A DNA stretch of 64,000 nucleotides from Haloferax gibbonsii ATCC 33959 (GTDB taxonomy: Archaea; Halobacteriota; Halobacteria; Halobacteriales; Haloferacaceae): positions 10,938 through 74,937 of the forward strand of contig NZ_AOLJ01000018.1 in NCBI RefSeq assembly GCF_000336775.1, given 5' to 3'. The notes beneath the pieces are model-generated. The model saw nothing but the letters and a program-made list of their open reading frames with translations. It made no database searches and had not been told where the DNA came from. The position numbers and the translations under genes were made by a program. Shown piece after piece: positions 1 through 64,000 of this stretch (positions within the stretch are counted from its first letter, which is position 1; the number at the start of each line of letters is the position of its first letter).

Positions 1-90
1 GCGTCACCGGACACAGTCCGGTTGCCTGTAGAACCATGTTCTACAGCGTCGTCGGATGGAATCCGACTGCCCGTGGAACCGTGTTCTACA
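1..90 (-). repeat. Two 45-bp in-frame tandem repeats in kinase ATP-binding domain
   Basis: Positions 1-45 and 46-90 are two copies of a 45-bp unit, 15 codons each, encoding VEHGSTG-type peptides right after the kinase N box. Each unit holds two palindromes. In unit 1-45 they are TGTAGAAC-CAT-GTTCTACA and ACCGGAC-ACA-GTCCGGT. In unit 46-90 the second becomes GTCGGAT-GGA-ATCCGAC, with paired changes in both arms. The array may continue past the left edge. I recall similar VEHGST repeats in other haloarchaeal kinases. Confidence 0.85.
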
Positions 91-1778
91 GAGTTCCGCA
101 TCAGGTTCTCGAACAGTTGGTGAAGCCGGCCCGCGTCGGCGACGACGGTCCGGTCGGACGCGACGACGAGCGTCGCGTCCCCGGTTTCGACGTTCTCCCA
201 GCACCGCTCTGCGGTCTCGGCGAGGGACACGGACGTCGTGGCGAACGCGTCGGTTCCCTGCCGCGCGAGGACGAGCAGTTCCTCGGTGAGCGCGTTCATC
301 CGGTCGTGCGCCCGCGCCACCGCCGCGAGGTGGTCGTTGTCGACTTCCTCGCGGGCGATGTCGAGGTGGCCCGTGGCGACCGAAAGCGGGTTGCGGAGGT
401 CGTGGGAGACGACGCTCGTGAACTCGTCGAGCCGACGGTTCTGGGCTTCGACCTCGCGTTCGACGTCCCGGCGCGCCGTGATGTCCGTGTAGACCGCGTA
501 GATGGTGTTCTCGCCGACCGGAACCGACCGCAGGAGGAAGTCCTTCTCGCCGTCGGCGGTCCGCCTGCGCACCTCCGTCTGGACGAAGTCGCCGGCGCGG
601 ACCATCTCGGTGAGCTTCGCGGCCTCCTCGCGGCGGTCGTCCGGTGCGACCACGTCGTCGATGGCGCGGCCGACGACCTCGGATTCGTCGTAGCCGAACG
701 TCGCCTCGAACGCCGGGTTCACCGCGCGGATGACGGACTCGCCGTCGACGAACTCCGAGTCGATGATGCAGTCGGCGCTGTTCTCGAACAGGGCGGCGTA
801 CTGGTCGCGTTCGACCCGAAGCCGGCGCTCGAAGTTGAGCCGCTGGAGCGCCGCGTTCGTGTGGGCGACGAGGAGCTCCGCGAGTTCGAGGTCGATTTCG
901 TCGAACGCGCCGGTCTGCTCGGAGACCGCCTGAAACACGCCGAACGAACCGATGGCGACGCTGAGCCCCGAGCGGTAGTCACCGAACTCGGGGCGGCCGA
1001 ACGCGTGGAGTTCCATGTCGACCGCGCGGTGGGACTCGCCGGTGCGGAACGTCTCGCCCATCGCGCCCGCGTCCTTCGGGACCGGCCGGAGTTCGCGGTC
1101 GGTCGGCGTCGACGACTGCGCCCTCGGGACGAACCGGTCCGCCTCGGCCTCGAAGGCGAAACAGATGTCGAGGTTCAGGATGCGCTCCGCCGCCTCGACG
1201 GTCTCCTCGTAGATGTCGTCGGCGTCGGAGGCCGACGCGAGCCGCATGGCGACGCCGTGCAGCGACGTTATCTTCCGCTCGGTGCGCTGAATGCGGCGTT
1301 CGAGCCGGGAGACGATGTCGCGTTCGGTGCGCTGGGCCTGCGAGCTTCGGTAGCGGGCGACCGCCGCCCGGACGCGGTCGGCGAGGCGGTCGTAGGAGAT
1401 GGAGTCGACGTCGTCCGAAAACCGATACACTGCGGCGTCGGCCGCGAGCGGGTCGGCATCGCCACCGCCACCGTCACCGTCGTCGCCCGCCTTGTCGGGG
1501 CCGAGGAGGACGACCGGAACTTCGGGATGGCGGTCGCGGACGAGCGCGACGACGTCGGCGGCGGTGTGTTGACCGAACTGCCGCGGGACCAAGAGGCAGT
1601 CGACCGTCCGGTCGTCGATGCGGTCGAGCGCGGTACCGAGGTCGAACTCGACGGTGACGGACACGTCGTGGCGGTCGAGCGCGGCCGCGACGGCGTCCGC
1701 CCGAGTGCGGTCGGGGGCGACGAAGAGAACGGACGGTGCCGTCCCCGCCGGAGCCCCCGGCGAGGGAGACCGAGTCAT
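1..1778 (-). CDS. Sensor histidine kinase, C-terminus cut by window edge
   Basis: Cytoplasmic two-component kinase read from ATG 1778 leftward, 592 residues visible. Order: receiver-like alpha/beta domain (about 15-140) whose third strand (VDCLLVPRQ) lacks the phospho-acceptor Asp; short coiled linker; GAF (about 185-325); PAS (about 335-450); HisKA with phospho-acceptor His459 in SHDLRNP; start of the HATPase with its N box near 555-566 (ENLMRNSVEHG). Directly after the N box the frame enters 15-residue tandem repeats (see 1-90). No membrane segment, so it probably senses a cytoplasmic signal through GAF/PAS. The ligand cannot be told. The antisense strand is also open but has shadow-type composition. 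Confidence 0.93.
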   Translation of the reverse strand, partial: MTRSPSPGAPAGTAPSVLFVAPDRTRADAVAAALDRHDVSVTVEFDLGTALDRIDDRTVDCLLVPRQFGQHTAADVVALVRDRHPEVPVVLLGPDKAGDDGDGGGGDADPLAADAAVYRFSDDVDSISYDRLADRVRAAVARYRSSQAQRTERDIVSRLERRIQRTERKITSLHGVAMRLASASDADDIYEETVEAAERILNLDICFAFEAEADRFVPRAQSSTPTDRELRPVPKDAGAMGETFRTGESHRAVDMELHAFGRPEFGDYRSGLSVAIGSFGVFQAVSEQTGAFDEIDLELAELLVAHTNAALQRLNFERRLRVERDQYAALFENSADCIIDSEFVDGESVIRAVNPAFEATFGYDESEVVGRAIDDVVAPDDRREEAAKLTEMVRAGDFVQTEVRRRTADGEKDFLLRSVPVGENTIYAVYTDITARRDVEREVEAQNRRLDEFTSVVSHDLRNPLSVATGHLDIAREEVDNDHLAAVARAHDRMNALTEELLVLARQGTDAFATTSVSLAETAERCWENVETGDATLVVASDRTVVADAGRLHQLFENLMRNSVEHGSTGSRIPSDDAVEHGSTGNRTVSGD

Positions 1779-1885
1779 GCATCGACATGACGGGGAGGGA
1801 GTATCAATTGATTGGTGGGTGTGGCCGGGCGCTCGTGCACTCGGCCACCACCTATTTGCCGCGGGCGACGTGAGCTAGCGGCCCG

Positions 1886-2134
1886 ATGTCCGACGACACC
1901 GAAGCGGACGTGACCGACCGCGAACCGAGCGTCGAAGACGACGACGGCCACGGCGTCACGGTCGACGGCGGCGGCGACGCCGGCGCGTCGTCGCCAGAGG
2001 AGTCCGAGGAGGTCGACGCCGAGCGACCGGACGAGTCCGAGGAACCGGACGCCGAAGACGAGATGCGAGAACAGGAAGCGGCCGAGACGGAGAACGTCGA
2101 CAACCACCGCGACGACGAGCCGTTCGACTCCTGA
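1886..2134 (+). CDS. Small, extremely acidic hypothetical protein
   Basis: 82 residues, about 40% Asp plus Glu, no hydrophobic stretch, no cysteines and no recognisable fold. It is probably largely disordered. The frame has haloarchaeal codon bias and a normal ATG, and it lies between the divergent kinase gene and the convergent sir2 gene, so it is a single-gene unit. I do not recognise a family; small acidic proteins of this kind are common hypotheticals in halophiles. The opposite-strand frames here are Arg-rich and rejected. Confidence 0.65.
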   Translation: MSDDTEADVTDREPSVEDDDGHGVTVDGGGDAGASSPEESEEVDAERPDESEEPDAEDEMREQEAAETENVDNHRDDEPFDS

Positions 2135-2156
2135 CGGGGCGGCAACGCGGTCGCGT

Positions 2157-2924
2157 TCAGACTCGTTCGACTCGTTTTTCGACTTCGGGGAGGAACGCCG
2201 CGAGGTCCCCGCGGACGACCCGGTCGGCGCGGTCGTCGTACTGCGTCGCGTCGAAGTTGACGACGACCAGCGAGCCGCTCTCGGCGGCCCGGCCGGCGAG
2301 GCCAGCCGCGGGGTGGACCGTCAGCGACGACCCGAGCGACAGGAACACGTCGGCGTCGCCGGCGAGACGGTTCGCCTCGCTGTAGGCGACGCGGGGGAGG
2401 CGCTCGCCGAACAGGACGACGCCGGGCTTGAGCAGGCCGCCGCAGTCGTCGCACGTCGGCGGCGCGTCGCCGGCGCGGACCGCCTCGAAGGCCGGGTCGG
2501 CGTCGGTTCGCGCGCCGCAGTCCTCGCAGACGACCTCCGCGGCGTTCCCGTGGAGTTCCACGACGCGGTCCGAGCCGGCATCGCGGTGGAGACCGTCGGT
2601 GTTCTGGGTCACGACCGCGTCGAGGACGCCCCGCGATTCGAGGGCCGAAAGCGCGTCGTGACCTGGGTTCGGCTCGACGCCGTCGGGAAACATGCGCTCT
2701 TGGAGGCGGACGCGGTCCCGCCAGAACCCCTCGGGGTCGTTGACGAAGCGGTCGCGGTGGAACGACGCCGGGTCGAACTCGGTCTCCCAGATGCCGTCGT
2801 CGCCGCGGAAGTCGGGAATCCCCGAGGCCGTGCTCATCCCCGCGCCGGTGAAGGCGACGGCGGTGTCGGCCTCGCGGAGTCGCCGGGCGACCCACGCGGC
2901 GTCTGATTCGAGGGCAGCGTCCAT
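2157..2924 (-). CDS. sir2: Sir2-family NAD-dependent protein deacylase
   Basis: 255 residues from ATG 2924. An upstream ATG in the same frame would add 32 non-conserved residues ahead of the Rossmann core, so I did not use it. Visible sirtuin signatures: GAGMSTASGIPDFRG (27-41), TQNTDGLH (106-113), catalytic His125 in LHGN, a four-Cys zinc site (C133, C136, C158, C161) and GSSLTVHP. The family removes acyl groups from lysines using NAD+, giving nicotinamide and O-acyl-ADP-ribose. Length is normal for small class II/III-type prokaryotic sirtuins. Divergent from purC. Confidence 0.93.
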   Translation of the reverse strand: MDAALESDAAWVARRLREADTAVAFTGAGMSTASGIPDFRGDDGIWETEFDPASFHRDRFVNDPEGFWRDRVRLQERMFPDGVEPNPGHDALSALESRGVLDAVVTQNTDGLHRDAGSDRVVELHGNAAEVVCEDCGARTDADPAFEAVRAGDAPPTCDDCGGLLKPGVVLFGERLPRVAYSEANRLAGDADVFLSLGSSLTVHPAAGLAGRAAESGSLVVVNFDATQYDDRADRVVRGDLAAFLPEVEKRVERV

Positions 2925-2979
2925 AGCCGAACGGAGGGCACAGCCGCGAAAAAGCGATACGATTCGTTCGGTGGGCGCG

Positions 2980-2997
2980 TTCGTGCATATATTCGAC
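2980..2997 (+). promoter_or_regulatory. Candidate purC promoter/operator motif
   Basis: TTCGTGCATATATTCGAC lies 66-83 bp before the purC ATG. Its first ten bases match TTCGTGTATA upstream of purS (8074-8083) at nine positions. The ATATAT part may itself be the TATA element. A shared purine operator is inferred only from this similarity. Confidence 0.35.
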
Positions 2998-3062
2998 TCG
3001 TCTCCGACCGAGATACGCACGGAAGTGGAAGCTTCTTAGTGGGATGAGTCCAGAGGACGACC

Positions 3063-4082
3063 ATGACCAGCGTGAAGGACTTCCGCGTCGAGGAGGAGCC
3101 GACGGCGACCGACCTCGGGCGGGGCCGCTTCGTCTTCTCGGACCGCTACTCGGTGTTCGACTGGGGCGAGATGCCCGACCACGTCCCGAACAAGGGCGCG
3201 AGCCTCTGTCTCATGGGCGCGTACAACTTCGAACTGCTCGACGTGAACCACGTCCCGACCCACTACCTCGGCGTCGTCGAAGACGGCGAGGTCAAGGAGC
3301 TCGGCGAGTGCGAGTCGCCGCCGACGGAGATGGCCATCGAACTCACGCAGGTGCCCGGCCTCCCCCACGAGGACGGCGCGTACGACTACGACGCCTACCA
3401 CGAGGCCGCCGGCGACAACTACCTCATCCCGCTGGAAATCGTCTTCCGCAACACCGTCCCGGTGGGGTCGAGCCTCCGGCGGCGCGGCGAGCCAGCCGAC
3501 TACGGTCTCGACGCCGACGAGTGGCCCGACGAGGCCGTCTCCCTCCCCGAGCCGGTCGTGGAGTTCTCCACGAAGTACGAAGAACAGGACCGGTATCTCT
3601 CCCGCGAGGAGGCCGACGACATCGCCGGGAAAGTCGACCTCGACCGCCTCGAAGAGCTCGCGCTCGCCGTGAACCACGTGCTGACAGAGCGCGCCGAGAA
3701 GGCCGGTTTCGACCACGAGGACGGCAAAATCGAGTGTCTGTACCACGACGGCACCGTCAAGGTCGGCGACGTGGTCGGCACCTTCGACGAGAACCGGTTT
3801 TCCTACGGCGGCCAGCAGGTCTCGAAGGAGGTCGTCCGGCAGTACTACAAGCGCGTCCAGCCCGAGTGGGTCGAGGCCGTCAAGGACGCGAAGGCCGAGG
3901 CCATCGAGACGGGCGAGCCGAACTGGCGCGGGAACTGCGCGGTCGAGCCCGAGCACCTCCCCGCCGACATCGTCGAGGCGCTGGCGGACCTCTACTGCGC
4001 CGGCACCAACGCCTACGTCGACCACGACTGGTTCGACGCGCCGGCCATCGAGGACGCCGTGGCGCGCGTTCGGGACCTGTAG
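3063..4082 (+). CDS. purC: SAICAR synthase (PurC)
   Basis: 339 residues. Phosphoribosylaminoimidazole-succinocarboxamide synthase condenses CAIR with aspartate using ATP in de novo purine synthesis. The family signature is visible in the middle of the protein: [10 protein letters not shown] followed by [13 protein letters not shown], with the C-terminal QYYK segment. It is the long archaeal form with an N-terminal extension around a GAYNFELLD segment. It stands alone, divergent from sir2, but purS, purQ and purU are within 6 kb, so the region is a loose purine cluster. Confidence 0.95.
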
Positions 4083-4105
4083 TCGGTCGCCGAGCGAGCA
4101 CGCCG

Positions 4106-4117
4106 TTTTTCGTCTGT
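4106..4117 (+). terminator. T-rich tract after purC
   Basis: A run of five T followed by a T-rich stretch begins 24 bp after the purC stop, as expected for archaeal transcription termination. No strong stem precedes it. Confidence 0.35.
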
Positions 4118-4134
4118 TCTGTGCCGTTTCCTTC

Positions 4135-4353
4135 TCACTGTCCGCCGCTATCGCCGACGAGGAACCGCCAGCCGCGGCGGAGGAGTTGGACGACGCCGAG
4201 CGCGACGAACACCGTTGCGCCGGTCACGACGCCCGGTTCGACACCGGGAAGCAGCGGGATGAGTCCGAGTTGATGAGCGATGAGGAGGACGGTCGCCACG
4301 AGCCACAGCGCGTAGCAGCCGAGGGCGACGCGATAGCGGAGGGAGACGGGCAC
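4135..4353 (-). CDS. Small two-helix membrane protein
   Basis: 72 residues from GTG 4353, with two hydrophobic helices (about 9-32 and 39-60) joined by a Pro/Gly-rich turn, an Arg pair after the second helix and a Gly-rich acidic tail. No known domain. It lies downstream of purU on the same strand with a 65-bp gap, and is convergent with purC. Likely a cytoplasmic-membrane protein of unknown role. Confidence 0.6.
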   Translation of the reverse strand: MPVSLRYRVALGCYALWLVATVLLIAHQLGLIPLLPGVEPGVVTGATVFVALGVVQLLRRGWRFLVGDSGGQ

Positions 4354-4418
4354 GGCTCCGAGTCGTGTCGCCGGAGAAATAGGTTTTAGGTTTGGTGGGC
4401 GGCCCGCTCAGCGGTGCC

Positions 4419-5402
4419 TCAGTCCTCGGACGGTTCGGGCGCGAGCGCCTCGCGCTCGCCGAGGGCGTCGATGATGCCGTCGACCGGGCGGTCGGGGTTC
4501 GACGCCTGCGCCTCGCGGGTGAGGCCGAGTTGGTAGCGCTCGGGGTCGGCGCTCTCGCGGAGGCTGGTGCGCCCGCGGTGGACCGAGATATCGTTGTTGA
4601 GGTGGAGCTTCACGGCTTCGAGGAGCGCGTCGGCCTCCAGCGGCTGGCCGCGCTCTTTTATCTTCTCGATGGTGGCGTCGTCGGGCACGTCGAAGGCGCG
4701 CTGGGCGATGATGGGACCCTGGTCGAGGTCGGTCGTCACGTAGTGGGCGGTGACACCCGCGATGCGGACGCCCTCCTCTTTCGCCTGCCGGTAGGCCGCC
4801 GCGCCGGGGAACGACGGGAGGAGCGACGGATGGATGTTGATGATGCGGTCCTCGTAGCGGAAGACGACGTTCGGGCCGAGGATGCGCATGTAGCGCGCGA
4901 GGACGATGAGGTCCACGTCGTACTGTTCGAGGAGGTCGAGCATGCGCTCTTCGTTGGCGGTGCCCTTCTGGTCGCCGATGTCGTGGAAGGGCACGTCGTA
5001 GTGGCTCGCCAGCGGTTCGAGCGTGTCGTGGTTGCCGATGACGACCGAAATCTCCGCGCCGAGGTCGTCGTTCGCCCACGCCTCGAACAGCGCCTCGAGG
5101 CAGTGGGACTCCTTCGTCACGAGGACGGCGATTTCGCGGGTCTCGCGGTCCGAGGGGAACCGGACCTGCACGTCGACGCCGAGGTCGTCGCCGAGGTCGG
5201 AAAGCGCCTCCCGGAGTTCGTCGCGGGAGCAGGTCATCTCCGCGGTGTCGGCGTGGAGGGTCATCCGGAAGATTCCCTCGCGGACCGCCTGGTCTAAGTC
5301 CTCGACGTTGATTCCGCGCTCGAACAGCAGGGTGGTCACGTTCGCGATGAGTCCGGTCTTGTCTCCTCCGATGACCGTGATTTCGGTGAGTTCGCGAGTC
5401 AT
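4419..5402 (-). CDS. purU: Formyltetrahydrofolate deformylase (PurU)
   Basis: 327 residues. An N-terminal ACT domain (about 1-85) is followed by a formyltransferase-fold hydrolase domain. Catalytic residues of the family are present: Asn189 and His191 in NIHPSLLP and Asp225/227 in TTDLDQGP. The enzyme hydrolyses 10-formyl-THF to formate and THF; in bacteria the formate feeds the PurT step. About 35 C-terminal residues beyond the usual end are acidic and poorly conserved. A strong Shine-Dalgarno (5407-5414) fixes the start at 5402, which is unusual in a genome rich in leaderless mRNAs. Confidence 0.93.
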   Translation of the reverse strand: MTRELTEITVIGGDKTGLIANVTTLLFERGINVEDLDQAVREGIFRMTLHADTAEMTCSRDELREALSDLGDDLGVDVQVRFPSDRETREIAVLVTKESHCLEALFEAWANDDLGAEISVVIGNHDTLEPLASHYDVPFHDIGDQKGTANEERMLDLLEQYDVDLIVLARYMRILGPNVVFRYEDRIINIHPSLLPSFPGAAAYRQAKEEGVRIAGVTAHYVTTDLDQGPIIAQRAFDVPDDATIEKIKERGQPLEADALLEAVKLHLNNDISVHRGRTSLRESADPERYQLGLTREAQASNPDRPVDGIIDALGEREALAPEPSED

Positions 5403-5406
5403 ACCG

Positions 5407-5414
5407 TCACCTCC
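5407..5414 (-). promoter_or_regulatory. Strong Shine-Dalgarno of purU
   Basis: GGAGGTGA on the minus strand, four bases before the ATG, is an eight-base match to the 3' end of archaeal 16S rRNA. It supports the chosen start and a leadered transcript. Confidence 0.7.
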
Positions 5415-5546
5415 AGCTGTTCGAAGCTGAACATATAGCGTCCTGCGTCGGCGAACGGTAAACCGCTGTCGTTCTCCGCAAGCGAATCCCTCCGGAACGA
5501 CCGTGAATCACCCGCAAAAAGGAAAAGCCGGCGAGCGTGAGGTCGC

Positions 5547-6968
5547 CTACACCAGCGGGAGCACCGACGAGACGACGAGGACGACGACGAGCCCGGTCAC
5601 GGAGATAATCGTCGTCAGCGCGGTCCACGTCTTCAGCGTCTCCATCTGCGTGAGGCCGCCGATTTCCTTGACGAGCCAGAAGCCGGAGTCGTTGTACCAC
5701 GAGCAGATGTTGCCGCCCGCGCCGATGACCATCACCAGATACGCGGTGTGGACCGGAAGTTGACCGGTGAGCGGGGCCATGATGCCGGCGGCCGTGAGCA
5801 TCGCCGCGGTCGCAGAGCCCTGCGCGATGCGGACGATGGCGGCGATGAGCCACGCGGTCACGAGAAGGGGGATGCCGAAGCCTTCGAGCCCGTTGGCGAG
5901 GTACGAGCCGATTCCGGAGGCCGCGAGGAGCGCGCCGAACGCGCCGCCCATCGAGGTGATAGCCGCGATGTTGCCGCCGCTTTTCAGCGCCTCGGTGAGT
6001 TCGTCTTCCCACTCGGACCGCGAGAGGTCGGACCAGCGGTAGTACGTGTACGCCGCGGCGAGCGCGGCGACCGTGAGCGCGACGTTCTTATCGCCGATGA
6101 ACGCGACGAACGGGCGGTTGTCGACGACGAACCCGACGAACGGCCGGAGCGGTTCGGCCACCGTCACGCCTTCGAGGGCGTTGACGACGGTGAGCGAGCC
6201 GACGAGCGCGACGGCGATGACGATGGGAGCGGTGGCCTCGAGGAAGCTCGGAAGCGACGACACGTCGCGCTGGGCGCGCTCCTGCAGTTCGTCCGTGGTC
6301 GTTCCCATCGCGTCTCGGAGAGGGATGTCGAGATGACGGTTAATCCAGCGGCCGTAGACGAGGCCGCCCATGGTGGCCGACGGGACGGCGACGGTGACGC
6401 CGATGAGCATCGTGGTGCCGATGTCGGCCCCGATTTCGCTGGCGACCGCGAGCGGGCCGGGCGTCGGCGGGATGAACACGTGGGCCGTCGCCGCGCCGGC
6501 CCCGACGACGACGAGATACAGCGCGTAGTTGTCGCCCATCCGCGCCCGCATCGACCGCGCGAGGGGGGCCATGAGGTAGAACACGCTGTCGAAGAACACG
6601 GGGATGGCGAGCACCGTACTGCTCCCCCACAGCGCGATGTCGCTGTTTTCTCTCCCGACGAGCGACTGGAAGGAGCGGACGATGCGCTGGGCGGAGCCGC
6701 TTTCGAGCATCGACTTCCCGATGATGGCGGCCATCAGGATGGGAATCCCGATGCCGGCCATCCCGTTGCCGAACGCCGTCGCCGTTCTCGTCGCCGCATC
6801 GGCGAGCGCGAAGTCGGGGACGAACGCCGCGTTGACGAGGCCGACCGCGAACGCGGCTATCGCCAAGCCGACGAACGCCGGGAGGTCCAAGACGACCAGT
6901 AGCAACACGACCAACGCGAGTCCGACGACGAACGTCAAGAGCGGACTCTGTGCGAACTCGATTGCCAT
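5547..6968 (-). CDS. gntP: GntP-family gluconate/organic acid permease
   Basis: 473 residues, entirely polytopic, about 12-14 membrane helices. Family hallmarks include the early GIPILMAAIIGKSM segment, the FFDSVFYLMAPLA stretch and the conserved FIPPTPGP motif. The family imports gluconate and related sugar acids by proton symport. The substrate is not fixed by sequence; gluconate or another aldonate is likely. It is divergent from an ArsR-like regulator across an AT-rich control region, which suggests local regulation. Confidence 0.92.
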   Translation of the reverse strand: MAIEFAQSPLLTFVVGLALVVLLLVVLDLPAFVGLAIAAFAVGLVNAAFVPDFALADAATRTATAFGNGMAGIGIPILMAAIIGKSMLESGSAQRIVRSFQSLVGRENSDIALWGSSTVLAIPVFFDSVFYLMAPLARSMRARMGDNYALYLVVVGAGAATAHVFIPPTPGPLAVASEIGADIGTTMLIGVTVAVPSATMGGLVYGRWINRHLDIPLRDAMGTTTDELQERAQRDVSSLPSFLEATAPIVIAVALVGSLTVVNALEGVTVAEPLRPFVGFVVDNRPFVAFIGDKNVALTVAALAAAYTYYRWSDLSRSEWEDELTEALKSGGNIAAITSMGGAFGALLAASGIGSYLANGLEGFGIPLLVTAWLIAAIVRIAQGSATAAMLTAAGIMAPLTGQLPVHTAYLVMVIGAGGNICSWYNDSGFWLVKEIGGLTQMETLKTWTALTTIISVTGLVVVLVVSSVLPLV

Positions 6969-6984
6969 GCGTGGGATAGCGTCT

Positions 6985-7065
6985 CATCGACGGCATAAAA
7001 ATCATTATCATATATCATGTATGTAATTATTATTTACTCCGTTACAAAGTAATTATTTCTCGGGT
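6985..7065. promoter_or_regulatory. AT-rich divergent control region, gntP / regulator
   Basis: An 80-bp AT-rich stretch between the two divergent genes contains TATA-like sequences in both directions and a direct repeat GTAATTATT at 7023-7031 and 7049-7057. The 26-bp spacing would place the copies roughly on one DNA face. It is a plausible binding site for the adjacent winged-helix protein, though this is inferred. Confidence 0.5.
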
Positions 7066-7149
7066 ACTGCTCGAATATACCGGGGTGCGAAACCTGACAC
7101 GCCCGCCGCGGACGACTCAGTTATCTCGGCCGGCGCCGTACCGCCGGGC

Positions 7150-8046
7150 ATGCCCGGTTCCGACTTCACCCTCGCCGCCGACCCCGACGGCGACGCCGAG
7201 GACGCCTTCTCGCTTCTCGCCGACGAGACGCGACTCGCAATCGTCCGGGCGCTCGCCGCCTCGCCGCGCGAGCCGCTCAGTTTCTCCGAGTTGCGCGACC
7301 GCGTCGGCGTCGCCGACAGCGGCCGGTTCAACTACCACCTCGGCAAACTCACCGGCCGGTTCGTCAAGAAGTCCGAGGAGGGGTACGAGATTCGCCTCGC
7401 CGGGTGGGCCGTCGTCGGTGCCATCCTCGCCGGCGCGTACACCCGCGGCGACGACATCGGCGCGATTCCGGTCGACCATCGCTGTTCGACGTGCGACGGA
7501 CGGGTCGAGGCGACCTACGTCGACGAACGCGTCACCGTCAGGTGCACCGACTGCGACAGGACGTTTCTTGACGCCGGTATCCCGCCGGGAGTGCTGGAGG
7601 GCTACGACGACGCCGACCTCCCCGAAGTCGCAGACCGGTACGTCGGGTCGCTACTCGCGCAGGCGCGACGCGGCTTCTGCATGAGTTGTCAGGGCCGGAT
7701 GGAACCGCACCTCTCGGTAGGAGCGGACGACCCCCGGACCGACGACGTCTTCGAGGAGCCCCAAGCGGTCTACGGCTGTGCGCGCTGTCGCGAGAAAATC
7801 GTCACCGGCATCGGCATGGCGTACCTCGACCACCCCGCAGTCGTCTCGTTCTACTACGACCACGGCGTGGACCTCTCTCAACCGTTCCTCTGGGGAACCG
7901 CGTGGCACGACAAACCCACGCTCTCCGTCGTCGCGGACGACCCGTTGCGCGCCGCCATCGACTTCGAGGTCGAAGACGAGACACTTACGCTCACCATCGA
8001 CGAGGGACTCGAAGTACACGGCGTAGAACGCTCTCCGGCCCCGTAG
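7150..8046 (+). CDS. ArsR-like winged-helix regulator with zinc-ribbon core
   Basis: 298 residues. An N-terminal winged helix-turn-helix (about 15-90: LLADETRLAIVRALA, then SELRDRVGVADSGRFNYHL) is followed by a domain with two CxxC pairs (CSTC...CTDC, about 114-140) and further pairs CMSC and CARC near 178 and 212, a likely zinc-stabilised effector or dimerisation region. Such haloarchaeal regulators are usually DNA-binding repressors or activators. Its position opposite gntP suggests that it controls the permease and itself. The ligand is unknown. Confidence 0.85.
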   Translation: MPGSDFTLAADPDGDAEDAFSLLADETRLAIVRALAASPREPLSFSELRDRVGVADSGRFNYHLGKLTGRFVKKSEEGYEIRLAGWAVVGAILAGAYTRGDDIGAIPVDHRCSTCDGRVEATYVDERVTVRCTDCDRTFLDAGIPPGVLEGYDDADLPEVADRYVGSLLAQARRGFCMSCQGRMEPHLSVGADDPRTDDVFEEPQAVYGCARCREKIVTGIGMAYLDHPAVVSFYYDHGVDLSQPFLWGTAWHDKPTLSVVADDPLRAAIDFEVEDETLTLTIDEGLEVHGVERSPAP

Positions 8047-8074
8047 CCGCCGGCCCTCGCGTTTGTAGTCACAT

Positions 8075-8093
8075 TCGTGTATAACAAACACGA
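8075..8093. promoter_or_regulatory. Inverted repeat upstream of purSQ
   Basis: TCGTGT (8075-8080) and ACACGA (8088-8093) form a perfect inverted repeat with a seven-base AT-rich centre, 41 bp before the purS ATG. It partly resembles the site at 2980 before purC. The TATAAC centre may be the promoter, with the repeat as an overlapping operator. Confidence 0.45.
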
Positions 8094-8133
8094 CCCAAAA
8101 CCGTTTTTGCACATCACCACGCATCGCCACCTG

Positions 8134-8385
8134 ATGACCACCTACACCGCGACGGTGACGGTGCGCCTCAAGCGTGGCGTGCTCGACCCCGAGGCGGAGA
8201 CCACGAAGCGCGCGCTGGAACGACTCGGGTTCGAACTCGACGCGCTGCGCTTTACCGAACGGTACGAAGTCGACCTCGACGCGGCCGACGCCGACGAGGC
8301 CGAGGCCCGCGCCGACGAGATGGCAGAACGCTTGCTGGCGAACCCGACCATCCACGACTACGAGGTCGCGGTCGTCGAGGCCTGA
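8134..8385 (+). CDS. purS: FGAM synthase subunit PurS
   Basis: 83 residues, the normal PurS size, starting MTTYTATVTVRLKRGVLDPE, a classic PurS N-terminus. A longer frame upstream would start inside the promoter palindrome and adds unlike sequence, so ATG 8134 is preferred. PurS dimers hold PurQ and PurL together and help channel ammonia in formylglycinamidine ribonucleotide synthesis. The stop is one base from the purQ start, so they are co-translated; purL is not in this window. Confidence 0.93.
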   Translation: MTTYTATVTVRLKRGVLDPEAETTKRALERLGFELDALRFTERYEVDLDAADADEAEARADEMAERLLANPTIHDYEVAVVEA

Positions 8386-8386
8386 G

Positions 8387-9061
8387 ATGATCGCAGTCGT
8401 GCAGTTCGGCGGTTCGAACTGCGACCGCGACGCCGTGCGCGCGCTTTCGGACCTCGGCTTCGAGGCCGAGCGCGTCTGGCACGAAGACCCCCTCCCCGAG
8501 GAGACGACGGGCATCGTCCTCCCCGGCGGCTTCTCGTACGGCGACTACCTGCGCGGCGGCGCGATGGCCGCCCGCTCGCCCATCATGAAATCGGTCCGCG
8601 AGGCGGCCGCGGAGGGCGTCCCCGTCCTCGGCGTCTGCAACGGCGCGCAGATCGGTTGCGAGTCCGGTCTCACCCCCGGTGCGTTCACGACGAACGCGAG
8701 CGCCCGCTTCCAGTGCGAACACGTCTACCTCCGCGTCGAGAACGCGGACACCCGCTGGACCGCGGCGTACGAGGAAGGCGAGGTCATCGAACTCCCCATC
8801 GCCCACGGCGAGGGACGCTTCGAACTCGACGCGGAGCGCTACGAGGAGCTCGAAGCCGACGACCGGATTCTCTTCCGCTACTGCGACGAGGACGGAAACG
8901 TCACCGACGAGGCGAACCCCAACGGCTCGCTCGGGAACGTCGCGGGCGTCCTCGGCGACAGCGAGTCCGTCGCGGTGCTGATGCCGCACCCCGAGCGGGC
9001 GTCGCTGCCGCAACTCGGCAACACCGACGGTCGGGGCGTGCTGGCGGGCTTCGAGGGATAG
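8387..9061 (+). CDS. purQ: FGAM synthase glutaminase subunit PurQ
   Basis: 224 residues, a class I glutamine amidotransferase. The nucleophile Cys84 lies in GVCNGAQIG, with the downstream His201 and Glu203 in HPERAS. It also has the PurQ-typical N-terminus (VQFGGSNCDRD) and LPGGFSYGDYLRGGA. It hydrolyses glutamine and supplies ammonia to PurL. It follows purS with a one-base gap (TGA-G-ATG). Confidence 0.95.
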   Translation: MIAVVQFGGSNCDRDAVRALSDLGFEAERVWHEDPLPEETTGIVLPGGFSYGDYLRGGAMAARSPIMKSVREAAAEGVPVLGVCNGAQIGCESGLTPGAFTTNASARFQCEHVYLRVENADTRWTAAYEEGEVIELPIAHGEGRFELDAERYEELEADDRILFRYCDEDGNVTDEANPNGSLGNVAGVLGDSESVAVLMPHPERASLPQLGNTDGRGVLAGFEG

Positions 9062-9175
9062 TATAAAAGGACCGTCCGCCGCGGTGGCGGGCGATACGGG
9101 GTCGGTTGGCGAACGTGGCGGCGTACACGATGAGCGATGTTGGAGTGTCGAGGTTTCCGACCCGCGTACCGCGTG

Positions 9176-9292
9176 CTATGGGGCGAGAGCGCAGGGAGCG
9201 TCCGTGGCGATCCACGCCTCGGCGTTCTCCTCTTCGCGAATCTCGAACCACCCATCCGCGTAGTAGACGGTCTTGTACGTGTGTTTCGTCAT
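9176..9292 (-). CDS. 38-residue conserved-type small protein
   Basis: ATG 9292 to TAG 9176 encodes a 38-residue protein beginning MTKHTYKTVYYADGWFEI and ending in ATDAPCALAP. The Tyr/Trp-rich, well-ordered composition and codon bias look like a real gene, and I recall very similar micro-proteins annotated across haloarchaea, without known function. It is convergent with purQ. A perfect hairpin (9303-9326) lies just before its start codon. Confidence 0.7.
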   Translation of the reverse strand: MTKHTYKTVYYADGWFEIREEENAEAWIATDAPCALAP

Positions 9293-9302
9293 GATGGCGG
9301 GC

Positions 9303-9326
9303 GGTTCGGATGGACACGTCCGAACC
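9303..9326. other. Perfect hairpin before the 38-residue gene
   Basis: GGTTCGGA (9303-9310) and TCCGAACC (9319-9326) form an 8-bp stem with an eight-base loop. It ends ten bases upstream of the ATG at 9292 and would lie in the 5' leader of that gene if the transcript is leadered. It could control translation or be a protein-binding site. Confidence 0.45.
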
Positions 9327-9571
9327 ACCGAATATGACAACGACTCACACCCTCTTTGATACGAATATCCTATCCGACGGTTAGGGGGCAGTTACTCCCC
9401 GATAGCACCGCCTAACGCAGTCGAATCGGAGAAAACGAGCCGGGATACTGGACGAACGGTCGGAGGTGTCGGCGGGTGACGACCCGGTCCGGGACGGGGT
9501 CGTTCGCCCGCGCGAGCGGCGTGAGACCGGCGGTGCAGCGTGAGCCCAAGTGTGCGACGGAACGCGCCGAC

Positions 9572-10654
9572 CTACTTGACCAGCGGCATGTTGTAGCTCG
9601 TCTCGTTGTCGAGGACGAACTCCCACGTCGCCTCGCAGTCGCAGGACACCTGGTCGAAGACGGTCGGGTCCTGCCGGAGGTTGAAGTCCTTGACCGCCTT
9701 GAACACGAGTTCGTCGCAGTCGCCGCAGTTGTGCGCACCGCGCTCTTGGCCGCCGCCGACGGGGTCGGAGACGACGATGGCGTCCACGTCGACCGTGTCG
9801 CGGAGCGCGTCGGCGACCGACCAGAGCCACGGCGGGCGGTAGCCGCCGTTGAAGAACAGCTCGTCGACCATCGTGTAGCGCTGGACGTTCGTCGGGTTCA
9901 TCGAGACGGTGTGGCAGTTGTCGACCGCCGCACACCGGCGGATGGACGACTTCATGTCGTCGAGCGCCTCGGGTTCCGAGAGGAACGGCGGCTTCATCAG
10001 GAGGTACGCCTTGACGCCGCCGCCGGCCGCGGCGGCCTCCTCGCAGGCGTCCTCGAAGTCGGCGAAGTCGAAGTACTTGTTCACGCAGTCGTGGCGGACG
10101 CGGTCGGTGGCGGTTTCGAGACCGACTGCCACGTCGGTTTCGAGGCCGCGGTCGGTGAAGTCCGCGAGCTTCTCGCGCGTGACGAAGTCTGGGAGCGACT
10201 CGACGACCATGCGGTCGCGGTCGGCGAACGTCTCGGCGATGGCGTCGCGGGTCTCGGCGGGCACCTCGCGCTCGTCGAGGAACGAGCCGGAGGTGTAAAT
10301 CTTGATGAGGCCCGCTTTCTCGCCGTCGTCCATCTCTTCGGCCTCGTGGTCGAGACAGACCTGAATCTGGTCCATCAGCGCCTCGTGGGCGACGGTACCG
10401 CCCTCGACGGACTCGGCGACGTAGCCGCACATGGTACAGCCGCCGGCGCGCGCCCACCGGCAGCCGCCGGTGTTGAGGATAATCGTCAGCGAGTCGTAGA
10501 CGCCGTCGGGCGTGTTGTCCTCGTCTATCCACACCCGGGTGGGCTCGTGGGGGTCGTAGGTCTTCTGCTTCCGCGAACGGATGTCGCGCATCACCTTGTT
10601 GTGCGCGTCCATCCCGCGTCCCCGCTCGTAGACCTCGGGGCTCGGCTTACTCAT
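9572..10654 (-). CDS. raSEA: Archaeosine synthase radical SAM subunit RaSEA
   Basis: 360 residues. A radical SAM cluster motif of unusual spacing (C65, C73, C76; CX7CX2C) sits in GGCRWARAGGCTMCGY, as in the archaeosine RaSEA / TIGR01210 family. The C-terminal third has further cysteines (NCGDCDE, SCDCE). With ArcS it converts the lysine adduct of preQ0 at tRNA position 15 into archaeosine. The ATG at 10654 gives the family N-terminus. ArcS is not in this window. Confidence 0.9.
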   Translation of the reverse strand: MSKPSPEVYERGRGMDAHNKVMRDIRSRKQKTYDPHEPTRVWIDEDNTPDGVYDSLTIILNTGGCRWARAGGCTMCGYVAESVEGGTVAHEALMDQIQVCLDHEAEEMDDGEKAGLIKIYTSGSFLDEREVPAETRDAIAETFADRDRMVVESLPDFVTREKLADFTDRGLETDVAVGLETATDRVRHDCVNKYFDFADFEDACEEAAAAGGGVKAYLLMKPPFLSEPEALDDMKSSIRRCAAVDNCHTVSMNPTNVQRYTMVDELFFNGGYRPPWLWSVADALRDTVDVDAIVVSDPVGGGQERGAHNCGDCDELVFKAVKDFNLRQDPTVFDQVSCDCEATWEFVLDNETSYNMPLVK

Positions 10655-10729
10655 TGGATACCCGTATCAGACGGGCGCGTAAAGCGGCTTCGTCTGGCTT
10701 CGGCGGCGGGCGGCGGCGGCCGCCGACCC

Positions 10730-11578
10730 TCACATGTTCCGCGAGATGTACCGGTCGATGTCGGCGACGAGCGACGGTCGGAACGTCCAGTAGCCCTCCC
10801 AGCGCTTCGGTTCGGTCTCGAGCGCGAGGAGAGCGACGGGGTGGCCCGGGGTCACGCCGTCGATGCCCCGCCCGTCACCCGCCTTCTCCCCGTCGGCCGC
10901 ACCGCCGGTTCCGGTCGCTCCGCCCGGCGCGCCGTCCGGCGGCGTGTAGACCACGAACCACGAGTCGCAGAAGTCCTCGGTGTAGCCCCCGTGGCTCATG
11001 AGTTCGGAGTTGAACGGTGGCGTCCAGTCCGGAATCCCGTAGACGTGGGTCTGCACGTCCGTCGCGGCGACCTTCTGGTAGACCGCCCGCGTCCCGCGCT
11101 CGTCTTCGATTCGGGAGAGCCGCTGGAACGACGACCGGAGTCTCCCGTCGCCGGCGCGCCACGCGTGGCGCTCGATGTACCGCGAAAGCGCCACGAGCAG
11201 CAGTTTCTCCTTGTCCGATTCGGGGTAGCCGCGGAGGGAGAAGGGCACGTCGTCGAGCCGCGTGAGCACCGACGGGAGTTCGAACTCGTCGAGCTTCGTC
11301 TGCCCCGTCTTGTAGAGGTCGGAGTTCACGAGGAGGACGGTGTTCATCACGTCCTCCAGCGGCGAGGTCGCGACGACCGTCCGCCCCTCGGACGTCTGCT
11401 CGGTGAGCACGACCACGTCGTCGCCGTGCGCGTCGTCGGACAGTTCGTCGACGCCGACCGGCTGGTCGGCGAACGTGGTTTCGAGCATCCGCTGGACGGG
11501 GTCGGGAGCCGAGCGATTGACCACCGAAAGCGACCGACTCGCGGCGTCAATCGCACCGAGAAAGCTGTCGAGTCCCAT
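10730..11578 (-). CDS. DICT sensory-domain protein
   Basis: 282 residues. The fold (early SVVNRSAPDPVQRML, ALSRYIERHAWRA, RLSRIEDERGTRAVYQKVA, then DVQTHVYGIPDW) matches the haloarchaeal DICT-domain family, named from diguanylate cyclases and two-component proteins. There is a Gly/Ala-rich insertion near 220-240, then WEGYWTFRP and an amphipathic C-terminus. There is no output domain, so it is probably a stand-alone sensor module. Same strand as raSEA downstream (75-bp gap). Confidence 0.8.
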   Translation of the reverse strand: MGLDSFLGAIDAASRSLSVVNRSAPDPVQRMLETTFADQPVGVDELSDDAHGDDVVVLTEQTSEGRTVVATSPLEDVMNTVLLVNSDLYKTGQTKLDEFELPSVLTRLDDVPFSLRGYPESDKEKLLLVALSRYIERHAWRAGDGRLRSSFQRLSRIEDERGTRAVYQKVAATDVQTHVYGIPDWTPPFNSELMSHGGYTEDFCDSWFVVYTPPDGAPGGATGTGGAADGEKAGDGRGIDGVTPGHPVALLALETEPKRWEGYWTFRPSLVADIDRYISRNM

Positions 11579-11708
11579 CTGGTTCGTGGAAACGACTGAC
11601 CGCCGACGAAATAGCTGTTTTGGAGGTCGGGGGTGCGACCGTGCCGCCGCGGCCGAACGCGGTACCGCAGCGACAGACGTTCATATGCGTCGCGCCCGTA
11701 GGTGGCCC

Positions 11709-12788
11709 ATGGAGCGCCGCACGCTCCTCTCGCTTCTCGCGGGCGGCCTCGCCGGACTCGCCGGGTGCGGGACGCCCGAGGGCGAGACGGAGACGCCGAC
11801 CCCCGAGGAGGGGACGGACGCGCCGACCGAGACGCCGACGACCGAAGCGCGCGTGGAGCGGTCGCTGACGCTCTGGAACCCGACGCCGAACCCGGTGTTC
11901 ACGACCGTCGTCGGCGTCCGCGGCGACCGCGACGTGTTCTTCGAGAACCGTGACCTGCTGCCCGGCGAGCGGGCCGGGCTGTCGGTGGCGGTCCCGTCCG
12001 GGGAGACGGCGGTGCTCGTCGAGACGGACACCGGCCTGCGGGGCCGCTCGACGTGGACCGTCGACGCGGCGTTCGAAGGGCTGGAGGTCGTCCTCGGACG
12101 GGGGGGAGCGGAGTTCTGGCGGACCGTCTCGTGCGACGCCCGAGGAGAGTGCTCGCTCGCGGCGGCGACCCCCGACGACGGGCCGAGAATCGACCTCCCG
12201 CTCGTCGGCGACGGCTCCTCGCGGTGGTACGCACCCGCGGGCGTCGTCGTGGAGAACCCCGGCCCCGAGACGACCGCTCGGCTCCGCATCGACCTCGGCG
12301 ACACGGCGCTCGTCGACCAGGCGTACCGCGTCCCGTCGGGGGCGCGGCTGTCGATTCCGGTGACGTACCGAAGCGGGGACTACCGCGTCGCCGTCGAGAC
12401 CGACGAGCGACGCGTCGAGACGGAGTGGCCGGTGCCCGACGAGCCGACGAAGTACGTCGACGTGTCGAGCGGAGCGACGGGCTGTGGGCCGGCGAACACG
12501 ACGCTCACAATCGCCAACCGCGACGACGAACCCCACCGACTCTCGCTCCGGGTCGACGCCGCGAGCGGCGACGAGTCGTTCGACCGCGTGCTCGCCCTCG
12601 ACCCCGGCGAAGTCCGTGAACTCGTCCCCGTGACGACCTCCGGAGCGAACGCCGTGTCGGCGAGCCTCGAAACCGGGGCGGCGGTGTCGGGAACGTGGTG
12701 GTCGTGCCCGCCACGCGGCCCCGCGAGCGTCGTCGTCGACGCCACCGGAACCGTCTCGTTGCGGGTCGCCGGCCCGCAACCGGGATAA
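11709..12788 (+). CDS. Secreted lipoprotein, repeated beta domains
   Basis: 359 residues from ATG 11709. A twin-arginine-like start (MERRTLLSLLAGG) leads to lipobox LAGLAGC, then a Thr/Glu/Pro linker (about 23-50). The rest is beta-rich: LTLWNPTPNPVFTTVV and later ANTTLTIANRDDEPHRL look like two or three Ig-like modules with intervening Cys pairs (SCDARGEC). It is probably anchored by a lipid outside the membrane. The family is not recognised. The start was chosen over an open upstream extension because the signal begins here. Confidence 0.8.
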   Translation: MERRTLLSLLAGGLAGLAGCGTPEGETETPTPEEGTDAPTETPTTEARVERSLTLWNPTPNPVFTTVVGVRGDRDVFFENRDLLPGERAGLSVAVPSGETAVLVETDTGLRGRSTWTVDAAFEGLEVVLGRGGAEFWRTVSCDARGECSLAAATPDDGPRIDLPLVGDGSSRWYAPAGVVVENPGPETTARLRIDLGDTALVDQAYRVPSGARLSIPVTYRSGDYRVAVETDERRVETEWPVPDEPTKYVDVSSGATGCGPANTTLTIANRDDEPHRLSLRVDAASGDESFDRVLALDPGEVRELVPVTTSGANAVSASLETGAAVSGTWWSCPPRGPASVVVDATGTVSLRVAGPQPG

Positions 12789-12914
12789 GTCGCACGGATT
12801 GCCGCAATCCCCTGACGGTTCCGTGTCGGCTCGCGACGGGGTAACCCCGAACGGTTACATAGAGGTGGGAATCACTAACCCGACAGCGGCCGTATATAAT
12901 CAACGAGGATTACA

Positions 12915-14846
12915 ATGACTGAACTCGGTGGTTATCACGACAGGGTCGCTCGGGTGGACCTGTCATCCGGCGACATCGCGTACGAGGGAATCGACGACGA
13001 GGACGCGCGGAAGTACATCGGGGCCCGCGGCCTCGGCGTGAAGTACGTCTTCGACCAGGGACCGGACGTGGACCCGCTCGGACCGGACAACCTCCTCGCG
13101 TTCATGACCGGCCCGCTCACCGGCACGCAGACGGTGATGAGCGGTCGCATCGCGGTCGTGACGAAATCCCCGCTCACGGGGACCGTCACCGACTCGCACC
13201 ACGGCGGCTGGAGCGGCGCGCGACTCAAGTGGTCCGGCTTCGACGGCCTGCTGTTCGAAGGGAAAGCCGAGCACCCGAGCTACGCCATCGTCGAAGACGG
13301 TGAAGTGACACTTCGCGACGCCCGTGAAATCTGGGGCTGGGGCGTCCACGACACTATCTCCGAACTCGAAGCCGAAGTCGATGGGAGCCTCGGCAAGAAC
13401 CTCTCGATAATGGCCATCGGCCCCGGCGGCGAAAACGAGGTCAAGTACGGCTGCATCGTCAACGAGGACGACCGCGCGTCCGGCCGCGGCGGCACGGGCG
13501 CGGTCATGGGTTCGAAGAACCTCAAGGCAATCGTCGTGAAGTCCGGCACCCGGATGCCGAAGCCCGCCGACGCCGACACGTTCAAGCAGGGCTACCAGCA
13601 GGCGATGCAACTCATCCGCGAGTCCGAGGTCACCGCGCCCAACGAGGGCGGCCTGTCGCTGTACGGGACGAACGTCCTGATGAACGCGGGCGAGGAGCTC
13701 GACGGCCTCCCGACGAAAAACGGGAAGTACACCTCGACCGCGGCGATGCGAGACGCCGAGGGCGTCGACATCGACTCCGAGCGCGTCTCCGGCGAGAACG
13801 TCCGCGAGAACATCCTCGTCGACGAGCCGACCTGTCACTCCTGTCCCGTCGCCTGTAAGAAGGAAGTCGAGGTGTCGGTGATGCACAAAGGCGAGGAGAT
13901 GAACGTCCGCGGCGAGTCCTACGAGTACGAGTCCGCCTACGCGCTGGGCCCGAACTCCGGACACACCGAGCGCGACGAAATCGCCGTCATGATCGACCGG
14001 TGTAACGACATGGGCGTCGACACCATCGAGATGGGCAACATGATGGCGATGGCGATGGAGATGTCCGAGCAGGGCAAGCTCGACGGACTGAGCGAACAGC
14101 TCGACTGGGGCGACACCGAGCGCATGATCGACCTCATCACCGAGGTCGCGAACCGCGAGGGCGACCTCGCCGACGCGCTCGCCGAGGGCGCGAACGGCCT
14201 CGCCGAGCGCTTCGACGCCCACGACAACTCGCTTGCCGTCAAGGGCCAGACCATCCCGGCGTACGACCCCCGCTGCATGAAGGGCATGGGCATCGGCTAC
14301 GCCACCTCGAACCGCGGCGCGTGCCACCTCCGCGGCTACACGCCGTCCGCCGAGATTCTCGGCATCCCGGAGAAACACGACCCCCACGAGTGGCGCGGGA
14401 AGGGCGAACTCGTGGCGCTGTTCCAGGACATGCACGCCATCTCGGACTCGTTCGACATCTGCAAGTTCAACGCGTTCGCGGAGGGCATCGAGGAGTACGT
14501 CCTGCAGTACAACGGCATGACCGGCCGCGACGTGACCGAAGAGGAACTGCTCGAAACCGGCGACCGCATCTACACGTTAGAGCGGTACTACAACAACCTC
14601 GTCGGCTTCGACGGCGCCGACGACTCGCTGCCGGGACGCTTCGTCGAGGGCGACGAGGCGATGCCCGGACAGGGCGCGTCCGAGGGCCAACTGTGCGAGC
14701 TCGACGAGATGAAAGACGAGTACTACGCCCGCCGCCAGTGGGTCGACGGCGTCGTCCCCGACGAGCGCCTCGACGAACTCGGCATCGACATCGGCCCCGG
14801 CACGGGCGTCTCCCGCGGCGACTCGCCCGCGCCCGCCGACGACTGA
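12915..14846 (+). CDS. aor: Tungsten-dependent aldehyde ferredoxin oxidoreductase
   Basis: 643 residues, AOR family. The N-terminal domain (RVDLSSGDIAYE, ARKYIGARGLGVKY) binds the bis-tungstopterin. The 4Fe-4S ligands are all present: C307, C310 and C314 in CHSCPVAC, plus C516 in SFDICKFN. Family enzymes oxidise aldehydes to acids and reduce ferredoxin; the substrate class (AOR, FOR or GOR type) is not clear. GAGG ten bases before the ATG acts as a modest SD, and a TATATAAT element lies at 12893-12900. Confidence 0.93.
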   Translation: MTELGGYHDRVARVDLSSGDIAYEGIDDEDARKYIGARGLGVKYVFDQGPDVDPLGPDNLLAFMTGPLTGTQTVMSGRIAVVTKSPLTGTVTDSHHGGWSGARLKWSGFDGLLFEGKAEHPSYAIVEDGEVTLRDAREIWGWGVHDTISELEAEVDGSLGKNLSIMAIGPGGENEVKYGCIVNEDDRASGRGGTGAVMGSKNLKAIVVKSGTRMPKPADADTFKQGYQQAMQLIRESEVTAPNEGGLSLYGTNVLMNAGEELDGLPTKNGKYTSTAAMRDAEGVDIDSERVSGENVRENILVDEPTCHSCPVACKKEVEVSVMHKGEEMNVRGESYEYESAYALGPNSGHTERDEIAVMIDRCNDMGVDTIEMGNMMAMAMEMSEQGKLDGLSEQLDWGDTERMIDLITEVANREGDLADALAEGANGLAERFDAHDNSLAVKGQTIPAYDPRCMKGMGIGYATSNRGACHLRGYTPSAEILGIPEKHDPHEWRGKGELVALFQDMHAISDSFDICKFNAFAEGIEEYVLQYNGMTGRDVTEEELLETGDRIYTLERYYNNLVGFDGADDSLPGRFVEGDEAMPGQGASEGQLCELDEMKDEYYARRQWVDGVVPDERLDELGIDIGPGTGVSRGDSPAPADD

Positions 14847-14903
14847 GCCGCCGACTGGAACGACCACCCGGTCCGACCCGGTCGCGGCCGATACCCACCC
14901 GAA

Positions 14904-15530
14904 TCACGCATTTTTCGACCGATTGCGAACCGCAGTAGCGACGAGTCCCCCGACGAGCGCCGCGGCGGCGACGACGCCGAGTCCGATGAACGCCGTCGGA
15001 GAGACGACCGGGAAGTCGAAGACTGGCCCGGCGAGGTGGAACGCGGCACCGACGACCGCCGCGCCGGCGGCGAGCCGAACCGAGCCCTCCCCGCGGTACG
15101 CTCGCGCCCCGACGCGTCCGAGAGCGAGACCGTAGGCGACGAACGGGAGTTCGTACACCCAGTAAATCACCGGGAATCCGCCGGCGGCGAAGGTGTAGAG
15201 CCGGTAGTAGTCGCCCTCGTAGACGACGGCGTACAACCCCTGTCCCGGGGCCGCGTAGTCGCTGTAGAAAAAGCGGTCCGGCCAGTCCTCGTCGCCGTAG
15301 ACGACGTGCGACCCGTCTGGTGACTCGATGGCCCGCCGAACCGCGTCTTTCGCGTCGGCGTCGAGTTCGTCGTACCGAAGCACGGGCGTCTCGTCTCGGA
15401 CCTGCGACGCGTCGATTTTCGACGCCGAGAGGGACACCTGCTCCGACCAGTCGGCCATCGTCACCGGCGCGCCGACGAGCGAGACGGCGACGAGGAGCGC
15501 GAAGGCCGAGACGACGAGCCGCCGGGACAT
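14904..15530 (-). CDS. Secreted/membrane protein with C-terminal helices
   Basis: 208 residues. The signal peptide (1-26, ending in VTMA) is followed by a soluble domain (about 27-115: DELDADAKDAVRRAIESPDG, then AVVYEGDYYRLYTF) and four hydrophobic helices near 120-200, ending in RNRSKNA. The soluble part resembles small haloarchaeal extracytoplasmic domains preceding membrane helices, but I cannot name the family. Convergent with aor; the next gene upstream on the same strand is another membrane protein. Confidence 0.75.
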   Translation of the reverse strand: MSRRLVVSAFALLVAVSLVGAPVTMADWSEQVSLSASKIDASQVRDETPVLRYDELDADAKDAVRRAIESPDGSHVVYGDEDWPDRFFYSDYAAPGQGLYAVVYEGDYYRLYTFAAGGFPVIYWVYELPFVAYGLALGRVGARAYRGEGSVRLAAGAAVVGAAFHLAGPVFDFPVVSPTAFIGLGVVAAAALVGGLVATAVRNRSKNA

Positions 15531-15581
15531 GGGTGTTCCACGTCGTCAGGGCGGTGAATATCTTCTGGGAGCCAACACCGA

Positions 15582-16265
15582 CTATCGGAACGGGGAGAGC
15601 GACGCCACCGCCCCGCCGAGGCCGCCGAAGACGACGCCGAACACAAGTCCAGAGAACGCCCCCCAAAGCGGGAGTCCGACCGAGTCGCCGTCGAGGTCGG
15701 TCGGGTGGAACCCGGTCGAACCGATGCGGACGAACCCGTCCGCGTTCGGGGGTACGTCGCCGAGGCCGACACGAGCGACGACCGCGGCGACGGCGACGGT
15801 GGCGGCGAAGCCGAGCGCGACCGAGGACCCCGTGACGAACCCCTCTGCGGGGCGTCGGGACCACGCCGCGAGGCGCGCTGTGACGATGCCCGCGAGGAAG
15901 ACGCAGGCGGGCGGCAGTGCGCCAAGCCAGTACCACGAGTCGGCCGCGCCGTCGAACCCGTCGACGAGGTTTCGGAGGACGACCGCGCGACCGGGGCCGG
16001 TCGTCTCGATGAGTCGAACGGGCAGGCCCATCGCGCCGCCGAACGTCCAGACGGGGACGAACGCGGACGGGACGGGCTTCCCGGCGGTCATCTCGGTCGC
16101 GGCGTCGAGCGTGGAAAACGAGCCGCCGGTGGTGAGGGCGAGCCAGCCGGCGACCGCGAGCGTGCCGACGACGAACGCGGCGACGCCGGCGGCGAACCCG
16201 GTCGGGAGAAGGGCGCGACCCTCGTCGCGGGGGAGCGAGTAGAGACGCGGAGGTGGGGAGGGCAT
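15582..16265 (-). CDS. Polytopic membrane protein, unknown
   Basis: 227 residues with about five hydrophobic helices (near 22-45, 72-90, 108-130, 148-170, 200-222) and a cytoplasmic Arg-rich start. The loop between helices 4 and 5 is acidic. No motif that names a function. It sits 51 bp upstream of the 14904-15530 gene on the same strand, so the two may be co-transcribed. Confidence 0.75.
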   Translation of the reverse strand: MPSPPPRLYSLPRDEGRALLPTGFAAGVAAFVVGTLAVAGWLALTTGGSFSTLDAATEMTAGKPVPSAFVPVWTFGGAMGLPVRLIETTGPGRAVVLRNLVDGFDGAADSWYWLGALPPACVFLAGIVTARLAAWSRRPAEGFVTGSSVALGFAATVAVAAVVARVGLGDVPPNADGFVRIGSTGFHPTDLDGDSVGLPLWGAFSGLVFGVVFGGLGGAVASLSPFR

Positions 16266-16341
16266 GCGTGCGACCGTGGTCGCCCGCGAAACGAGTATCT
16301 TGGGGGAGGCGCCAGGTCAGACGAGCGAGGCTGACGGCGGC

Positions 16342-16680
16342 TCAGACGACGAACCGGAGGACCCAGAGCGCGCCCATGCCGACGAGGATGGTGGCGAGCA
16401 CGCGTTCGGTGTACCACGCGGCGAGCGCGGCCAGCGCGCCGGCGACGAGTTTGTCGTTGCCGACGGAGACCGCGAGGTCGCCGGACGGGGCGAGGAGCGC
16501 GGGGAAGACGAGCGCCGCGAACACCGCCGCGGGGACGTACTCCAGCGCCGATTCGACCGTCGGCGGCACGTCGTCGATGCGGCCGAACAGGTAGATGAAG
16601 GAGCCGCGGATGGCGAACGTGAGGACGCCCGCGAGGGCGATGACGAGCCAGACGGTCGCCGAGTCGTAGCCGGTCGGCAT
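16342..16680 (-). CDS. azlD: AzlD-type branched-chain amino acid exporter subunit
   Basis: 112 residues, four hydrophobic helices, with the AzlD pattern (VWLVIALAGVLTFAIRGSF near the start, YVPAAVFAALVFPALL in the middle). It starts directly after the azlC stop (TGA-ATG). AzlC and AzlD together form an exporter of branched-chain or related amino acids. The substrate cannot be told here. Confidence 0.9.
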   Translation of the reverse strand: MPTGYDSATVWLVIALAGVLTFAIRGSFIYLFGRIDDVPPTVESALEYVPAAVFAALVFPALLAPSGDLAVSVGNDKLVAGALAALAAWYTERVLATILVGMGALWVLRFVV

Positions 16681-17376
16681 TCAGGCGTCGCCTCCGAGGG
16701 ATTCGACGCCGAGGCCGGCGAGGACGCCGACGACGGCCGCGACGATGATGTCGAGGTGGAAGGGGACGCCCGCGACGACGACGCCGGTGGCGACGAGGCC
16801 GCCGACCAGACACGACGCGCCGGACGCGCGGTCCTTCAGCGTGGGGACGAGCAGGGCGAGAAAGACCAGCGGCGCGGCGAAGTCGAAGCCCCACTCCGGC
16901 GGGAGGCCGGAGCCGAGGAGCGCGCCGGCGACGGTCGTCACCTGCCAGACGAACCACAGCGACGCGCCCGCGCCGACGTAGTACGCGAAGCGGTCGGTCT
17001 CGCCGTCGCGGCCGTAGCGGGCGATAGAGACCGCGTAGGCCTGGTCGGTCAGGAGGTACGACGCGAGCGCCTTCGCCCGGGCGGTCAGGTCGCGGAAGTA
17101 GGGCGCGATAGAGGCCGAGTACATCATCGTCCGGAGGTTGATGACGACGGCCGTGCCGACGACGATGGCCAGCGGCGCGTCCGCGCCGAGGAGTTCTATC
17201 ATCGCGAGCTGCGACGCGCCGGCGAAGACGAGACTGGAGAAGCCGAGGGCGTGCGCGACCGAAAGCCCCTGTTCGACGGCCGCGACGCCGGCGACGAGGC
17301 CGAACGGCGCGATACCGAGTTGGAGCGGCCCCGCGGCCCGGACGCCGTCGAGGAGGTCGGAGGAAACGGTTGGCAT
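16681..17376 (-). CDS. azlC: AzlC-type branched-chain amino acid exporter subunit
   Basis: 231 residues, polytopic. The typical AzlC start (GVRAAGPLQLGIAPFGLVAGVAA) is followed by FAGASQLAMIELLG and INLRTMMYSASIAPYF. It forms a two-gene operon with azlD, abutting without a gap. Length and order are standard for the family. Confidence 0.92.
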   Translation of the reverse strand: MPTVSSDLLDGVRAAGPLQLGIAPFGLVAGVAAVEQGLSVAHALGFSSLVFAGASQLAMIELLGADAPLAIVVGTAVVINLRTMMYSASIAPYFRDLTARAKALASYLLTDQAYAVSIARYGRDGETDRFAYYVGAGASLWFVWQVTTVAGALLGSGLPPEWGFDFAAPLVFLALLVPTLKDRASGASCLVGGLVATGVVVAGVPFHLDIIVAAVVGVLAGLGVESLGGDA

Positions 17377-17443
17377 CTGTCGGTAGCAGGTCGCCGCCCC
17401 CGAAATAGCCGTCTATCGTCGGGCGGTTTGCCGGCTCTTCGGT

Positions 17444-17884
17444 CTACCGCCTGACGACGGCGACCTCGCGGATTTCGAGCGCCGTCTCGAACTCGTCGCG
17501 GCGGTCGGCGTCCGCGCCGACGCGCCGGAGGTGTTCGGCGTGCGCCCGGCGGACCGCGTCGACCTCGCGGTGCGAGAACTCGAGGTCGAGCCCCTTCGTG
17601 TCCCAGTGGCCCAGCGGGACGAGAAACACCGCCGTCTCGTCGTCCTCGTGGACGCATTCGAACCCCTGTGCGTACTCGCTCGCCCGACCGTCGAGGTACG
17701 CCTGCGCCCGGTCGAGCAACAGCGGCAGACTGCTGGCCGGGACGCTCGCCTTCGCGGCCGCGAGCATGATGGCCGTGCCGTCGATGGCACCGCCGCGGGG
17801 CGAGCCGTCGTCGCCGTCCGGCGCGAGGCGCTCGCTGAGTCGTTCGCGCCCCGGCCGCCGGTCGCCGTCGGCTCCCACGGTCAT
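17444..17884 (-). CDS. Hypothetical protein, third gene of samp3 operon
   Basis: 146 residues, soluble. A disordered Gly/Asp/Arg-rich start precedes a compact domain (about 35-146: AIMLAAAKASVPASSLPLLL, FLVPLGHWD, ALEIREVAVVRR). Its ATG overlaps the stop of the preceding gene (ATGA), so the two are translationally coupled. No family recognised. The context suggests a link with ubiquitin-like or sulfur-carrier chemistry, but that is only association. Confidence 0.7.
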   Translation of the reverse strand: MTVGADGDRRPGRERLSERLAPDGDDGSPRGGAIDGTAIMLAAAKASVPASSLPLLLDRAQAYLDGRASEYAQGFECVHEDDETAVFLVPLGHWDTKGLDLEFSHREVDAVRRAHAEHLRRVGADADRRDEFETALEIREVAVVRR

Positions 17885-18138
17885 CCCCCCGCGCGCATCG
17901 CCTTGCGGGCGAACCGCTCGACGAGGTCGTCGAGCGTCTCCTCGTCGCCCTCGAACGCGAGTTGCACCTCGGTGAGTTGGATACTGCTCGTTATCGTGAC
18001 CTCCTCGGTCTCGATGTCGACGGTCCAGTCGGGACCGACCACGCGGCCGTCGCCGTCGGCCTCGCCGCCGAGCCCTTCGAGGTACTGAATCGCGAGTCGG
18101 GGCGAGATACCGCGGAACGCTCGCTGTCGGCGCGCCAC
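17881..18138 (-). CDS. Putative beta-grasp protein ending in Gly-Gly
   Basis: 85 residues from GTG 18138, one base after the samp3 stop. The C-terminus is RKAMRAGG, the diglycine tail used by ubiquitin-like modifiers and sulfur carriers. The body alternates short strands and one helix (VDIETEEVTITSSIQL, then LDDLVERF). I remember the H. volcanii counterpart (HVO_2178) being listed among ubiquitin-fold diglycine proteins without demonstrated conjugates. Role unknown; it could partner or modulate SAMP3. Confidence 0.75.
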   Translation of the reverse strand: MARRQRAFRGISPRLAIQYLEGLGGEADGDGRVVGPDWTVDIETEEVTITSSIQLTEVQLAFEGDEETLDDLVERFARKAMRAGG

Positions 18139-18139
18139 G

Positions 18140-18418
18140 TCAGCCCCCCGCGACCGGTGGGAAGACGCTCACGGCGTCCCCGTCGTCGAGCGTCGTGGCC
18201 ATCCCCTCGAGGTGGACCACCTCGCGCCCGTTTTTCAGCACGTTCACGTGCGGCTTGACCTCGCCGTCTTCGATGAGTCGGCCGGCGAGGCCGTCGTACT
18301 CCGCTTCCAGCGACTCGAGGACGTCCCCGACGGTCGCGTCGTCGTCGACCCGCCAGTAGATGGACTTCTGGCCCACTACCTCCCGAAACGTCGCGAAGAA
18401 GCGTAATTCGAGTTCCAT
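18140..18418 (-). CDS. samp3: Ubiquitin-like small archaeal modifier protein SAMP3
   Basis: 92 residues, beta-grasp MoaD/ThiS-like fold with HVNVLKNG in the middle and C-terminal FPPVAGG. SAMPs are adenylated by the E1-like UbaA, then joined to lysines of targets; SAMP1 and SAMP2 also serve as sulfur carriers. Sequence and context match SAMP3 of H. volcanii (HVO_2177, from memory) rather than SAMP1 or SAMP2. First gene of a three-gene operon. Confidence 0.92.
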   Translation of the reverse strand: MELELRFFATFREVVGQKSIYWRVDDDATVGDVLESLEAEYDGLAGRLIEDGEVKPHVNVLKNGREVVHLEGMATTLDDGDAVSVFPPVAGG

Positions 18419-18692
18419 ACCCCTTGTCGGCGTCCACGAGACAAAAAGGTACGTCGCGGACGGGACCTGAAGGCCGGCCCCCCGTTATCGGGGTCAGTGA
18501 TGCGAATAAACCACAACTATATCGTGTGAAAAGTCTCAACCAATTAAATAGATGAAACGCCGAAACATCTCCCTCGGAGTGACGTTCCAAACGGCTTCAA
18601 TACCACACCAATCGCGTCGGGGCGGCGCGGGCGGCGCGGTCCGTTCGGCAACGGTCGAACCATCCCCAGTCGGTGCCGAACGACCCGGCCGA

Positions 18693-18908
18693 TTACCGTC
18701 CCGCGTCGCGGACTTCGATACGACCGACGGACTCGACGGTGACGACGAAGTCGGCGTAGTTGAATTCGAGCGACGCACCCGTCACGCGCGGCGCACCGGG
18801 CGTGTCGCGGCCGAACAGGGCGTCGAGGGCGTCGGTGTCTACGTGCTCTGTGAGCGGCGGTAGCTCCGTCGGGTCGCGGCGCGTGTGTTGGTTCACGGCC
18901 GCGGTCAC
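18693..18908 (-). CDS. ddfA: HalOD1-domain protein, probable DdfA
   Basis: 71 residues from GTG 18908. The core TRRDPTELPPLTEHVDTDAL plus the beta end (YADFVVTVESVGRIEV) is a HalOD1 output domain. Its position between samp3 and sph3 matches the H. volcanii disk-determining factor DdfA as I recall it (HVO_2176). The coding frame continues upstream of the GTG with protein-like sequence (FEPTRVWYDCERTEPVSEA) but meets no ATG, GTG or TTG before a stop at 19062-19064. The start is therefore uncertain: either GTG 18908 or a non-canonical codon near 18993-19001. Confidence 0.75.
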   Translation of the reverse strand: MTAAVNQHTRRDPTELPPLTEHVDTDALDALFGRDTPGAPRVTGASLEFNYADFVVTVESVGRIEVRDAGR

Positions 18909-19313
18909 CGCCTCAGAGACTGGCTCGGTACGCTCGCAGTCGTACCAAACCCGTGTCGGTTCGAACTCGTCTCGTAGCTGCGTGTCAGATGTGATGATGA
19001 TTTCGTCCCCCCAGTATCGTCCGTCAGATACGTTGGTTTGACGTGTTATATTTCTTGCGTACTAACGGTATGTCCCTTTAATAGTGTTGTTATAGTACAA
19101 TACTCTAGGCAAGAATTGACCGCTAAACAGCAGTGGGAAAGGCGAGTTATCGGAACGTCGAGTCACTTCGAGAGGGGAAAAAGAGGTAGAGAACAGAACA
19201 GACGGGAGCGGAGCGGACGGAATCGGAGCAGACAGAAACGGAGCAGACGGGAACAGAACAGACGGAAACGTGACCACGCGACCGCCGTCCCGACACCGTG
19301 CGGACCGGTCCGG
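18909..19313. other. Intergenic region between ddfA and sph3
   Basis: This 405-bp stretch holds the upstream open extension of the HalOD1 frame (to about 19061), an AT-rich part (19040-19105) with TATA-like elements that could drive ddfA, and a 75-bp array of 15-bp repeats. Weak open frames on both strands here have repeat-derived or Arg-rich composition and are not called genes. Confidence 0.6.
19191..19265. repeat. Five 15-bp tandem repeats
   Basis: Five consecutive units of the type GAACAGAACAGACGG / GAGCGGAGCGGACGG / AAACGGAGCAGACGG run purine-rich on the plus strand. Units diverge at about three to five positions. The array starts 48 bp beyond the sph3 stop on the minus strand, so it would be transcribed as a pyrimidine-rich 3' trailer of sph3, or lie between sph3 and the ddfA promoter. 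Confidence 0.75.
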
Positions 19314-21272
19314 TCAGGCCGCGGGTGCCACGTCGGTTCCCCACGTGACGCGCCGGTACGACTCGTCGAGGGCCTGCGCGTCCTCGGGGAGGAGGGCCGC
19401 GACGAGGAACGTCGGATACTGCTCGAAGTGGTCGACCAGCGCGGCGATGCGCTCGGCGTCGATGGCCTCGACAGAGTCGAGCAGCATGAACGGGACCTCC
19501 TCGTACACCTCGTGGACGAGGTAGCCCGCGAGGGCGAACACGAGGCCGACGACCTCGCGCTCGCTCTCGCTGAGGTGGTCGATGGAGTCCTCGTACACCG
19601 CTCCGGAGTCGGACGCGCGGACGATGTGGAGTTCGAACTGGGTCTTTTCGACCTTGCGGCGACCCTCGCGGACCCGACGTTCGACCTGTTCCAGCCAGAC
19701 GCGCTCGATGTTGTCGTAGCCGAGGAGGTCGAGGACCGTCTCCATCTCCTCGTTGAACGCCTCGACGGCCGCGGTCGTCAGCGACCGAATTCGGGTTCGC
19801 GCATCCTCGAGTTCCTCCGTCACCTGCTCGCGTTCGCGTTCGAGTTCCTCGCGCTCGTCGAACCGGTCGTCGAGCGCGTCGAGGTCGTCGTGGACCGACG
19901 CGAGGTCGTCGCGCGTCCGGTCGAGCGTGAACTCGACCTCGTTGAGCTCCTTGTGGAGTTCGATGAGGTCGCCTTCGGCCTGGCCGCGGAGGTCCGACGC
20001 GTCGGCTTCGAGCGCTTCGACCCGTTCGGCGAGCTCCTCGCGCTGGTCGGTCAGCGAGTCGATCTGTCCGGTCCGGCGGTCGAGTTCGTCTTCGAGGCGC
20101 TGGAGCTTATCCCGGAGCTTCCGGCGGTCGCGCTGGGCCTGTTCCGCCGCCCGCATCGAGCGTTCGAGTTCGTCGAGTTCGCGGCGGAGTTCGGCGCGTT
20201 CCTCGCGCTGTTCGTCTCTGACCTCGCGGAGGCGGTCGGTCGTCCCCCGAATCTGGTCGCGGTCGACCTCGGTGCCGCAGGTCCAGCACGTGATCGTCTC
20301 CGAGGAGACGAGTTGGTCCGTCACCGAGCCGCCGCCGACCGCGCCCAGCGAGTCCTCGACGAGGTCGGCCTTCCCTTCGAGCACGTCCTCCGTGTACTGG
20401 ACGACGGTCTGAAGCTCCGAAATCGTCGAGTTGAGCGACTCGATGCGCGACCGAATCGACTCGATACGCTCGTTCGCCTCGCCGCGGTCGACCTCGTCGG
20501 CCTCGAACGAATCGAGTTCCGACTGGAGTTCGGAGCGCTCCTCGCGGAGCGATTCGACGCTCTCGCGCTCGCTCTGGAGGCGGAAGCGGACCGTTTCGAG
20601 GTCCGACCGCGCCGACTGCAGGTCGGAAAGCACCTCATCCAACGCGGCTTGGTTCTCGCGTTGCGCCTCGACCGTCCGGTCTTCGGCCTCGATTTCGGCT
20701 TCGAGGTCGTCGCGCTCGGCTTCGAGGTTCTCGATTTCGGCTTCGAGGTCGTCGCGCTTCGATTCGAGCGACCGGCGGTCGGCCTCGAGCGAGTCGAGCG
20801 AGTCGAGTTGCGTTTCCACCTGCGTTCGTCGGGTCTGGAGGCGCTCGATTTCGGCCTCGATGGCGTCGGTGTCGACCGGTGCCATGATGACGTCGCGGAG
20901 GTCGCGCTCCGCGACGACGGCCCGGCGCGCCTCGTTCGACCCGAGGAGGAACGCAAAGCGGTCCGCGGTTGTCGTATCCCGGAGGTACGGCGTGCCGTCG
21001 GTCGTGACACCGCCGTTCTCGCGGGAGAAGACGCGGGTGTAGGTCCGGCCGTCGAGTTCGAGTTCGACCGACCCCTCGTCGGCGTCACCCTTGAGACTGG
21101 CCGCGTCGCTCCCGAACGCGCCCATAAGCGCGCGCAGGAATGACGTTCGGTTCGTCGCGTTGCGCCCGGTCAGAACGGTGACGCCGGGTTCGAGCCCGAC
21201 GGTTCGTTCGTCGATACCACCGATGTTTCGTATACGGACAGTCGCCGTCTGAAGTGCCTCTGAATCGTTCAT
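19314..21272 (-). CDS. sph3: Archaea-specific SMC-related ATPase Sph3
   Basis: 652 residues, RecF/SMC-like. The N-terminal head has the family-specific loop G36-RNATNRTS in place of a canonical GxxxxGKS, then long coiled coils (about 145-300 and 355-500) around a hook with CWTC. The C-terminal head has LSESEREVVGL (signature) and MLLDSVEAID (Walker B, with Ser where Glu is usual). Likely a DNA- or membrane-associated structural ATPase. Placed 34 bp downstream of rdfA, consistent with the Sph3-RdfA cell-shape module reported in H. volcanii. Confidence 0.9.
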   Translation of the reverse strand: MNDSEALQTATVRIRNIGGIDERTVGLEPGVTVLTGRNATNRTSFLRALMGAFGSDAASLKGDADEGSVELELDGRTYTRVFSRENGGVTTDGTPYLRDTTTADRFAFLLGSNEARRAVVAERDLRDVIMAPVDTDAIEAEIERLQTRRTQVETQLDSLDSLEADRRSLESKRDDLEAEIENLEAERDDLEAEIEAEDRTVEAQRENQAALDEVLSDLQSARSDLETVRFRLQSERESVESLREERSELQSELDSFEADEVDRGEANERIESIRSRIESLNSTISELQTVVQYTEDVLEGKADLVEDSLGAVGGGSVTDQLVSSETITCWTCGTEVDRDQIRGTTDRLREVRDEQREERAELRRELDELERSMRAAEQAQRDRRKLRDKLQRLEDELDRRTGQIDSLTDQREELAERVEALEADASDLRGQAEGDLIELHKELNEVEFTLDRTRDDLASVHDDLDALDDRFDEREELEREREQVTEELEDARTRIRSLTTAAVEAFNEEMETVLDLLGYDNIERVWLEQVERRVREGRRKVEKTQFELHIVRASDSGAVYEDSIDHLSESEREVVGLVFALAGYLVHEVYEEVPFMLLDSVEAIDAERIAALVDHFEQYPTFLVAALLPEDAQALDESYRRVTWGTDVAPAA

Positions 21273-21306
21273 GTTTCGGATGTGGTGTGTTGGTGAGCCC
21301 GAACCG

Positions 21307-21951
21307 CTACTCGTTTCTCTCCTGTTCGCAGTCGCAGTGCCCGGAGTTGAGGAGCGTCGTCGGGGTCATTCGAGTGTCACAGTCTGTGCAGGTGACGCGG
21401 ATGTCTACTTCGACCTCGTAGGTGCCGATGAAGACCGCTTCGGCCTTCACTAAACGGTCGATAACATCGATAGTCACCGTCCGAAGTCGGGACCGGAGCT
21501 TCCGAATCGTCGCGAGTCCCGACTCGGTCGCGCTCTGCCCGTCTTCGTCGTCTTCACGTTCGACGTTTCGGTGTCGCTTAAGGTAGTTATACACCGACTG
21601 GTAGGAGATAATGTCCGACTCCAACTGGTCGATGTCGACGCCGCGCTCGCGGAGCGTGTTCCGCGCGTCGGTGCGGCTCCCCGCGGTCACGTCGTCGCTG
21701 GTCAGAAGTCGGTAGAAGTTCTCCGCCTCCCCGTCGAGGACGTGCGCGCCGGCCTGGTCCAGCGCGGCCCGGATGAGTCGCTTGTTCACGTCGCCTTCGA
21801 GTTCACGGAGGCTCCGTCGCTCGCGACCCTCGCCGAGCCACGCGTCGACGAGGTCGTCACCGAGGCCATCGAGACCGTATCGGTCCGCGATACGCTCTAT
21901 CTTCGGACCTCGGCCGCCGCGGCGGGAAACCGTACTTCCAGAATCTGGCAT
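21307..21951 (-). CDS. rdfA: Rod-determining factor RdfA
   Basis: 214 residues, soluble. The N-terminus KIERIADRYGLDGLGDDL with WLGEGRERRSLRELEGDVNKRLI is typical of the RdfA family. A helical middle is followed by an EAVFIGTYEVEVDI strand pair and a C-terminal zinc-ribbon-like CTDC...CDCE. In H. volcanii RdfA is required for rod-shaped cells. First gene of a two-gene unit with sph3. Homologous copies are often found next to other SMC-related genes, so this is a recurring pair. Confidence 0.88.
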   Translation of the reverse strand: MPDSGSTVSRRGGRGPKIERIADRYGLDGLGDDLVDAWLGEGRERRSLRELEGDVNKRLIRAALDQAGAHVLDGEAENFYRLLTSDDVTAGSRTDARNTLRERGVDIDQLESDIISYQSVYNYLKRHRNVEREDDEDGQSATESGLATIRKLRSRLRTVTIDVIDRLVKAEAVFIGTYEVEVDIRVTCTDCDTRMTPTTLLNSGHCDCEQERNE

Positions 21952-22060
21952 TGTGACCTCGCTACCCGGACCTTAGCGTGCAGTACCCTAAACATTACTT
22001 ATGAATTATCAGAGGTGATAAAACTAGAACACAAACGAGTTACACGATAGACGCGGGATT
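21952..22060 (-). promoter_or_regulatory. AT-rich promoter region of rdfA-sph3
   Basis: On the minus strand an AT-rich block (about 21985-22035) contains TTTAGG and TCATAAGT, TATA-like elements about 35-55 bp before the ATG. GAGGTCA just before the start is a partial SD, so the transcript is probably leadered. Confidence 0.45.
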
Positions 22061-22137
22061 TCTCACAGGATTCGGGCGATAACTGAGAGATATCGACGAA
22101 TCATACTGCGTCGCCCGACGGCGGTCGTGGCCCGACG

Positions 22138-23145
22138 TCACGCCTCGCGAACTGTCACCCAGAGGTGGACCTCGCGGTAGGCGTTGTCCACGGTCGGCGA
22201 CGCCGGCGGCGCGCCCTCGTAGAGGAGGTACGTCAGCCGTAGGCGCTCGCCCGTCATCGTCGGGCGAACCTCGTGTGGCTCGTGCCACGTCTCGTTGTGT
22301 TCGAGCCGGGGCGTGAACGTCCGGAGCCGCTCCGATTCCAGTACGGTCGTCGAGTTGTTCGACACCTCGACGCGCTGGAGCACCGCGACGACAGTGTAGT
22401 TCACCGTCCGGTGTTCCTGGTTGCCGACGCCGAGGACGAGCGACGCCGGCTCGCCGCGGACGAGTTCTTCCGGGTAGTTGTCGGCGGTGAGTTCGTCGTT
22501 TCCGTCTTCGGTCAGGAGGTACAGTTCGGTGAACGACTCACCGTCTTTCGGCACCGCCACCGCGTAGCCCACGCTGGCGGTCGCGAGGACCACGCTCACC
22601 ACGAGGACGACGTTCAGCATCGCGTCGGTCCCCGACGCCGGGTTGAATAGCTCGTCGCGCGCGGCGGCGAACCAGCGCTTGTACGGGACCACCAGCCGTT
22701 CTTCTTCGGGAAGCGCCGACCGCCGGACCGCCGCGAACGTCGTCGCGACGAGCGTGAAGCCGCTCACGGCGACGAGGATGGGCACGAGGCGAATTCCCCA
22801 CGGGGTGAAGTTGAGGACGAGCCCGAGCAGGGGAACGACCGCGATACTCGTCCCGAACGAGAGCGCGACCCGCTCGATACCGTCGATACCGCCCATTCTG
22901 TCGTGGTCCTCGGGGGCGTCTATCGGCGGGCCGCGCTCGGGGAACAGCGCCGCGATGAGGGCGTAGCCGGGGATGAAAAGCACGAACGGCAGGCCGACGA
23001 CGACTCGCAGCGGTGTTCCCTCAAGCCCGGGCGTGAGCGTCGCGACGAGCGTGAGCGCGACCCCCGCGACGACGACCGCGAGGTCGGCGGGGAGGGTGCG
23101 GAGGGGCTCGGGGAGGAACAACCGCCAGTCTTGGCGCTGCGACAT
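22138..23145 (-). CDS. DUF1616 membrane protein (copy 1)
   Basis: 335 residues. Five membrane helices in the first 195 residues (including VVVGLPFVLFIPGYALIAAL and VALSFGTSIAVVPLLGLVLN) precede an extracytoplasmic domain (about 200-335) with KDGESFTELYLLTED, N-glycosylation sequons and RLTYLLYEGAPP. The DUF1616 family is widespread in archaea and its role is unknown; the exposed domain looks suited to binding surface proteins or glycans. It shares its layout and many short blocks with 34331-35356. It lies downstream of the DUF4129 gene. Confidence 0.9.
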   Translation of the reverse strand: MSQRQDWRLFLPEPLRTLPADLAVVVAGVALTLVATLTPGLEGTPLRVVVGLPFVLFIPGYALIAALFPERGPPIDAPEDHDRMGGIDGIERVALSFGTSIAVVPLLGLVLNFTPWGIRLVPILVAVSGFTLVATTFAAVRRSALPEEERLVVPYKRWFAAARDELFNPASGTDAMLNVVLVVSVVLATASVGYAVAVPKDGESFTELYLLTEDGNDELTADNYPEELVRGEPASLVLGVGNQEHRTVNYTVVAVLQRVEVSNNSTTVLESERLRTFTPRLEHNETWHEPHEVRPTMTGERLRLTYLLYEGAPPASPTVDNAYREVHLWVTVREA

Positions 23146-23208
23146 CTACCCGAAGTGGGAAACACGAGCACAAAAATCATTTGTCAGCCGTCGGGGGCCG
23201 CGGCCGCA

Positions 23209-25431
23209 CTACTCGACCGGGCCGACCGGCTCCGACGCGTCCGCAGCGTCGCCCGAATCGGACGACTCGGGCAGGCCGGTCTCGTCCGGGGCGACGACAG
23301 AGCGGGCCGTCTCGACCAGCTCGGCGGCGTCCGCGTCGCTCACCGAGAGTCCGCTGTAGGCCGCGCGCTCGTAGCCCGCGGTGAGCGATTCGAGCGCCTC
23401 CGCGGGCGCGACGCCGGCGTCGACACACCGGTCGCAGAACTCCCAGTGGGTCGCGGCGTCGTCGATGCCGGCGGCGGCCCCGAGCGCCCGGCGGACGCCC
23501 GCGTAAGCCACGACGACCGCGTCGTTGGGTCGGCCCTCGTCGAGCGCGTCGGCCGCCGAATCCAGCGCCGAAGCCTCGGTCGCCGCCGGCTCCGGCTCGG
23601 CCGGTTCGTCGCTCTCTGTCGCGGCCGACTCGGCGACCGTCGCCGCCGCGGCGTCGTCGGCGTCGTTCCGGCGAAGGAGCACGGCGGCGACGAGGCCGAC
23701 GACCGCGGTCCCGGCGACGACCCACGCGAGGTCGAGCGGGTCGAACGGGAGCCCGCCGGACGCGCCGTTTCCGGCCCCGTCCCCGTCGGGGGCGTTCGAG
23801 AGGCGAATGCTCGCCGTCGCGTCGGACGGTTCGAGGTTCGTCCCCTCGCCGTCGAAGGCGACCGAGACGGTCGCGTTCTCGACGCTCGCATCGCTCGGGA
23901 GGTCGACCGCGGCCCGGTACGCGCCCGACGCGCCGGTCGTCGCCGCGGCGACCTCGCGCCCGTCGACGCTGACCGCGACCGACTGGCCGCTCACGGCCTC
24001 GCCCTCGTCGGTTTCGAGTCGGCCGTCGACGACGACCGACTCGTTCGCGGTCTCGCGGGCGGTCACGCCGAGCGCCGTTCCCTCGGTTTCGAGCGGGACC
24101 GCGACCGTCGCCGGGACGAACGTGACCGCCCTGCTGTCGCCGTCGGGCGCGACGCGAATCGACGCCGTTCCCGTCGCGGTCGCGGGGACGGTCGCCGAGA
24201 CGGCCGACGCGCCGCTCGCGTTCGTCGCCGGCGCGGTCGCCGACGACCCGGCGAAGCTCGCCGAGACCGGGTAGTTCGACACCGGCGTCCCGTTCACCCG
24301 GACCGTCGCGCGAACCGAGACGGCGTCGGCGTAGCCGTAGGCCGACGCGGACGGCTCGGACAGCCTCGCGGTCGCGTTCACCCGCGAGACGGCGACGGGA
24401 ACGACCCGCTCTGTCGCCTGATACATCGACGCGTCGTCCGGGAGGTAGCGGACCGTCAGCGACTCGGTGCTGACCGGAATCCGCGTCGGCCGGTAGGTCA
24501 GTTCGAACGAGCCGTCGGGGTCGACCGCCGACTGGACCGTCTGCCCGCCGACCGCGAAGCGGGCGCTCCCCGTCTCGACCGGCGTGCCGTTGTCGGTGAC
24601 GAGCGACCCGGAGAGCACGAGCGGGTCGGTAAAGGAGATGTTCCGGTCGTAGTCGCCGACGGCGAGGCGAGTGGCGACGAACTCGCGGGAGACGATTTCG
24701 TCGCGCTGTTCGGAGATGTTCGCCTGCACCGCCGCGAGTTGGGCGCTGCTCTCGGCTAAGTCGCCGTCGGTCCGGTTCGAGATGACGTCGAACGCCGTCA
24801 ACAGCCGGTCGGACTGCGCCTCGCCGTTCTCGGCGAGGCGCGTCAGGTTGCGGGCGAGCTCGCGGGCTCGTTCGTCGTTTCCGGCCCGCCTCGCCGCCTC
24901 GTACTCGCGGCGCGTCTCGCGGAACTCGCTGACGGTGTCGACGTACCCCCGCTGGGTCTCGCTGACGGTCCGGTACTCCTCGCCCGCGCCGTCGCCGCCG
25001 ACCTCGCCCTCGACGTCGACGTACTTGCCGAGCGAGTCGTCGTAGTCGTCGCCGAGCGCCGCCTTCGCGGCGGCGTACTCGCCCTGACTGAGCCGCAGGG
25101 TGCTCGCGCCGATGTCGCCGTTGAGTTCGCCCGAGAGGTACGACAGCAATCGGTCGAGTTCGTTCTCGTCGTCGACCTCGTCGGGGTTCTCGTGGATGAC
25201 GCCGGTGCTGTTGTTCGTCGCGTTCGCGGTCTGCTGCAGCGGACCCGGGGCCGGCCCGAGCGCCGAGACTCGGTCGGCTCCCCCGAGAGACCCCGGCGCG
25301 TCCGCGCTCGGGGCGGACGCGTCGGCGACCGCTCCCGCAGAGACCGCCGCTACCGGCGCTGTCGCGACGAGACAGCCGACGACCAACATCGTCCAGAGCA
25401 ACCGCACCGGGCGGCCCGATTCACCACGCAC
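23209..25431 (-). CDS. Secreted Ig-repeat protein with C-terminal DUF4129
   Basis: 740 residues from GTG 25431. The signal peptide (about 12-35) is followed by a helical region (about 75-245, RETRREYEAARRAGNDERA), several Ig-like beta modules (about 250-560: VLSGSLVTDNGTPV, VSVDGREVAAATTGASG), one membrane helix near 570-590 (DLAWVVAGTAVVGLVAAVLL) and a cytoplasmic DUF4129-like tail (about 635-710). DUF4129 proteins recur with MoxR and DUF58, both nearby, so this is probably the transmembrane component of that system. Followed by the DUF1616 gene on the same strand. Confidence 0.85.
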   Translation of the reverse strand: MRGESGRPVRLLWTMLVVGCLVATAPVAAVSAGAVADASAPSADAPGSLGGADRVSALGPAPGPLQQTANATNNSTGVIHENPDEVDDENELDRLLSYLSGELNGDIGASTLRLSQGEYAAAKAALGDDYDDSLGKYVDVEGEVGGDGAGEEYRTVSETQRGYVDTVSEFRETRREYEAARRAGNDERARELARNLTRLAENGEAQSDRLLTAFDVISNRTDGDLAESSAQLAAVQANISEQRDEIVSREFVATRLAVGDYDRNISFTDPLVLSGSLVTDNGTPVETGSARFAVGGQTVQSAVDPDGSFELTYRPTRIPVSTESLTVRYLPDDASMYQATERVVPVAVSRVNATARLSEPSASAYGYADAVSVRATVRVNGTPVSNYPVSASFAGSSATAPATNASGASAVSATVPATATGTASIRVAPDGDSRAVTFVPATVAVPLETEGTALGVTARETANESVVVDGRLETDEGEAVSGQSVAVSVDGREVAAATTGASGAYRAAVDLPSDASVENATVSVAFDGEGTNLEPSDATASIRLSNAPDGDGAGNGASGGLPFDPLDLAWVVAGTAVVGLVAAVLLRRNDADDAAAATVAESAATESDEPAEPEPAATEASALDSAADALDEGRPNDAVVVAYAGVRRALGAAAGIDDAATHWEFCDRCVDAGVAPAEALESLTAGYERAAYSGLSVSDADAAELVETARSVVAPDETGLPESSDSGDAADASEPVGPVE

Positions 25432-25647
25432 TATCCGTAGCCAGACGGGGGGACATAATGGGTTTTGGCATTCGGCTGACTCCCGGCGGGAGCAGGAGCC
25501 CCGGGAGTCGCAGACTGCGCCGTGTTAACGGAGGGTTTAACGCCTGACCGACGCACCGAGCACGCCGCGGGTCGCCGGGGTCCGCGCGGCCGACCGTCGC
25601 GCGCGCCAACACAACATTCAACTTGGGCGGCACGAATCGAACCCACG

Positions 25648-27072
25648 ATGCTTCCGACCCGTCGGTGGGCCGCGCTCGCAGGCGTCGCCTGCTTCCTCGC
25701 CGTCTACGCGGTCGTCCTCGACGAGCCGACGCCGCTTTTCGCAGCCTGCGGTCTCGCCGCGTGGCTCGTCGTCGCGCAGGTCGACGCCGTCGGGACGATG
25801 TGCTCGGTCGACCGCGACCTCTCGGCGAGCGTCTCGGTCGAGCCGACGTCGGTGTACGTCGACGACCGCGCCGCGGTGACGCTGACGGCGTCGCTGTCCG
25901 AGGCCGTCGACGCGCCAGTCGAGGTCGAACTCGTCGCGCCGCCGAGCGTGAACGCGCCGGAGCGCGCGCGCCGGACGGTCGCGTTCGACCCCGGCGAGAC
26001 CGCCGGGTCGGTCACGTGCAGTATCGAGTTCCCCGTCGCCGGGCGAATCGCGTTCGACGAGGTCGAAGTCGACATCGAGGACCGCGCCGGCTTCTTCACC
26101 GAGACGCTGACGCTCGGCGCCGACGCCCGCTGTCTGGTCGAATCGCCGGCCCCCGACGGCATCCACGTCGGTCGCGGCGGCGAACTGGTCGGCGCGTCCT
26201 TCGGCGACCACTCCAGCGACCAGACCGGGCCGGGGCTCGTCCCCCACGAGACGCGGCAGTACCTCCCCGGCGACACGCTGTCGCAGATCGACTGGAAGAC
26301 CACCGCGCGCATGGACCACCCGTACATCCGCGAGTTCGAGTCCGAGTCCGACTACCTGCTGTCGCTCGTGGTCGACTGCGGTTCGAACATGAACCGCGGT
26401 CCGACCGGGCGAACGATGCTCTCGTACGCTCGCGAGGTCGCGCTCGGCCTCATCGACGCCGCCGACTCCCACGGCGACCCCGTCTCGGCGCAGTTCGTCG
26501 GCGACGCCGGGACGACGTGGGAGTTCGGCCCCTCGTCGTCCTCGAACGCCTACCAGACGATTCGGCGGCGGCTGCTCTCGATAGAGCCGACTCGGCGTTC
26601 GCGTCGTCCGGTCGGCACGTCTCGGCCGGTCGCCCCCGAAGACGCCCGCAAGCGGAGTCGCCTCCTCGACGGCGACGACTCGGCGTTCGCGTCGACGCTC
26701 CGCCCGTACCTCAGCGACGGCGAGAGCTACGTCTCGCGGGTCAGCGACCGACCGATTTTCGACGCGGTGAAGTCCGCGTGCTCGCGGTCCGACCGGCAGG
26801 ACCACCTCGTGCTCATCACCGACGACTCGGCGAGAGTCGAGACCTACGAGGCGGTCGTCGTCGCGTCCAAGCGGAGCAGCCAGACGAGCGTCTTCCTCAC
26901 GCCGACGACGTTCTTCGACGACGCCGCCGGGGGCGCGGGCGACACCGCCGGGGTCGTCGCCTTCGAGGAGTTCCGAAAGCGCCTCGAACGGCTCCCGAAC
27001 GTCACCGCCTACGAAGTCGCCCCGAAGAGCGCGATGAACCTGGCTGCGGACCGCGCCACCACAGCGGAGTGA
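25648..27072 (+). CDS. DUF58 domain membrane-associated protein
   Basis: 474 residues from ATG 25648. An open extension before it encodes Arg/Pro-rich sequence and is not used. Two hydrophobic helices (about 8-45) are followed by a beta domain and the DUF58 core with PGDTLSQIDWKTTARM and YIREFESESDYLLSLVVDCG, related to von Willebrand A folds. DUF58 proteins pair with MoxR AAA+ ATPases. Start of a three-gene plus-strand operon; the matching MoxR gene is convergent at 28621. Confidence 0.9.
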   Translation: MLPTRRWAALAGVACFLAVYAVVLDEPTPLFAACGLAAWLVVAQVDAVGTMCSVDRDLSASVSVEPTSVYVDDRAAVTLTASLSEAVDAPVEVELVAPPSVNAPERARRTVAFDPGETAGSVTCSIEFPVAGRIAFDEVEVDIEDRAGFFTETLTLGADARCLVESPAPDGIHVGRGGELVGASFGDHSSDQTGPGLVPHETRQYLPGDTLSQIDWKTTARMDHPYIREFESESDYLLSLVVDCGSNMNRGPTGRTMLSYAREVALGLIDAADSHGDPVSAQFVGDAGTTWEFGPSSSSNAYQTIRRRLLSIEPTRRSRRPVGTSRPVAPEDARKRSRLLDGDDSAFASTLRPYLSDGESYVSRVSDRPIFDAVKSACSRSDRQDHLVLITDDSARVETYEAVVVASKRSSQTSVFLTPTTFFDDAAGGAGDTAGVVAFEEFRKRLERLPNVTAYEVAPKSAMNLAADRATTAE

Positions 27073-27078
27073 ACACCG

Positions 27079-27591
27079 ATGGAGACACCTGTGAACCAGA
27101 GCGAACGGACGATTCGAACCGTGTTGGACGCGAACGAACTCACCCCGATGGACGTGGTCGGCGTCCTCTGTGTCACGCTCGTGGCGGGGCTGACGAGCGG
27201 GCTGTGGGGCGTCGCCGCCGGCGTCCTCGTCCTCGCCGTCGCGGCGGCGACGACGGGACCGCTCGCGTTCGTCGTCGCCCAACTGACCGCCGTCTCGCTC
27301 TTCGGAGACGCGAGCCTCGTCGCGCTCGGTGGCGCGCAGCTCGCGGCGTTCCCGCTCCTCGCGAGCGCGGCGTGCGCGTGGCCGCCGAACCGGTCGCGAC
27401 TCGCTCGGCTGGCGGCGGGGTACGTCCTCGCGCTCGGGGTGGCGTGGGCGCTCTGGACGTCGTTCCGGTGGGCGTGGCAGGCCGCGCTGGTCGCCGTCGT
27501 CCTCGCGGCGGCGGTCGCCTACGGGCTTCACCGCTACGAGCGCGTCGCGCTCGGCCTCGTGAGCGCGCCGGACGCGGGGGCGGAGCGATGA
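27079..27591 (+). CDS. Polytopic membrane protein of DUF58 operon
   Basis: 170 residues, five to six hydrophobic helices after a polar N-terminus (first about 25). Six bases after the DUF58 stop, and overlapping the next gene by ATGA. Proteins like this accompany DUF58/DUF4129/DUF4350 genes in haloarchaea; no biochemical role is known to me. Confidence 0.8.
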   Translation: METPVNQSERTIRTVLDANELTPMDVVGVLCVTLVAGLTSGLWGVAAGVLVLAVAAATTGPLAFVVAQLTAVSLFGDASLVALGGAQLAAFPLLASAACAWPPNRSRLARLAAGYVLALGVAWALWTSFRWAWQAALVAVVLAAAVAYGLHRYERVALGLVSAPDAGAER

Positions 27592-28610
27592 GCGCGGACA
27601 GTCCCTCGGACCGACCCGACCGTGAGTTGGCGAACGGCGAGACCCGCGCCGTCGTTTCGGCCGCGAGCCGAGGCGACGGCGACGCCGGCCGGGACGACAC
27701 CGACGAGGCGACCCCCGACCGCGTCGAAGTCGCCGACCTCCGGCGCGAGAACGTCCGACTCAGACAGCGCTACGAGGCGCTTCGAAGGGGTCGGTACCGA
27801 CAGACCGCGACCGCGCTGGCCGCGCTGGGCGTCGCCGGCCTCCTCGGCGGTGCGGTCTTTCCGCCCGTCCGGGAGACGCTCGTCGTCCTCGGCGCTATCG
27901 GGCTGTTCGCCGCCGCGGTGACGCGGTATCTCAGCCCCGAGCGGTTCATCCCTGTCGGCGTCGGCTCGTCCGTGTTCGGCGCGCACGCGAGCAACCACGC
28001 CGCCGTCGTCGACGAACTCGGCCTGCAGGACACGATGGTCTACGTCCCCGACGCCGACCGCGACGCCGTTCGGCTGTTCGTCCCGGAGCACCGCGGCTAC
28101 GCGCTTCCCGACGCCGAGGCGCTCCGCGACACCTTCGTCGTCAGCGACGACGAACTGGCGCGCGGCGTCGCGTTCAACCCCAGCGGCGGCGGCCTGTTCG
28201 ACGAGTTCGAGCGGAGCCTCGACGGCCCGCTCGGCGGCGACCCCGAGACGCTCGCCCGACAGGCGACCGACGCCCTCGTGGAACTGTTCGAACTCGCCGA
28301 GACCGCGACCGCCGAGGCTGACGCCGACGACGGTCGCCTGACGGTCCGCGTGGAGGACTGCCGGTTCGGGTCGGCCGAGACGTTCGACACGCCCGTCGCG
28401 TCGTTCGTCGCCGTCGCCGTCGCCCGCGGCCTCGGCGCGCCGGTCGTCGCCGAGGTCGCCGCCGGCGAGGAGATGGACTTCGCCGTCACCTGCCGGTGGG
28501 ACGTCGAAGACGACGAGGAAATCGAGTCGTCCGCGGGCGCGGCGTCGGAGGTCGAGGGTGAGAGCGAAGAAGCAGAAGCGGAAACAGAAACAGAAGCCGA
28601 CGAGCGGTAG
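27588..28610 (+). CDS. Membrane-anchored acidic protein of DUF58 operon
   Basis: 340 residues. The disordered start is followed by a coiled coil (about 48-68, VEVADLRRENVRLRQRYEAL) and two membrane helices (about 75-112). The large soluble domain (about 120-310) contains GSSVFGAHASNHAAVVDELG and DARLF-like strand patterns, and a tail of alternating Glu/Thr/Ala ends the protein. The start overlaps the previous stop (ATGA). The family is one I have seen in haloarchaeal MoxR clusters, but I cannot name a function. Confidence 0.8.
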   Translation: MSADSPSDRPDRELANGETRAVVSAASRGDGDAGRDDTDEATPDRVEVADLRRENVRLRQRYEALRRGRYRQTATALAALGVAGLLGGAVFPPVRETLVVLGAIGLFAAAVTRYLSPERFIPVGVGSSVFGAHASNHAAVVDELGLQDTMVYVPDADRDAVRLFVPEHRGYALPDAEALRDTFVVSDDELARGVAFNPSGGGLFDEFERSLDGPLGGDPETLARQATDALVELFELAETATAEADADDGRLTVRVEDCRFGSAETFDTPVASFVAVAVARGLGAPVVAEVAAGEEMDFAVTCRWDVEDDEEIESSAGAASEVEGESEEAEAETETEADER

Positions 28611-28620
28611 CCGACCGTCC

Positions 28621-29610
28621 TCAGTCGTCGTCGCCGGCGACGGAGGGCGTCGCCGACTCGTTGAGGTCGACTTCGGGCGTCGGAACGGTGTCGACGACCT
28701 CCTCGACGACCTCCCGCGGGTCGCGTCCGCTGATGTCCGCCTCGGTCCCGAGGACGAGGCGGTGCGACATGATGATGGGCGCGAGCCGCTTCACGTCGTC
28801 CGGAATCACGTAGTCGCGGCCGCGAATCGCCGCGGCGGCCTTGCCGGCCCGGAGGAACGCAAGCGACGCGCGGGGCGACGCGCCGAAGTCGACCGCGGCG
28901 TGCGTCCGCGTCGCGCCGACGAGGTCGAGGATGTAGTCGAACACCTTGTCGTCGACGTGCACGTCCGTGACGACCTGTCGGGCCTCCCCGATGTCGGCGT
29001 CGTCGATGACGTTCGAGATATCCGAGGGCTTGAGCGACGGCGAGCGGTCGAAGCGTTCGAGAATCTCCCGCTCGTCGGCCCGCTCGGGGATTTCGACGAC
29101 GACCTTGAACTGGAAGCGGTCGCGCTGGGCCTCCGGGAGGTTGAACGTCCCCTCGTACTCGATGGGGTTCTGCGTGGCGACGACCATGAACGGATAGGGG
29201 AGTTTGAGCGTCTCGCCCTCGATGGTCACCTGTCCCTCTTCCATCGCTTCGAGGAGGGCTGACTGCGTCTTCGGCGTCGCCCGGTTTATCTCGTCGGCGA
29301 GGACGACGTTCGAGAAGACCGGCCCCCGCTGGAGTTCGAACTCGCCGAGGTTCTCGCGGTAGATGTGGGTGCCCGTGATGTCCGCCGGTAGCACGTCGGG
29401 CGTCATCTGAATCCGCTGGTAGTCGAGGTTCGCGGCGTGGGCGAACAGGTTGGCGATGGTCGTCTTGGCCACGCCAGGAACCCCTTCGAGGAGGACGTGC
29501 CCGTTCGTCAGCAACGCGATGGTGAGCGCCTCTATCGCGTCTTCGTTCCCGACGAGGAGTTGCGACGTCTCGTCCAGGATGGCCTCGTAGACCTCTTCGG
29601 GAGCACTCAT
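28621..29610 (-). CDS. MoxR-family AAA+ ATPase
   Basis: 329 residues from ATG 29610 (MSAPEEVYEAILDE). Walker A GVPGVAKT, Walker B VLADEIN, sensor VATQNP, arginine-finger region FNLPEAQRDRF, and the MoxR lid domain are all present. MoxR ATPases act as chaperones that mature complexes together with DUF58 or VWA partners; the DUF58 gene lies convergently 1.5 kb away. Downstream gene of a minus-strand operon that includes the DUF4350 gene. Confidence 0.92.
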   Translation of the reverse strand: MSAPEEVYEAILDETSQLLVGNEDAIEALTIALLTNGHVLLEGVPGVAKTTIANLFAHAANLDYQRIQMTPDVLPADITGTHIYRENLGEFELQRGPVFSNVVLADEINRATPKTQSALLEAMEEGQVTIEGETLKLPYPFMVVATQNPIEYEGTFNLPEAQRDRFQFKVVVEIPERADEREILERFDRSPSLKPSDISNVIDDADIGEARQVVTDVHVDDKVFDYILDLVGATRTHAAVDFGASPRASLAFLRAGKAAAAIRGRDYVIPDDVKRLAPIIMSHRLVLGTEADISGRDPREVVEEVVDTVPTPEVDLNESATPSVAGDDD

Positions 29611-29724
29611 ATACGAGACACTCAGGACGGCGACCACATATAACTGCGGTCTCGGTGCCCCGGCGAGCGAGCGGGCCAGACGAGTAGGCCGACAGCGCCG
29701 GACGACCGCGGTCGCGGCGACAGA

Positions 29725-30630
29725 CTACGAGCGCCGGCCGCGGCGGGCGACGAGCGCGACCGCGCCGACGACGAAGCCGCCGAACAGGAGTTGGAGTCCG
29801 CCGGAGCCCCGGAGCGCCCGGAGCGCGACCTGCAGCGGCGGGCGCTCCTCGGCGTGCGAGAAGTCCAACACGACGGTCGGCCGGTCGGCGACGAGCGCCT
29901 CGGCGAACGCCCGGTTGTCCGGCCGTTCGAGCATCGCGTTGATGAAGACGCTCGGGTCGCTCACGACGACCACGTCGCCCGCGCCGAGGCGCTCCGTGGT
30001 CACGACGGGGTGCGAACGGAGCGTCTCGCTCTCGTCGAGTTCGCCGTCGTCGTCGCGGTCGAGATACGAGAAGTTCGACGAGCGGACGAGGACGGTGCTT
30101 TCGTTTTCGGTCACCGTCGCCGGGTGGTTCAGCGTGAGTTGCGTCACGTCGCGGGTCAGCGGGTCCGCGGCGACGCGCGTCGCCACCGGGAGCGCGCCGG
30201 ATTTGTACTGGTGGCGGTCGTCGCGGAGCGGCGTCTGATTGATGCGTGCCGACGCGCCCAGTCGGCCGAGCAGGTCGTTGCCGTGGGGCCTGAAGTCGTC
30301 GGCGACGACGACGGTCCCGCCGGCCCGGACGAACGCCTCGATGCGGTCGGCCTCGGCGTCGGTGTAGCCCCGCTCCGGCGAGATGACGAACGCGACGGTG
30401 CCCGCGGGGTCGACCTCGCCGTACTCGGTGGTGTTGTAGACGACTTCGGTCTCGGCACCCGCGTCCGATGCGACCCCGCGGATGCCGGAGCCGCCGTCCC
30501 ACGCGGCGTTGAACGCGCCGTAGGTGGACGAGGAGGTGCTCGCGCCGACGCCGACACCGAGGAGCATCGTGACGAGGAGCGCCGCGGCCAAGAGATGCGG
30601 GTAGCCGACCTCGCGGGAGCCGACGCGCAC
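29725..30630 (-). CDS. DUF4350 domain membrane protein
   Basis: 301 residues from GTG 30630, right after the stop of the upstream gene (TGA-GTG). The signal anchor (about 11-33) is followed by an extracytoplasmic alpha/beta domain with EVDPAGTVAFVISPERGYT, RAGGTVVVADDFRPHGNDL and VVVVSDPSVFINAML, and a C-terminal membrane helix (about 275-295). This GATase-like DUF4350 fold is a usual companion of MoxR, DUF58 and DUF4129. No catalytic residues were identified. Confidence 0.88.
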   Translation of the reverse strand: MRVGSREVGYPHLLAAALLVTMLLGVGVGASTSSSTYGAFNAAWDGGSGIRGVASDAGAETEVVYNTTEYGEVDPAGTVAFVISPERGYTDAEADRIEAFVRAGGTVVVADDFRPHGNDLLGRLGASARINQTPLRDDRHQYKSGALPVATRVAADPLTRDVTQLTLNHPATVTENESTVLVRSSNFSYLDRDDDGELDESETLRSHPVVTTERLGAGDVVVVSDPSVFINAMLERPDNRAFAEALVADRPTVVLDFSHAEERPPLQVALRALRGSGGLQLLFGGFVVGAVALVARRGRRS

Positions 30631-30906
30631 TCAGAACACCCCCGGCGGGAGGATGTCGAGGATGCGTCTGACCACGATGTAGCCGAAGGCGACGAGACCG
30701 CCGCCGATGAGCCACAGGAGCCGTCGCCGCCACGCGGGCGTCACTGCGACCGGCGCGGTGAGTTCGACGACGACGAGGAAACCGATGAGAGACACGACGA
30801 AGACCAGCTCGTACGAAAGCGAGTCGAGGAGGACCAAGACGAGGGTCGCGCCGAGCATCCAGGCGAGCTGGGCGCGGATGAACCGCTCGCGTCGTGCCGT
30901 TGCCAT
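30631..30906 (-). CDS. Small membrane protein of MoxR operon
   Basis: 91 residues: Arg-rich cytoplasmic start, two central helices (about 12-50), then a positively charged loop and a third helix (about 62-80). First gene of the operon followed by DUF4350 and MoxR, and directly abutting the former. It fits the small membrane subunits found in such clusters; no named function. Confidence 0.75.
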   Translation of the reverse strand: MATARRERFIRAQLAWMLGATLVLVLLDSLSYELVFVVSLIGFLVVVELTAPVAVTPAWRRRLLWLIGGGLVAFGYIVVRRILDILPPGVF

Positions 30907-31025
30907 GTACGGTCGTGGACGGGGCGGGATAACTAAACTATCGCTTGTGGGGCCCGGTCAGGACGCGGGCGGTGTGAGGTGCGACCGTCGGTGACGCGCG
31001 TCGCGAGCGACACCGCGCTCGCCAG

Positions 31026-31874
31026 TCAATCGGAGCGGGTTCTCACCCAGAAACACAGCACGGCGGCGAGGAGCGAGCAGGCGGTGAGGAGTATCGACGG
31101 GCCGGGAACGGCCGTCTCAGTCGAGTCCGTCGAGCGCTCGGTGGTGGCTCGTGCGGTCTCGGCCTGTCCGTCCGTCGTTGCGCTCGCCGTCGATGACGAC
31201 GACGTCGCGGGCGAACTCGTGTTGTTCGCGTCCGTCCCGGAATCACCCATCGCCGAGACGGTCAACTCGCCACCTGTAGCGTCCGAGTCGGCATCGGAAC
31301 CGCCGCCGCCGTCTTGCGACGACGAACTGTCATCGGCCGTATCTGCGTCCGCGGTCGTCGTGGCGTTCGAACTCACCTCGCCGACGGCGAGACTCCCGTT
31401 CTCGACGGCGTCGATTCGGTAGCTGACACCCGCTTCGCTCCCGACGTCGGTCACGTTCACGCCGATTGGGGACGTCCCGTTCGCGCTGCCTTCGACGGTG
31501 ACGGTCGCGATAGTGACGGACCCCGACTGCGACGTGTCGATGAGCGCGCCGTAGAGGCGAACTCGCGAACGCCCGTCGTCGTACGTGACCTCGTTCAGGC
31601 CGGGGTCGGGAACGAACGACGCGTTAGCGACGGACGCAATCGAACCGTTGACGCGGACGGTCACGTCGACCGCGCCAACCCCGCCGCCGTCGAGGCCGCG
31701 GACCACGAGGTCGTAGGTCGTCGTCGACCCCACGTCCGTCTCTTGGGACGCCGGCGTCACGACGACCGAAACGTCGTCCTGCGCTGCCGCCACCCCCACG
31801 GGGGCGACGGCGAGGCTGGAGCTGACGAGCACAAGCAGTCCGAGCGGGACGACGAGAGCCTGTCGAGTCGACAT
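31026..31874 (-). CDS. Surface cohesin-like protein with PGPS-type C-terminal anchor
   Basis: 282 residues from ATG 31874 (upstream open frame is Arg-rich and excluded). Signal peptide (1-30), a cohesin-like beta domain (about 32-165: VGSTTTYDLVVRGLDGGG, then VTIATVTVEG), an acidic/Ser/Thr-rich stalk with glycosylation sites (about 175-250), and a C-terminal anchor VPGPSILLTACSLLAAV plus RTRSD. The end resembles PGF-CTERM in layout but has PGPS instead. Divergent from a dockerin-bearing subtilase, its likely partner. Confidence 0.85.
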   Translation of the reverse strand: MSTRQALVVPLGLLVLVSSSLAVAPVGVAAAQDDVSVVVTPASQETDVGSTTTYDLVVRGLDGGGVGAVDVTVRVNGSIASVANASFVPDPGLNEVTYDDGRSRVRLYGALIDTSQSGSVTIATVTVEGSANGTSPIGVNVTDVGSEAGVSYRIDAVENGSLAVGEVSSNATTTADADTADDSSSSQDGGGGSDADSDATGGELTVSAMGDSGTDANNTSSPATSSSSTASATTDGQAETARATTERSTDSTETAVPGPSILLTACSLLAAVLCFWVRTRSD

Positions 31875-31965
31875 TCGAATTCGGTATCGGCGTGTTGAGA
31901 GTCGGACTACTTTTCTGTTCCGGGACCGGCGGTGAGCGGGACGCTGGGGTGCAGCCGTCGGCACG

Positions 31966-31995
31966 TAGTGTAATGTGAATATGCCTGTTACACTA
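31966..31995. promoter_or_regulatory. Perfect 8-bp inverted repeat between cohesin and dockerin genes
   Basis: TAGTGTAA (31966-31973) and TTACACTA (31988-31995), separated by 14 bp, lie in the 242-bp divergent promoter region. The arm centres are about two helical turns apart, the geometry of a dimeric repressor site. It would be suited to co-regulating both genes. Confidence 0.55.
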
Positions 31996-32116
31996 GTCGG
32001 TCGACGAGTCGGTACGACCGATGGATGTTTTAGGCTTGTAGCCGGGATGGACACTACCTATCGAGTAAGATGCTCGCCGTCACAGCCGTGTTCCCACCCA
32101 GACGACTCTCGAAGAG

Positions 32117-34321
32117 ATGATTCGAACGCAACGAGGGACACGGGCCGTCGTCGTCGGCATCGTGTTCTGTCTCCTCCTGAGCGCGGCGCTCGCGCCGGTT
32201 TCGGAAGCGACGCTCCCCACAACTGACGTCGACTCAGGAGGACCCGAACGCAGTACGACCGCGGCGACCGTCACCGACCCCGCGAATAACACGACCGCAT
32301 CCGACAACGGAACGACCGGGAGCGACGTTCTCTCGGGCGTCGCGGCGTACCGACTATCGCGCGCGGAGTCGGACGAACTCGTCCCGGTAATCCTCGTCTT
32401 CGACGACCAGTCGCGCGAGTCACGCGACGGGGGCGGTCGCAACGACACGACGGCGCGCGCACAAATCAGAGCGACGACCAACCGGACGCAGTCCGACGTG
32501 CGCGAATTCCTCGACGCTCGGCGGGCGAACGGGACCGTTGCGGACGTGAAACCGTTCTGGACTCGAAACGCGCTCGCCGTCGAGGCGACGCCCGCTGTCG
32601 TGCGGACGCTCGGCGGGATGCCGAACGTGTCCGCGATTCACTACGACAGGCCGATTTACGCGACGGGGTCGGTCGCGCCGAGCGTCGCCGCGTATCTGGA
32701 CTCGCTGTCCGCGTACGGCGAGACGGTCCGACCGGACAGCGTTCAGCGCGCGACGAGCGGAACGGAGTCGTGGAGCGTCAAATCGGTCGGTGCCGACGAC
32801 GTACAGGCGCGCGGAATCACCGGTTCGGGCGCGAACGTCAGCGTCATCGACAGCGGCATCGACGACAGCCACCCGGCGCTCCGCGGGCAGGTCGTTCGGT
32901 GGCAGGACTTCGTCGGCGACTCGTCGGAGCCGTTCGACCCGTGGGGCCACGGCACGCACGTCGCGGGGACGGTCGCCGGTCGGGCGGACGCCAAGAAAGC
33001 AGTCGGTGTCGCACCCGGAGCGCAACTGTTCGGCGCGCGCGCCCTCAACGCCGACGGACAGGGCAGTATGTCGGACGTGATGGCGGCGATGGAGTGGAGC
33101 GCCGAGAACCACGCGGACGTGGTCTCCGCGAGTCTCGGTGCTAGTCCGTTCCCGCTCGAGTACCGCGGGGAACGGGGGGTCCGGCCGAACGAGACCGGAA
33201 CCGCGGACATCGAACTCTACGCGAACGGCTCCGGCGTGTACCAGACCAACGCGAAGTACGACGGGTTCAAACCGGCGTACGTCTACGTGCTCGTCGAACC
33301 GACGCGGGTCGGCGGCGAGCAGATACAGAGCGACGAGCGACGCGCCGAGGTCATGCGGAACCTCTCGGTGACGCTTCGAGACCCCGCGGGCGAAACCCCG
33401 CTCAGAGGCGTCGACGCGGGGTGGTGGTTCGCCGACGGGCGCGTGCCGGCACAAATCGCGTACCAGAGATTCACACCCCGGAACGGGACCGCAATCGAAA
33501 CCCCCGGGAACTGGTCGCTCGACGTCGAGAACGACCACCCCGAGTCGGTGTCGTATCGGTACCGAACGACGGCGTACTACCCGTCGAACGGGAGCGACCA
33601 GTTCTCTCGGTACGTCGACTCGCTCGTGACGACGACGGACACGGTCGCGGTTATCTCGGCCGGCAACGCCGGGTTGCTCGGGAATCGCTCCGTGGCGAGC
33701 CCCGGCGCTTCGGCGGGGGCGATTACCGTCGGTGCGTCACGGCAGACAGCGTCCGACGTGACCTCGTTTTCGAGCCGCGGCCCGGTCGGGTTCGGGGCTG
33801 ACCGGCGACCCGGCATCGACCTCATCGCCCCCGGTGAGAACGTCACGTCCGCGTACTCGACGTCACAGACCGACGAGGCCGAACCGTACGTCACGCGCGA
33901 CGGGACGTCGATGGCGGCCCCGCACGTGAGCGGCACGGTCGCGCTCCTTCTCGACGCGAACCCGAACGCGACTCGCGCCGACGTGACGCGGGTACTCCGG
34001 TCGACGGCGCGACCGCTCCCGCAGACAGCGCCGACCGTCGGCGCGGGAATGCTCGACACGCGGAGCGCGGTCAACGAAACGGCCGAGCTACCCCCCTCCG
34101 TGACGACCGAAACAACGCCACCGACCGACCCCGACGGTGACGGCCGCTACGAGGACGTCAACGGAGACGGCAACGTAACGCTCGCCGACGTGCAGACGCT
34201 GTTCGCCCACCGCGACGCCGGGACGGTCGAAGGCAGTCGGGAGGCGTTCGATTTCTCCGGGAACGGCCGCGTCAACGTCGCGGACGTACAGGCGCTGTTC
34301 GCAAAAATCCGAGAAAACTAG
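32117..34321 (+). CDS. Secreted subtilisin-like (S8) protease with dockerin
   Basis: 734 residues. Signal peptide (1-31), low-complexity linker, I9-like propeptide (about 85-185), then the peptidase with Asp245 (VIDSG), His278 (WGHGTHVAG), oxyanion Asn517 (SAGNAG) and Ser598 (GTSMAAPH). A long insertion between His and Asn carries strands and sequons. The C-terminus (about 672-734) is a type I dockerin with two calcium loops, DVNGDGNVTLAD and DFSGNGRVNVAD. It is an extracellular serine protease probably docked on a cohesin; the neighbour at 31026 is the obvious candidate. Confidence 0.94.
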   Translation: MIRTQRGTRAVVVGIVFCLLLSAALAPVSEATLPTTDVDSGGPERSTTAATVTDPANNTTASDNGTTGSDVLSGVAAYRLSRAESDELVPVILVFDDQSRESRDGGGRNDTTARAQIRATTNRTQSDVREFLDARRANGTVADVKPFWTRNALAVEATPAVVRTLGGMPNVSAIHYDRPIYATGSVAPSVAAYLDSLSAYGETVRPDSVQRATSGTESWSVKSVGADDVQARGITGSGANVSVIDSGIDDSHPALRGQVVRWQDFVGDSSEPFDPWGHGTHVAGTVAGRADAKKAVGVAPGAQLFGARALNADGQGSMSDVMAAMEWSAENHADVVSASLGASPFPLEYRGERGVRPNETGTADIELYANGSGVYQTNAKYDGFKPAYVYVLVEPTRVGGEQIQSDERRAEVMRNLSVTLRDPAGETPLRGVDAGWWFADGRVPAQIAYQRFTPRNGTAIETPGNWSLDVENDHPESVSYRYRTTAYYPSNGSDQFSRYVDSLVTTTDTVAVISAGNAGLLGNRSVASPGASAGAITVGASRQTASDVTSFSSRGPVGFGADRRPGIDLIAPGENVTSAYSTSQTDEAEPYVTRDGTSMAAPHVSGTVALLLDANPNATRADVTRVLRSTARPLPQTAPTVGAGMLDTRSAVNETAELPPSVTTETTPPTDPDGDGRYEDVNGDGNVTLADVQTLFAHRDAGTVEGSREAFDFSGNGRVNVADVQALFAKIREN

Positions 34322-34330
34322 CGGGGTCGG

Positions 34331-35356
34331 TCAGGACGATTCGGAACTCGGGTCGGTGACGTTTACCCAGAGGTGGACCGCTTGGGCGGCGTTTTCAGCC
34401 GTCGGCTCCGCGGGTGCCGTTCCCTCGTACAGGAGGTAGGTGAGTCGGAGCCGGTCGCCGGTCATCGTCGGCGTGACCGCGTGCTCGGTCCGCCACGTCG
34501 AGTCGGCTTCGACCGACGGTCGATACCGCGTGAGAGACTCGCGTTCGAGGACCGTCGTGGTGTTGTTGGCGACCCGAACGCGCTGAAGCTGTGAGACGAC
34601 GACGTAGTCGGTTTGCGTCCCCTCGTGGTTACCCACGGCAATCGTGAACGGCGTCGGCTCCCCCGCAGTGAGTTCCGTCGGGTAGTCCTCCGCGGTGAGT
34701 TGCCCGGACTGGTTCTCCGTCAGCACGTACACCTCGGAGAACGACTCCCCGGAGCCGGGGGCGGCGACCACGTATCCGCCCACTCCGACGGCGACCGCGA
34801 GGCAGAGTATCAATACGACGGCGAACGCCGCGTCAGTCCGCGAATCGGACGAGAAGAGGGCCTGGCCGTCGGGAAGACTGGACCGGACCGTGACGCCGAA
34901 CCGTTCGCTCTCGGGGAGGGCCGCCCGACGACGCGACGCGACGACCACGGCCGCGACCGTGAGGAGTCCGATGGAGACGACAATCGGAACGAGTCGAAGT
35001 CCCCACGGCGTGAAGTTGAGGAGCAGTCCGAGCGCCGAGACGAGGGCGATGCTCGTCCCGAACGAGAGCGCGACCCGCTCGATACCGTCGATTCCCGTCC
35101 AGTCACCCGTGTCGGCGTCTCCGTTCGCGGCGACCGACGGTCCCGACTCCGGGAACAGCGCGGCGATAACCGCGTAGCCGGGGACGAAAAGCACGAACGG
35201 GAGGCCGAGCACGACCCGAAGCGGGGTGTCGCGGACGCCGGGGACGGTGACCGCACCGCAGGTGAGGACGACCGCCACCACGACCGCGAGCAGATCCGCG
35301 GGAGCGGTGCGAACCGAGCGCGGGACGAGAGATCGCCAGTCCGTATCGGAGGGCAT
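34331..35356 (-). CDS. DUF1616 membrane protein (copy 2)
   Basis: 341 residues, same architecture as 22138-23145: five membrane helices (VVLGLPFVLFVPGYAVIAAL, VALSFGTSIALVSALGLLLN and others), then an extracytoplasmic domain with SGESFSEVYVLTEN and RLTYLLYEGTAP. The two share long identical blocks and are clear paralogues. It is convergent with the subtilase (9-bp gap). Repeated presence next to surface-protein loci suggests a role at the envelope. Confidence 0.9.
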   Translation of the reverse strand: MPSDTDWRSLVPRSVRTAPADLLAVVVAVVLTCGAVTVPGVRDTPLRVVLGLPFVLFVPGYAVIAALFPESGPSVAANGDADTGDWTGIDGIERVALSFGTSIALVSALGLLLNFTPWGLRLVPIVVSIGLLTVAAVVVASRRRAALPESERFGVTVRSSLPDGQALFSSDSRTDAAFAVVLILCLAVAVGVGGYVVAAPGSGESFSEVYVLTENQSGQLTAEDYPTELTAGEPTPFTIAVGNHEGTQTDYVVVSQLQRVRVANNTTTVLERESLTRYRPSVEADSTWRTEHAVTPTMTGDRLRLTYLLYEGTAPAEPTAENAAQAVHLWVNVTDPSSESS

Positions 35357-35462
35357 CGGCTATGGGTGCGACAAGGATTCACTAAAAGCGGTCGGTCTCA
35401 CCGACTGCCGTGTCCGCGACCTCGGCGGTCCAGGCGTGAGACGAACCCGCCAGAACCAGTTA

Positions 35463-35948
35463 CTACGCGTCTTCCGCGCGCGAGAGTGTGTCCAGCACTT
35501 TGAGCGAGAGTTCGTTCGCAGAGATCTCACCGTCTTGGTAGTCGGCGAACCACGACGACTTCGCGTGCCACGTTCCGAAGCGAGACTCGGGGCTGTCCAT
35601 GACGATTGCGTTCAGGCGCTCGGCCTCCCAGCCGTTTGCGACCCGATTGAAGAAGCCGCCGGCGATCGTGCCGATTTCCCCGCCGACTTCCTCGTACTGG
35701 TCTTCGTTCGAGACGTACGTGAGTTCCACCGCGTTCGCCGGCGGTTGCGGGAGGAGTTCGACGATGGAAATCTCCTCTTGTTGGAGGAACGACCGAAACT
35801 CGTCCGCCTGCTCGACGAACGGGGAGGGCGTCTTCGTCGGGAGCGTCGTCGTCGACTGGGTCGACGCCTCCGTCTCGGACTCCTGTGCACAGCCGGCAGT
35901 TCCGACGACCATCGCAGAGAACGCAGTAAGGAACCGGCGCCTTCGCAT
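35463..35948 (-). CDS. Small secreted lipoprotein
   Basis: 161 residues. MRRRRFLTAFSAMV is a twin-arginine-type start, with lipobox VGTAGC at about 15-20 and a Thr/Ser-rich linker. The domain (about 45-161: SFLQQEEISIVELL, VELTYVSNEDQYEEVGGEIG) is a compact alpha/beta fold not recognised. Divergent from the 1869-residue surface protein, separated by 177 bp. Confidence 0.78.
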   Translation of the reverse strand: MRRRRFLTAFSAMVVGTAGCAQESETEASTQSTTTLPTKTPSPFVEQADEFRSFLQQEEISIVELLPQPPANAVELTYVSNEDQYEEVGGEIGTIAGGFFNRVANGWEAERLNAIVMDSPESRFGTWHAKSSWFADYQDGEISANELSLKVLDTLSRAEDA

Positions 35949-36094
35949 ATGCTACTCACAAGACTACCCGCCTTCTTTAATCTGACCACGGCTCCGAAAC
36001 GGTCTGACTGTTGTCGGTTTGAATGAGTGTCAATACAGCCGGACGGTATTATTCAGGACTATGATTCTGAATAAATCCATGGGTGATACAGAAG

Positions 36095-36101
36095 TATTTT
36101 A
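36095..36101 (+). promoter_or_regulatory. TATA box of the 36126 operon
   Basis: TATTTTA centred about 28 bp before the ATG at 36126 predicts transcription from or next to the start codon, i.e. a leaderless mRNA. Confidence 0.55.
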
Positions 36102-36125
36102 TCGCTCCTATCAGATGAACATACC

Positions 36126-39100
36126 ATGAGGCCTACGACCAGCAACAGGACTAAACTCTTGAGTTTGGTTCTGACGGGGGTTGTGGTTCTATCGATGGTG
36201 GTAGGGCCCGTTAGCGCGAGCACCCTCGCCTCAGCAGACGCATCGGCCTCACTCAGCGGAGGGGGTTCCGCTCCGATCGACGGAGCAACGACACCCGCGG
36301 TGAGTGACGAGTTGAAAATAGACGCCGGAGAGAACGTCTCCGTGTGGCAGTATTCGCTGCTGACACTTCGGCCAAATAATCCAGCAGCGTCGAGTGAGTT
36401 TGTCACACTCGACGACGTCCCGTACATCAGCCACGAGATACGGAACACGAATATCTTCGTCGGGACGAGCGACCTGGAAACCAGTTTGGACAAAAATCGA
36501 ATCTACGTCTTCAACAAGACGGAGATCACCGCGACCTTCAATCCGGGGAAAGCCGGAAAGAGCAGCGTGGTCGACGGGGAGAAAGTCCAACTGGTCGCTG
36601 TCCGCCTGAAGGAGGGCGCGAAGCAACCGGGTGGTATCAGCGATATCGGCAAACTGCTCACCACGAGTAAGGACACGAACGCCGAAATCGTTCGCGAGTT
36701 CACGGGGGAGAGCGGAGAGCAGAACTTCAAATTCACCCCCGACGAATCCGGGCAGTACATCTTCGCGACGGTTCTCGTCGAGAACAGCACCGACCCGGGA
36801 CTGGTGCAGGGCTCCTCGGCCGGTAACCTCACCGCCGAAGGGAACGTGACGGTCGTCGGCTTCGACCACTTCCTCGTCCAGGACGGTCGGTCGACGGTGA
36901 CGCCACCGGAGGTTGCCGCGGTCGGCAACGACGTTGACGTCGACGTCGACGCGTCGAATCTGGAATCGGACGAGGTTTCGCACACGACGATTCTGCTGAA
37001 CGAGACGGTCCTCGGCGACCAACAGCAGACGATTCAGCTCAACGGGAGCGAAATCGAGGAGATTCAGTCGTCCATCGACCGAATCGAAGGGGCGACCGAC
37101 GTGAAGCCCGGAACGAACTTCGCCGGGAGCACGCTTCCCGCGAGCCGATACAACGGGAACACGAACATCGTCTCGCTGCTCTCGCGGTTAGCCGGTGAAG
37201 ACAGCGTGACCCAGACCGACGACACGGTCATCTACACGAGTATCAACGGGACCGTCGGCGGACCGCAGGAGACGGTCACGCTCCGCACGACGGAGAACTT
37301 CACGCCCGGCGAGTACTCGGTGGTTCACTTCGCGACCGCACAGAACGGGACGGCGACGCTGAGCAACAAAGCGAGCGTCGAACTCGTCGACGGCGTCCAG
37401 CTCAACATCGAGCCGAGCGCGGTCGAAATCCAGCAGGGCGACAGCGTCACGCTCAACGTGACTCGGGCAGACACCGGCGACCGCGTCGCTGGTGCGAACG
37501 TGACCTACAACGGCAAGACGTTCACGACCGATTCGAACGGTCAGGTGACGTTCACGCCCGTCGAGACCGGAACCGCGACGGCCACGAAAGACCCGTCTAA
37601 CGGAACCGCGTACATCTCGTCGAGCGTCGACCTGTACGTCATCACGCCGGAAATCGAACTCACCGGCTACAACGTCTCGTCGACGTCGGTGACGACGGAC
37701 GAGACGGTGACGGTCAACGCGACCGTCGAGAACACCGACTACTTCGGTGGGAACTTCACGGTCGACCTCAAGCGTGACGGCCAGACCGTCGAGTCGAAGA
37801 CGGTGTTCGTCAACGAAGGCGAGACCGTCGTCGAGCAGTTCGAACTGAGCTTCGACACGCCGGGCACGTACGACGTGACGGTCAACGACGCGACGCCGAC
37901 GGCCATCGAGGTCAGCGGCGTCCCGGACATCGTCTACTCGAACTTCACGGCCCCGAGCCAGGTTTCACCGGGTGAGACGACGGTCGTGAGTGCCGATGTC
38001 AGCAACAACGGAACCGGCGCTGGCGAGTACAACGCGTCGCTCGTCATCGACGGCCAGACCGTCGAGTGGATGAACGGGACGCTCGCGCCCGACGAGTCCA
38101 CGACGGTCACCTTCGAGAGGGACCTCGGTCCCGGCACGTACCAGATCGCGATCGACGGGCTTCCCGCTCAGACCGTGACTGTCGACAAGCCGGCGAACCT
38201 CGACTACTCGAACCTGCAGGTCAACGCGACCGAAATCGGACTCGAGGACGCGGTCAACGTGAGCGCGACGGTCACGAACACCGGCGACGTGTCGGACACG
38301 TTCACCGCGACGCTCTCGGTCGACGACGAAATCACGCAGACGAAGGCCGTGACCCTCGACGGCGGCGAATCGAAGACGGTCTCGTTCACCGTCACCGACC
38401 TCGCCCTCGGCGAGCACACGGTCCGCATCGGCGACCTCTCGCCCGAGACGGTCACCGTGAAAGCGCCGGACATCACGCCGACGCTCTCGGTCGAAACGAA
38501 CGTGACGAAAGGTATCGTGCCCGTCAACGCGACGGTCGAAAACCGCGGTAACGTCGAGGCGACGGGCGTCGACGTACTCGTCGAAGCGAAAGCCGACGGC
38601 GGTGGGGACTGGGAAGAACTCACCAGTCAGTCGGTCGACCTCGCTGCGGGCGAGTCGGTCGCTATCAACACGACGCTCGCACGCGTTGACGCGCGGAACT
38701 ACTCCGTTCGCGTCGTCGCGGACCCGGCTGACGAAATCGCCGAGGCGAGCGAGACGAACAACGAGGTCAACGCGCGCGTCACCGGCGGTCCGCTCGCGAA
38801 GGGCTACGTCAAGATGCCCGACGGGAGCGCCGCCGTGGACGACCTCGTCTACACGAGCCGCACGAACCCCGGCGACGAGTCGTGGTCCGTCGGACAGGCG
38901 TTCACCGACGAGAACGGTCGGTTCCTCGTGCCGGTCGTCAACGGAACCTCACAGACGATCGCGTACGTGCAGGACGAAGCGAGCGGTTGGAGCGGCGACC
39001 ACCCGCGCGACGGGTCGCCCGACATCTACTCGCTCTACACGACGAAAGGAACCGAGCGGATTCTGAACGTCGGGAACACGACGCTCCCCGACGCGGGTCT

Positions 39101-41735
39101 ACTGAACGTCACCGTCGTCGACCAAGACGGTGACCCCGTGGAGAACGCGACGATTGCGGTCACCCACAACAACGACGGCACCCGCTCGGGTGTCGCGTAC
39201 AAGTCCAACGCCGAGGGGCTCTTCCCGGCCGGTGAAGGCGACAAGACCGGCATCGAGGTCCGCGGCGACATGGAAGTCCGCGTCACGCCGCCCGAGAACG
39301 ACCGGTTCGTCAACCGGACGTACTGGCAGAACCTCACGGTCGACACGAGCGGTGCGAACCTCACCTTCCGCCTCGCGGAGGGTGCTGACCTCTCGCCCGA
39401 ACTCGACGTCGAACAGCGACAGCGGTTCAACGACGGCGTGAACGCCTCCGTGACCGTCTCGAACGACGGACTCGTCAACGTCTCGAACGCGACGGTCGAC
39501 CTGACTGTCGAGGCCGCCAACGGTGCCACGGAGACGTACACGAAGTACACCGGCAACCTCTCCGACAGCACCGACGCGCCGAACAACGAGACGACGCTCA
39601 CCTACGACCTGACGGAGTTCGCCAGCGAAGAACTCCTCGGAACCCTCGCACAGGGTAACGCGAAGGTGACCGCGACGGTCGATCCGGCGAACGAGATTCC
39701 CGAGACGGACGAGACGAACAACCAGGTCGTCAACTCCACGCGCGTGGTCTACGCCGACCCGGCAGTCCGCATCCAGGGACAGAGCACGGTGCTCCAGAGC
39801 CAGAAGGCGACGCTCGTCGTGTTCACGAAGAACAACGGTACCGCACCGACCGGTGAGTTCAACGTGACCGTCGACTACGACGACGGGACGACCGAGAACA
39901 TCACCATCGCGAACCTCGGCGTCCAACAGCCGAACACGACGCGCGTCACCCACAGCTTCGCGACGGGTGGCGACAAAGTCGTGACCGCGAGCGTCTCCGA
40001 CGGCGTCCCGTTCGACAACAACGAGTCGACGAAGGACGTCAGAGTGAAGCCGTACACGCTGAGCATCGACGACGAGGACGTCTCGGTGCCCTCGACGGTC
40101 GTGAACAACTCGACTGTCACCGTCATCGCCGAGTTCAACGCGAACTACCCGTCGGACGTCAACGCGACGGTTTCGCTCCCCGCGGGGCTCGAACTCGTCG
40201 ACGGACAGCGCGCTGAGAAACAGGTCCGGTCGTCGGCGAAGGGCGGTTCGGTTGCGTGGAAGGTCCGCGGCAACACGACCGCCGACATCGACGACGCGCA
40301 GCTCGACGTCACCGTCGAAGCGTTCGGCCAGAGCGACACGGCGTCCGCGACGACCAACGTCACGGTGCCGAAGGTCCGCTACACGACGACGAACGCGACG
40401 ACGCTCGAGTCCGCGGGCGAGACGCAGTCGCTCGCGCTCAACATCTCGGACGCGACGACCTACGAGCACACCCTCAACGTGACCGTGCAGGCCGGGACGG
40501 ACGGACGGACGCTACAGGGTCTCGAATACCTGTTCTCCTACCCCTACTGGTGTGTCGAACAGACGACGACCCAGATGATGTCCGCGCTCCGGACCGACCA
40601 GTACTACCGCGACGGCGACATCCCGAGCAACTACGACCGCGACCGCTCGAACAGCACGATCAGCGCGGGTATCAGCAAGCTTGCCGACGAGCCCACGCCT
40701 GGGGCGTACGTCAACATCTCCCAGCACGACAACGGCGCGTGGAGCATGTACGGCAACAACCCGCGCGGTGACCTGTTCTACACCATCTACGCCCTGCAGG
40801 GCGTGAGCGCCGTCTCCGACGACGCGGTGCAGAGCAGTCGTACGGACGTGAACAAGAGTCTGCAGAACATCAACCAGAGCGGTGCAGTCCTCTGGCTGGC
40901 AGACAAACAGCGCAACAACGGACGTGTCCGCCCGAGCGGGTACTTCCTCCGCGACGACACCTCCGCGACCGCCTACACGACGGTCGCAATCGACCGCGCT
41001 GGCGACGACCTCAACGCGACCGCACAGACGGCCGCCAACGAGTTCAGCGTCGACGCAGCGGTCTACCTCATCGAACAGCAGAACGGCGACGGTAGCTGGG
41101 AAGCCGGTTCGAAACAAGCGCAGGCAACCGCCTACGCGGTGCAGGCGCTCGCAGCGGTCAACGACAGCGACACCCTCCGGAACCAGGTCAACAGCGAGCT
41201 GAGTTCGGGTAACGTGTCGATGGCCCTCGACAGCGGTGTCCAGTGGCTCGCGGCGAACCAGCGGGAAGACGGTTCCTGGGCTGGTTACACGAACTCGCCG
41301 TACTGGAGCAACACCGGTGAGAAGGCCCGCGCGACGGGCAACGCGATCATCGCGTTGAACGCCGCGGAGGGCTACACGGCGGCGAGCAACGATACCGTCT
41401 CCGACGGTGTCGGCTACCTCGTCAGCATCTACCAGCAGGGTGGCTCCTTCGGTAACACGCGTGCGACCGGCGTCGCGATCGACGCCCTCACGACGGCGGA
41501 CCAGCGGAACGCCGGCTCGCAGACGGTGACGGTCGAAATCAACTCGACCGTCACGAAGGACGTCACCGTCGACGGTAACACGCCGACGGCCACGGTGTCC
41601 TTCACGACTGACGAGCTCGAAACGCTTCGTGAGACCGGTGATATCACCCTCACCATCGAGAACTCGACTCGAGTCGTTGTCGGTGCCGAGTCCGAACAGC
41701 TCGTCAACGAACAAGAGTACGAGGACACCAACTGA
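36126..41735 (+). CDS. Giant secreted CARDB/thioester (macroglobulin-like) protein
   Basis: 1869 residues. Signal peptide (about 11-32, VSA end). N-terminal beta region (about 60-480), then repeated CARDB-like Ig modules (about 515-900, e.g. VTVNATVENTDYFGGNFTVDL) and more at about 1110-1350, with DETNN-type loops. The C-terminal part (about 1440-1790) is a helical toroid with an alpha-2-macroglobulin-like thioester motif, YPYWCVEQTT (Cys1476, Gln1479), and repeats QQNGDGSWE and QREDGSWAG. In that family the Cys-Gln thioester covalently captures proteins or surfaces. A short beta end follows; there is no membrane anchor, so it is probably held by partners from the two genes downstream. Many N-glycosylation sequons. 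Confidence 0.9.
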   Translation: MRPTTSNRTKLLSLVLTGVVVLSMVVGPVSASTLASADASASLSGGGSAPIDGATTPAVSDELKIDAGENVSVWQYSLLTLRPNNPAASSEFVTLDDVPYISHEIRNTNIFVGTSDLETSLDKNRIYVFNKTEITATFNPGKAGKSSVVDGEKVQLVAVRLKEGAKQPGGISDIGKLLTTSKDTNAEIVREFTGESGEQNFKFTPDESGQYIFATVLVENSTDPGLVQGSSAGNLTAEGNVTVVGFDHFLVQDGRSTVTPPEVAAVGNDVDVDVDASNLESDEVSHTTILLNETVLGDQQQTIQLNGSEIEEIQSSIDRIEGATDVKPGTNFAGSTLPASRYNGNTNIVSLLSRLAGEDSVTQTDDTVIYTSINGTVGGPQETVTLRTTENFTPGEYSVVHFATAQNGTATLSNKASVELVDGVQLNIEPSAVEIQQGDSVTLNVTRADTGDRVAGANVTYNGKTFTTDSNGQVTFTPVETGTATATKDPSNGTAYISSSVDLYVITPEIELTGYNVSSTSVTTDETVTVNATVENTDYFGGNFTVDLKRDGQTVESKTVFVNEGETVVEQFELSFDTPGTYDVTVNDATPTAIEVSGVPDIVYSNFTAPSQVSPGETTVVSADVSNNGTGAGEYNASLVIDGQTVEWMNGTLAPDESTTVTFERDLGPGTYQIAIDGLPAQTVTVDKPANLDYSNLQVNATEIGLEDAVNVSATVTNTGDVSDTFTATLSVDDEITQTKAVTLDGGESKTVSFTVTDLALGEHTVRIGDLSPETVTVKAPDITPTLSVETNVTKGIVPVNATVENRGNVEATGVDVLVEAKADGGGDWEELTSQSVDLAAGESVAINTTLARVDARNYSVRVVADPADEIAEASETNNEVNARVTGGPLAKGYVKMPDGSAAVDDLVYTSRTNPGDESWSVGQAFTDENGRFLVPVVNGTSQTIAYVQDEASGWSGDHPRDGSPDIYSLYTTKGTERILNVGNTTLPDAGLLNVTVVDQDGDPVENATIAVTHNNDGTRSGVAYKSNAEGLFPAGEGDKTGIEVRGDMEVRVTPPENDRFVNRTYWQNLTVDTSGANLTFRLAEGADLSPELDVEQRQRFNDGVNASVTVSNDGLVNVSNATVDLTVEAANGATETYTKYTGNLSDSTDAPNNETTLTYDLTEFASEELLGTLAQGNAKVTATVDPANEIPETDETNNQVVNSTRVVYADPAVRIQGQSTVLQSQKATLVVFTKNNGTAPTGEFNVTVDYDDGTTENITIANLGVQQPNTTRVTHSFATGGDKVVTASVSDGVPFDNNESTKDVRVKPYTLSIDDEDVSVPSTVVNNSTVTVIAEFNANYPSDVNATVSLPAGLELVDGQRAEKQVRSSAKGGSVAWKVRGNTTADIDDAQLDVTVEAFGQSDTASATTNVTVPKVRYTTTNATTLESAGETQSLALNISDATTYEHTLNVTVQAGTDGRTLQGLEYLFSYPYWCVEQTTTQMMSALRTDQYYRDGDIPSNYDRDRSNSTISAGISKLADEPTPGAYVNISQHDNGAWSMYGNNPRGDLFYTIYALQGVSAVSDDAVQSSRTDVNKSLQNINQSGAVLWLADKQRNNGRVRPSGYFLRDDTSATAYTTVAIDRAGDDLNATAQTAANEFSVDAAVYLIEQQNGDGSWEAGSKQAQATAYAVQALAAVNDSDTLRNQVNSELSSGNVSMALDSGVQWLAANQREDGSWAGYTNSPYWSNTGEKARATGNAIIALNAAEGYTAASNDTVSDGVGYLVSIYQQGGSFGNTRATGVAIDALTTADQRNAGSQTVTVEINSTVTKDVTVDGNTPTATVSFTTDELETLRETGDITLTIENSTRVVVGAESEQLVNEQEYEDTN

Positions 41736-41743
41736 GGAGAACG

Positions 41744-42943
41744 ATGACACGAAAACTCTCAATGACACTGGCTGCCCTCCTGGTCGTGGCATCGATATCG
41801 TTCGGTGTCGGTCCGGGCGTTGTGTCTGCTGCGGATCCGTTCAGCGTCGACATCGACGCGCCGGACGACCTCAGCACGAACGGCAACCAGACGATTGCAG
41901 TAACGGTTACGAACAACGACGACACCGCGCTACTCAACCCGCTCGTTGAGGTCCCGATCAGCAGTCCGGTCGGCCTCCCGAACGGGGCCGAAGACGCGGT
42001 CTACGTGAACGACACGTCGGACCTGCGGGACGCGGCCGTCCAGCAGAGTACGATTTCGACCGGCGACTCCCTGACCATCACGGGCGAAGTGGTGCCGGCC
42101 GGGGAATCCCGGACGTACCACTTCAACGTGACCGTCTCGTCGGCGGGGACGACATCGCTGACCGCCGACGCGCGCCCGCTGTACAACGAGCCGAACAACG
42201 TTCGGACGACCGAACAGCTCGACGTGAGCGGCGTCGGGACGGTCAACGCGAGCGTCGTTGACAACGACGGAAACGCCGTCAGTGGCGCGTCCGTCGTCCT
42301 CGACGGTCAGAACCAAGCCGACTCGGTCAGCGAGACGGTGCTCGAAGGCGACCACACGGTCGGCGCGAGCCTGACGAACGCGCCCGAGTTCACCGTCGGC
42401 GTCGGCATCTCCGAGACGGCGTCTGTCACCTTCGTCGACGGCGACGACAGCATCCAGCCGGTCGCCTACGTCGGCGACGCGCCGTCGCTCGTCGGTGACT
42501 CGACCTCGGAATCGGACGGGAACGCGAAGACACCCGTCAACACGACGGTGTCGGTGACCATCTCGAAGAGTGACGGCACGGTCGTCTACGACATCGCACC
42601 GCCGAGCGACACGCCGCTCCGCGGGAACGGCGTCGCGACGACGGACGCGAACCTCGTCGACCAGACGACGGTCGACGGTGAGACGCGAGTTCAGCTCAAC
42701 CAGACTGGCGTCGCGACGCAGGTCTCCGTGGAGTTCGAAGGCTACGAACTCGGGAACGCAGACCTCGACGGCGACGTTGACGCGGACGACGCGTCCGCAA
42801 TCGCACAGGCCGCTTCGAGCGGCTCCGACGCCGCCTACGGCGACGTCAACGGCGACGGGCAGGTCAACGCGGTCGACGCGATGCTCGTCCAGCAGTACAG
42901 CGAGAACAACCGCGATGCCGACTACACCATCGGAGGTGCATAA
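41744..42943 (+). CDS. Secreted protein with C-terminal dockerin
   Basis: 399 residues. Signal peptide (1-29, VVSAA). Ig-like domain (about 35-165: NGNQTIAVTVTNNDDTAL), a carboxypeptidase-regulatory-like module (about 170-235: NASVVDNDGNAVSGASVVL), a third beta domain, and a dockerin (about 340-399) with two calcium loops, NADLDGDVDADD and DVNGDGQVNAVD. No enzyme domain, so it may be an adaptor. GAGGAG before the ATG is its SD. Nine-base gap after the giant gene; next gene encodes an anchored cohesin. Confidence 0.88.
   Translation: MTRKLSMTLAALLVVASISFGVGPGVVSAADPFSVDIDAPDDLSTNGNQTIAVTVTNNDDTALLNPLVEVPISSPVGLPNGAEDAVYVNDTSDLRDAAVQQSTISTGDSLTITGEVVPAGESRTYHFNVTVSSAGTTSLTADARPLYNEPNNVRTTEQLDVSGVGTVNASVVDNDGNAVSGASVVLDGQNQADSVSETVLEGDHTVGASLTNAPEFTVGVGISETASVTFVDGDDSIQPVAYVGDAPSLVGDSTSESDGNAKTPVNTTVSVTISKSDGTVVYDIAPPSDTPLRGNGVATTDANLVDQTTVDGETRVQLNQTGVATQVSVEFEGYELGNADLDGDVDADDASAIAQAASSGSDAAYGDVNGDGQVNAVDAMLVQQYSENNRDADYTIGGA
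42932..42938 (+). promoter_or_regulatory. Shine-Dalgarno of the PGF-CTERM cohesin gene
   Basis: GGAGGTG, eight bases before ATG 42947 and overlapping the end of the upstream gene, supports internal translation initiation within the operon. Confidence 0.6.
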
Positions 42944-42946
42944 CTC

Positions 42947-44188
42947 ATGAACACGAAACAGCTACTCGCAGTAGCGATGTGCGCCGCCATGCTCGTCAGT
43001 GCAGTCGGCGTCGGTGGTGCCGGTGCCGCGACGGCCAAGACCGTCTCGGTCGACGCCGTCGGCTCGCTCGACGAGCGCTCCGCGGACTCGACGGCGACGC
43101 TCACTGCGTACAACGTCGAGGACGCGGACGGCATCGGGTCGTACGAACTGAACATCAGCTACGACGACAGCCTGGTCGACGTCTCGGTCGCCGGGAACTC
43201 CCGGTTCAACGTGGAGACGACCGACCACGGCAACGGAAAGCTCACCGTCGTCGGGTACACGGGTGAGACCTCCGGCTCGACCGGAAACGTCTCGCTCGCG
43301 GACCTGACGGTGAGCGCGCAGTCCGTCGGGAGCGACACCGCCGCGTCCATCGACGTCACCGTCGAATCGATCACGGACACGAGAGGAAACCTCCTGTCGC
43401 ACAGCGGCGACACGACGACCGTCGATGTGAACAACGTCGACGGTAGTACGCCGACCCCATCGACGCCGACGCCGTCGACGCCGACCACCGAAGCACCGTC
43501 GAGCGGCGGTGGCGGCGGTGGCGGTGGCGGCGGATCCGTTCCGAACAGCGGAACCTACGAGAGCGTCCGGCTCTTCTACGGTTCGCAGGTCAGCGCGTCG
43601 CTCCCGGACGGTGCCACTGTGACGAACGTCGACGTGGCGTTCGGCAGCCAGGGAACCGGCGAGGTCATCGTCCGCGAGCGGACGAGCCTCCCCGGAACGG
43701 TCGGTCGACCGTCGAACGCCGCGATCGGCTACGTCCAAATCGACGTCCCGAAATCCCTCAGCGACTCGCCGTCGACCATCACGCTGAGCGTGAGACAAGA
43801 CCGGCTCGACGAACTCGGTATCACGGCGCAGGACCTCGCAGTCGAACGCTACAACGACGAAAGCGGTGAGTGGGAGACCCTCGACACGCGCGTCGTGAGC
43901 GAGGGCGACGGACGGGTCGTACTGGAAGTCGATACGCCCGGCTTCTCGTACTTCGCCGTGACCTCGAAGCAGGCCGTGACGACGACGGCAGACGACGGTG
44001 GTGACGACACCACCACGTCTGACGACGATGGTGACGACACCACAACGGACGACGGAACCTCCGGCTTCGACGACGAGACGACGACCGGAGAGCCGACGAC
44101 GACCGACTCGGTCATTCCCGGCTTCGGCGTCACCGCCGCGCTGATTGCGCTCGTCGCAATCGCGCTCATCGCGGTGCGACGCGACTAA
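42947..44188 (+). CDS. PGF-CTERM surface protein with cohesin and PGF-pre-PGF domains
   Basis: 413 residues. Signal peptide (1-27), cohesin-like domain (about 30-165: GIGSYELNISYDDSLVDVSV, GNVSLADLTVSA), Pro/Thr and poly-Gly linker (about 170-200), a PGF-pre-PGF-type domain (about 203-345: AIGYVQIDVPKS, TPGFSYFAVTS), an Asp/Thr-rich stalk, and a C-terminal VIPGFGVTAALIALVA anchor with RRD. PGF-CTERM proteins are cut and lipid-anchored by archaeosortase ArtA. It likely tethers the upstream dockerin protein, and perhaps the giant protein, to the cell surface. Confidence 0.92.
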   Translation: MNTKQLLAVAMCAAMLVSAVGVGGAGAATAKTVSVDAVGSLDERSADSTATLTAYNVEDADGIGSYELNISYDDSLVDVSVAGNSRFNVETTDHGNGKLTVVGYTGETSGSTGNVSLADLTVSAQSVGSDTAASIDVTVESITDTRGNLLSHSGDTTTVDVNNVDGSTPTPSTPTPSTPTTEAPSSGGGGGGGGGGSVPNSGTYESVRLFYGSQVSASLPDGATVTNVDVAFGSQGTGEVIVRERTSLPGTVGRPSNAAIGYVQIDVPKSLSDSPSTITLSVRQDRLDELGITAQDLAVERYNDESGEWETLDTRVVSEGDGRVVLEVDTPGFSYFAVTSKQAVTTTADDGGDDTTTSDDDGDDTTTDDGTSGFDDETTTGEPTTTDSVIPGFGVTAALIALVAIALIAVRRD

Positions 44189-44218
44189 CGTCGCGTCACC
44201 GCTCTCGGTTCTTTTTTG
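44178..44218 (+). terminator. Hairpin plus T-tract after the surface-protein operon
   Basis: GACGCGAC (44178-44185) and GTCGCGTC (44190-44197) form a perfect 8-bp stem overlapping the stop codon, followed by TTCTTTTTT at 44209-44217. It looks like an intrinsic terminator of the bacterial kind, uncommon in archaea where a T-tract alone usually suffices. Confidence 0.6.
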
Positions 44219-44434
44219 GCTCGACGTGTGCGGACGACTCGCTTCCGAATCAGAGAGTCACGTACGGCGCTGTTGAAATCCGTACTGCTAGTTTGTTGCG
44301 TCCGTGGTGAATACAGGGCGCAAGTCTTGCAAGGTTGAATTGTAATTCAGGTTATCGAATAAGCAACCGCGTGTGAAATTTCTCAACCCAATGTGTGAAC
44401 AGAACGTTTTTGAAGGCTTTGTTAGTGTTCTGAA

Positions 44435-44872
44435 ATGATGCAAGGTGTCCCTCGGAGAAAAGTCCTCCAACTGGGTGGTGCAGCTCTCACTACGAGTCTT
44501 GCCGGGTGCACTTCTTTCTTGGAACAATCAAGTACCAGCCTCAGTCAGGTGGAGATTTTCAATCAACGGCCGGAACAACATACAGCTCACTTACTTATTG
44601 AGCGTAATGACGAGATCGTGTCCTGGTCTTCATTTGAATTGAAACAAGCGGCAAATCAGCAGACAGATATCACGAAGGTTGACAGCAGAGTCATCAAGGA
44701 CGAGTGGCCAGAAGGTTCTGCAACGTTCGCAATTCACGTAAGACTTGACGCTCAAACATCGTGGAGTTCTCTCACACTTGATGAACAAGACAAAGGATGT
44801 CATGAGGTTTTGGCAGTTATTGATCGTACTGACGAACCTCGTGTTTCATTTTTCTCTTCGAATGATTGTTGA
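44435..44872 (+). CDS. Lipoprotein gene in AT-rich island
   Basis: 145 residues. Twin-arginine-like start (RRKVLQLGGAALTTS), lipobox LAGC at about 22-25, then a beta domain with HTAHLLIERNDEIVSWSSF and two late cysteines (KGCHEV and C-terminal NDC) that may pair. The fold resembles small Ig-like haloarchaeal lipoproteins. Base composition is far more AT-rich than the neighbours, and codons ending in A/T are common, which points to recent acquisition. Confidence 0.7.
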   Translation: MMQGVPRRKVLQLGGAALTTSLAGCTSFLEQSSTSLSQVEIFNQRPEQHTAHLLIERNDEIVSWSSFELKQAANQQTDITKVDSRVIKDEWPEGSATFAIHVRLDAQTSWSSLTLDEQDKGCHEVLAVIDRTDEPRVSFFSSNDC

Positions 44873-45289
44873 AGCAATTGTAAGTAATCTCGTGGGAACG
44901 CTTCTGGGCTAAATTCATCGAAGATGAGATCATTCAATCCGATGAGCCAGTTCTGACAAATTGACCGTAGAATGTTGAGGACGTGATGAACTCATCCTCC
45001 GTCTGTGTCACGCCGTACGTATCAAATTCAAATTCTCGGGCACCAACAGAACCTAACGCACGGTGTCAGCTACGGGTGTGAGCCACGGTCGTGGTACGCT
45101 TGGCGTGGGTCCTGACGCTGACTCGTTATACTGAAACAGCGACCGAATCGGAGTTCTCGTCCATCCACCGGGCCGTGTGAGAGGCACGATTCGCTCTGCG
45201 TGCGATGGGGCGCGACGTGACTCAGCGACCAGCGTCGGCTCAGTCCGTCGAAAAGAAGAACACGCGAGGAGCGCAGTCGGCCGTCTCGA
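44873..45289. other. AT-rich to normal intergenic DNA, no gene seen
   Basis: The AT-rich part ends near 45060; the rest is normal GC. I find no frame with haloarchaeal codon bias and no start with an SD. The stretch next to 45290 is the 3' trailer of the minus-strand surface-protein gene. Confidence 0.6.
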
Positions 45290-46426
45290 TTAGGAGCGGC
45301 GACGCAGGAGACTGACGCCGACGAGCCCGACGACACAGACGAGTGCAATCCCGACCGGCCCCCAGAGGGGAACTGCGGTTTCGGTCGTGGTTTCAGTCGT
45401 CGAGGGCGCTGCGGTTTGCGTCGAGGTCTCCGTTCCGGACGTATCCGTGGATTCCGTCGTCGAAGCCGACTGGTCGTCTTCGTCCGGGTCGTTCTCTTCA
45501 TCTGCGTCGTCCGCGTCATCCGCGTCGTTCCCATCGTCCGTGGGCGTCGGCGAGTCAGTCGTCTCCGCCGAACTCCCTCCGGAGTTCCCCGCGGTCGTAT
45601 TGGCTGTGGTGGACTCGTTGGTTGGGGCCGACGTTGCGGTCTCGGTCGTCTCCGTGGTCGTCGTGTCGTCGGACCCGTCCGTCGAGTCCGAGTCTTCGAG
45701 CGACCCTTCCTCGACGACGCTCACGGACTGGGTTCCGCTCACCGCGACGAGTTCGGGTTCACCGAACACTTCGTCGCCGGTCTGGGCGGCCGAATAGAGC
45801 CGATAGTCGCCCGTCGAGAGCGACGCGACGTCGACCGTCGCCGTGTAGTTCAACCCCGTCTGTCGGGTCGCGGTCGTGCGGACAGACGTCGACTCGTTCC
45901 CGAGAACGACCTCGACGCCGGCCGGCGGCGATTCGACGTCGTTGCTGACTTTGGAGAGGTTCACTTCCACGAGGAGTTCGTCGTCCGATTCGACGCGGTC
46001 CGCCGCGGTCTGTTCGACGTCGAACCCGTTGATGATGAACGGTTCGACCGCGTAGACGGTTTCAGTTCCGTTCGTGAGCGCGATTGCGTACGTACCGGGG
46101 TCGTAGCGATCGAGCGAGAACGACGCCGAGGCGGAGCCGCCGTCGACGTACTGGCTGTCACGGAGTCGCTGTTGACTGTCGACGACACGGATGGAGTACG
46201 AGTCACCGGACGGGCCGTCGGTCGAAACGGAGAGGTAGCCGTCTTCCGACGCGCTGCCGATGGCTTCGATGGTCTGGTCTCCCCACTGAGTCGAAATCGT
46301 TCGGTCCGGGATGTCGAGGTCGCCGTCGATGTCGACGTCGTAGTCGGCGCTCTGTGCCGCCGTCAACGGGGCGACCGCCGAACACACCAACACGAGCGCC
46401 AAGAGGAGGGCACGGGACGAGTGCAT
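45290..46426 (-). CDS. Secreted Thr-rich surface protein with C-terminal helix
   Basis: 378 residues. Signal peptide (1-24), two beta domains (about 28-125: TIEAIGSASEDGYLSVSTDG; about 130-225: VNLSKVSNDVESPPAGVEVV), a long Thr/Ser/Asp-rich stalk (about 240-345) likely O-glycosylated, and a C-terminal helix VPLWGPVGIALVCVVGLVG with RRRS. No PGF motif. It is the last gene of the ABC-permease set (55 bp after the permease) and may be its substrate or an extracytoplasmic partner. Confidence 0.85.
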   Translation of the reverse strand: MHSSRALLLALVLVCSAVAPLTAAQSADYDVDIDGDLDIPDRTISTQWGDQTIEAIGSASEDGYLSVSTDGPSGDSYSIRVVDSQQRLRDSQYVDGGSASASFSLDRYDPGTYAIALTNGTETVYAVEPFIINGFDVEQTAADRVESDDELLVEVNLSKVSNDVESPPAGVEVVLGNESTSVRTTATRQTGLNYTATVDVASLSTGDYRLYSAAQTGDEVFGEPELVAVSGTQSVSVVEEGSLEDSDSTDGSDDTTTTETTETATSAPTNESTTANTTAGNSGGSSAETTDSPTPTDDGNDADDADDADEENDPDEDDQSASTTESTDTSGTETSTQTAAPSTTETTTETAVPLWGPVGIALVCVVGLVGVSLLRRRS

Positions 46427-46481
46427 GTGCCAGCCTCTACAGTCGTCTGGGGTAAGTGCATTGTCATGGCGAGTCGAACAG

Positions 46482-49475
46482 TCAGCGGTGGAGCAACCGC
46501 CCGACGTCGAACCGAACGAAGGGCGTCGCCGCGATGACGGCGCTACAGACCGCGAGACAGACCGCGCCGAGGGCGGACGCGGCGACCAACAGGGGAGTGA
46601 ACGGGACGGCGAGTCGAATCCCGAAGACGACGAGCACGTCGACCCGCGCGAGCACCCACAGGAGCGCCGCCGCGAGGCCGAACGAGAGGACCGCCGCGGG
46701 AATCGCGAGACGGACGGCGTCGGCCGCGAGCAAGGCGAGAATCCGTCGTCTGCTCGCGCCGGTCGCGCGGTAGATGCCGATGACGCGGCGGTTCGCGTGC
46801 ACCGCCTGCGCGAACGTCGCGGTCGTGCCGCCGATGGTGCTCAACCCGGCGAGCGAGACGAGCACGACGAACAGCAACTGCACGTTTCCGAAGACGTTCT
46901 CGATGGCCCGGCCGATACCGGTTCCCTCGGTGTACTCGCCGCGACTGCTGAGCGTCGCCGCGACGCGCTCGTCGCCGGTGACGCGGTAGGTCGCCGTCGA
47001 GATGACCGTCCCGTCGACGACCAATCGGAGGTCGTACGTGCCCGGCGGCGGGTCGTCACCGAGTCCGACCTCGGACGCCGACAGTTCGATCTCCGAGACG
47101 TTTCCGGCGGTCAGTTCGAGGGTCCGCGTCTGGGTCCCACCCGGCGAGACGAGGGTGAGGTTGCGGACGAGGAAGCGGCCCCACGGGTTGGCGACGCGTG
47201 CGGTCACCGTCGGGTTCGTGAGTCGCGACCCGGTGGACGGCGAGACCGTCAACCGCCCGCCGAGTCGCTGCGGCGCGCCGCGTTCCACGGTGAGCGTGTG
47301 TTCTTCCGGGACGTAGCCGTCTTTCGAGAGCCGGAGCGTGTACGTGCCCGGCTCTTCGGGAACCCGGATGGGCACGCCGCCGCGGGCGTCCGTCGTCGCG
47401 CTCCGGCCGTCGAGCGTGACGGTCACACCGGAGACCACGGACTCGTTCGGCGTCGTCGCCGGTACGACGAGCGTGGACCCCGGCGGCGCGCGCGTCGGGT
47501 ACTCGGACGGGAGCTGAAGCGTGTTCGGCCGGTACACCGTCACCGAGCGGGTGACGCCGTCGGTCGCGAGTTCGTACGTCCCCGCGGTCTCGAAGCTCGT
47601 CTCGAACGACAGTTGGGTCGATTCGTCGCTCCCGAGCGTCACGTCTCGTTCGAGCGTTCGGTTCCCCACGCGGACCGTAACCGTTTCACTCGCGGTGGTG
47701 GACCCGAGGTTTCGGACCGTCGCGCCGAAGCGATACGTCGCGTTCGTCCGGACCTCGGACGGTCCCGAGAGGCTCGTCACGAGCAGTCCCGACGAGCGGT
47801 TCTGCAGGGACGTGAGCCTCGAAGACGCGTTCTTCGTCCGAATCAGGTGAACCGTTCCGGGACCCGTCGCCAGCGGCTGTGTCGTCTCGAGCGGGACGAC
47901 GAGCTGGTCGTTCGTCACGCCGCTTCCGGCGAACGTCCCGACGATTGTGACACGTCTGACGCCGGGCGTGACGCTCCCCCCGAGCGTCACCGTCTCTCCG
48001 ACTTCGAGCCCGAGCGTCCGCGCGAGGTCGGTCCCGACGACGGCCTCGTCGGCGCGCTGTGGGGCCGTCCCCGCGACTAACGACGCGTCGGTGACCGAGC
48101 TAAACGCGGTGTAGTTCGCCCCGCGAACGAGGTACGGCGTCCGGCCTCGGGTCTGCGCGTAGATGACCTCCGGGCTCGCCGTGATACCGTACGAGCGGAG
48201 GACCGTCGCGTAGTTCTCGTCGATGCGGCTGTTGAGGGGGTGTGCGGCACCGCTCTCGACGACCGTCCCGCTCGACGTTGTGGCGAGCGGCGCGAGCGCG
48301 CCGCCAATCGACCCCGTCAGTAGGATGATGAGCATGAAGACGGCGAGCGTCGCCGCCGTCGGGGTGAACGCCCGCCAATCGACGAGCGTCGGCGAGGCGA
48401 CCGCTTGGAATCGGCGAATCGGCTGCGGCCATCGACTGGTGGCCCGGTGTGTTTGGTCGAACTTCGGGTCGCCGCGGACGACCGGAAGCGCCGCGAGGAC
48501 CCCGGCGAAGAGGCCCATCACGAGGAGGAACCCGGCGATGCCGAGGAGCGAAAACGCGATATCCGCGGTCACGTTCGTCTGAATCGACACCGGGAGGCCC
48601 ACGTACGTCGCGGCGTTGACGACGCCGTTGGTCACGATTACGCCGAGCGCGTATCCCAACGCGACCCCGACGAACGTGAGCGACAGCACGCGCCCGAGGA
48701 TAATCGAGAGGATGCGCTGCGGCGACGCTCCGGTCGCGCGGGCGACGCCGATGAGACGGGTCCGGTCCCGAATCGACATCTTCGTGACGTTGTACACGAC
48801 GACGAGAATCAAGAGCCCGCCGGCGAACGCGGCGACCGAGAGCGTCCGGACGACCTGCGTGATACCGCCCGCCAGAAACGGGAGCGCCGCGATGAGCGGG
48901 ACGGTCGTCGGTGACGACGGTGCACCCGAACTCCCGGTGTCGAACACCAAGGCACCGCTCGTCCCCAACTGCTGGACGGTATCGGTGTCCGCGACGTACC
49001 ACGAGTCGGGAAACAGCGTTTCGTCGACGCGGTGCGGCGAGACGGACGTCGACACGGTATTTTCAGGGCCGGACAGCTCTATCAGATGGACCGTCGATAC
49101 CGGGGCCGAGACACCGTCTTTCGGCGGTCTCGGGAGCGTCGCGGCTTGCCACGAGACCGACGCACCGGAAATCGTTCGCGGCGCGTCCGGCGGTACCCCG
49201 ACGACTCGGCGCGTCTCGCCGTCCGGCAGTGAAACTGTCGTGACCGCGATGACGACCTCGTCGGCGGACGCGGCCGCAACGGCGTCGTCGTACGACTGTT
49301 CGTAGGTGACCGTCGCCGAACTCGAGAGGTCGGAACTGAGGGTGCCGGTGTAGGTGGCCGCCGTGAGCAACAACAGCGCGGAACCGAGGAGAAACGCTGT
49401 CGTGACGGCGACGACCGCGATGCTCAGCCACTCGCGGCGCGACCACCTCGAGAGGAGCGCTGTCGCATAGCGCAT
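46482..49475 (-). CDS. Large FtsX-type ABC permease (2)
   Basis: 997 residues. An N-terminal helix and periplasmic-like domain (about 20-195) are followed by an FtsX core of three helices (about 205-330, with SIRDRTRLIGVARATGASPQRIL), a fourth near 375-400, then a second extracytoplasmic part (about 400-860) that includes a CARDB-like module (LGSTTASETVTVRVGNRTLE) and a carboxypeptidase-regulatory-like module (TDARGGVPIRVPEE), and a second FtsX core (about 865-997, HANRRVIGIYRATGASRRRIL). MacB/FtsX-type systems transmit mechanical work across the membrane or export products. 15 bp after the ATPase gene. Confidence 0.9.
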   Translation of the reverse strand: MRYATALLSRWSRREWLSIAVVAVTTAFLLGSALLLLTAATYTGTLSSDLSSSATVTYEQSYDDAVAAASADEVVIAVTTVSLPDGETRRVVGVPPDAPRTISGASVSWQAATLPRPPKDGVSAPVSTVHLIELSGPENTVSTSVSPHRVDETLFPDSWYVADTDTVQQLGTSGALVFDTGSSGAPSSPTTVPLIAALPFLAGGITQVVRTLSVAAFAGGLLILVVVYNVTKMSIRDRTRLIGVARATGASPQRILSIILGRVLSLTFVGVALGYALGVIVTNGVVNAATYVGLPVSIQTNVTADIAFSLLGIAGFLLVMGLFAGVLAALPVVRGDPKFDQTHRATSRWPQPIRRFQAVASPTLVDWRAFTPTAATLAVFMLIILLTGSIGGALAPLATTSSGTVVESGAAHPLNSRIDENYATVLRSYGITASPEVIYAQTRGRTPYLVRGANYTAFSSVTDASLVAGTAPQRADEAVVGTDLARTLGLEVGETVTLGGSVTPGVRRVTIVGTFAGSGVTNDQLVVPLETTQPLATGPGTVHLIRTKNASSRLTSLQNRSSGLLVTSLSGPSEVRTNATYRFGATVRNLGSTTASETVTVRVGNRTLERDVTLGSDESTQLSFETSFETAGTYELATDGVTRSVTVYRPNTLQLPSEYPTRAPPGSTLVVPATTPNESVVSGVTVTLDGRSATTDARGGVPIRVPEEPGTYTLRLSKDGYVPEEHTLTVERGAPQRLGGRLTVSPSTGSRLTNPTVTARVANPWGRFLVRNLTLVSPGGTQTRTLELTAGNVSEIELSASEVGLGDDPPPGTYDLRLVVDGTVISTATYRVTGDERVAATLSSRGEYTEGTGIGRAIENVFGNVQLLFVVLVSLAGLSTIGGTTATFAQAVHANRRVIGIYRATGASRRRILALLAADAVRLAIPAAVLSFGLAAALLWVLARVDVLVVFGIRLAVPFTPLLVAASALGAVCLAVCSAVIAATPFVRFDVGRLLHR

Positions 49476-49490
49476 GTTATCCGAGGCGGT

Positions 49491-50171
49491 TCATTGACGG
49501 ATGAACTCGTCCGGTTTCCGGCGGAGCGAGCCGTCTATCAGCACGTGCGTCTCTTCGAACTGGTCGGACAGCGTGGGGTCGTGGCTGATCACGACGAGCG
49601 CGGTGTCCGTCTGGTCCTTGACGCGGAACAGGAGGTCGAGGACGCGCGCTGCGGTTTCGGGGTCGAGTTGCCCCGTCGGCTCGTCGGCGAAGACGACGTC
49701 CGGCCGGTTCGCGAGGGAGCGGGCGATGGCGACGCGCTGTTTCTCCCCGCCGCTGAGCGTCGCCGGATACTGGTCTTTGAGGTCCAAGATGTCGAGGGCG
49801 TCGAACAGCGTGTCGAGCCACGCCTCGTCTCGGCTCCGGGTGTGGTCCTGCGGCAGCGCGGCGTTATCCCACGCGGTCAGGTCCGGGATGAGCTGGAAGT
49901 CCTGGAACACGAATCCGATCGCGTCCCGCCGTAACACGGCGCGTTTCCGCTCGGGGAGCGCGCTCGTGTCGTCGCCGTGGACGTAGAGCGAGCCGCTGGT
50001 CGGGGTACTGAGCAGTCCGAGGACGTTGAACAGCGTCGTCTTCCCGGCACCGCTCGGTCCTTGAATGAGGAGGGAGGTGTCAGGCTCGACGGTGATGGAG
50101 ACGTCCGCGAGAATGGTGGAGTCACCACGTTCGACGGTGAGCGAATCGCCACGCAGTACGGGGCCCGTCAT
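49491..50171 (-). CDS. ABC transporter ATPase of MacB/LolD type
   Basis: 226 residues from ATG 50171. Walker A GPSGAGKT (38-45), Q-loop VFQDFQL, signature LSGGEKQR, Walker B VVFADEPTG and switch His in VISHDP are intact. The closest class is the MacB/LolD/FtsE group that pairs with FtsX-like permeases, which fits the two large permeases on either side. It would energise both, either as one complex with a heterodimer or as alternatives. Confidence 0.94.
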   Translation of the reverse strand: MTGPVLRGDSLTVERGDSTILADVSITVEPDTSLLIQGPSGAGKTTLFNVLGLLSTPTSGSLYVHGDDTSALPERKRAVLRRDAIGFVFQDFQLIPDLTAWDNAALPQDHTRSRDEAWLDTLFDALDILDLKDQYPATLSGGEKQRVAIARSLANRPDVVFADEPTGQLDPETAARVLDLLFRVKDQTDTALVVISHDPTLSDQFEETHVLIDGSLRRKPDEFIRQ

Positions 50172-50220
50172 CGATATGCTCCCTTCATGCTTCACGTATG
50201 TATAGTGTATGGGTGCTCGG

Positions 50221-51885
50221 TCAGACCGTCCGGTTCGTCGCGGCCGCGCACGTCGCGTTTCCGACCGGCCGGGACACCACCACGGGGTCGTTCCCGGTGT
50301 TGGCGTAGACGACGTTCCGCGTCGCGGTCCACTCGGCGTACGCGGTCGCCGAGACGGTCTCCGGGGCGTTCGGGAAGAGGTGCGCACCGGTCGTCGTCCA
50401 CGAGCGTTGCGAGATGACGAGACAGTCCGGGCTCGGTCCGCCCGAGAGCCAGTTCGCGACGGCGCTGTAGCCGACCTGCGCCTTGAAGTAGTTCGCCCCG
50501 ACCCGCGTCAGCGAGTGGTCGCTCAACCACGGCGAGTCGGTGTGCGTGGAGGCGAATTTGACGCCGTCGAACTCGGACTCGTAGGTCGTCGACGGGACGG
50601 TCGCCGTGTCCATCGTGAGGTACGCGAGCGGTGCGGTCGCGACTGTCGACACGAGCACGAGCGCGACGAGCCCGAGGCGGAGCGTGCGCCCGGCGGTCGA
50701 CCCCGATGCGGCCTGAAGGAGGCGAACGAGGACAACTCCGACGAGCATCGCCGCCGGGATGTGAAGGAACGTCTGCGCGCGCATGACCGTGTCGTAGTAC
50801 TCGGGCGTGAGCGACGCGGTGAGGCCGAACCCGATGATGGTGACCGGCGCGAGGAACATCGCCGTCGGTATCGCGCCGCCGCGGTACGACTCGAACAGTT
50901 CGAGTCCGAAGGCGGCGGTCACCGCGAACACGCCGAGAATCGCGACGAGCCCCAAGATGAGCGGCGGCGTCTGGGTCGTCCCCGGGAATATCGGCGAGAC
51001 GGCGTTGAGCCCGACGATGCCGAAAAACGACCCGACGACGGCGAGATACGAGACCTGTTTGACCCGGCGGCCCGTCTGTTGGACCCACACGATGCCGATG
51101 GCGAGGAGGACGAGCCACGCGAGGAAGAGCCCGGGATAGGCCATGACTCGGTTCACGTACGGGACGCTGAGCGTCGTCGACGACTCGGCGAAGCGGTAGT
51201 ACGAGAACATGTACGCCCAGAAAGCGACCGCGAGCACGCCCGGACCGAGCACCGAGCGGAGCGACAGCCGCACGGAGACGTGGCGCACGACGAGCGCGGT
51301 CACGACGAGCGCGGCGATGAACGTCGAAAACGTGTGCGTCATCGGGAACACGACGAGCAAGAGCCCGACGACGAGCCACCAGCGGCGGAGCCGACTCCGC
51401 AACGCGAGGTGCAGACAGAACGCGAGCGTAATCACGAGGAGGATGCCGAGAATCTCCTCGTCGGGAACCGTGGTCCGACGGAGGAACAGCCCCTGAATGG
51501 CGAGGAGCGTCGCCGTCACCGCGCCGACCGCGGTGGCGGTCCCGTCGCTCGACCCGCTGTCGCGGAGCACGCGGCGAGCGACGACGCCGCCGACGAAACA
51601 GATAACCCCGCCGACGACGGTCGCGAGCGGCTGAATCGCACGGACGGGAACGGCGTCGGTGACCAGCGACACGACGCTCAGGTACGTGCTGAACACGAGG
51701 TTGTCCGCCCGCTGCGTGAGCGGGAGCGAACCCGTCTCCGTGGCCGTCTTCGCTAACCACGCGTAGTCGAATCCGTCGAGCGTCGATGGAAGGCCGCTCC
51801 AATAAAGCGGGAGAGCACGGAGGGCGAACGCGAGGGCGACACCCGCGATGAGAATCACGAATCCGCGGCGGCGTCCGTTACTCAT
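50221..51885 (-). CDS. Polytopic membrane protein, glycosyltransferase-C-like
   Basis: 554 residues with about 12-13 helices, a large loop early (WSGLPSTLDGFDYAWLAKTA, ending near TQRADNL) and a C-terminal extracytoplasmic domain (about 430-554) with several aromatic residues and Cys. The Asp-containing first loop and overall plan resemble GT-C-fold glycosyltransferases or oligosaccharyl-type enzymes that use lipid-linked sugars, but I cannot confirm the family. The start overlaps the stop of the upstream permease by eight bases, so it is part of the same operon. It may modify substrates of the ABC system. Confidence 0.75.
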   Translation of the reverse strand: MSNGRRRGFVILIAGVALAFALRALPLYWSGLPSTLDGFDYAWLAKTATETGSLPLTQRADNLVFSTYLSVVSLVTDAVPVRAIQPLATVVGGVICFVGGVVARRVLRDSGSSDGTATAVGAVTATLLAIQGLFLRRTTVPDEEILGILLVITLAFCLHLALRSRLRRWWLVVGLLLVVFPMTHTFSTFIAALVVTALVVRHVSVRLSLRSVLGPGVLAVAFWAYMFSYYRFAESSTTLSVPYVNRVMAYPGLFLAWLVLLAIGIVWVQQTGRRVKQVSYLAVVGSFFGIVGLNAVSPIFPGTTQTPPLILGLVAILGVFAVTAAFGLELFESYRGGAIPTAMFLAPVTIIGFGLTASLTPEYYDTVMRAQTFLHIPAAMLVGVVLVRLLQAASGSTAGRTLRLGLVALVLVSTVATAPLAYLTMDTATVPSTTYESEFDGVKFASTHTDSPWLSDHSLTRVGANYFKAQVGYSAVANWLSGGPSPDCLVISQRSWTTTGAHLFPNAPETVSATAYAEWTATRNVVYANTGNDPVVVSRPVGNATCAAATNRTV

Positions 51886-54850
51886 TGGTGATACTACCCT
51901 CTCCCTCGGGCGTCGGTATATGTCTATCCACTAAGAGTGCCGCGGGGTCCTGCAGCAACAGATAGCCCGTCGCGAGACACGCGCTCGCGACCGCGAGGCC
52001 GAGGCCCGCGAGCACCATCCCGGCGATGACGCCGGGCGAGAACGCCGGCGTGAGCGCCACGCCGAACACGCGGAGTTCGCCGACCGACAGAAGCGCCGTC
52101 ACGGCCGCGGTGGCGATGACGAAGGCGGCGGCCGAAGCGACGAGTCCGACTTTGAGCGTGTCGAAGAGGACGAGCCGGAGGATGTCGGTCCGGCGCGCCC
52201 CGGTCGCGCGGTACACGCCGATGGTCTTCCGAACGCCGTAGGTGCTCCGCGTGAACGCGGCGGTCGTGCTCCCGACGGTCATGAGGCTCACCAGCGCGAC
52301 GACCGCGGCGAGGAGCACTTCGAGGTTCCCGAAGACGAGCTGAATCGCCTGCGCGATGCCGCCGCCGCTCGTGTAGCGACCGCTCCCCGCGAGCGCGGTC
52401 GCCAACCGCTCGTCGCCGCGGACGCGATACGTGAGCGTGGCCGGTTCGCTCGCGCCGACCTGCGACGAGACGGTGTACTCTCCGGCCGGGCGCTGTGGGA
52501 GAGTCGCCGAGACGCGACGACTCCCGCCCGGTGCGAGCGAGACGGCCCGTTCGACGTCAGTCCCCGGACCCCGAATAGTCACGGTCGTGTTCAGTCGCTG
52601 TGTCCACGGGTTGGTGAGCCGCGCCGTCACCGTCGGCGACGTGAACAGCGTCGGCGTCTGCGGCGAGAGAGAGAGCGTCTGGACCGGCCGCCGAGTCGCG
52701 TCCTCGGAGACGGTCACCGTGGTGTTACGCTGTTGGGAGCCGGCACGCGCGGACACGACGTACGTCCCCGTCTCGTTGAACCGGACGCGGGCCGTCCCGC
52801 TCGCGTCCGTCGTTCGGCGCTGGCCATCGACCGAAACCGTCGCGTTCGCGACCGGCTCGCCGCCCCGCGAGACGCTGATTCGCGGCGCGCCCCCGACCGG
52901 TATCGACGCGGGAACGCTCACGCCGAGCGACTCGACGACGCGGCCTCGCTCGTCGACCGTCACCGACTTGGTCACGTCGGCCACGGAGAGAGAAACGGTC
53001 CCCGCAGGCGGCGTCTCGAACGCGACGAACGTCGTCTTCGACCGGCGACTGGGCACCGAGAGTGCGGTCTTCGCAGTCGCGTCCCCGAGCGTGACGGAGA
53101 CGGACCGGGAGGCGTCGCTCAGCCCGAGATTCGTGGCCTCGACGGCGACGCCGAAGCTCCCGTCTCGGCGCGTGACCGTCGCGTCCGTGACCACGATTGT
53201 CGACGCGTTCGCGTCTCCGCTGGCGAGGCCGCTGGTTCTGATGAACTGAACCCCGTCTCGCCCAGTCGTCGTGAGGTGGCGCGCCGTGTCCAGCGACACG
53301 AGGAGTTGGTCGTCTTGGACGCCGGTGCCCGCAAACCGGCCCACGATTTCGATTCGCGTGATGCCGGGCGTCGTGCTGCCCCCGAGAACGAGCGTGTCGC
53401 CGACACCGAGGCCGGTCGCCTCGGCGAGACTCGCCCCGATGAGCGCCTCGTCGTCTCCGGTCGGTTCCCGTCCCGTCGTCAGCGCCGTGTGCGCCAGCGA
53501 CTCGTACGCGGAGTAGTTCACCCCCCGCGCGACGAACGGCGTGTTTCGGTACACCTCGAAGAGGAGAATCTCCGGACTGACCGCGACGCCCTGACTGCGG
53601 AGCGCAGACGCGTACGATTCCGGGACGTTACTCGCGATGGGATGGGGTGCGTCCGGCTCCGTAATCGTCTGTTGGCCGACGCCCGAAAGCGGGCCGACCG
53701 CGCCGATAACGGCCGACAGCAACAGCACCACGCCCATGAACACGCTCAGCGTTGCGACGGTGGGGACGGTCGCCTCCCACCCGAGCAATCGCGTCTCGAA
53801 GAGTCCTGCGAGCGGCGACCGCGACTGGTCGTCGGCGGACTGACCCGACGACGACAGTCGGTCCAGCGGTTTCGTCGCCTCTGGGTACGACGCTGTCAGG
53901 CCGGCGACGACGCCGGCGACGAGCAGCACGGCGGTCGCCAGTCCGAGCAGTTGGATGACCGGCGGCGTAAGTGCGAGCGCAAGGGAGGTCGGGAGGCCGG
54001 CGTAAACCGCCGCGTTCAGGACCGCACGGACGAGGATGACGCCGATGCTGTATCCGAGCGCCAGTCCGACGGCCGCGAGCGTGATGGCGCGGAGCGTGTA
54101 CACGCCGACGATTTGCCGCGGCGTCGCGCCCGTCGAGCGGAGCACGGCGATGTCCGGGCGTCGCTCCTTGACCGTGAGTCGGATGACGCTGTACGTCGTC
54201 ACCCCGACGAGAATGCCGCTCGCGAGCGTCGCGAGTTGGAGCAGGCGGACCAGTTGGTCGGTCCCGCGGACGAAAAACTGGAGCGCCGACAACAGCGGCG
54301 TCGCCGGTGCGCCGTCCGTCCGTTCGATGGTGACCACCTCGGTCGCCTCGAACGCTGAAACCGTCTCGGCACGGGTGAGATACCAGCCGTCTCGGAGGAC
54401 CTGATGGCCGGAGCGGTCCGTAACCGTGACCGACGTCGCCGTCTCGTCCGTTGCGAGCGAGACGGTCTCGCCGGCGGGCGGTCCGCCGACGACGGCGAGC
54501 GTTCCGGGGTCCGGACGGGGGAAGTCGATTGTTTGCCCCCGGACGGTGAGTTCCGAGACGCCCGGCGGGACGCCGACAACCGTCGCGGGCGTCCCGTCGA
54601 CGGTCGCCCCAACGAGGACGAGTCGGACGTCGGAGTCGGACCCGCTCGCGTCCGCGACGCTCGACGGGGAGTCAACGCGCTCGACGTGATAGCTCGTCCC
54701 GAACTCGTCGGAGATGGTCGTCGTCTGCTGGCCGAGCGAGACGCCGAGAATGGCGGCACCGACGAGAAAAGAGACGGTGAGGGCGATGACGAGCACGGCG
54801 AGTGTGTCGCGCGTCTCCCAACTGAACGAAAGCGCTCGACGGTAGCCCAT
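51878..54850 (-). CDS. Large FtsX-type ABC permease (1)
   Basis: 990 residues, same plan as the second permease: N-terminal helix and domain (about 10-190), FtsX core (about 195-320, KERRPDIAVLRSTGATPRQI), helix near 370-395, long extracytoplasmic region (about 400-850) with Ig-like modules (VAVEATNLGLSDASRSVSV; TTDASGTARVRFNETGTYVV), and a second core (about 855-975, TYGVRKTIGVYRATGARRTDIL). The two permeases share GATGA-type coupling segments and are paralogues, so a heterodimer is likely. First gene of the operon. Confidence 0.9.
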   Translation of the reverse strand: MGYRRALSFSWETRDTLAVLVIALTVSFLVGAAILGVSLGQQTTTISDEFGTSYHVERVDSPSSVADASGSDSDVRLVLVGATVDGTPATVVGVPPGVSELTVRGQTIDFPRPDPGTLAVVGGPPAGETVSLATDETATSVTVTDRSGHQVLRDGWYLTRAETVSAFEATEVVTIERTDGAPATPLLSALQFFVRGTDQLVRLLQLATLASGILVGVTTYSVIRLTVKERRPDIAVLRSTGATPRQIVGVYTLRAITLAAVGLALGYSIGVILVRAVLNAAVYAGLPTSLALALTPPVIQLLGLATAVLLVAGVVAGLTASYPEATKPLDRLSSSGQSADDQSRSPLAGLFETRLLGWEATVPTVATLSVFMGVVLLLSAVIGAVGPLSGVGQQTITEPDAPHPIASNVPESYASALRSQGVAVSPEILLFEVYRNTPFVARGVNYSAYESLAHTALTTGREPTGDDEALIGASLAEATGLGVGDTLVLGGSTTPGITRIEIVGRFAGTGVQDDQLLVSLDTARHLTTTGRDGVQFIRTSGLASGDANASTIVVTDATVTRRDGSFGVAVEATNLGLSDASRSVSVTLGDATAKTALSVPSRRSKTTFVAFETPPAGTVSLSVADVTKSVTVDERGRVVESLGVSVPASIPVGGAPRISVSRGGEPVANATVSVDGQRRTTDASGTARVRFNETGTYVVSARAGSQQRNTTVTVSEDATRRPVQTLSLSPQTPTLFTSPTVTARLTNPWTQRLNTTVTIRGPGTDVERAVSLAPGGSRRVSATLPQRPAGEYTVSSQVGASEPATLTYRVRGDERLATALAGSGRYTSGGGIAQAIQLVFGNLEVLLAAVVALVSLMTVGSTTAAFTRSTYGVRKTIGVYRATGARRTDILRLVLFDTLKVGLVASAAAFVIATAAVTALLSVGELRVFGVALTPAFSPGVIAGMVLAGLGLAVASACLATGYLLLQDPAALLVDRHIPTPEGEGSITNE

Positions 54851-55029
54851 TAGTGTTCTCTATCGCGAGACTCGCGAGCGCTCACATTAAGTGTGTGTGG
54901 TTCCGCTGACTCATCGGTCAGACGACACTCACACGGCAGTTCGAAGCTGCCGATGACCGCCGGCGCAGTCAAAATCGGTTGCGCCGCAGGGCCTCGACCC
55001 GTCACGCAGAGCGCGACTGAATCGAGGTG

Positions 55030-56010
55030 TTAGTTAGCCCGCAGACGCGCCGCACCGATGAGCGCAACCAGCGAGACGAGCGCCGGCAACACGCCGAACC
55101 CTGGCGCTTGGCTCTCCGTCTCCGTCGGCGTCTCGGTCGTCACCGGGTCGGAGGTCGTGGTCGGCTCGGCGACCGTGATCGTCGCCGATTCGCCCCCGAC
55201 AGAGAGGTTGTACGTCCCCGCCTGCTGGAACGCCGGGAGGAACACGACCGTCGATTCGTTGCCGGGTTCGAGGTCGGTGACGGTCTTGGTCGACTCAATC
55301 GACCCATCGACCGTGAGATTGACCGTCGCGTTCGTCGTCACGTCCCCGTCGTTCAGGACGGTCGCCGTGGCTTCGACGCTCTCGCCGGTTTCGACGTCGG
55401 TCGTCGCGACTGAGAGGTTGGTGACGGTCGTCGACGCCGTGTCGCCGTCGCCGCCGCCGGAGTCACCGCCACCATCGCTATCGTCTCCATCGTCACCGGA
55501 GCCACCGCCGCCGCCAGACGAGGAGGTCGTTATCTCGAGTTGTGCGGACCGCTCATCGCCGATGCTGTAGTCGTTACCGTCCTCGTCGCCCAGCGCGTTG
55601 ACCTCGGGCGTGACCATGGTTTCGGCCGTGCTCGTCGCGTTCCCTTCGACCGTGACGGTGGCGACGACCACGTGGCCGGTCTGGTTCGTATCGAGCCCGT
55701 AGCCGGTGAGCATCGCGGAGCTGTTGTCACTCGCGTACGTCGTGTTGACCTCCGCCGCCTCGTGGCTGAACGCGACCTGCGTGATAGCCGCAGTATCGTT
55801 CGCGACCGAGAACGAGATATTGGCCGCGCCGACGCCGCCCGAGGCGTTCGTCACGACCACGTCGAACGTCGCCGCCTCGCCGTTCGTAACCGTCTGACCC
55901 GTCGGTTCGAGTGCGACGTCCGTCGACCCGGCCGCGGCGCTCACCCCTGGCGCGACAGCGAGCGCGAAAACCAGAAGCAGAAGGTAGCCGTGGCGCGCGT
56001 TCAGTTTCAT
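55030..56010 (-). CDS. PGF-CTERM surface protein, cohesin-like plus CARDB
   Basis: 326 residues. Signal peptide (1-26), cohesin-like domain (about 28-160: NGEAATFDVVVTNASGGVGA, HVVVATVTVEGN, ALGDEDGNDYSIGDE), Gly/Asp linker (about 163-190), CARDB-like module (about 192-285: VTNLSVATTDVETGESVEA), short stalk and anchor APGFGVLPALVSLVALIG with RLRAN. No dockerin gene adjoins it, so it may host dockerins encoded elsewhere, such as those at 32117 or 59971. Confidence 0.9.
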   Translation of the reverse strand: MKLNARHGYLLLLVFALAVAPGVSAAAGSTDVALEPTGQTVTNGEAATFDVVVTNASGGVGAANISFSVANDTAAITQVAFSHEAAEVNTTYASDNSSAMLTGYGLDTNQTGHVVVATVTVEGNATSTAETMVTPEVNALGDEDGNDYSIGDERSAQLEITTSSSGGGGGSGDDGDDSDGGGDSGGGDGDTASTTVTNLSVATTDVETGESVEATATVLNDGDVTTNATVNLTVDGSIESTKTVTDLEPGNESTVVFLPAFQQAGTYNLSVGGESATITVAEPTTTSDPVTTETPTETESQAPGFGVLPALVSLVALIGAARLRAN

Positions 56011-56327
56011 GTCGCATCCCCCAAACGGTTGGGCGCTGTCCAGACGACTCGCGTTGAACCGGGCGTGTTCGAAGAACTCATAGTTGGTTTCGGGTTGTCC
56101 GTCGAACTATCACGGATCACGCACGGCGTGGATTGCGCGAAGCCGTCGGTAACGGCGGTCGGCAGCAGCCCCTCACGCGTCGTACTGCCGTGAATCGCCG
56201 TGCGAGCACGTGATTACTCGACGTTCACGATATGACAAGAAGAATCAACCATGCTAATTGTTACGGTCAGTCGGAGGGTTGCCACTTCCGCCGCTTGGCA
56301 GTCGCCGAGGGGGTGAATGAGCCCGCG
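56011..56327. other. Intergenic region upstream of the 55030 cohesin gene
   Basis: The 317 bp contain the promoter region of the cohesin gene, an AT-rich patch near 56230-56265 and imperfect inverted repeats (for example CGGCAG near 56160 with CTGCCG near 56186). No frame with coding bias is seen. Confidence 0.5.
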
Positions 56328-56705
56328 TCACGCGTGGGCGTCGAGGCCGGCACCGACTTTGTCGACGACGTCGAACAGCGCTTCCGGGAGCGGTTCGTCG
56401 TCCGGGAGTCCGACCGTTTTCACGAGGTCCGAATCGACCGTTTCGAGCGCGGGCGAACGAGACGTCTCCCAGCCGGTGACGACGAGCGGTTGGGAATCGT
56501 CCACGTTCCGAGTGACGCGCGCGGCGACTCCCCCTCGATAGGACGGCGGCGCGTGGAGACAGACGACGACCGTCGGATCTTTCGATGAGACGAGTCGGCG
56601 AAGGGGCGCGGTCTCGGTCACGTATCGGATTTCGACGTCGCCCCGCGGATGCCAAGCTCGCTCTGGCGGTGGTCCGTAGACGAGAACCCGTGGTGGCGGT
56701 GCCAT
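56328..56705 (-). CDS. Receiver-like small protein, unknown
   Basis: 125 residues. Alternating strands and helices (PRVLVYGPP, VEIRYVTETA, KDPTVVVCLHAPP, QPLVVTGWE) suggest a receiver- or Rossmann-like fold, but the position of the phospho-acceptor Asp after the third strand is not conserved. Possibly a degenerate receiver. Stand-alone gene with an AT-rich promoter (56710-56760). Low certainty of function. Confidence 0.65.
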   Translation of the reverse strand: MAPPPRVLVYGPPPERAWHPRGDVEIRYVTETAPLRRLVSSKDPTVVVCLHAPPSYRGGVAARVTRNVDDSQPLVVTGWETSRSPALETVDSDLVKTVGLPDDEPLPEALFDVVDKVGAGLDAHA

Positions 56706-56876
56706 AAGCTATCACACCACACTTCGCAGAGCAGACATATAAACATTAGATACGCTGACAGATTCGGGGTGGGAGGCGAGCGGTCTATCGTCGGAACGGA
56801 AGGTGGCGTCGGGGACAACACACGCGGTCGCCGCGGTGGACAGCCGCCCGCCAACGTTCCCGCGAGAGACGCCCGG

Positions 56877-57722
56877 TCAGTCCCGCTTTTCCTTTCGCTC
56901 CCTCGTAATCATCGACTCGCGGATGTCCTGTAACCGCTCCGTGCCGCGGAGTTCGGACATGTTCACGCCGAGCGCGCCCGAATCCTCGTCGGTCGCGACG
57001 CCGCTCGTGAGGATGCTCCGGACGCCCTCCTCGACGGTCATGTCGATGTCGTACACGTCGTCGGCGGGGATGTAGGTGAGCAGGCCGCCGGTGACCGGGT
57101 TGGGCGCGAGCGGGAGAAACATCGAGACCATCTCCGTGTGGCCGGTCGACTGTTCGATGGTCGCGGGGGAGCCGCCCGTCTGGAAGCCGAGCACGTACAC
57201 GTCGTCGTCGAAACACTGGACGAGTTTCACGTCCTGGAACTCGTCGGCACCCTCGTCGAGCACCACGTCGCCCATGCGGCGGAAGCTCTTGTACACCGTG
57301 CCGATACCCGGAATCGAGGAGATGACGAGGTCGAACACGCCGATGATTTTCTCGCCGTACTGGTTGCGGCCGACGGTCCCCACGACCGCGACGATGGCGA
57401 AGAGGACGAGCAGGGCGACCAGTTCGGTGAAGAAGTCGACGACGAACGAGTAGATACCGAGGTCGATGAGGAGCGTGATGAACTCGACGCTCTCGAAGCG
57501 GCTGATGATGCCCGCCCAGCGGAGCAGGTCGATGAACGGTTCGAGGGCGTTTCTGACGAAGTCGATGCCGACCCGGAGGACGTAGAGCGTGATGACGATG
57601 GGGATCATGATCGCCACGCCCGTCAGCAGCGTGTTGTACGCCCGTTCGTACAGGGATTGGCCGGTCTCTTTGGCGCTCACGGCGAGCGTTCCCGGCGAGC
57701 GCGGAGGGTCTGCGGAGGACAC
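56877..57722 (-). CDS. DUF502 membrane protein
   Basis: 281 residues from GTG 57722. A longer ATG frame begins 351 bp upstream but that part is Arg-rich, and a TATA element at 57746-57754 predicts transcription from about the GTG. Two membrane helices (about 27-50 and 76-115) flank ALEPFIDLLRWAG; the soluble domain has SSIPGIGTVYKSFRRMGDVVL, VYVLGFQTG, EMVSMFLPLAPNPVTGGLL and VEEGVRSILTSG, all DUF502 hallmarks. Function unknown; the family occurs widely in bacteria, plants (COV) and haloarchaea. Confidence 0.88.
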   Translation of the reverse strand: MSSADPPRSPGTLAVSAKETGQSLYERAYNTLLTGVAIMIPIVITLYVLRVGIDFVRNALEPFIDLLRWAGIISRFESVEFITLLIDLGIYSFVVDFFTELVALLVLFAIVAVVGTVGRNQYGEKIIGVFDLVISSIPGIGTVYKSFRRMGDVVLDEGADEFQDVKLVQCFDDDVYVLGFQTGGSPATIEQSTGHTEMVSMFLPLAPNPVTGGLLTYIPADDVYDIDMTVEEGVRSILTSGVATDEDSGALGVNMSELRGTERLQDIRESMITRERKEKRD

Positions 57723-57745
57723 GGCGGGAGATTCATGTGGGCCGT

Positions 57746-57754
57746 GAAAATAGT
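57746..57754 (-). promoter_or_regulatory. TATA box deciding the DUF502 start
   Basis: ACTATTTTC on the minus strand is centred 28 bp before GTG 57722. This supports a leaderless transcript beginning at that codon and argues against the long upstream ATG. Confidence 0.5.
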
Positions 57755-57940
57755 GTCGGCAGTCGAACCGTCTGGATTTTCGAGACGCGCTGCGGCGGAG
57801 TCGCTTGCGAGGCGGGAGGCGACGGGCGAGTCGCGTAGAACGACGGAAAACGGGGACCGAAGCGGGCCGGATGGATTCGCGGGAGCCGTGAGCGACGACG
57901 GAAGCCGAGACGGTGGCCCGTGCCGTCCCGAAGGCGGGGG

Positions 57941-58141
57941 TCAGGAGACGACTTCGAACCGACCGACCGAGAGGTCGACCGCGAGCTGCTCGCGCGGGTA
58001 GACGAACTCCTCGTCGTCGTACATCGTCCGGACGGTCTCGTCTTCGATTTCCACCACCGTCTGTTCCGTACACAGCGTCGAATGCCGGATGGTCGACCCC
58101 TCCGTGATCACGTGCGGGGCGACCTCGAGTGTTTGTGCCAT
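57941..58141 (-). CDS. Small beta-rich hypothetical protein
   Basis: 66 residues: MAQTLEVAPHVITEGSTIRH, then CTEQTVVEIEDETVRTMYDD and LAVDLSVGRFEVVS, a short all-beta pattern. One Cys, no export signal. Upstream AT-rich DNA (58150-58200) has TATA-like elements. Similar short proteins occur in haloarchaea; no function known to me. Confidence 0.7.
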   Translation of the reverse strand: MAQTLEVAPHVITEGSTIRHSTLCTEQTVVEIEDETVRTMYDDEEFVYPREQLAVDLSVGRFEVVS

Positions 58142-58418
58142 CGTTTCACTAACGCACGGTTTACGATATAATTCTTTCGACGTTTCGGAGATACGCTATT
58201 GAAATGTAGCTATATAGTGGTATTGTCGGGTTGATTGTTCACTTTCTATTCCACTCTCTTTCGAACTGGTCGGAGCGGTACCGACGAGACAGGAGCCGAG
58301 GCAGTCCGAGGCGAGGCTCGACGGAGCGTTTGACTCGCGTCCGAGTCGTCGGCGTCGCCACTCGTCGAGCCTCGCGTCGGTCAGCACGTCCCGGTCGTCG
58401 AGCCTCCCGCTCGGGGCG

Positions 58419-59024
58419 TCAGTCGCGCTCGAACGGGTCGTGCTCGGGGAGTTCGTCGTCGAGGACGGCCGCCACGGCGTCGACGAACGCGTCGTGCGCC
58501 GACAGCGTCTCGCGGAGCGCCTCGTAGTAGGCGACGGTGTCGCCCGCGAGGAAGTGCGAGTCGACGCGCCAGAGCGTCCGCCCGGTGCCGAACTCGCCCG
58601 CTGGGAGGTCGTCGCGGTCCTCGCGCACCTCGTCCAACGCCGCGACGAGTCGCTCGCGGAGCGCCGCGTACGGCGAGTCGCCCGAGAAGTCGGCGTCGCC
58701 GTGGATGCCGTCTTCGAGGTGGAGTTCGAGTCGGAACTGTCCGCGCTGGAGGGCGCGCGGCGTCGGGTAGTGTTCGAAGTGGAGGTCGTAGCCGTGGTCG
58801 CGACCGAGCTCCCACGCCGTGGGCGTGACGCGGCCCCACGGCTTCCCCGAGTCGAGGGCGTGCCACGTGTGGGGTCCCGCCGGCGGCGACGCGCGGAGGT
58901 AGTCGGCCCACTCGTACTGGAGGACCTCACGAGCGAGCTTCGCTACGGCGTCGCGGGTCGCGTCGACCTGTAGCTCGTAGTCGAGATAGAAGCTCGTTTC
59001 GTCCGCGGTGTCCGGGCCGTTCAT
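58419..59024 (-). CDS. Hypothetical soluble protein
   Basis: 201 residues, acidic, no export signal. SFYLDYELQVDATRDAVAKL near the start, ASPPAGPHTWHALDSGKPWG and TLWRVDSHFLAGDTVAYYEA later. Several conserved-looking Trp, His and Asp could form a small active site, but no family is recognised. It stands alone between a 277-bp gap and the surface-protein pair. Confidence 0.75.
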   Translation of the reverse strand: MNGPDTADETSFYLDYELQVDATRDAVAKLAREVLQYEWADYLRASPPAGPHTWHALDSGKPWGRVTPTAWELGRDHGYDLHFEHYPTPRALQRGQFRLELHLEDGIHGDADFSGDSPYAALRERLVAALDEVREDRDDLPAGEFGTGRTLWRVDSHFLAGDTVAYYEALRETLSAHDAFVDAVAAVLDDELPEHDPFERD

Positions 59025-59087
59025 ACCTCCCTGCTAGACGCCCACACGGATAAAGATTCGACACGGGCCCTGAGAGCCCGCGTTCGC

Positions 59088-59978
59088 TCAGTCCTCGCGT
59101 CGCGCCCGGCGTCCGAACCCGAACAGGAACGCCGCGATGGCTGCGACCGCGGGAGCGACGCCGAAACCGGGCACGCCGGTCGCCGTGGTCCGGCGCTCGG
59201 TCGTGGTCTCGGTCGCGGTTGCAGACTGCGTGGTCGCCTGCGGAGTCGTCTCAGCGCCGTCAGTCGCCGTCGGACTCGCGGTCGACGCGGGTGGCGCGGG
59301 TGACTGCGACGCCGACTCGGTCGTCGCGGGCTGGTCGGTCGCGTCGTCCGACTCGTCGTCCGCGTCGGAGTCGCCGTCCGACCCGGAGTCCGGACCATCG
59401 CCGTCGTCACCACCGTCGTTCGGGTCGTCGTCACCACCGCTCCCGCCACCACCACTCCCGCCACCGCCGGACGACTCCGAGACCGAGAGGTCGAGTCCCG
59501 ACGTATCGGTGACGGTGTAGGAGTTCCCGTCCTCGTCGCCGAGAGCGGACACGGACACGTCGAGCGCGCCGTCGCCGGTGGCGTCGGCGGTCTCGACGGT
59601 GACGGTCGCGACGGCCACCGAACCAGCGTCGTCGGTGTCGAGGCCGATGACGCCAATCGACGCGGCCGTGCGACGCTCGTCGTACGACACGTCCCGCAGC
59701 CGCGGGTCGGTGCCGTCGGGCGTTGCGACCTCGGTGATGCGACCGACCGACGCGTCGTCGAGTTCGACCGTCAGGTTGTACGCGCCGACGCCGGCGTCGG
59801 CGCTGTCGACGACGATATCGAACGTCCGCGTCGAGTCGGGTTCGACGGTCGCCGCGTCGGCGTCGAAGCCGACGGTCGTGTCGGTCGCGGCGACCACGGG
59901 CGGCGCGACGGCGCTCAGACAGACGAGCGCCGCGAGCACCGCGAGCGCGGCTCGGTCGGGCAGCTTCGTCTTACGCAT
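59088..59978 (-). CDS. PGF-CTERM surface protein with cohesin-like domain
   Basis: 296 residues. Signal peptide (about 1-30), cohesin-like domain (about 31-165: DSTRTFDIVVDSADAGVGAY, SVAVATVTVETAD, ALGDEDGNSYTVTD), Gly/Asp-rich linker (170-225), Thr/Ser-rich stalk and anchor VPGFGVAPAVAAIAAFLFGF with RRARRED. The start overlaps the stop of the nucleotidase-like gene by eight bases, so the two are coupled. It is a likely surface tether for the dockerin on its neighbour. Confidence 0.92.
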   Translation of the reverse strand: MRKTKLPDRAALAVLAALVCLSAVAPPVVAATDTTVGFDADAATVEPDSTRTFDIVVDSADAGVGAYNLTVELDDASVGRITEVATPDGTDPRLRDVSYDERRTAASIGVIGLDTDDAGSVAVATVTVETADATGDGALDVSVSALGDEDGNSYTVTDTSGLDLSVSESSGGGGSGGGGSGGDDDPNDGGDDGDGPDSGSDGDSDADDESDDATDQPATTESASQSPAPPASTASPTATDGAETTPQATTQSATATETTTERRTTATGVPGFGVAPAVAAIAAFLFGFGRRARRED

Positions 59979-62900
59979 CCGTGGAGGCGAACAGCCGCTG
60001 TACGTCGCCCACGTCGACGCGACCGTCGTCGTTGAGGTCGAACGCGGGGATGCTCGACTGGACCGGCTCGGCGTCGCGGTTCACGAACAGCGCCTGCGCG
60101 TCTACGATGTCCACGCTGCCGTCGCCGTTTACGTCCTCGAAGGTGCCGTCGCCGTCGTGGTCGGCCATCGCGCGGCCGTTGCCGGTGAGATCGCCGGGTT
60201 CGACGGTGACGGGTCGGTTGTCGATGTGCGACACCGCGTAGGCCGTGCCGTCGGGGTCGTAGGTCGCGGCGGGCGTCAGTTCGAGCGCCGTCGAATCGCC
60301 GAGCGCGACGCCTTCGACCGTCACGGTCGCGAGGACCTGCGAGCCGTTCGCGTCAGTCTCGGCGTCGATACCGGCGGCCTCGATGCGGACCTCACTGCCG
60401 TCGCCGCTGACGTTGACGGCCGAGGTTCCGGGTTCGTCGGGGAACTGGACGCCCGTGATGCGGGCGACGCTCGAATCGCCGACCGCGAGGGTCAGTTCGT
60501 ACGCGCCGACGCCGTCGGCGGCGTCGCTCGCGGTGATGTCGAACGTTCGGGTGTCGCCGAGGGGGACCGACTGGCCGTCCGAGCCGACCGAGAGTGCGAC
60601 GCCGTCGGCCGGTTCAGGCGTCGGGTCGGGCGTCGTCGCCTCGCCGTCGAGGTCGGCGTTCAGCACCGCCGAATCGAAGTTCTCGTACTGGCTCGAATAC
60701 GCGCTGTCGGTGTAGTCGACGTAGAGGTCGACGCCCGCCCCCGCCGCAGTCACCGACGACCCGAAGGCGTCGAGGTCGCTCGTCGGCACGGTGGCCGTGA
60801 CGGTGCCGCTCGCGCCGTCGTAGGCGACGTTCGTCGTCTCGACGTAGCCGCCGCTTCGGTCGGCGAAGGCGGCGGTTCCGCTCACGCCGGTCACGCGCGA
60901 GGGCGCGTCGATGGTGACCGTCGTCCGGCCGTCGTCGCTCGTCACGTCGACCGCGTCGGCGTCGACCGCCGCGTCGACCCGGCGCATCCGGTCGTCGGAC
61001 TCGGTGTCGACCTCGGCGGCTGCGATGGTCGAGCGGTTCTGGAGGTAGCCGATGACCCCGTCGGCCATCGTCGTCTCGTTGTAGACCGACACGCGCGGTT
61101 TGTCGCCGAGCGGGTAGCCGCTGCCGCCGTCGGCGATGTAGGAGTTGGTCGCGAGCGTGTAGGTCGCCGAGTCGTTGACGGGTTCGCCGTCCACCGTCAG
61201 GTCGCGAATCGTCGCGTCGCCCTCGCCGGGCGACGAGCTATCGGTGTGGGGCACCCACTCGAAGGTGACGCCGCTGACCTGCTGTTGGGTCTGGGTGCCG
61301 TACTGGTTGTCCATCTCCAGCGGCGTGATCTGGCTCTTGACGACCTCGCGGAGTTCCGCGCCGGTCACCTCGACCACAACGATATGGTTGCCGAACGAGA
61401 GCGTCGAGGTCACCATCCCGCGGGTGATGTCGAACTCCTCGCCCGCGCCGTACTCGCTCGGGTAGAGCGTGTCGCGGATGCCGCCGGCGTTCGTGACGGC
61501 CACGTCTGCGCCGGTGTAACCACGGACGCCGTCGGTGACGAGGTGACCCGTCGCGGAGTCGTCGGTGTAACTGGAGCCGACGCCCGTGTGCTCGGGCATG
61601 ACCGCCGTCGCGAGCTTCGTGTTGAGATAGTCCTCGCGGAGCGGGTTGATGTACGTCTGCCAGGAGTCGTTGCGCGGGATATCGGTCGTCACGTCGACGA
61701 GTTCGCCGGAGGCGTCGGTGACGCTCCCGTTGTCGACGGTCAGTTCCATCGTCATGACGGCGTTGGCCTTGCCGGTGGTCTCGCCGATGAGGACGCCGTT
61801 GGTCGTCTGCGGCGGGTAGCGCTGTTGGTCGTCGCCGGAGACGAGCGCGTCGATGCCGTCGACGTTCCGCGCGAGGTCCTTCGAGTCCGGGATGCCGACC
61901 GGGGCCAGCGCGACGACCACGTCAACGTCCTCCTCGTTTCGGAGCGTGTCGACGGTCCGCTGGGCGGCGGTCGTCGGGTCGACGACGGTGTAGCCGTTGC
62001 GCTCGATGACGCCGTCGGTCTTGGCGTTGATGGCCTCGTCGGTCAGGCCGAAGAAGCCGACTTTCACGCCGCCGCGCTCGACGACGGTGTAGTTCTGCGT
62101 CCCGGGGAGGTTCTCGCCGGTCTCCTCGTCGACGACGTTGGCGAGGAGCCACGGGTAGGTCGACTCGTTGGCGATGGCCTCGAAGACGGCGAAGTCGTTC
62201 GTCCCCGCGTCCTCGTCGTAGTCGAGTTCGTGGTTCTGGACGACCTCGGCGTCGGGGTCGATGAGGTTCATCGCCGTCACCGGCGGCTCGTAGCCGTGTT
62301 CCAGGCCGTCGTAGTTGCGGAGGGCGTGGGGGCTGAGTTCGTCGCCGCCGCCGGCCACGAAGACGGGACCGGAGGCGTTCGCGCGCTCGCGGTTGATGAG
62401 CGTAATCATCCGGCCGAGTTTGTCGTCGCCGGAGCCGGCGGCCGCCTTGCCGATGTCGTTGAAGCCGACGAGCGTGAGCGTCGTCGCGTTCGCGCCCGCA
62501 GTGTCGTTGCCGGCGTCGCCGCCGTCACCGCCGTCGTCGCCCGCGGGAGCGGTCAGGTTCGTCACCGACGCGGGCTGAATCTTGTACTCCTCGAAGCTGT
62601 AGAACACCGGCCCTTCGACGGCGTCGGCGGTACTGCCGACCTCGCCGGGCGTGGTGTCGTCGCCGGTCGTCGCGTCGTCGATGGCGACCGGCCCGGAGCC
62701 GTCGGTGACCGCCCACTCACCGTACTGGCCGGGGGTTTCCGTGACCTCGACGTCGCGCACGCTGACGAGAACGCCCTCGTAGGCCTCTCGGGAGACGTTC
62801 GCCGTCGCGAGCGCGGTCGCCTCGGGAACCGACCCGGTGTCGGTCGTCGACAGCGAGGCGCTGTCGTTCGCGAGGTCGAGCTGGGTCATCCCGAAGTACT

Positions 62901-63330
62901 CGGAGACGGGCGCGTCGACGCGCACCTCGTCGCCGGGGGTCGCGTTCGACGACCCGCCCGCGTAGACGTAGACGCCGCTGTGGCGCACGTCGGCCGCGGA
63001 GGCGTTCTGCAGGAAGAAGCCGTCGGCGTTCGTCGCCGTCACCGTCCCGGTGACGCTGACGAACTGCCCCGCGTAGGCGGAGGCGTCGCCGCCGGTCGTG
63101 TTCGACTGGAGTTCGGTGATGGTCACGGCCGTCGGCGCGGACGCGTTCATCGCCGATTGAGCGGTCGAATCGAGTGCGCTCGCGTCCTCCCCAGCCGCGA
63201 CGCCCGCCGCACCGGCGGGGAACGTCGCGGTCGTGAGTACTAACACCAGTAGCACCGTTACAGTACGACTGAGAACTGTCTGTGATGGTGTGTGCGGAGG
63301 CACATCAGTCCGCACCGGGGCGGGTGTCAT
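59971..63330 (-). CDS. Secreted 5'-nucleotidase-like protein with cohesin and dockerin
   Basis: 1119 residues. Signal peptide (about 18-47), an OB-like region (about 66-250: FVSVTGTVTATNADGFFLQN), a calcineurin-like metallophosphatase domain (about 290-540), a 5'-nucleotidase C-terminal domain (about 560-770: GIRDTLYPSEYGAGEEFDIT), a beta module, a cohesin-like domain (about 905-1045) and a dockerin (about 1055-1119, loops DVNGDGSVDIVD and DLNDDGRVDVGD). Several metal ligands differ from the canonical enzyme: GFNDIG for HTNDxHG, LAPVG for SHxG, GDDQ for GHSH; GGGDELS and QNHELDY are kept. Catalysis is therefore uncertain. A TATATAA element sits at 63348-63355. Confidence 0.92.
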   Translation of the reverse strand: MTPAPVRTDVPPHTPSQTVLSRTVTVLLVLVLTTATFPAGAAGVAAGEDASALDSTAQSAMNASAPTAVTITELQSNTTGGDASAYAGQFVSVTGTVTATNADGFFLQNASAADVRHSGVYVYAGGSSNATPGDEVRVDAPVSEYFGMTQLDLANDSASLSTTDTGSVPEATALATANVSREAYEGVLVSVRDVEVTETPGQYGEWAVTDGSGPVAIDDATTGDDTTPGEVGSTADAVEGPVFYSFEEYKIQPASVTNLTAPAGDDGGDGGDAGNDTAGANATTLTLVGFNDIGKAAAGSGDDKLGRMITLINRERANASGPVFVAGGGDELSPHALRNYDGLEHGYEPPVTAMNLIDPDAEVVQNHELDYDEDAGTNDFAVFEAIANESTYPWLLANVVDEETGENLPGTQNYTVVERGGVKVGFFGLTDEAINAKTDGVIERNGYTVVDPTTAAQRTVDTLRNEEDVDVVVALAPVGIPDSKDLARNVDGIDALVSGDDQQRYPPQTTNGVLIGETTGKANAVMTMELTVDNGSVTDASGELVDVTTDIPRNDSWQTYINPLREDYLNTKLATAVMPEHTGVGSSYTDDSATGHLVTDGVRGYTGADVAVTNAGGIRDTLYPSEYGAGEEFDITRGMVTSTLSFGNHIVVVEVTGAELREVVKSQITPLEMDNQYGTQTQQQVSGVTFEWVPHTDSSSPGEGDATIRDLTVDGEPVNDSATYTLATNSYIADGGSGYPLGDKPRVSVYNETTMADGVIGYLQNRSTIAAAEVDTESDDRMRRVDAAVDADAVDVTSDDGRTTVTIDAPSRVTGVSGTAAFADRSGGYVETTNVAYDGASGTVTATVPTSDLDAFGSSVTAAGAGVDLYVDYTDSAYSSQYENFDSAVLNADLDGEATTPDPTPEPADGVALSVGSDGQSVPLGDTRTFDITASDAADGVGAYELTLAVGDSSVARITGVQFPDEPGTSAVNVSGDGSEVRIEAAGIDAETDANGSQVLATVTVEGVALGDSTALELTPAATYDPDGTAYAVSHIDNRPVTVEPGDLTGNGRAMADHDGDGTFEDVNGDGSVDIVDAQALFVNRDAEPVQSSIPAFDLNDDGRVDVGDVQRLFASTDA

Positions 63331-63379
63331 AACCGCTGGTAAGAGTGTTATATAGGTGACAGAACTGCGATAGGGAGGT

Positions 63380-63523
63380 TCATACGATACGGAGCGGTTC
63401 GTACGTCAGTCGGGTGGTTGTCGGGTCGGCTTCCGGGAGTTCACGAACAGAGGCGACCCAGAGAACGGCGGTCGTATCGCAGCACGTACCGGTGGTAGGT
63501 GAGATAGCCATATTTAAGTCCAT
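63380..63523 (-). CDS. Possible 47-residue protein
   Basis: ATG 63523 to TGA 63380 encodes MDLNMAISPTTGTCCDTTAV and then LWVASVRELPEADPTTTRLT, with reasonable codon bias in the second half. Against it, the start lies upstream of a TATA-like element that would be its own promoter, so an alternative start or a relic is possible. Confidence 0.3.
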   Translation of the reverse strand: MDLNMAISPTTGTCCDTTAVLWVASVRELPEADPTTTRLTYEPLRIV

Positions 63524-63540
63524 TGGCCGATTCCGCAGCA

Positions 63541-63609
63541 GTTGAGAACGGTTTCCACCTCCTCGGTTCGGTGGTCGACCCACCGAAGACCGTTCTCTCT
63601 TTCCCCCAC
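63541..63609 (+). ncRNA. Putative small RNA, unit 1
   Basis: A TATA-like ATATTTAAG (63510-63518) sits about 27 bp before this segment. The predicted RNA folds with an outer 9-bp stem (63544-63552 with 63589-63597) and an inner 8-bp stem (63567-63574 with 63580-63587, loop TCGAC). The internal loop carries CACCTCCT (63556-63563), identical to the anti-Shine-Dalgarno of 16S rRNA. It ends in a pyrimidine run and TCCCCCAC. Confidence 0.5.
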
Positions 63610-63678
63610 AGCATACTATCGGTACTTCCAATTAGTACCTACTTTCCGAATCTATATCACCCTCTACCAAAACAACGT

Positions 63679-63748
63679 GTACGAGAACGGGAACGTCATC
63701 ATCTGATGCTGGTGGCGTTGCCCTCGTTCTCGTTCCATCCTCCCCCAC
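63679..63748 (+). ncRNA. Putative small RNA, unit 2
   Basis: A CTATAT element (63652-63657) lies 26 bp before a hairpin with a 9-bp outer stem (63681-63689 with 63725-63733), an inner AACG/CGTT stem and a CATC-ATCT-GATG tip. It shares GAGAACGG at the 5' arm and TCCCCCAC at the end with unit 1, 140 bp upstream, so the two look like diverged copies. Confidence 0.4.
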
Positions 63749-63820
63749 TCGGGGGACCCCACCACCCTTCGGCTAACTGTCCACCGAGACGCATCCGTCA
63801 CTGAATCGATTCGTCAGCGC

Positions 63821-64000
63821 TCAGACACGGCTGTCGGGGACGTGCACCACAACATCCGTCGGGCCTCCCACGAACGCGTCGAGAATCGTGACGAGTTGGG
63901 TTATGCTCCCTCTCCGCCGAGTGCGGCGCACACGCGCATTCGGACGTCCGCGGGACTCGCCGCCGATTGGTCGCGCCGCGCCATCCGTCCGGTGACGAGG
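63821..64000 (-). CDS. Possible C-terminal end of a gene entering from the right
   Basis: An open minus-strand frame ends at TGA 63821 with a protein-like tail (ITQLVTILDAFVGGPTDVVV, then HVPDSRV). The upstream part visible here is Arg-rich and less convincing. If real, most of the gene is beyond the right edge, or it is a short gene starting at a GTG near 63930. Confidence 0.3.
   Translation of the reverse strand, partial: PRHRTDGAARPIGGESRGRPNARVRRTRRRGSITQLVTILDAFVGGPTDVVVHVPDSRV

Follow-up and report, generated by a model that had tools for sequence, protein, structure and literature searches.

A predicted cohesin-dockerin surface display locus in Haloferax gibbonsii and related gene sets in other haloarchaea

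Introduction

Among known systems, the bacterial cellulosome is one of those closest to the locus described here; in clostridia, two-faced dockerin binding is known and the type-I dockerins of a cell show pooled specificity. A survey published in 2010 found no cellulosome components in archaea. That cohesin and dockerin modules are known in archaea, as the original prediction for the present locus held, is borne out by Archaeoglobus and by the scaffold-like proteins of ANME archaea, which carry up to five cohesins plus a dockerin (PMC9012536, 2022), in a paper that describes no haloarchaeal system. Haloarchaeal dockerins have been reported singly: the dockerin of a GH26 enzyme of N. mannanivorans was read as substrate-binding (Sorokin et al. 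2024, PMC10963439), a reading repeated for the dockerin of a GAG lyase (PMC13260240), and a Halobacterium subtilase with a dockerin is also on record (PMC2605481). No description of a haloarchaeal cohesin-dockerin system was found in the open-access literature, subscription papers such as Peer et al. 2009 not being covered.

Results

The window, that is, the whole stretch of DNA analysed, comprises 64,000 nt of Haloferax gibbonsii ATCC 33959 (NZ_AOLJ01000018.1, GCF_000336775.1) and forms part of a 311-kb contig, here C18, of a 4.06-Mb genome. Open reading frame and domain searches recovered all five cohesin-like and all three dockerin stretches that had been predicted from the sequence, each at its predicted position, and every protein named in the locus corresponds to a real open reading frame with an export signal. 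The dockerins and cohesins of the genome fall into two sequence dialects, and the genes of the locus, in window positions, are as follows.

31026-31874, minus strand: cohesin anchor A, with a signal peptide, a dialect-2 cohesin (31383-31772), a Ser/Thr-rich stalk and a C-terminal transmembrane (TM) segment
32117-34321, plus strand: subtilase (S8) with a C-terminal dialect-2 dockerin (34127-34303)
36126-41735, plus strand: secreted thioester protein of 1869 aa, with CARDB repeats and a C-terminal A2M/complement-type TED domain (40443-41732)
41744-42943, plus strand: adaptor protein with a C-terminal dialect-1 dockerin (about 42764-42925) of two EF-type loops
42947-44188, plus strand: cohesin anchor B, with a dialect-1 cohesin (43040-43441), a PGF_pre_PGF domain and a PGF-CTERM (44114-44185)
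55030-56010, minus strand: cohesin anchor C, with a dialect-2 cohesin (55531-55923), CARDB and a PGF-CTERM-like tail
59088-59978, minus strand: cohesin anchor D, with a dialect-2 cohesin (59481-59879), a stalk and a PGF-CTERM
59971-63330, minus strand: 5'-nucleotidase relative with a C-terminal dialect-2 cohesin (60202-60600) and dockerin (59986-60162)

The gene at 31026 is present as predicted, although its listed reading frame (31026-32054) probably starts at 31874 instead, giving 282 aa, because orthologues in related Haloferax loci begin at that Met. Two large open reading frames, at 25623 and 28097, were rejected as system genes, being mostly Arg/Pro-rich frame shadow. Cohesin anchor C has as neighbours two FtsX-like permeases (46482-49475 and 51878-54850, both minus strand) that are related to each other and contain large extracellular insertions, with CARDB and PEGA in the first.

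In total the genome encodes six dockerins and seven cohesins, every one of them on the single 311-kb contig. Random placement of seven units all on 7.7% of the genome has a p of about 2e-7, and chance clustering is thus unlikely. Dialect 2 comprises four dockerins and five cohesins, the dockerins being carried by the subtilase, the nucleotidase relative, a GLUG-repeat protein (C18:105 kb) and a large cohesin-dockerin protein (C18:270 kb), with two of the four lying outside the window. The system extends past the window, and it is limited neither to this locus nor to the genus. No near DNA match to the contig was found in PLSDB; a Halarchaeum plasmid encodes a 40%-identical protein spanning nucleotidase, cohesin and dockerin, beside a protein labelled 'hypothetical', and a plasmid origin of the contig is neither shown nor excluded.

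With the Pfam cohesin profile (PF00963, cut-off 24.1 bits) only the 42947 protein was detected among the five, at 24.2 bits with its neighbours, and none of the four dialect-2 cohesins (31026, 55030, 59088 and 59971), searched singly, passed the cut-off. These four constitute one separate family (profile E-values of 2e-39 to 1e-43) in which the GVGA and ATVTVE blocks are invariant. Searched against PDB sequences, by profile or as single sequences, the cohesins gave weak matches or none, the single-sequence searches with the 42947 domain returning no PDB relative, so that the fold was settled by structure and not by sequence alone. The AlphaFold2 model of the 59971 cohesin-dockerin tandem (pLDDT 92.6, pTM 0.85) had, as its best 50 Foldseek matches in the PDB, exclusively cohesins or scaffoldin chains that contain them (best E 1.8e-9), and the model of the 42947 domain (pLDDT 74.7, from a thin alignment of eight rows) had cohesins as its best 25 (best E 1.2e-5); Archaeoglobus 2xdh was among the best matches of both. 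The fold has been modelled for one member of each dialect, and the domains of 31026, 55030 and 59088 are assigned by sequence family only. The five cohesin-like proteins of the original prediction are upheld in this way, 42947 by Pfam and the others by their shared family, and the outcome that would have refuted it, namely an unrelated Ig fold, was not obtained, as both modelled domains match solved cohesins first.

All three dockerin proteins exceeded the cut-off of the Dockerin_1 profile (PF00404, 22.9 bits), at residues 678-728 of the 32117 protein (29.1 bits), 341-385 of the 41744 protein (47.7 bits) and 1065-1113 of the 59971 protein (24.6 bits). The alignment of the repeats, together with helices predicted at 167-176 and 199-209, indicates that the EF-type calcium loop is duplicated, with helices after the two copies. 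Their description as two-loop dockerins was correct for the EF-type loops and incomplete for dialect 2, where a third acidic loop (DxDGDGxxED) stands before them within the signature DxDGDGx[YF]EDVNGDG...DxQxLF. The repeats co-vary at EF positions 11, 14 and 18 in 32 related sequences, which may fit two-faced binding and is suggestive only.

It had also been proposed that three of the cohesin proteins end in PGF-CTERM anchors. At the profile cut-off of 24.5 bits this applies to 42947; 55030 scores below it (17.4 bits) and, like 59088, was assigned by eye, and the tail of anchor A is a PGP variant of PGF-CTERM. ArtA is encoded in the genome (C11:10796). A further 93 loci of relatives, sought by dockerin alignment, were read with the same profiles, and in these a terminal TM segment was present in 0 of 127 dockerin proteins as against 40 of 53 cohesin-only proteins. 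Some multi-cohesin relatives have no TM anchor. The two-cohesin scaffolds of three loci (L066, L067 and L068) have none, and a repeated TREEIAxxxYG...YNRQPF segment forms their C-terminal end. No Pfam dockerin or cohesin match was obtained in control searches of Haloferax volcanii, a species that has ArtA.

The thioester protein, the adaptor and anchor B form a trio operon (36126-44188). The first has no anchor of its own and carries a CVEQ motif (40551-40562) that is invariant in five thioester-protein sequences, and a paralogue with 37% identity scores 46.2 bits with TED_complement (PF07678), enough to pass. This trio recurs about 205 kb away (C18:252-261 kb) at about 40% identity, and the trio proteins of Haloferax prahovense are 95-98% identical to those of the window. 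In five Haloferax loci (L180, L181, L182, L184 and L185) homologues of the thioester protein N-terminus and of the PGF_pre_PGF/PGF-CTERM end of anchor B are fused, an independent sign that these parts act together; a link of the thioester protein to the dockerin adaptor remains putative, resting on operon and fusion evidence only. Peptides CLLYTS / LSLIHIS and MCIRDS, which we take to come from a sequencing-library adaptor (Nextera mosaic end), occur at a join with an N within the second thioester gene (L010:4957-5462, C18 about 254.9-255.5 kb) and at the start of the H. prahovense contig (L075:1-40). The split of this second gene looks like an assembly artefact.

Among the dialect-2 genes, the subtilase is divergent from the gene of anchor A and has intact triad motifs (DSG 245, HGTHVAG 278 and GTSMA 596). 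Anchor C has no adjoining dockerin gene in the H. gibbonsii genome, and in two related loci (L078 and L081) a cohesin-dockerin gene adjoins its orthologue. The gene of anchor D overlaps the preceding gene, at 59971, by 8 bp. The 59971 protein had been called nucleotidase-like; it is indeed a UshA-family relative that keeps the C-terminal substrate-binding domain (106.5 bits), but the metallophosphatase ligands are lost, the metal-binding His being replaced in NDIG (for NDxH), ALAPVG (for SHxG) and SGDDQQ (for GHxH). They are absent from all Haloferax orthologues read, one of which keeps a single His at the GHxH position. Judged from these motifs, the protein is probably not an active phosphatase; with the metal-binding His lost and the substrate domain kept, it more likely binds nucleotide, which would make it a pseudo-enzyme or nucleotide receptor.

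Across the family (148 genomes sampled) cohesins were found in 63 genomes, dockerins in 63 and both in 51 (Fisher odds 26). For the class, 292 genomes gave both in 119, dockerin alone in 8 and cohesin alone in 6, such that 119 of the 127 dockerin-bearing genomes also have the cohesin family; copy numbers correlate (rho 0.76), and each component occurs in 43 of 77 genera. Co-occurrence across haloarchaea, a check set out with the original prediction, is thus very strong, and the parts recur in about two fifths of the haloarchaeal genomes sampled. These counts arise partly from cohesin and dockerin within one protein, and related genomes are not independent. The first of these limits does not affect the count of neighbouring genes, in which 44 of 60 loci have a separate cohesin gene at a distance of up to 500 bp; in 35 genomes, 46 dockerins are followed by a cohesin that starts no more than 400 bp downstream. 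The commonest unit in relatives is a cargo-cohesin-dockerin gene followed closely by a cohesin-TM gene. Tiered loci were observed in Halobellus rarus, where a dockerin cargo precedes a cohesin-cohesin-dockerin gene and an anchored cohesin, and in Haloarcula pellucida, where a dockerin cargo is followed by two cohesin-cohesin-dockerin genes and then by a three-cohesin gene. There are also scaffolds that combine two to five cohesins with a single dockerin or lack a dockerin altogether. In four other loci (L131, L139, L148 and L150) large proteins with a dockerin near the N-terminus are divergent from an anchored cohesin gene, and TSP3 repeats were present in the two of these proteins that were scanned.

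Cargo other than glycan hydrolases had been predicted. This is true of the H. gibbonsii genome, in which no glycoside hydrolase was seen among the six dockerin proteins and only single cohesins, with no multi-cohesin scaffoldin, were found, but does not hold for other haloarchaea. Elsewhere the cargo includes PhoX, PhoD, purple acid phosphatases, peptidases, penicillin amidase, oxidases, 3-keto-disaccharide hydrolases and malectin proteins, and in four genomes (G154, G194, G217 and G243) dockerins are carried by GH5 cellulases, GH10 xylanases and GH43 proteins. There are 22 dockerins in G154. In G194 a PKD protein with three cohesins is encoded amid GH5/GH10 dockerin genes, and in G217 five or more cohesins stand in tandem on a GH5 protein that is cut by the contig end. 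Taken together, these three genomes have GH5/GH10/GH43 dockerin enzymes with Tat-like signals, scaffolds in which the cohesins number from three to five or more, and an anchored cohesin at the membrane. At the level of individual loci, GH5/GH10/GH43 proteins with C-terminal dockerins lie beside multi-cohesin scaffolds in seven (L202 and L204-L209), and the 815-aa three-cohesin PKD protein of L209 equals a 'Dockerin/PKD family' protein listed in a Natronoglomus GH cluster (PMC10963439) in length, the only property compared. The 2.6-Mb metagenome-assembled genome Halobacteriales QS_4_69_34 (G148) encodes 34 dockerins and 5 cohesins, with PhoD, purple acid phosphatase, penicillin amidase, X-Pro peptidase and GMC oxidoreductase among its cargo.

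Discussion

The cohesin-dockerin display layout that had been predicted is supported by the cohesin folds, the pairing of genes, their co-occurrence and the asymmetry of anchors, all of which were observed, and we consider it quite probable that secreted dockerin proteins dock on archaeosortase-anchored cohesins at the haloarchaeal cell surface, the binding itself being inferred in the absence of binding data. Cohesin proteins would be exported and, through processing of their archaeosortase A-type tails (by ArtA, as we infer), would become lipid-anchored with the cohesin held out on a stalk. The subtilase, the nucleotidase relative and the thioester adaptor would be secreted unanchored, each dockerin folding as it binds calcium, a dependence which is likewise inferred, and plugging into a cohesin. 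The two dialects are presumed to keep two assemblies apart. In the inferred pairing, the dialect-1 dockerin of the adaptor would, in each of the two paralogous operons, take anchor B and hold the thioester protein, and in dialect 2 the protease, the nucleotidase relative and two further proteins of the contig would take anchors A, C and D. The 59971 dockerin may occupy the neighbouring anchor and the 59971 cohesin receive a further dockerin; since this protein has both domains, short chains could, by inference, grow outward. Several observations weigh against the docking explanation: anchor C lacks an adjoining dockerin gene in this genome, eight genomes of the class yielded dockerins without a cohesin, some relatives with several cohesins have no TM anchor, and a comparison of distance trees did not favour the neighbouring cohesin over the protein's own.

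Provided that docking takes place, there is a real possibility, though not one we favour, that any dialect-2 dockerin takes any dialect-2 cohesin and that gene neighbourhood reflects co-regulation or co-transfer; this would refine the docking explanation and does not exclude it. Within a genome the DxQxLF helix motif is shared by the dialect-2 dockerins, half of those in H. gibbonsii are encoded outside the window, and clostridial type-I dockerins are generally known to behave likewise, but cargo and scaffold dockerins of a single tiered locus differ (DAQALF twice as against DVQ.LF/LY), and gene neighbours are strongly conserved. It appears unlikely that in proteins with both domains the cohesin and dockerin bind within one chain and only stabilise the C-terminus, without display of a partner. 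The linker of the 59971 tandem is about 13 residues long, the tandem is predicted as one well-defined unit (pTM 0.85), and a comparison of distance matrices, which did not decide the matter, placed the dockerins a little closer in pattern to the cohesin of the same protein than to the one downstream. Against this, the subtilase and the adaptor have a dockerin without a cohesin and four cohesin proteins of the window have no dockerin, a separate cohesin gene is adjacent in most loci (44/60), and scaffolds of two to five cohesins have one dockerin or none. That the 'dockerins' of haloarchaea serve, stabilised by calcium, to bind substrate or as spacers, a reading given by Sorokin et al. (2024, PMC10963439) and repeated in PMC13260240, and that the cohesin-like domains are generic Ig modules, as the failure of single-sequence searches to find a PDB relative of the 42947 domain would allow, is highly improbable given that the modelled domains match cohesins before other Ig folds, that 119/127 dockerin genomes have the cohesin family, that terminal TM segments are so unevenly divided (0/127 versus 40/53), and that neither paper mentions a cohesin.

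Docking thus remains the preferred reading, and we lean, with less assurance, towards the wider view that haloarchaea as a class build multi-tier surface cohesin-dockerin complexes including true archaeal cellulosomes, with the window representing a version specialised for a protease, a nucleotide-binding pseudo-enzyme and thioester proteins; the GH5-type genomes (G154, G194 and G217) hold candidate archaeal cellulosomes. Were this class-wide view true, the published haloarchaeal dockerins would be docking and not substrate-binding domains. Should docking be confirmed, cellulosome-type modular surface assembly would be common in salt-saturated, single-membrane archaea, with a cargo extending beyond glycan hydrolases to proteases, phosphatase relatives, oxidases and thioester proteins. 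It would also give a function to many proteins now termed 'hypothetical' or read as substrate binders, link archaeosortase anchoring to enzyme display, and provide a source of docking pairs that work in molar salt.

Several known systems resemble parts of this one. The thioester protein shares with alpha-2-macroglobulin and complement proteins a C-terminal TED domain with CxEQ, whereas the haloarchaeal N-termini are CARDB-rich or contain PKD/propeller domains and are followed by dockerin adaptor and cohesin anchor genes. The haloarchaeal dockerin enzymes already described likewise have type I dockerins on secreted enzymes, a subtilase included; however, these dockerins were read as substrate-binding or left unassigned, and PMC10963439 and PMC13260240 give them no cohesin partner. 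The cohesin and dockerin of Archaeoglobus fulgidus (2xdh) are also archaeal and non-cellulosomal, but are not known to form an anchored, tiered set of several genes (literature per PMC9012536), and the ANME system belongs to methanotrophs in which the common cargo is ABC-transporter binding proteins (PMC9012536). Compared with the bacterial cellulosome of Clostridium/Acetivibrio and Ruminococcus flavefaciens, the window differs in its cargo (a protease, a nucleotidase relative and a thioester adaptor), in single-cohesin anchors, in PGF-CTERM/TM attachment instead of SLH or sortase, in the extra acidic loop of the dockerin and in cohesins that mostly fall below Pfam detection. Alike are the cohesin fold, the C-terminal type-I dockerins on secreted proteins and the anchoring cohesins, to which relatives of the locus add adaptor scaffolds of cohesins plus a dockerin and dockerins on some GH5, GH10 and GH43 enzymes.
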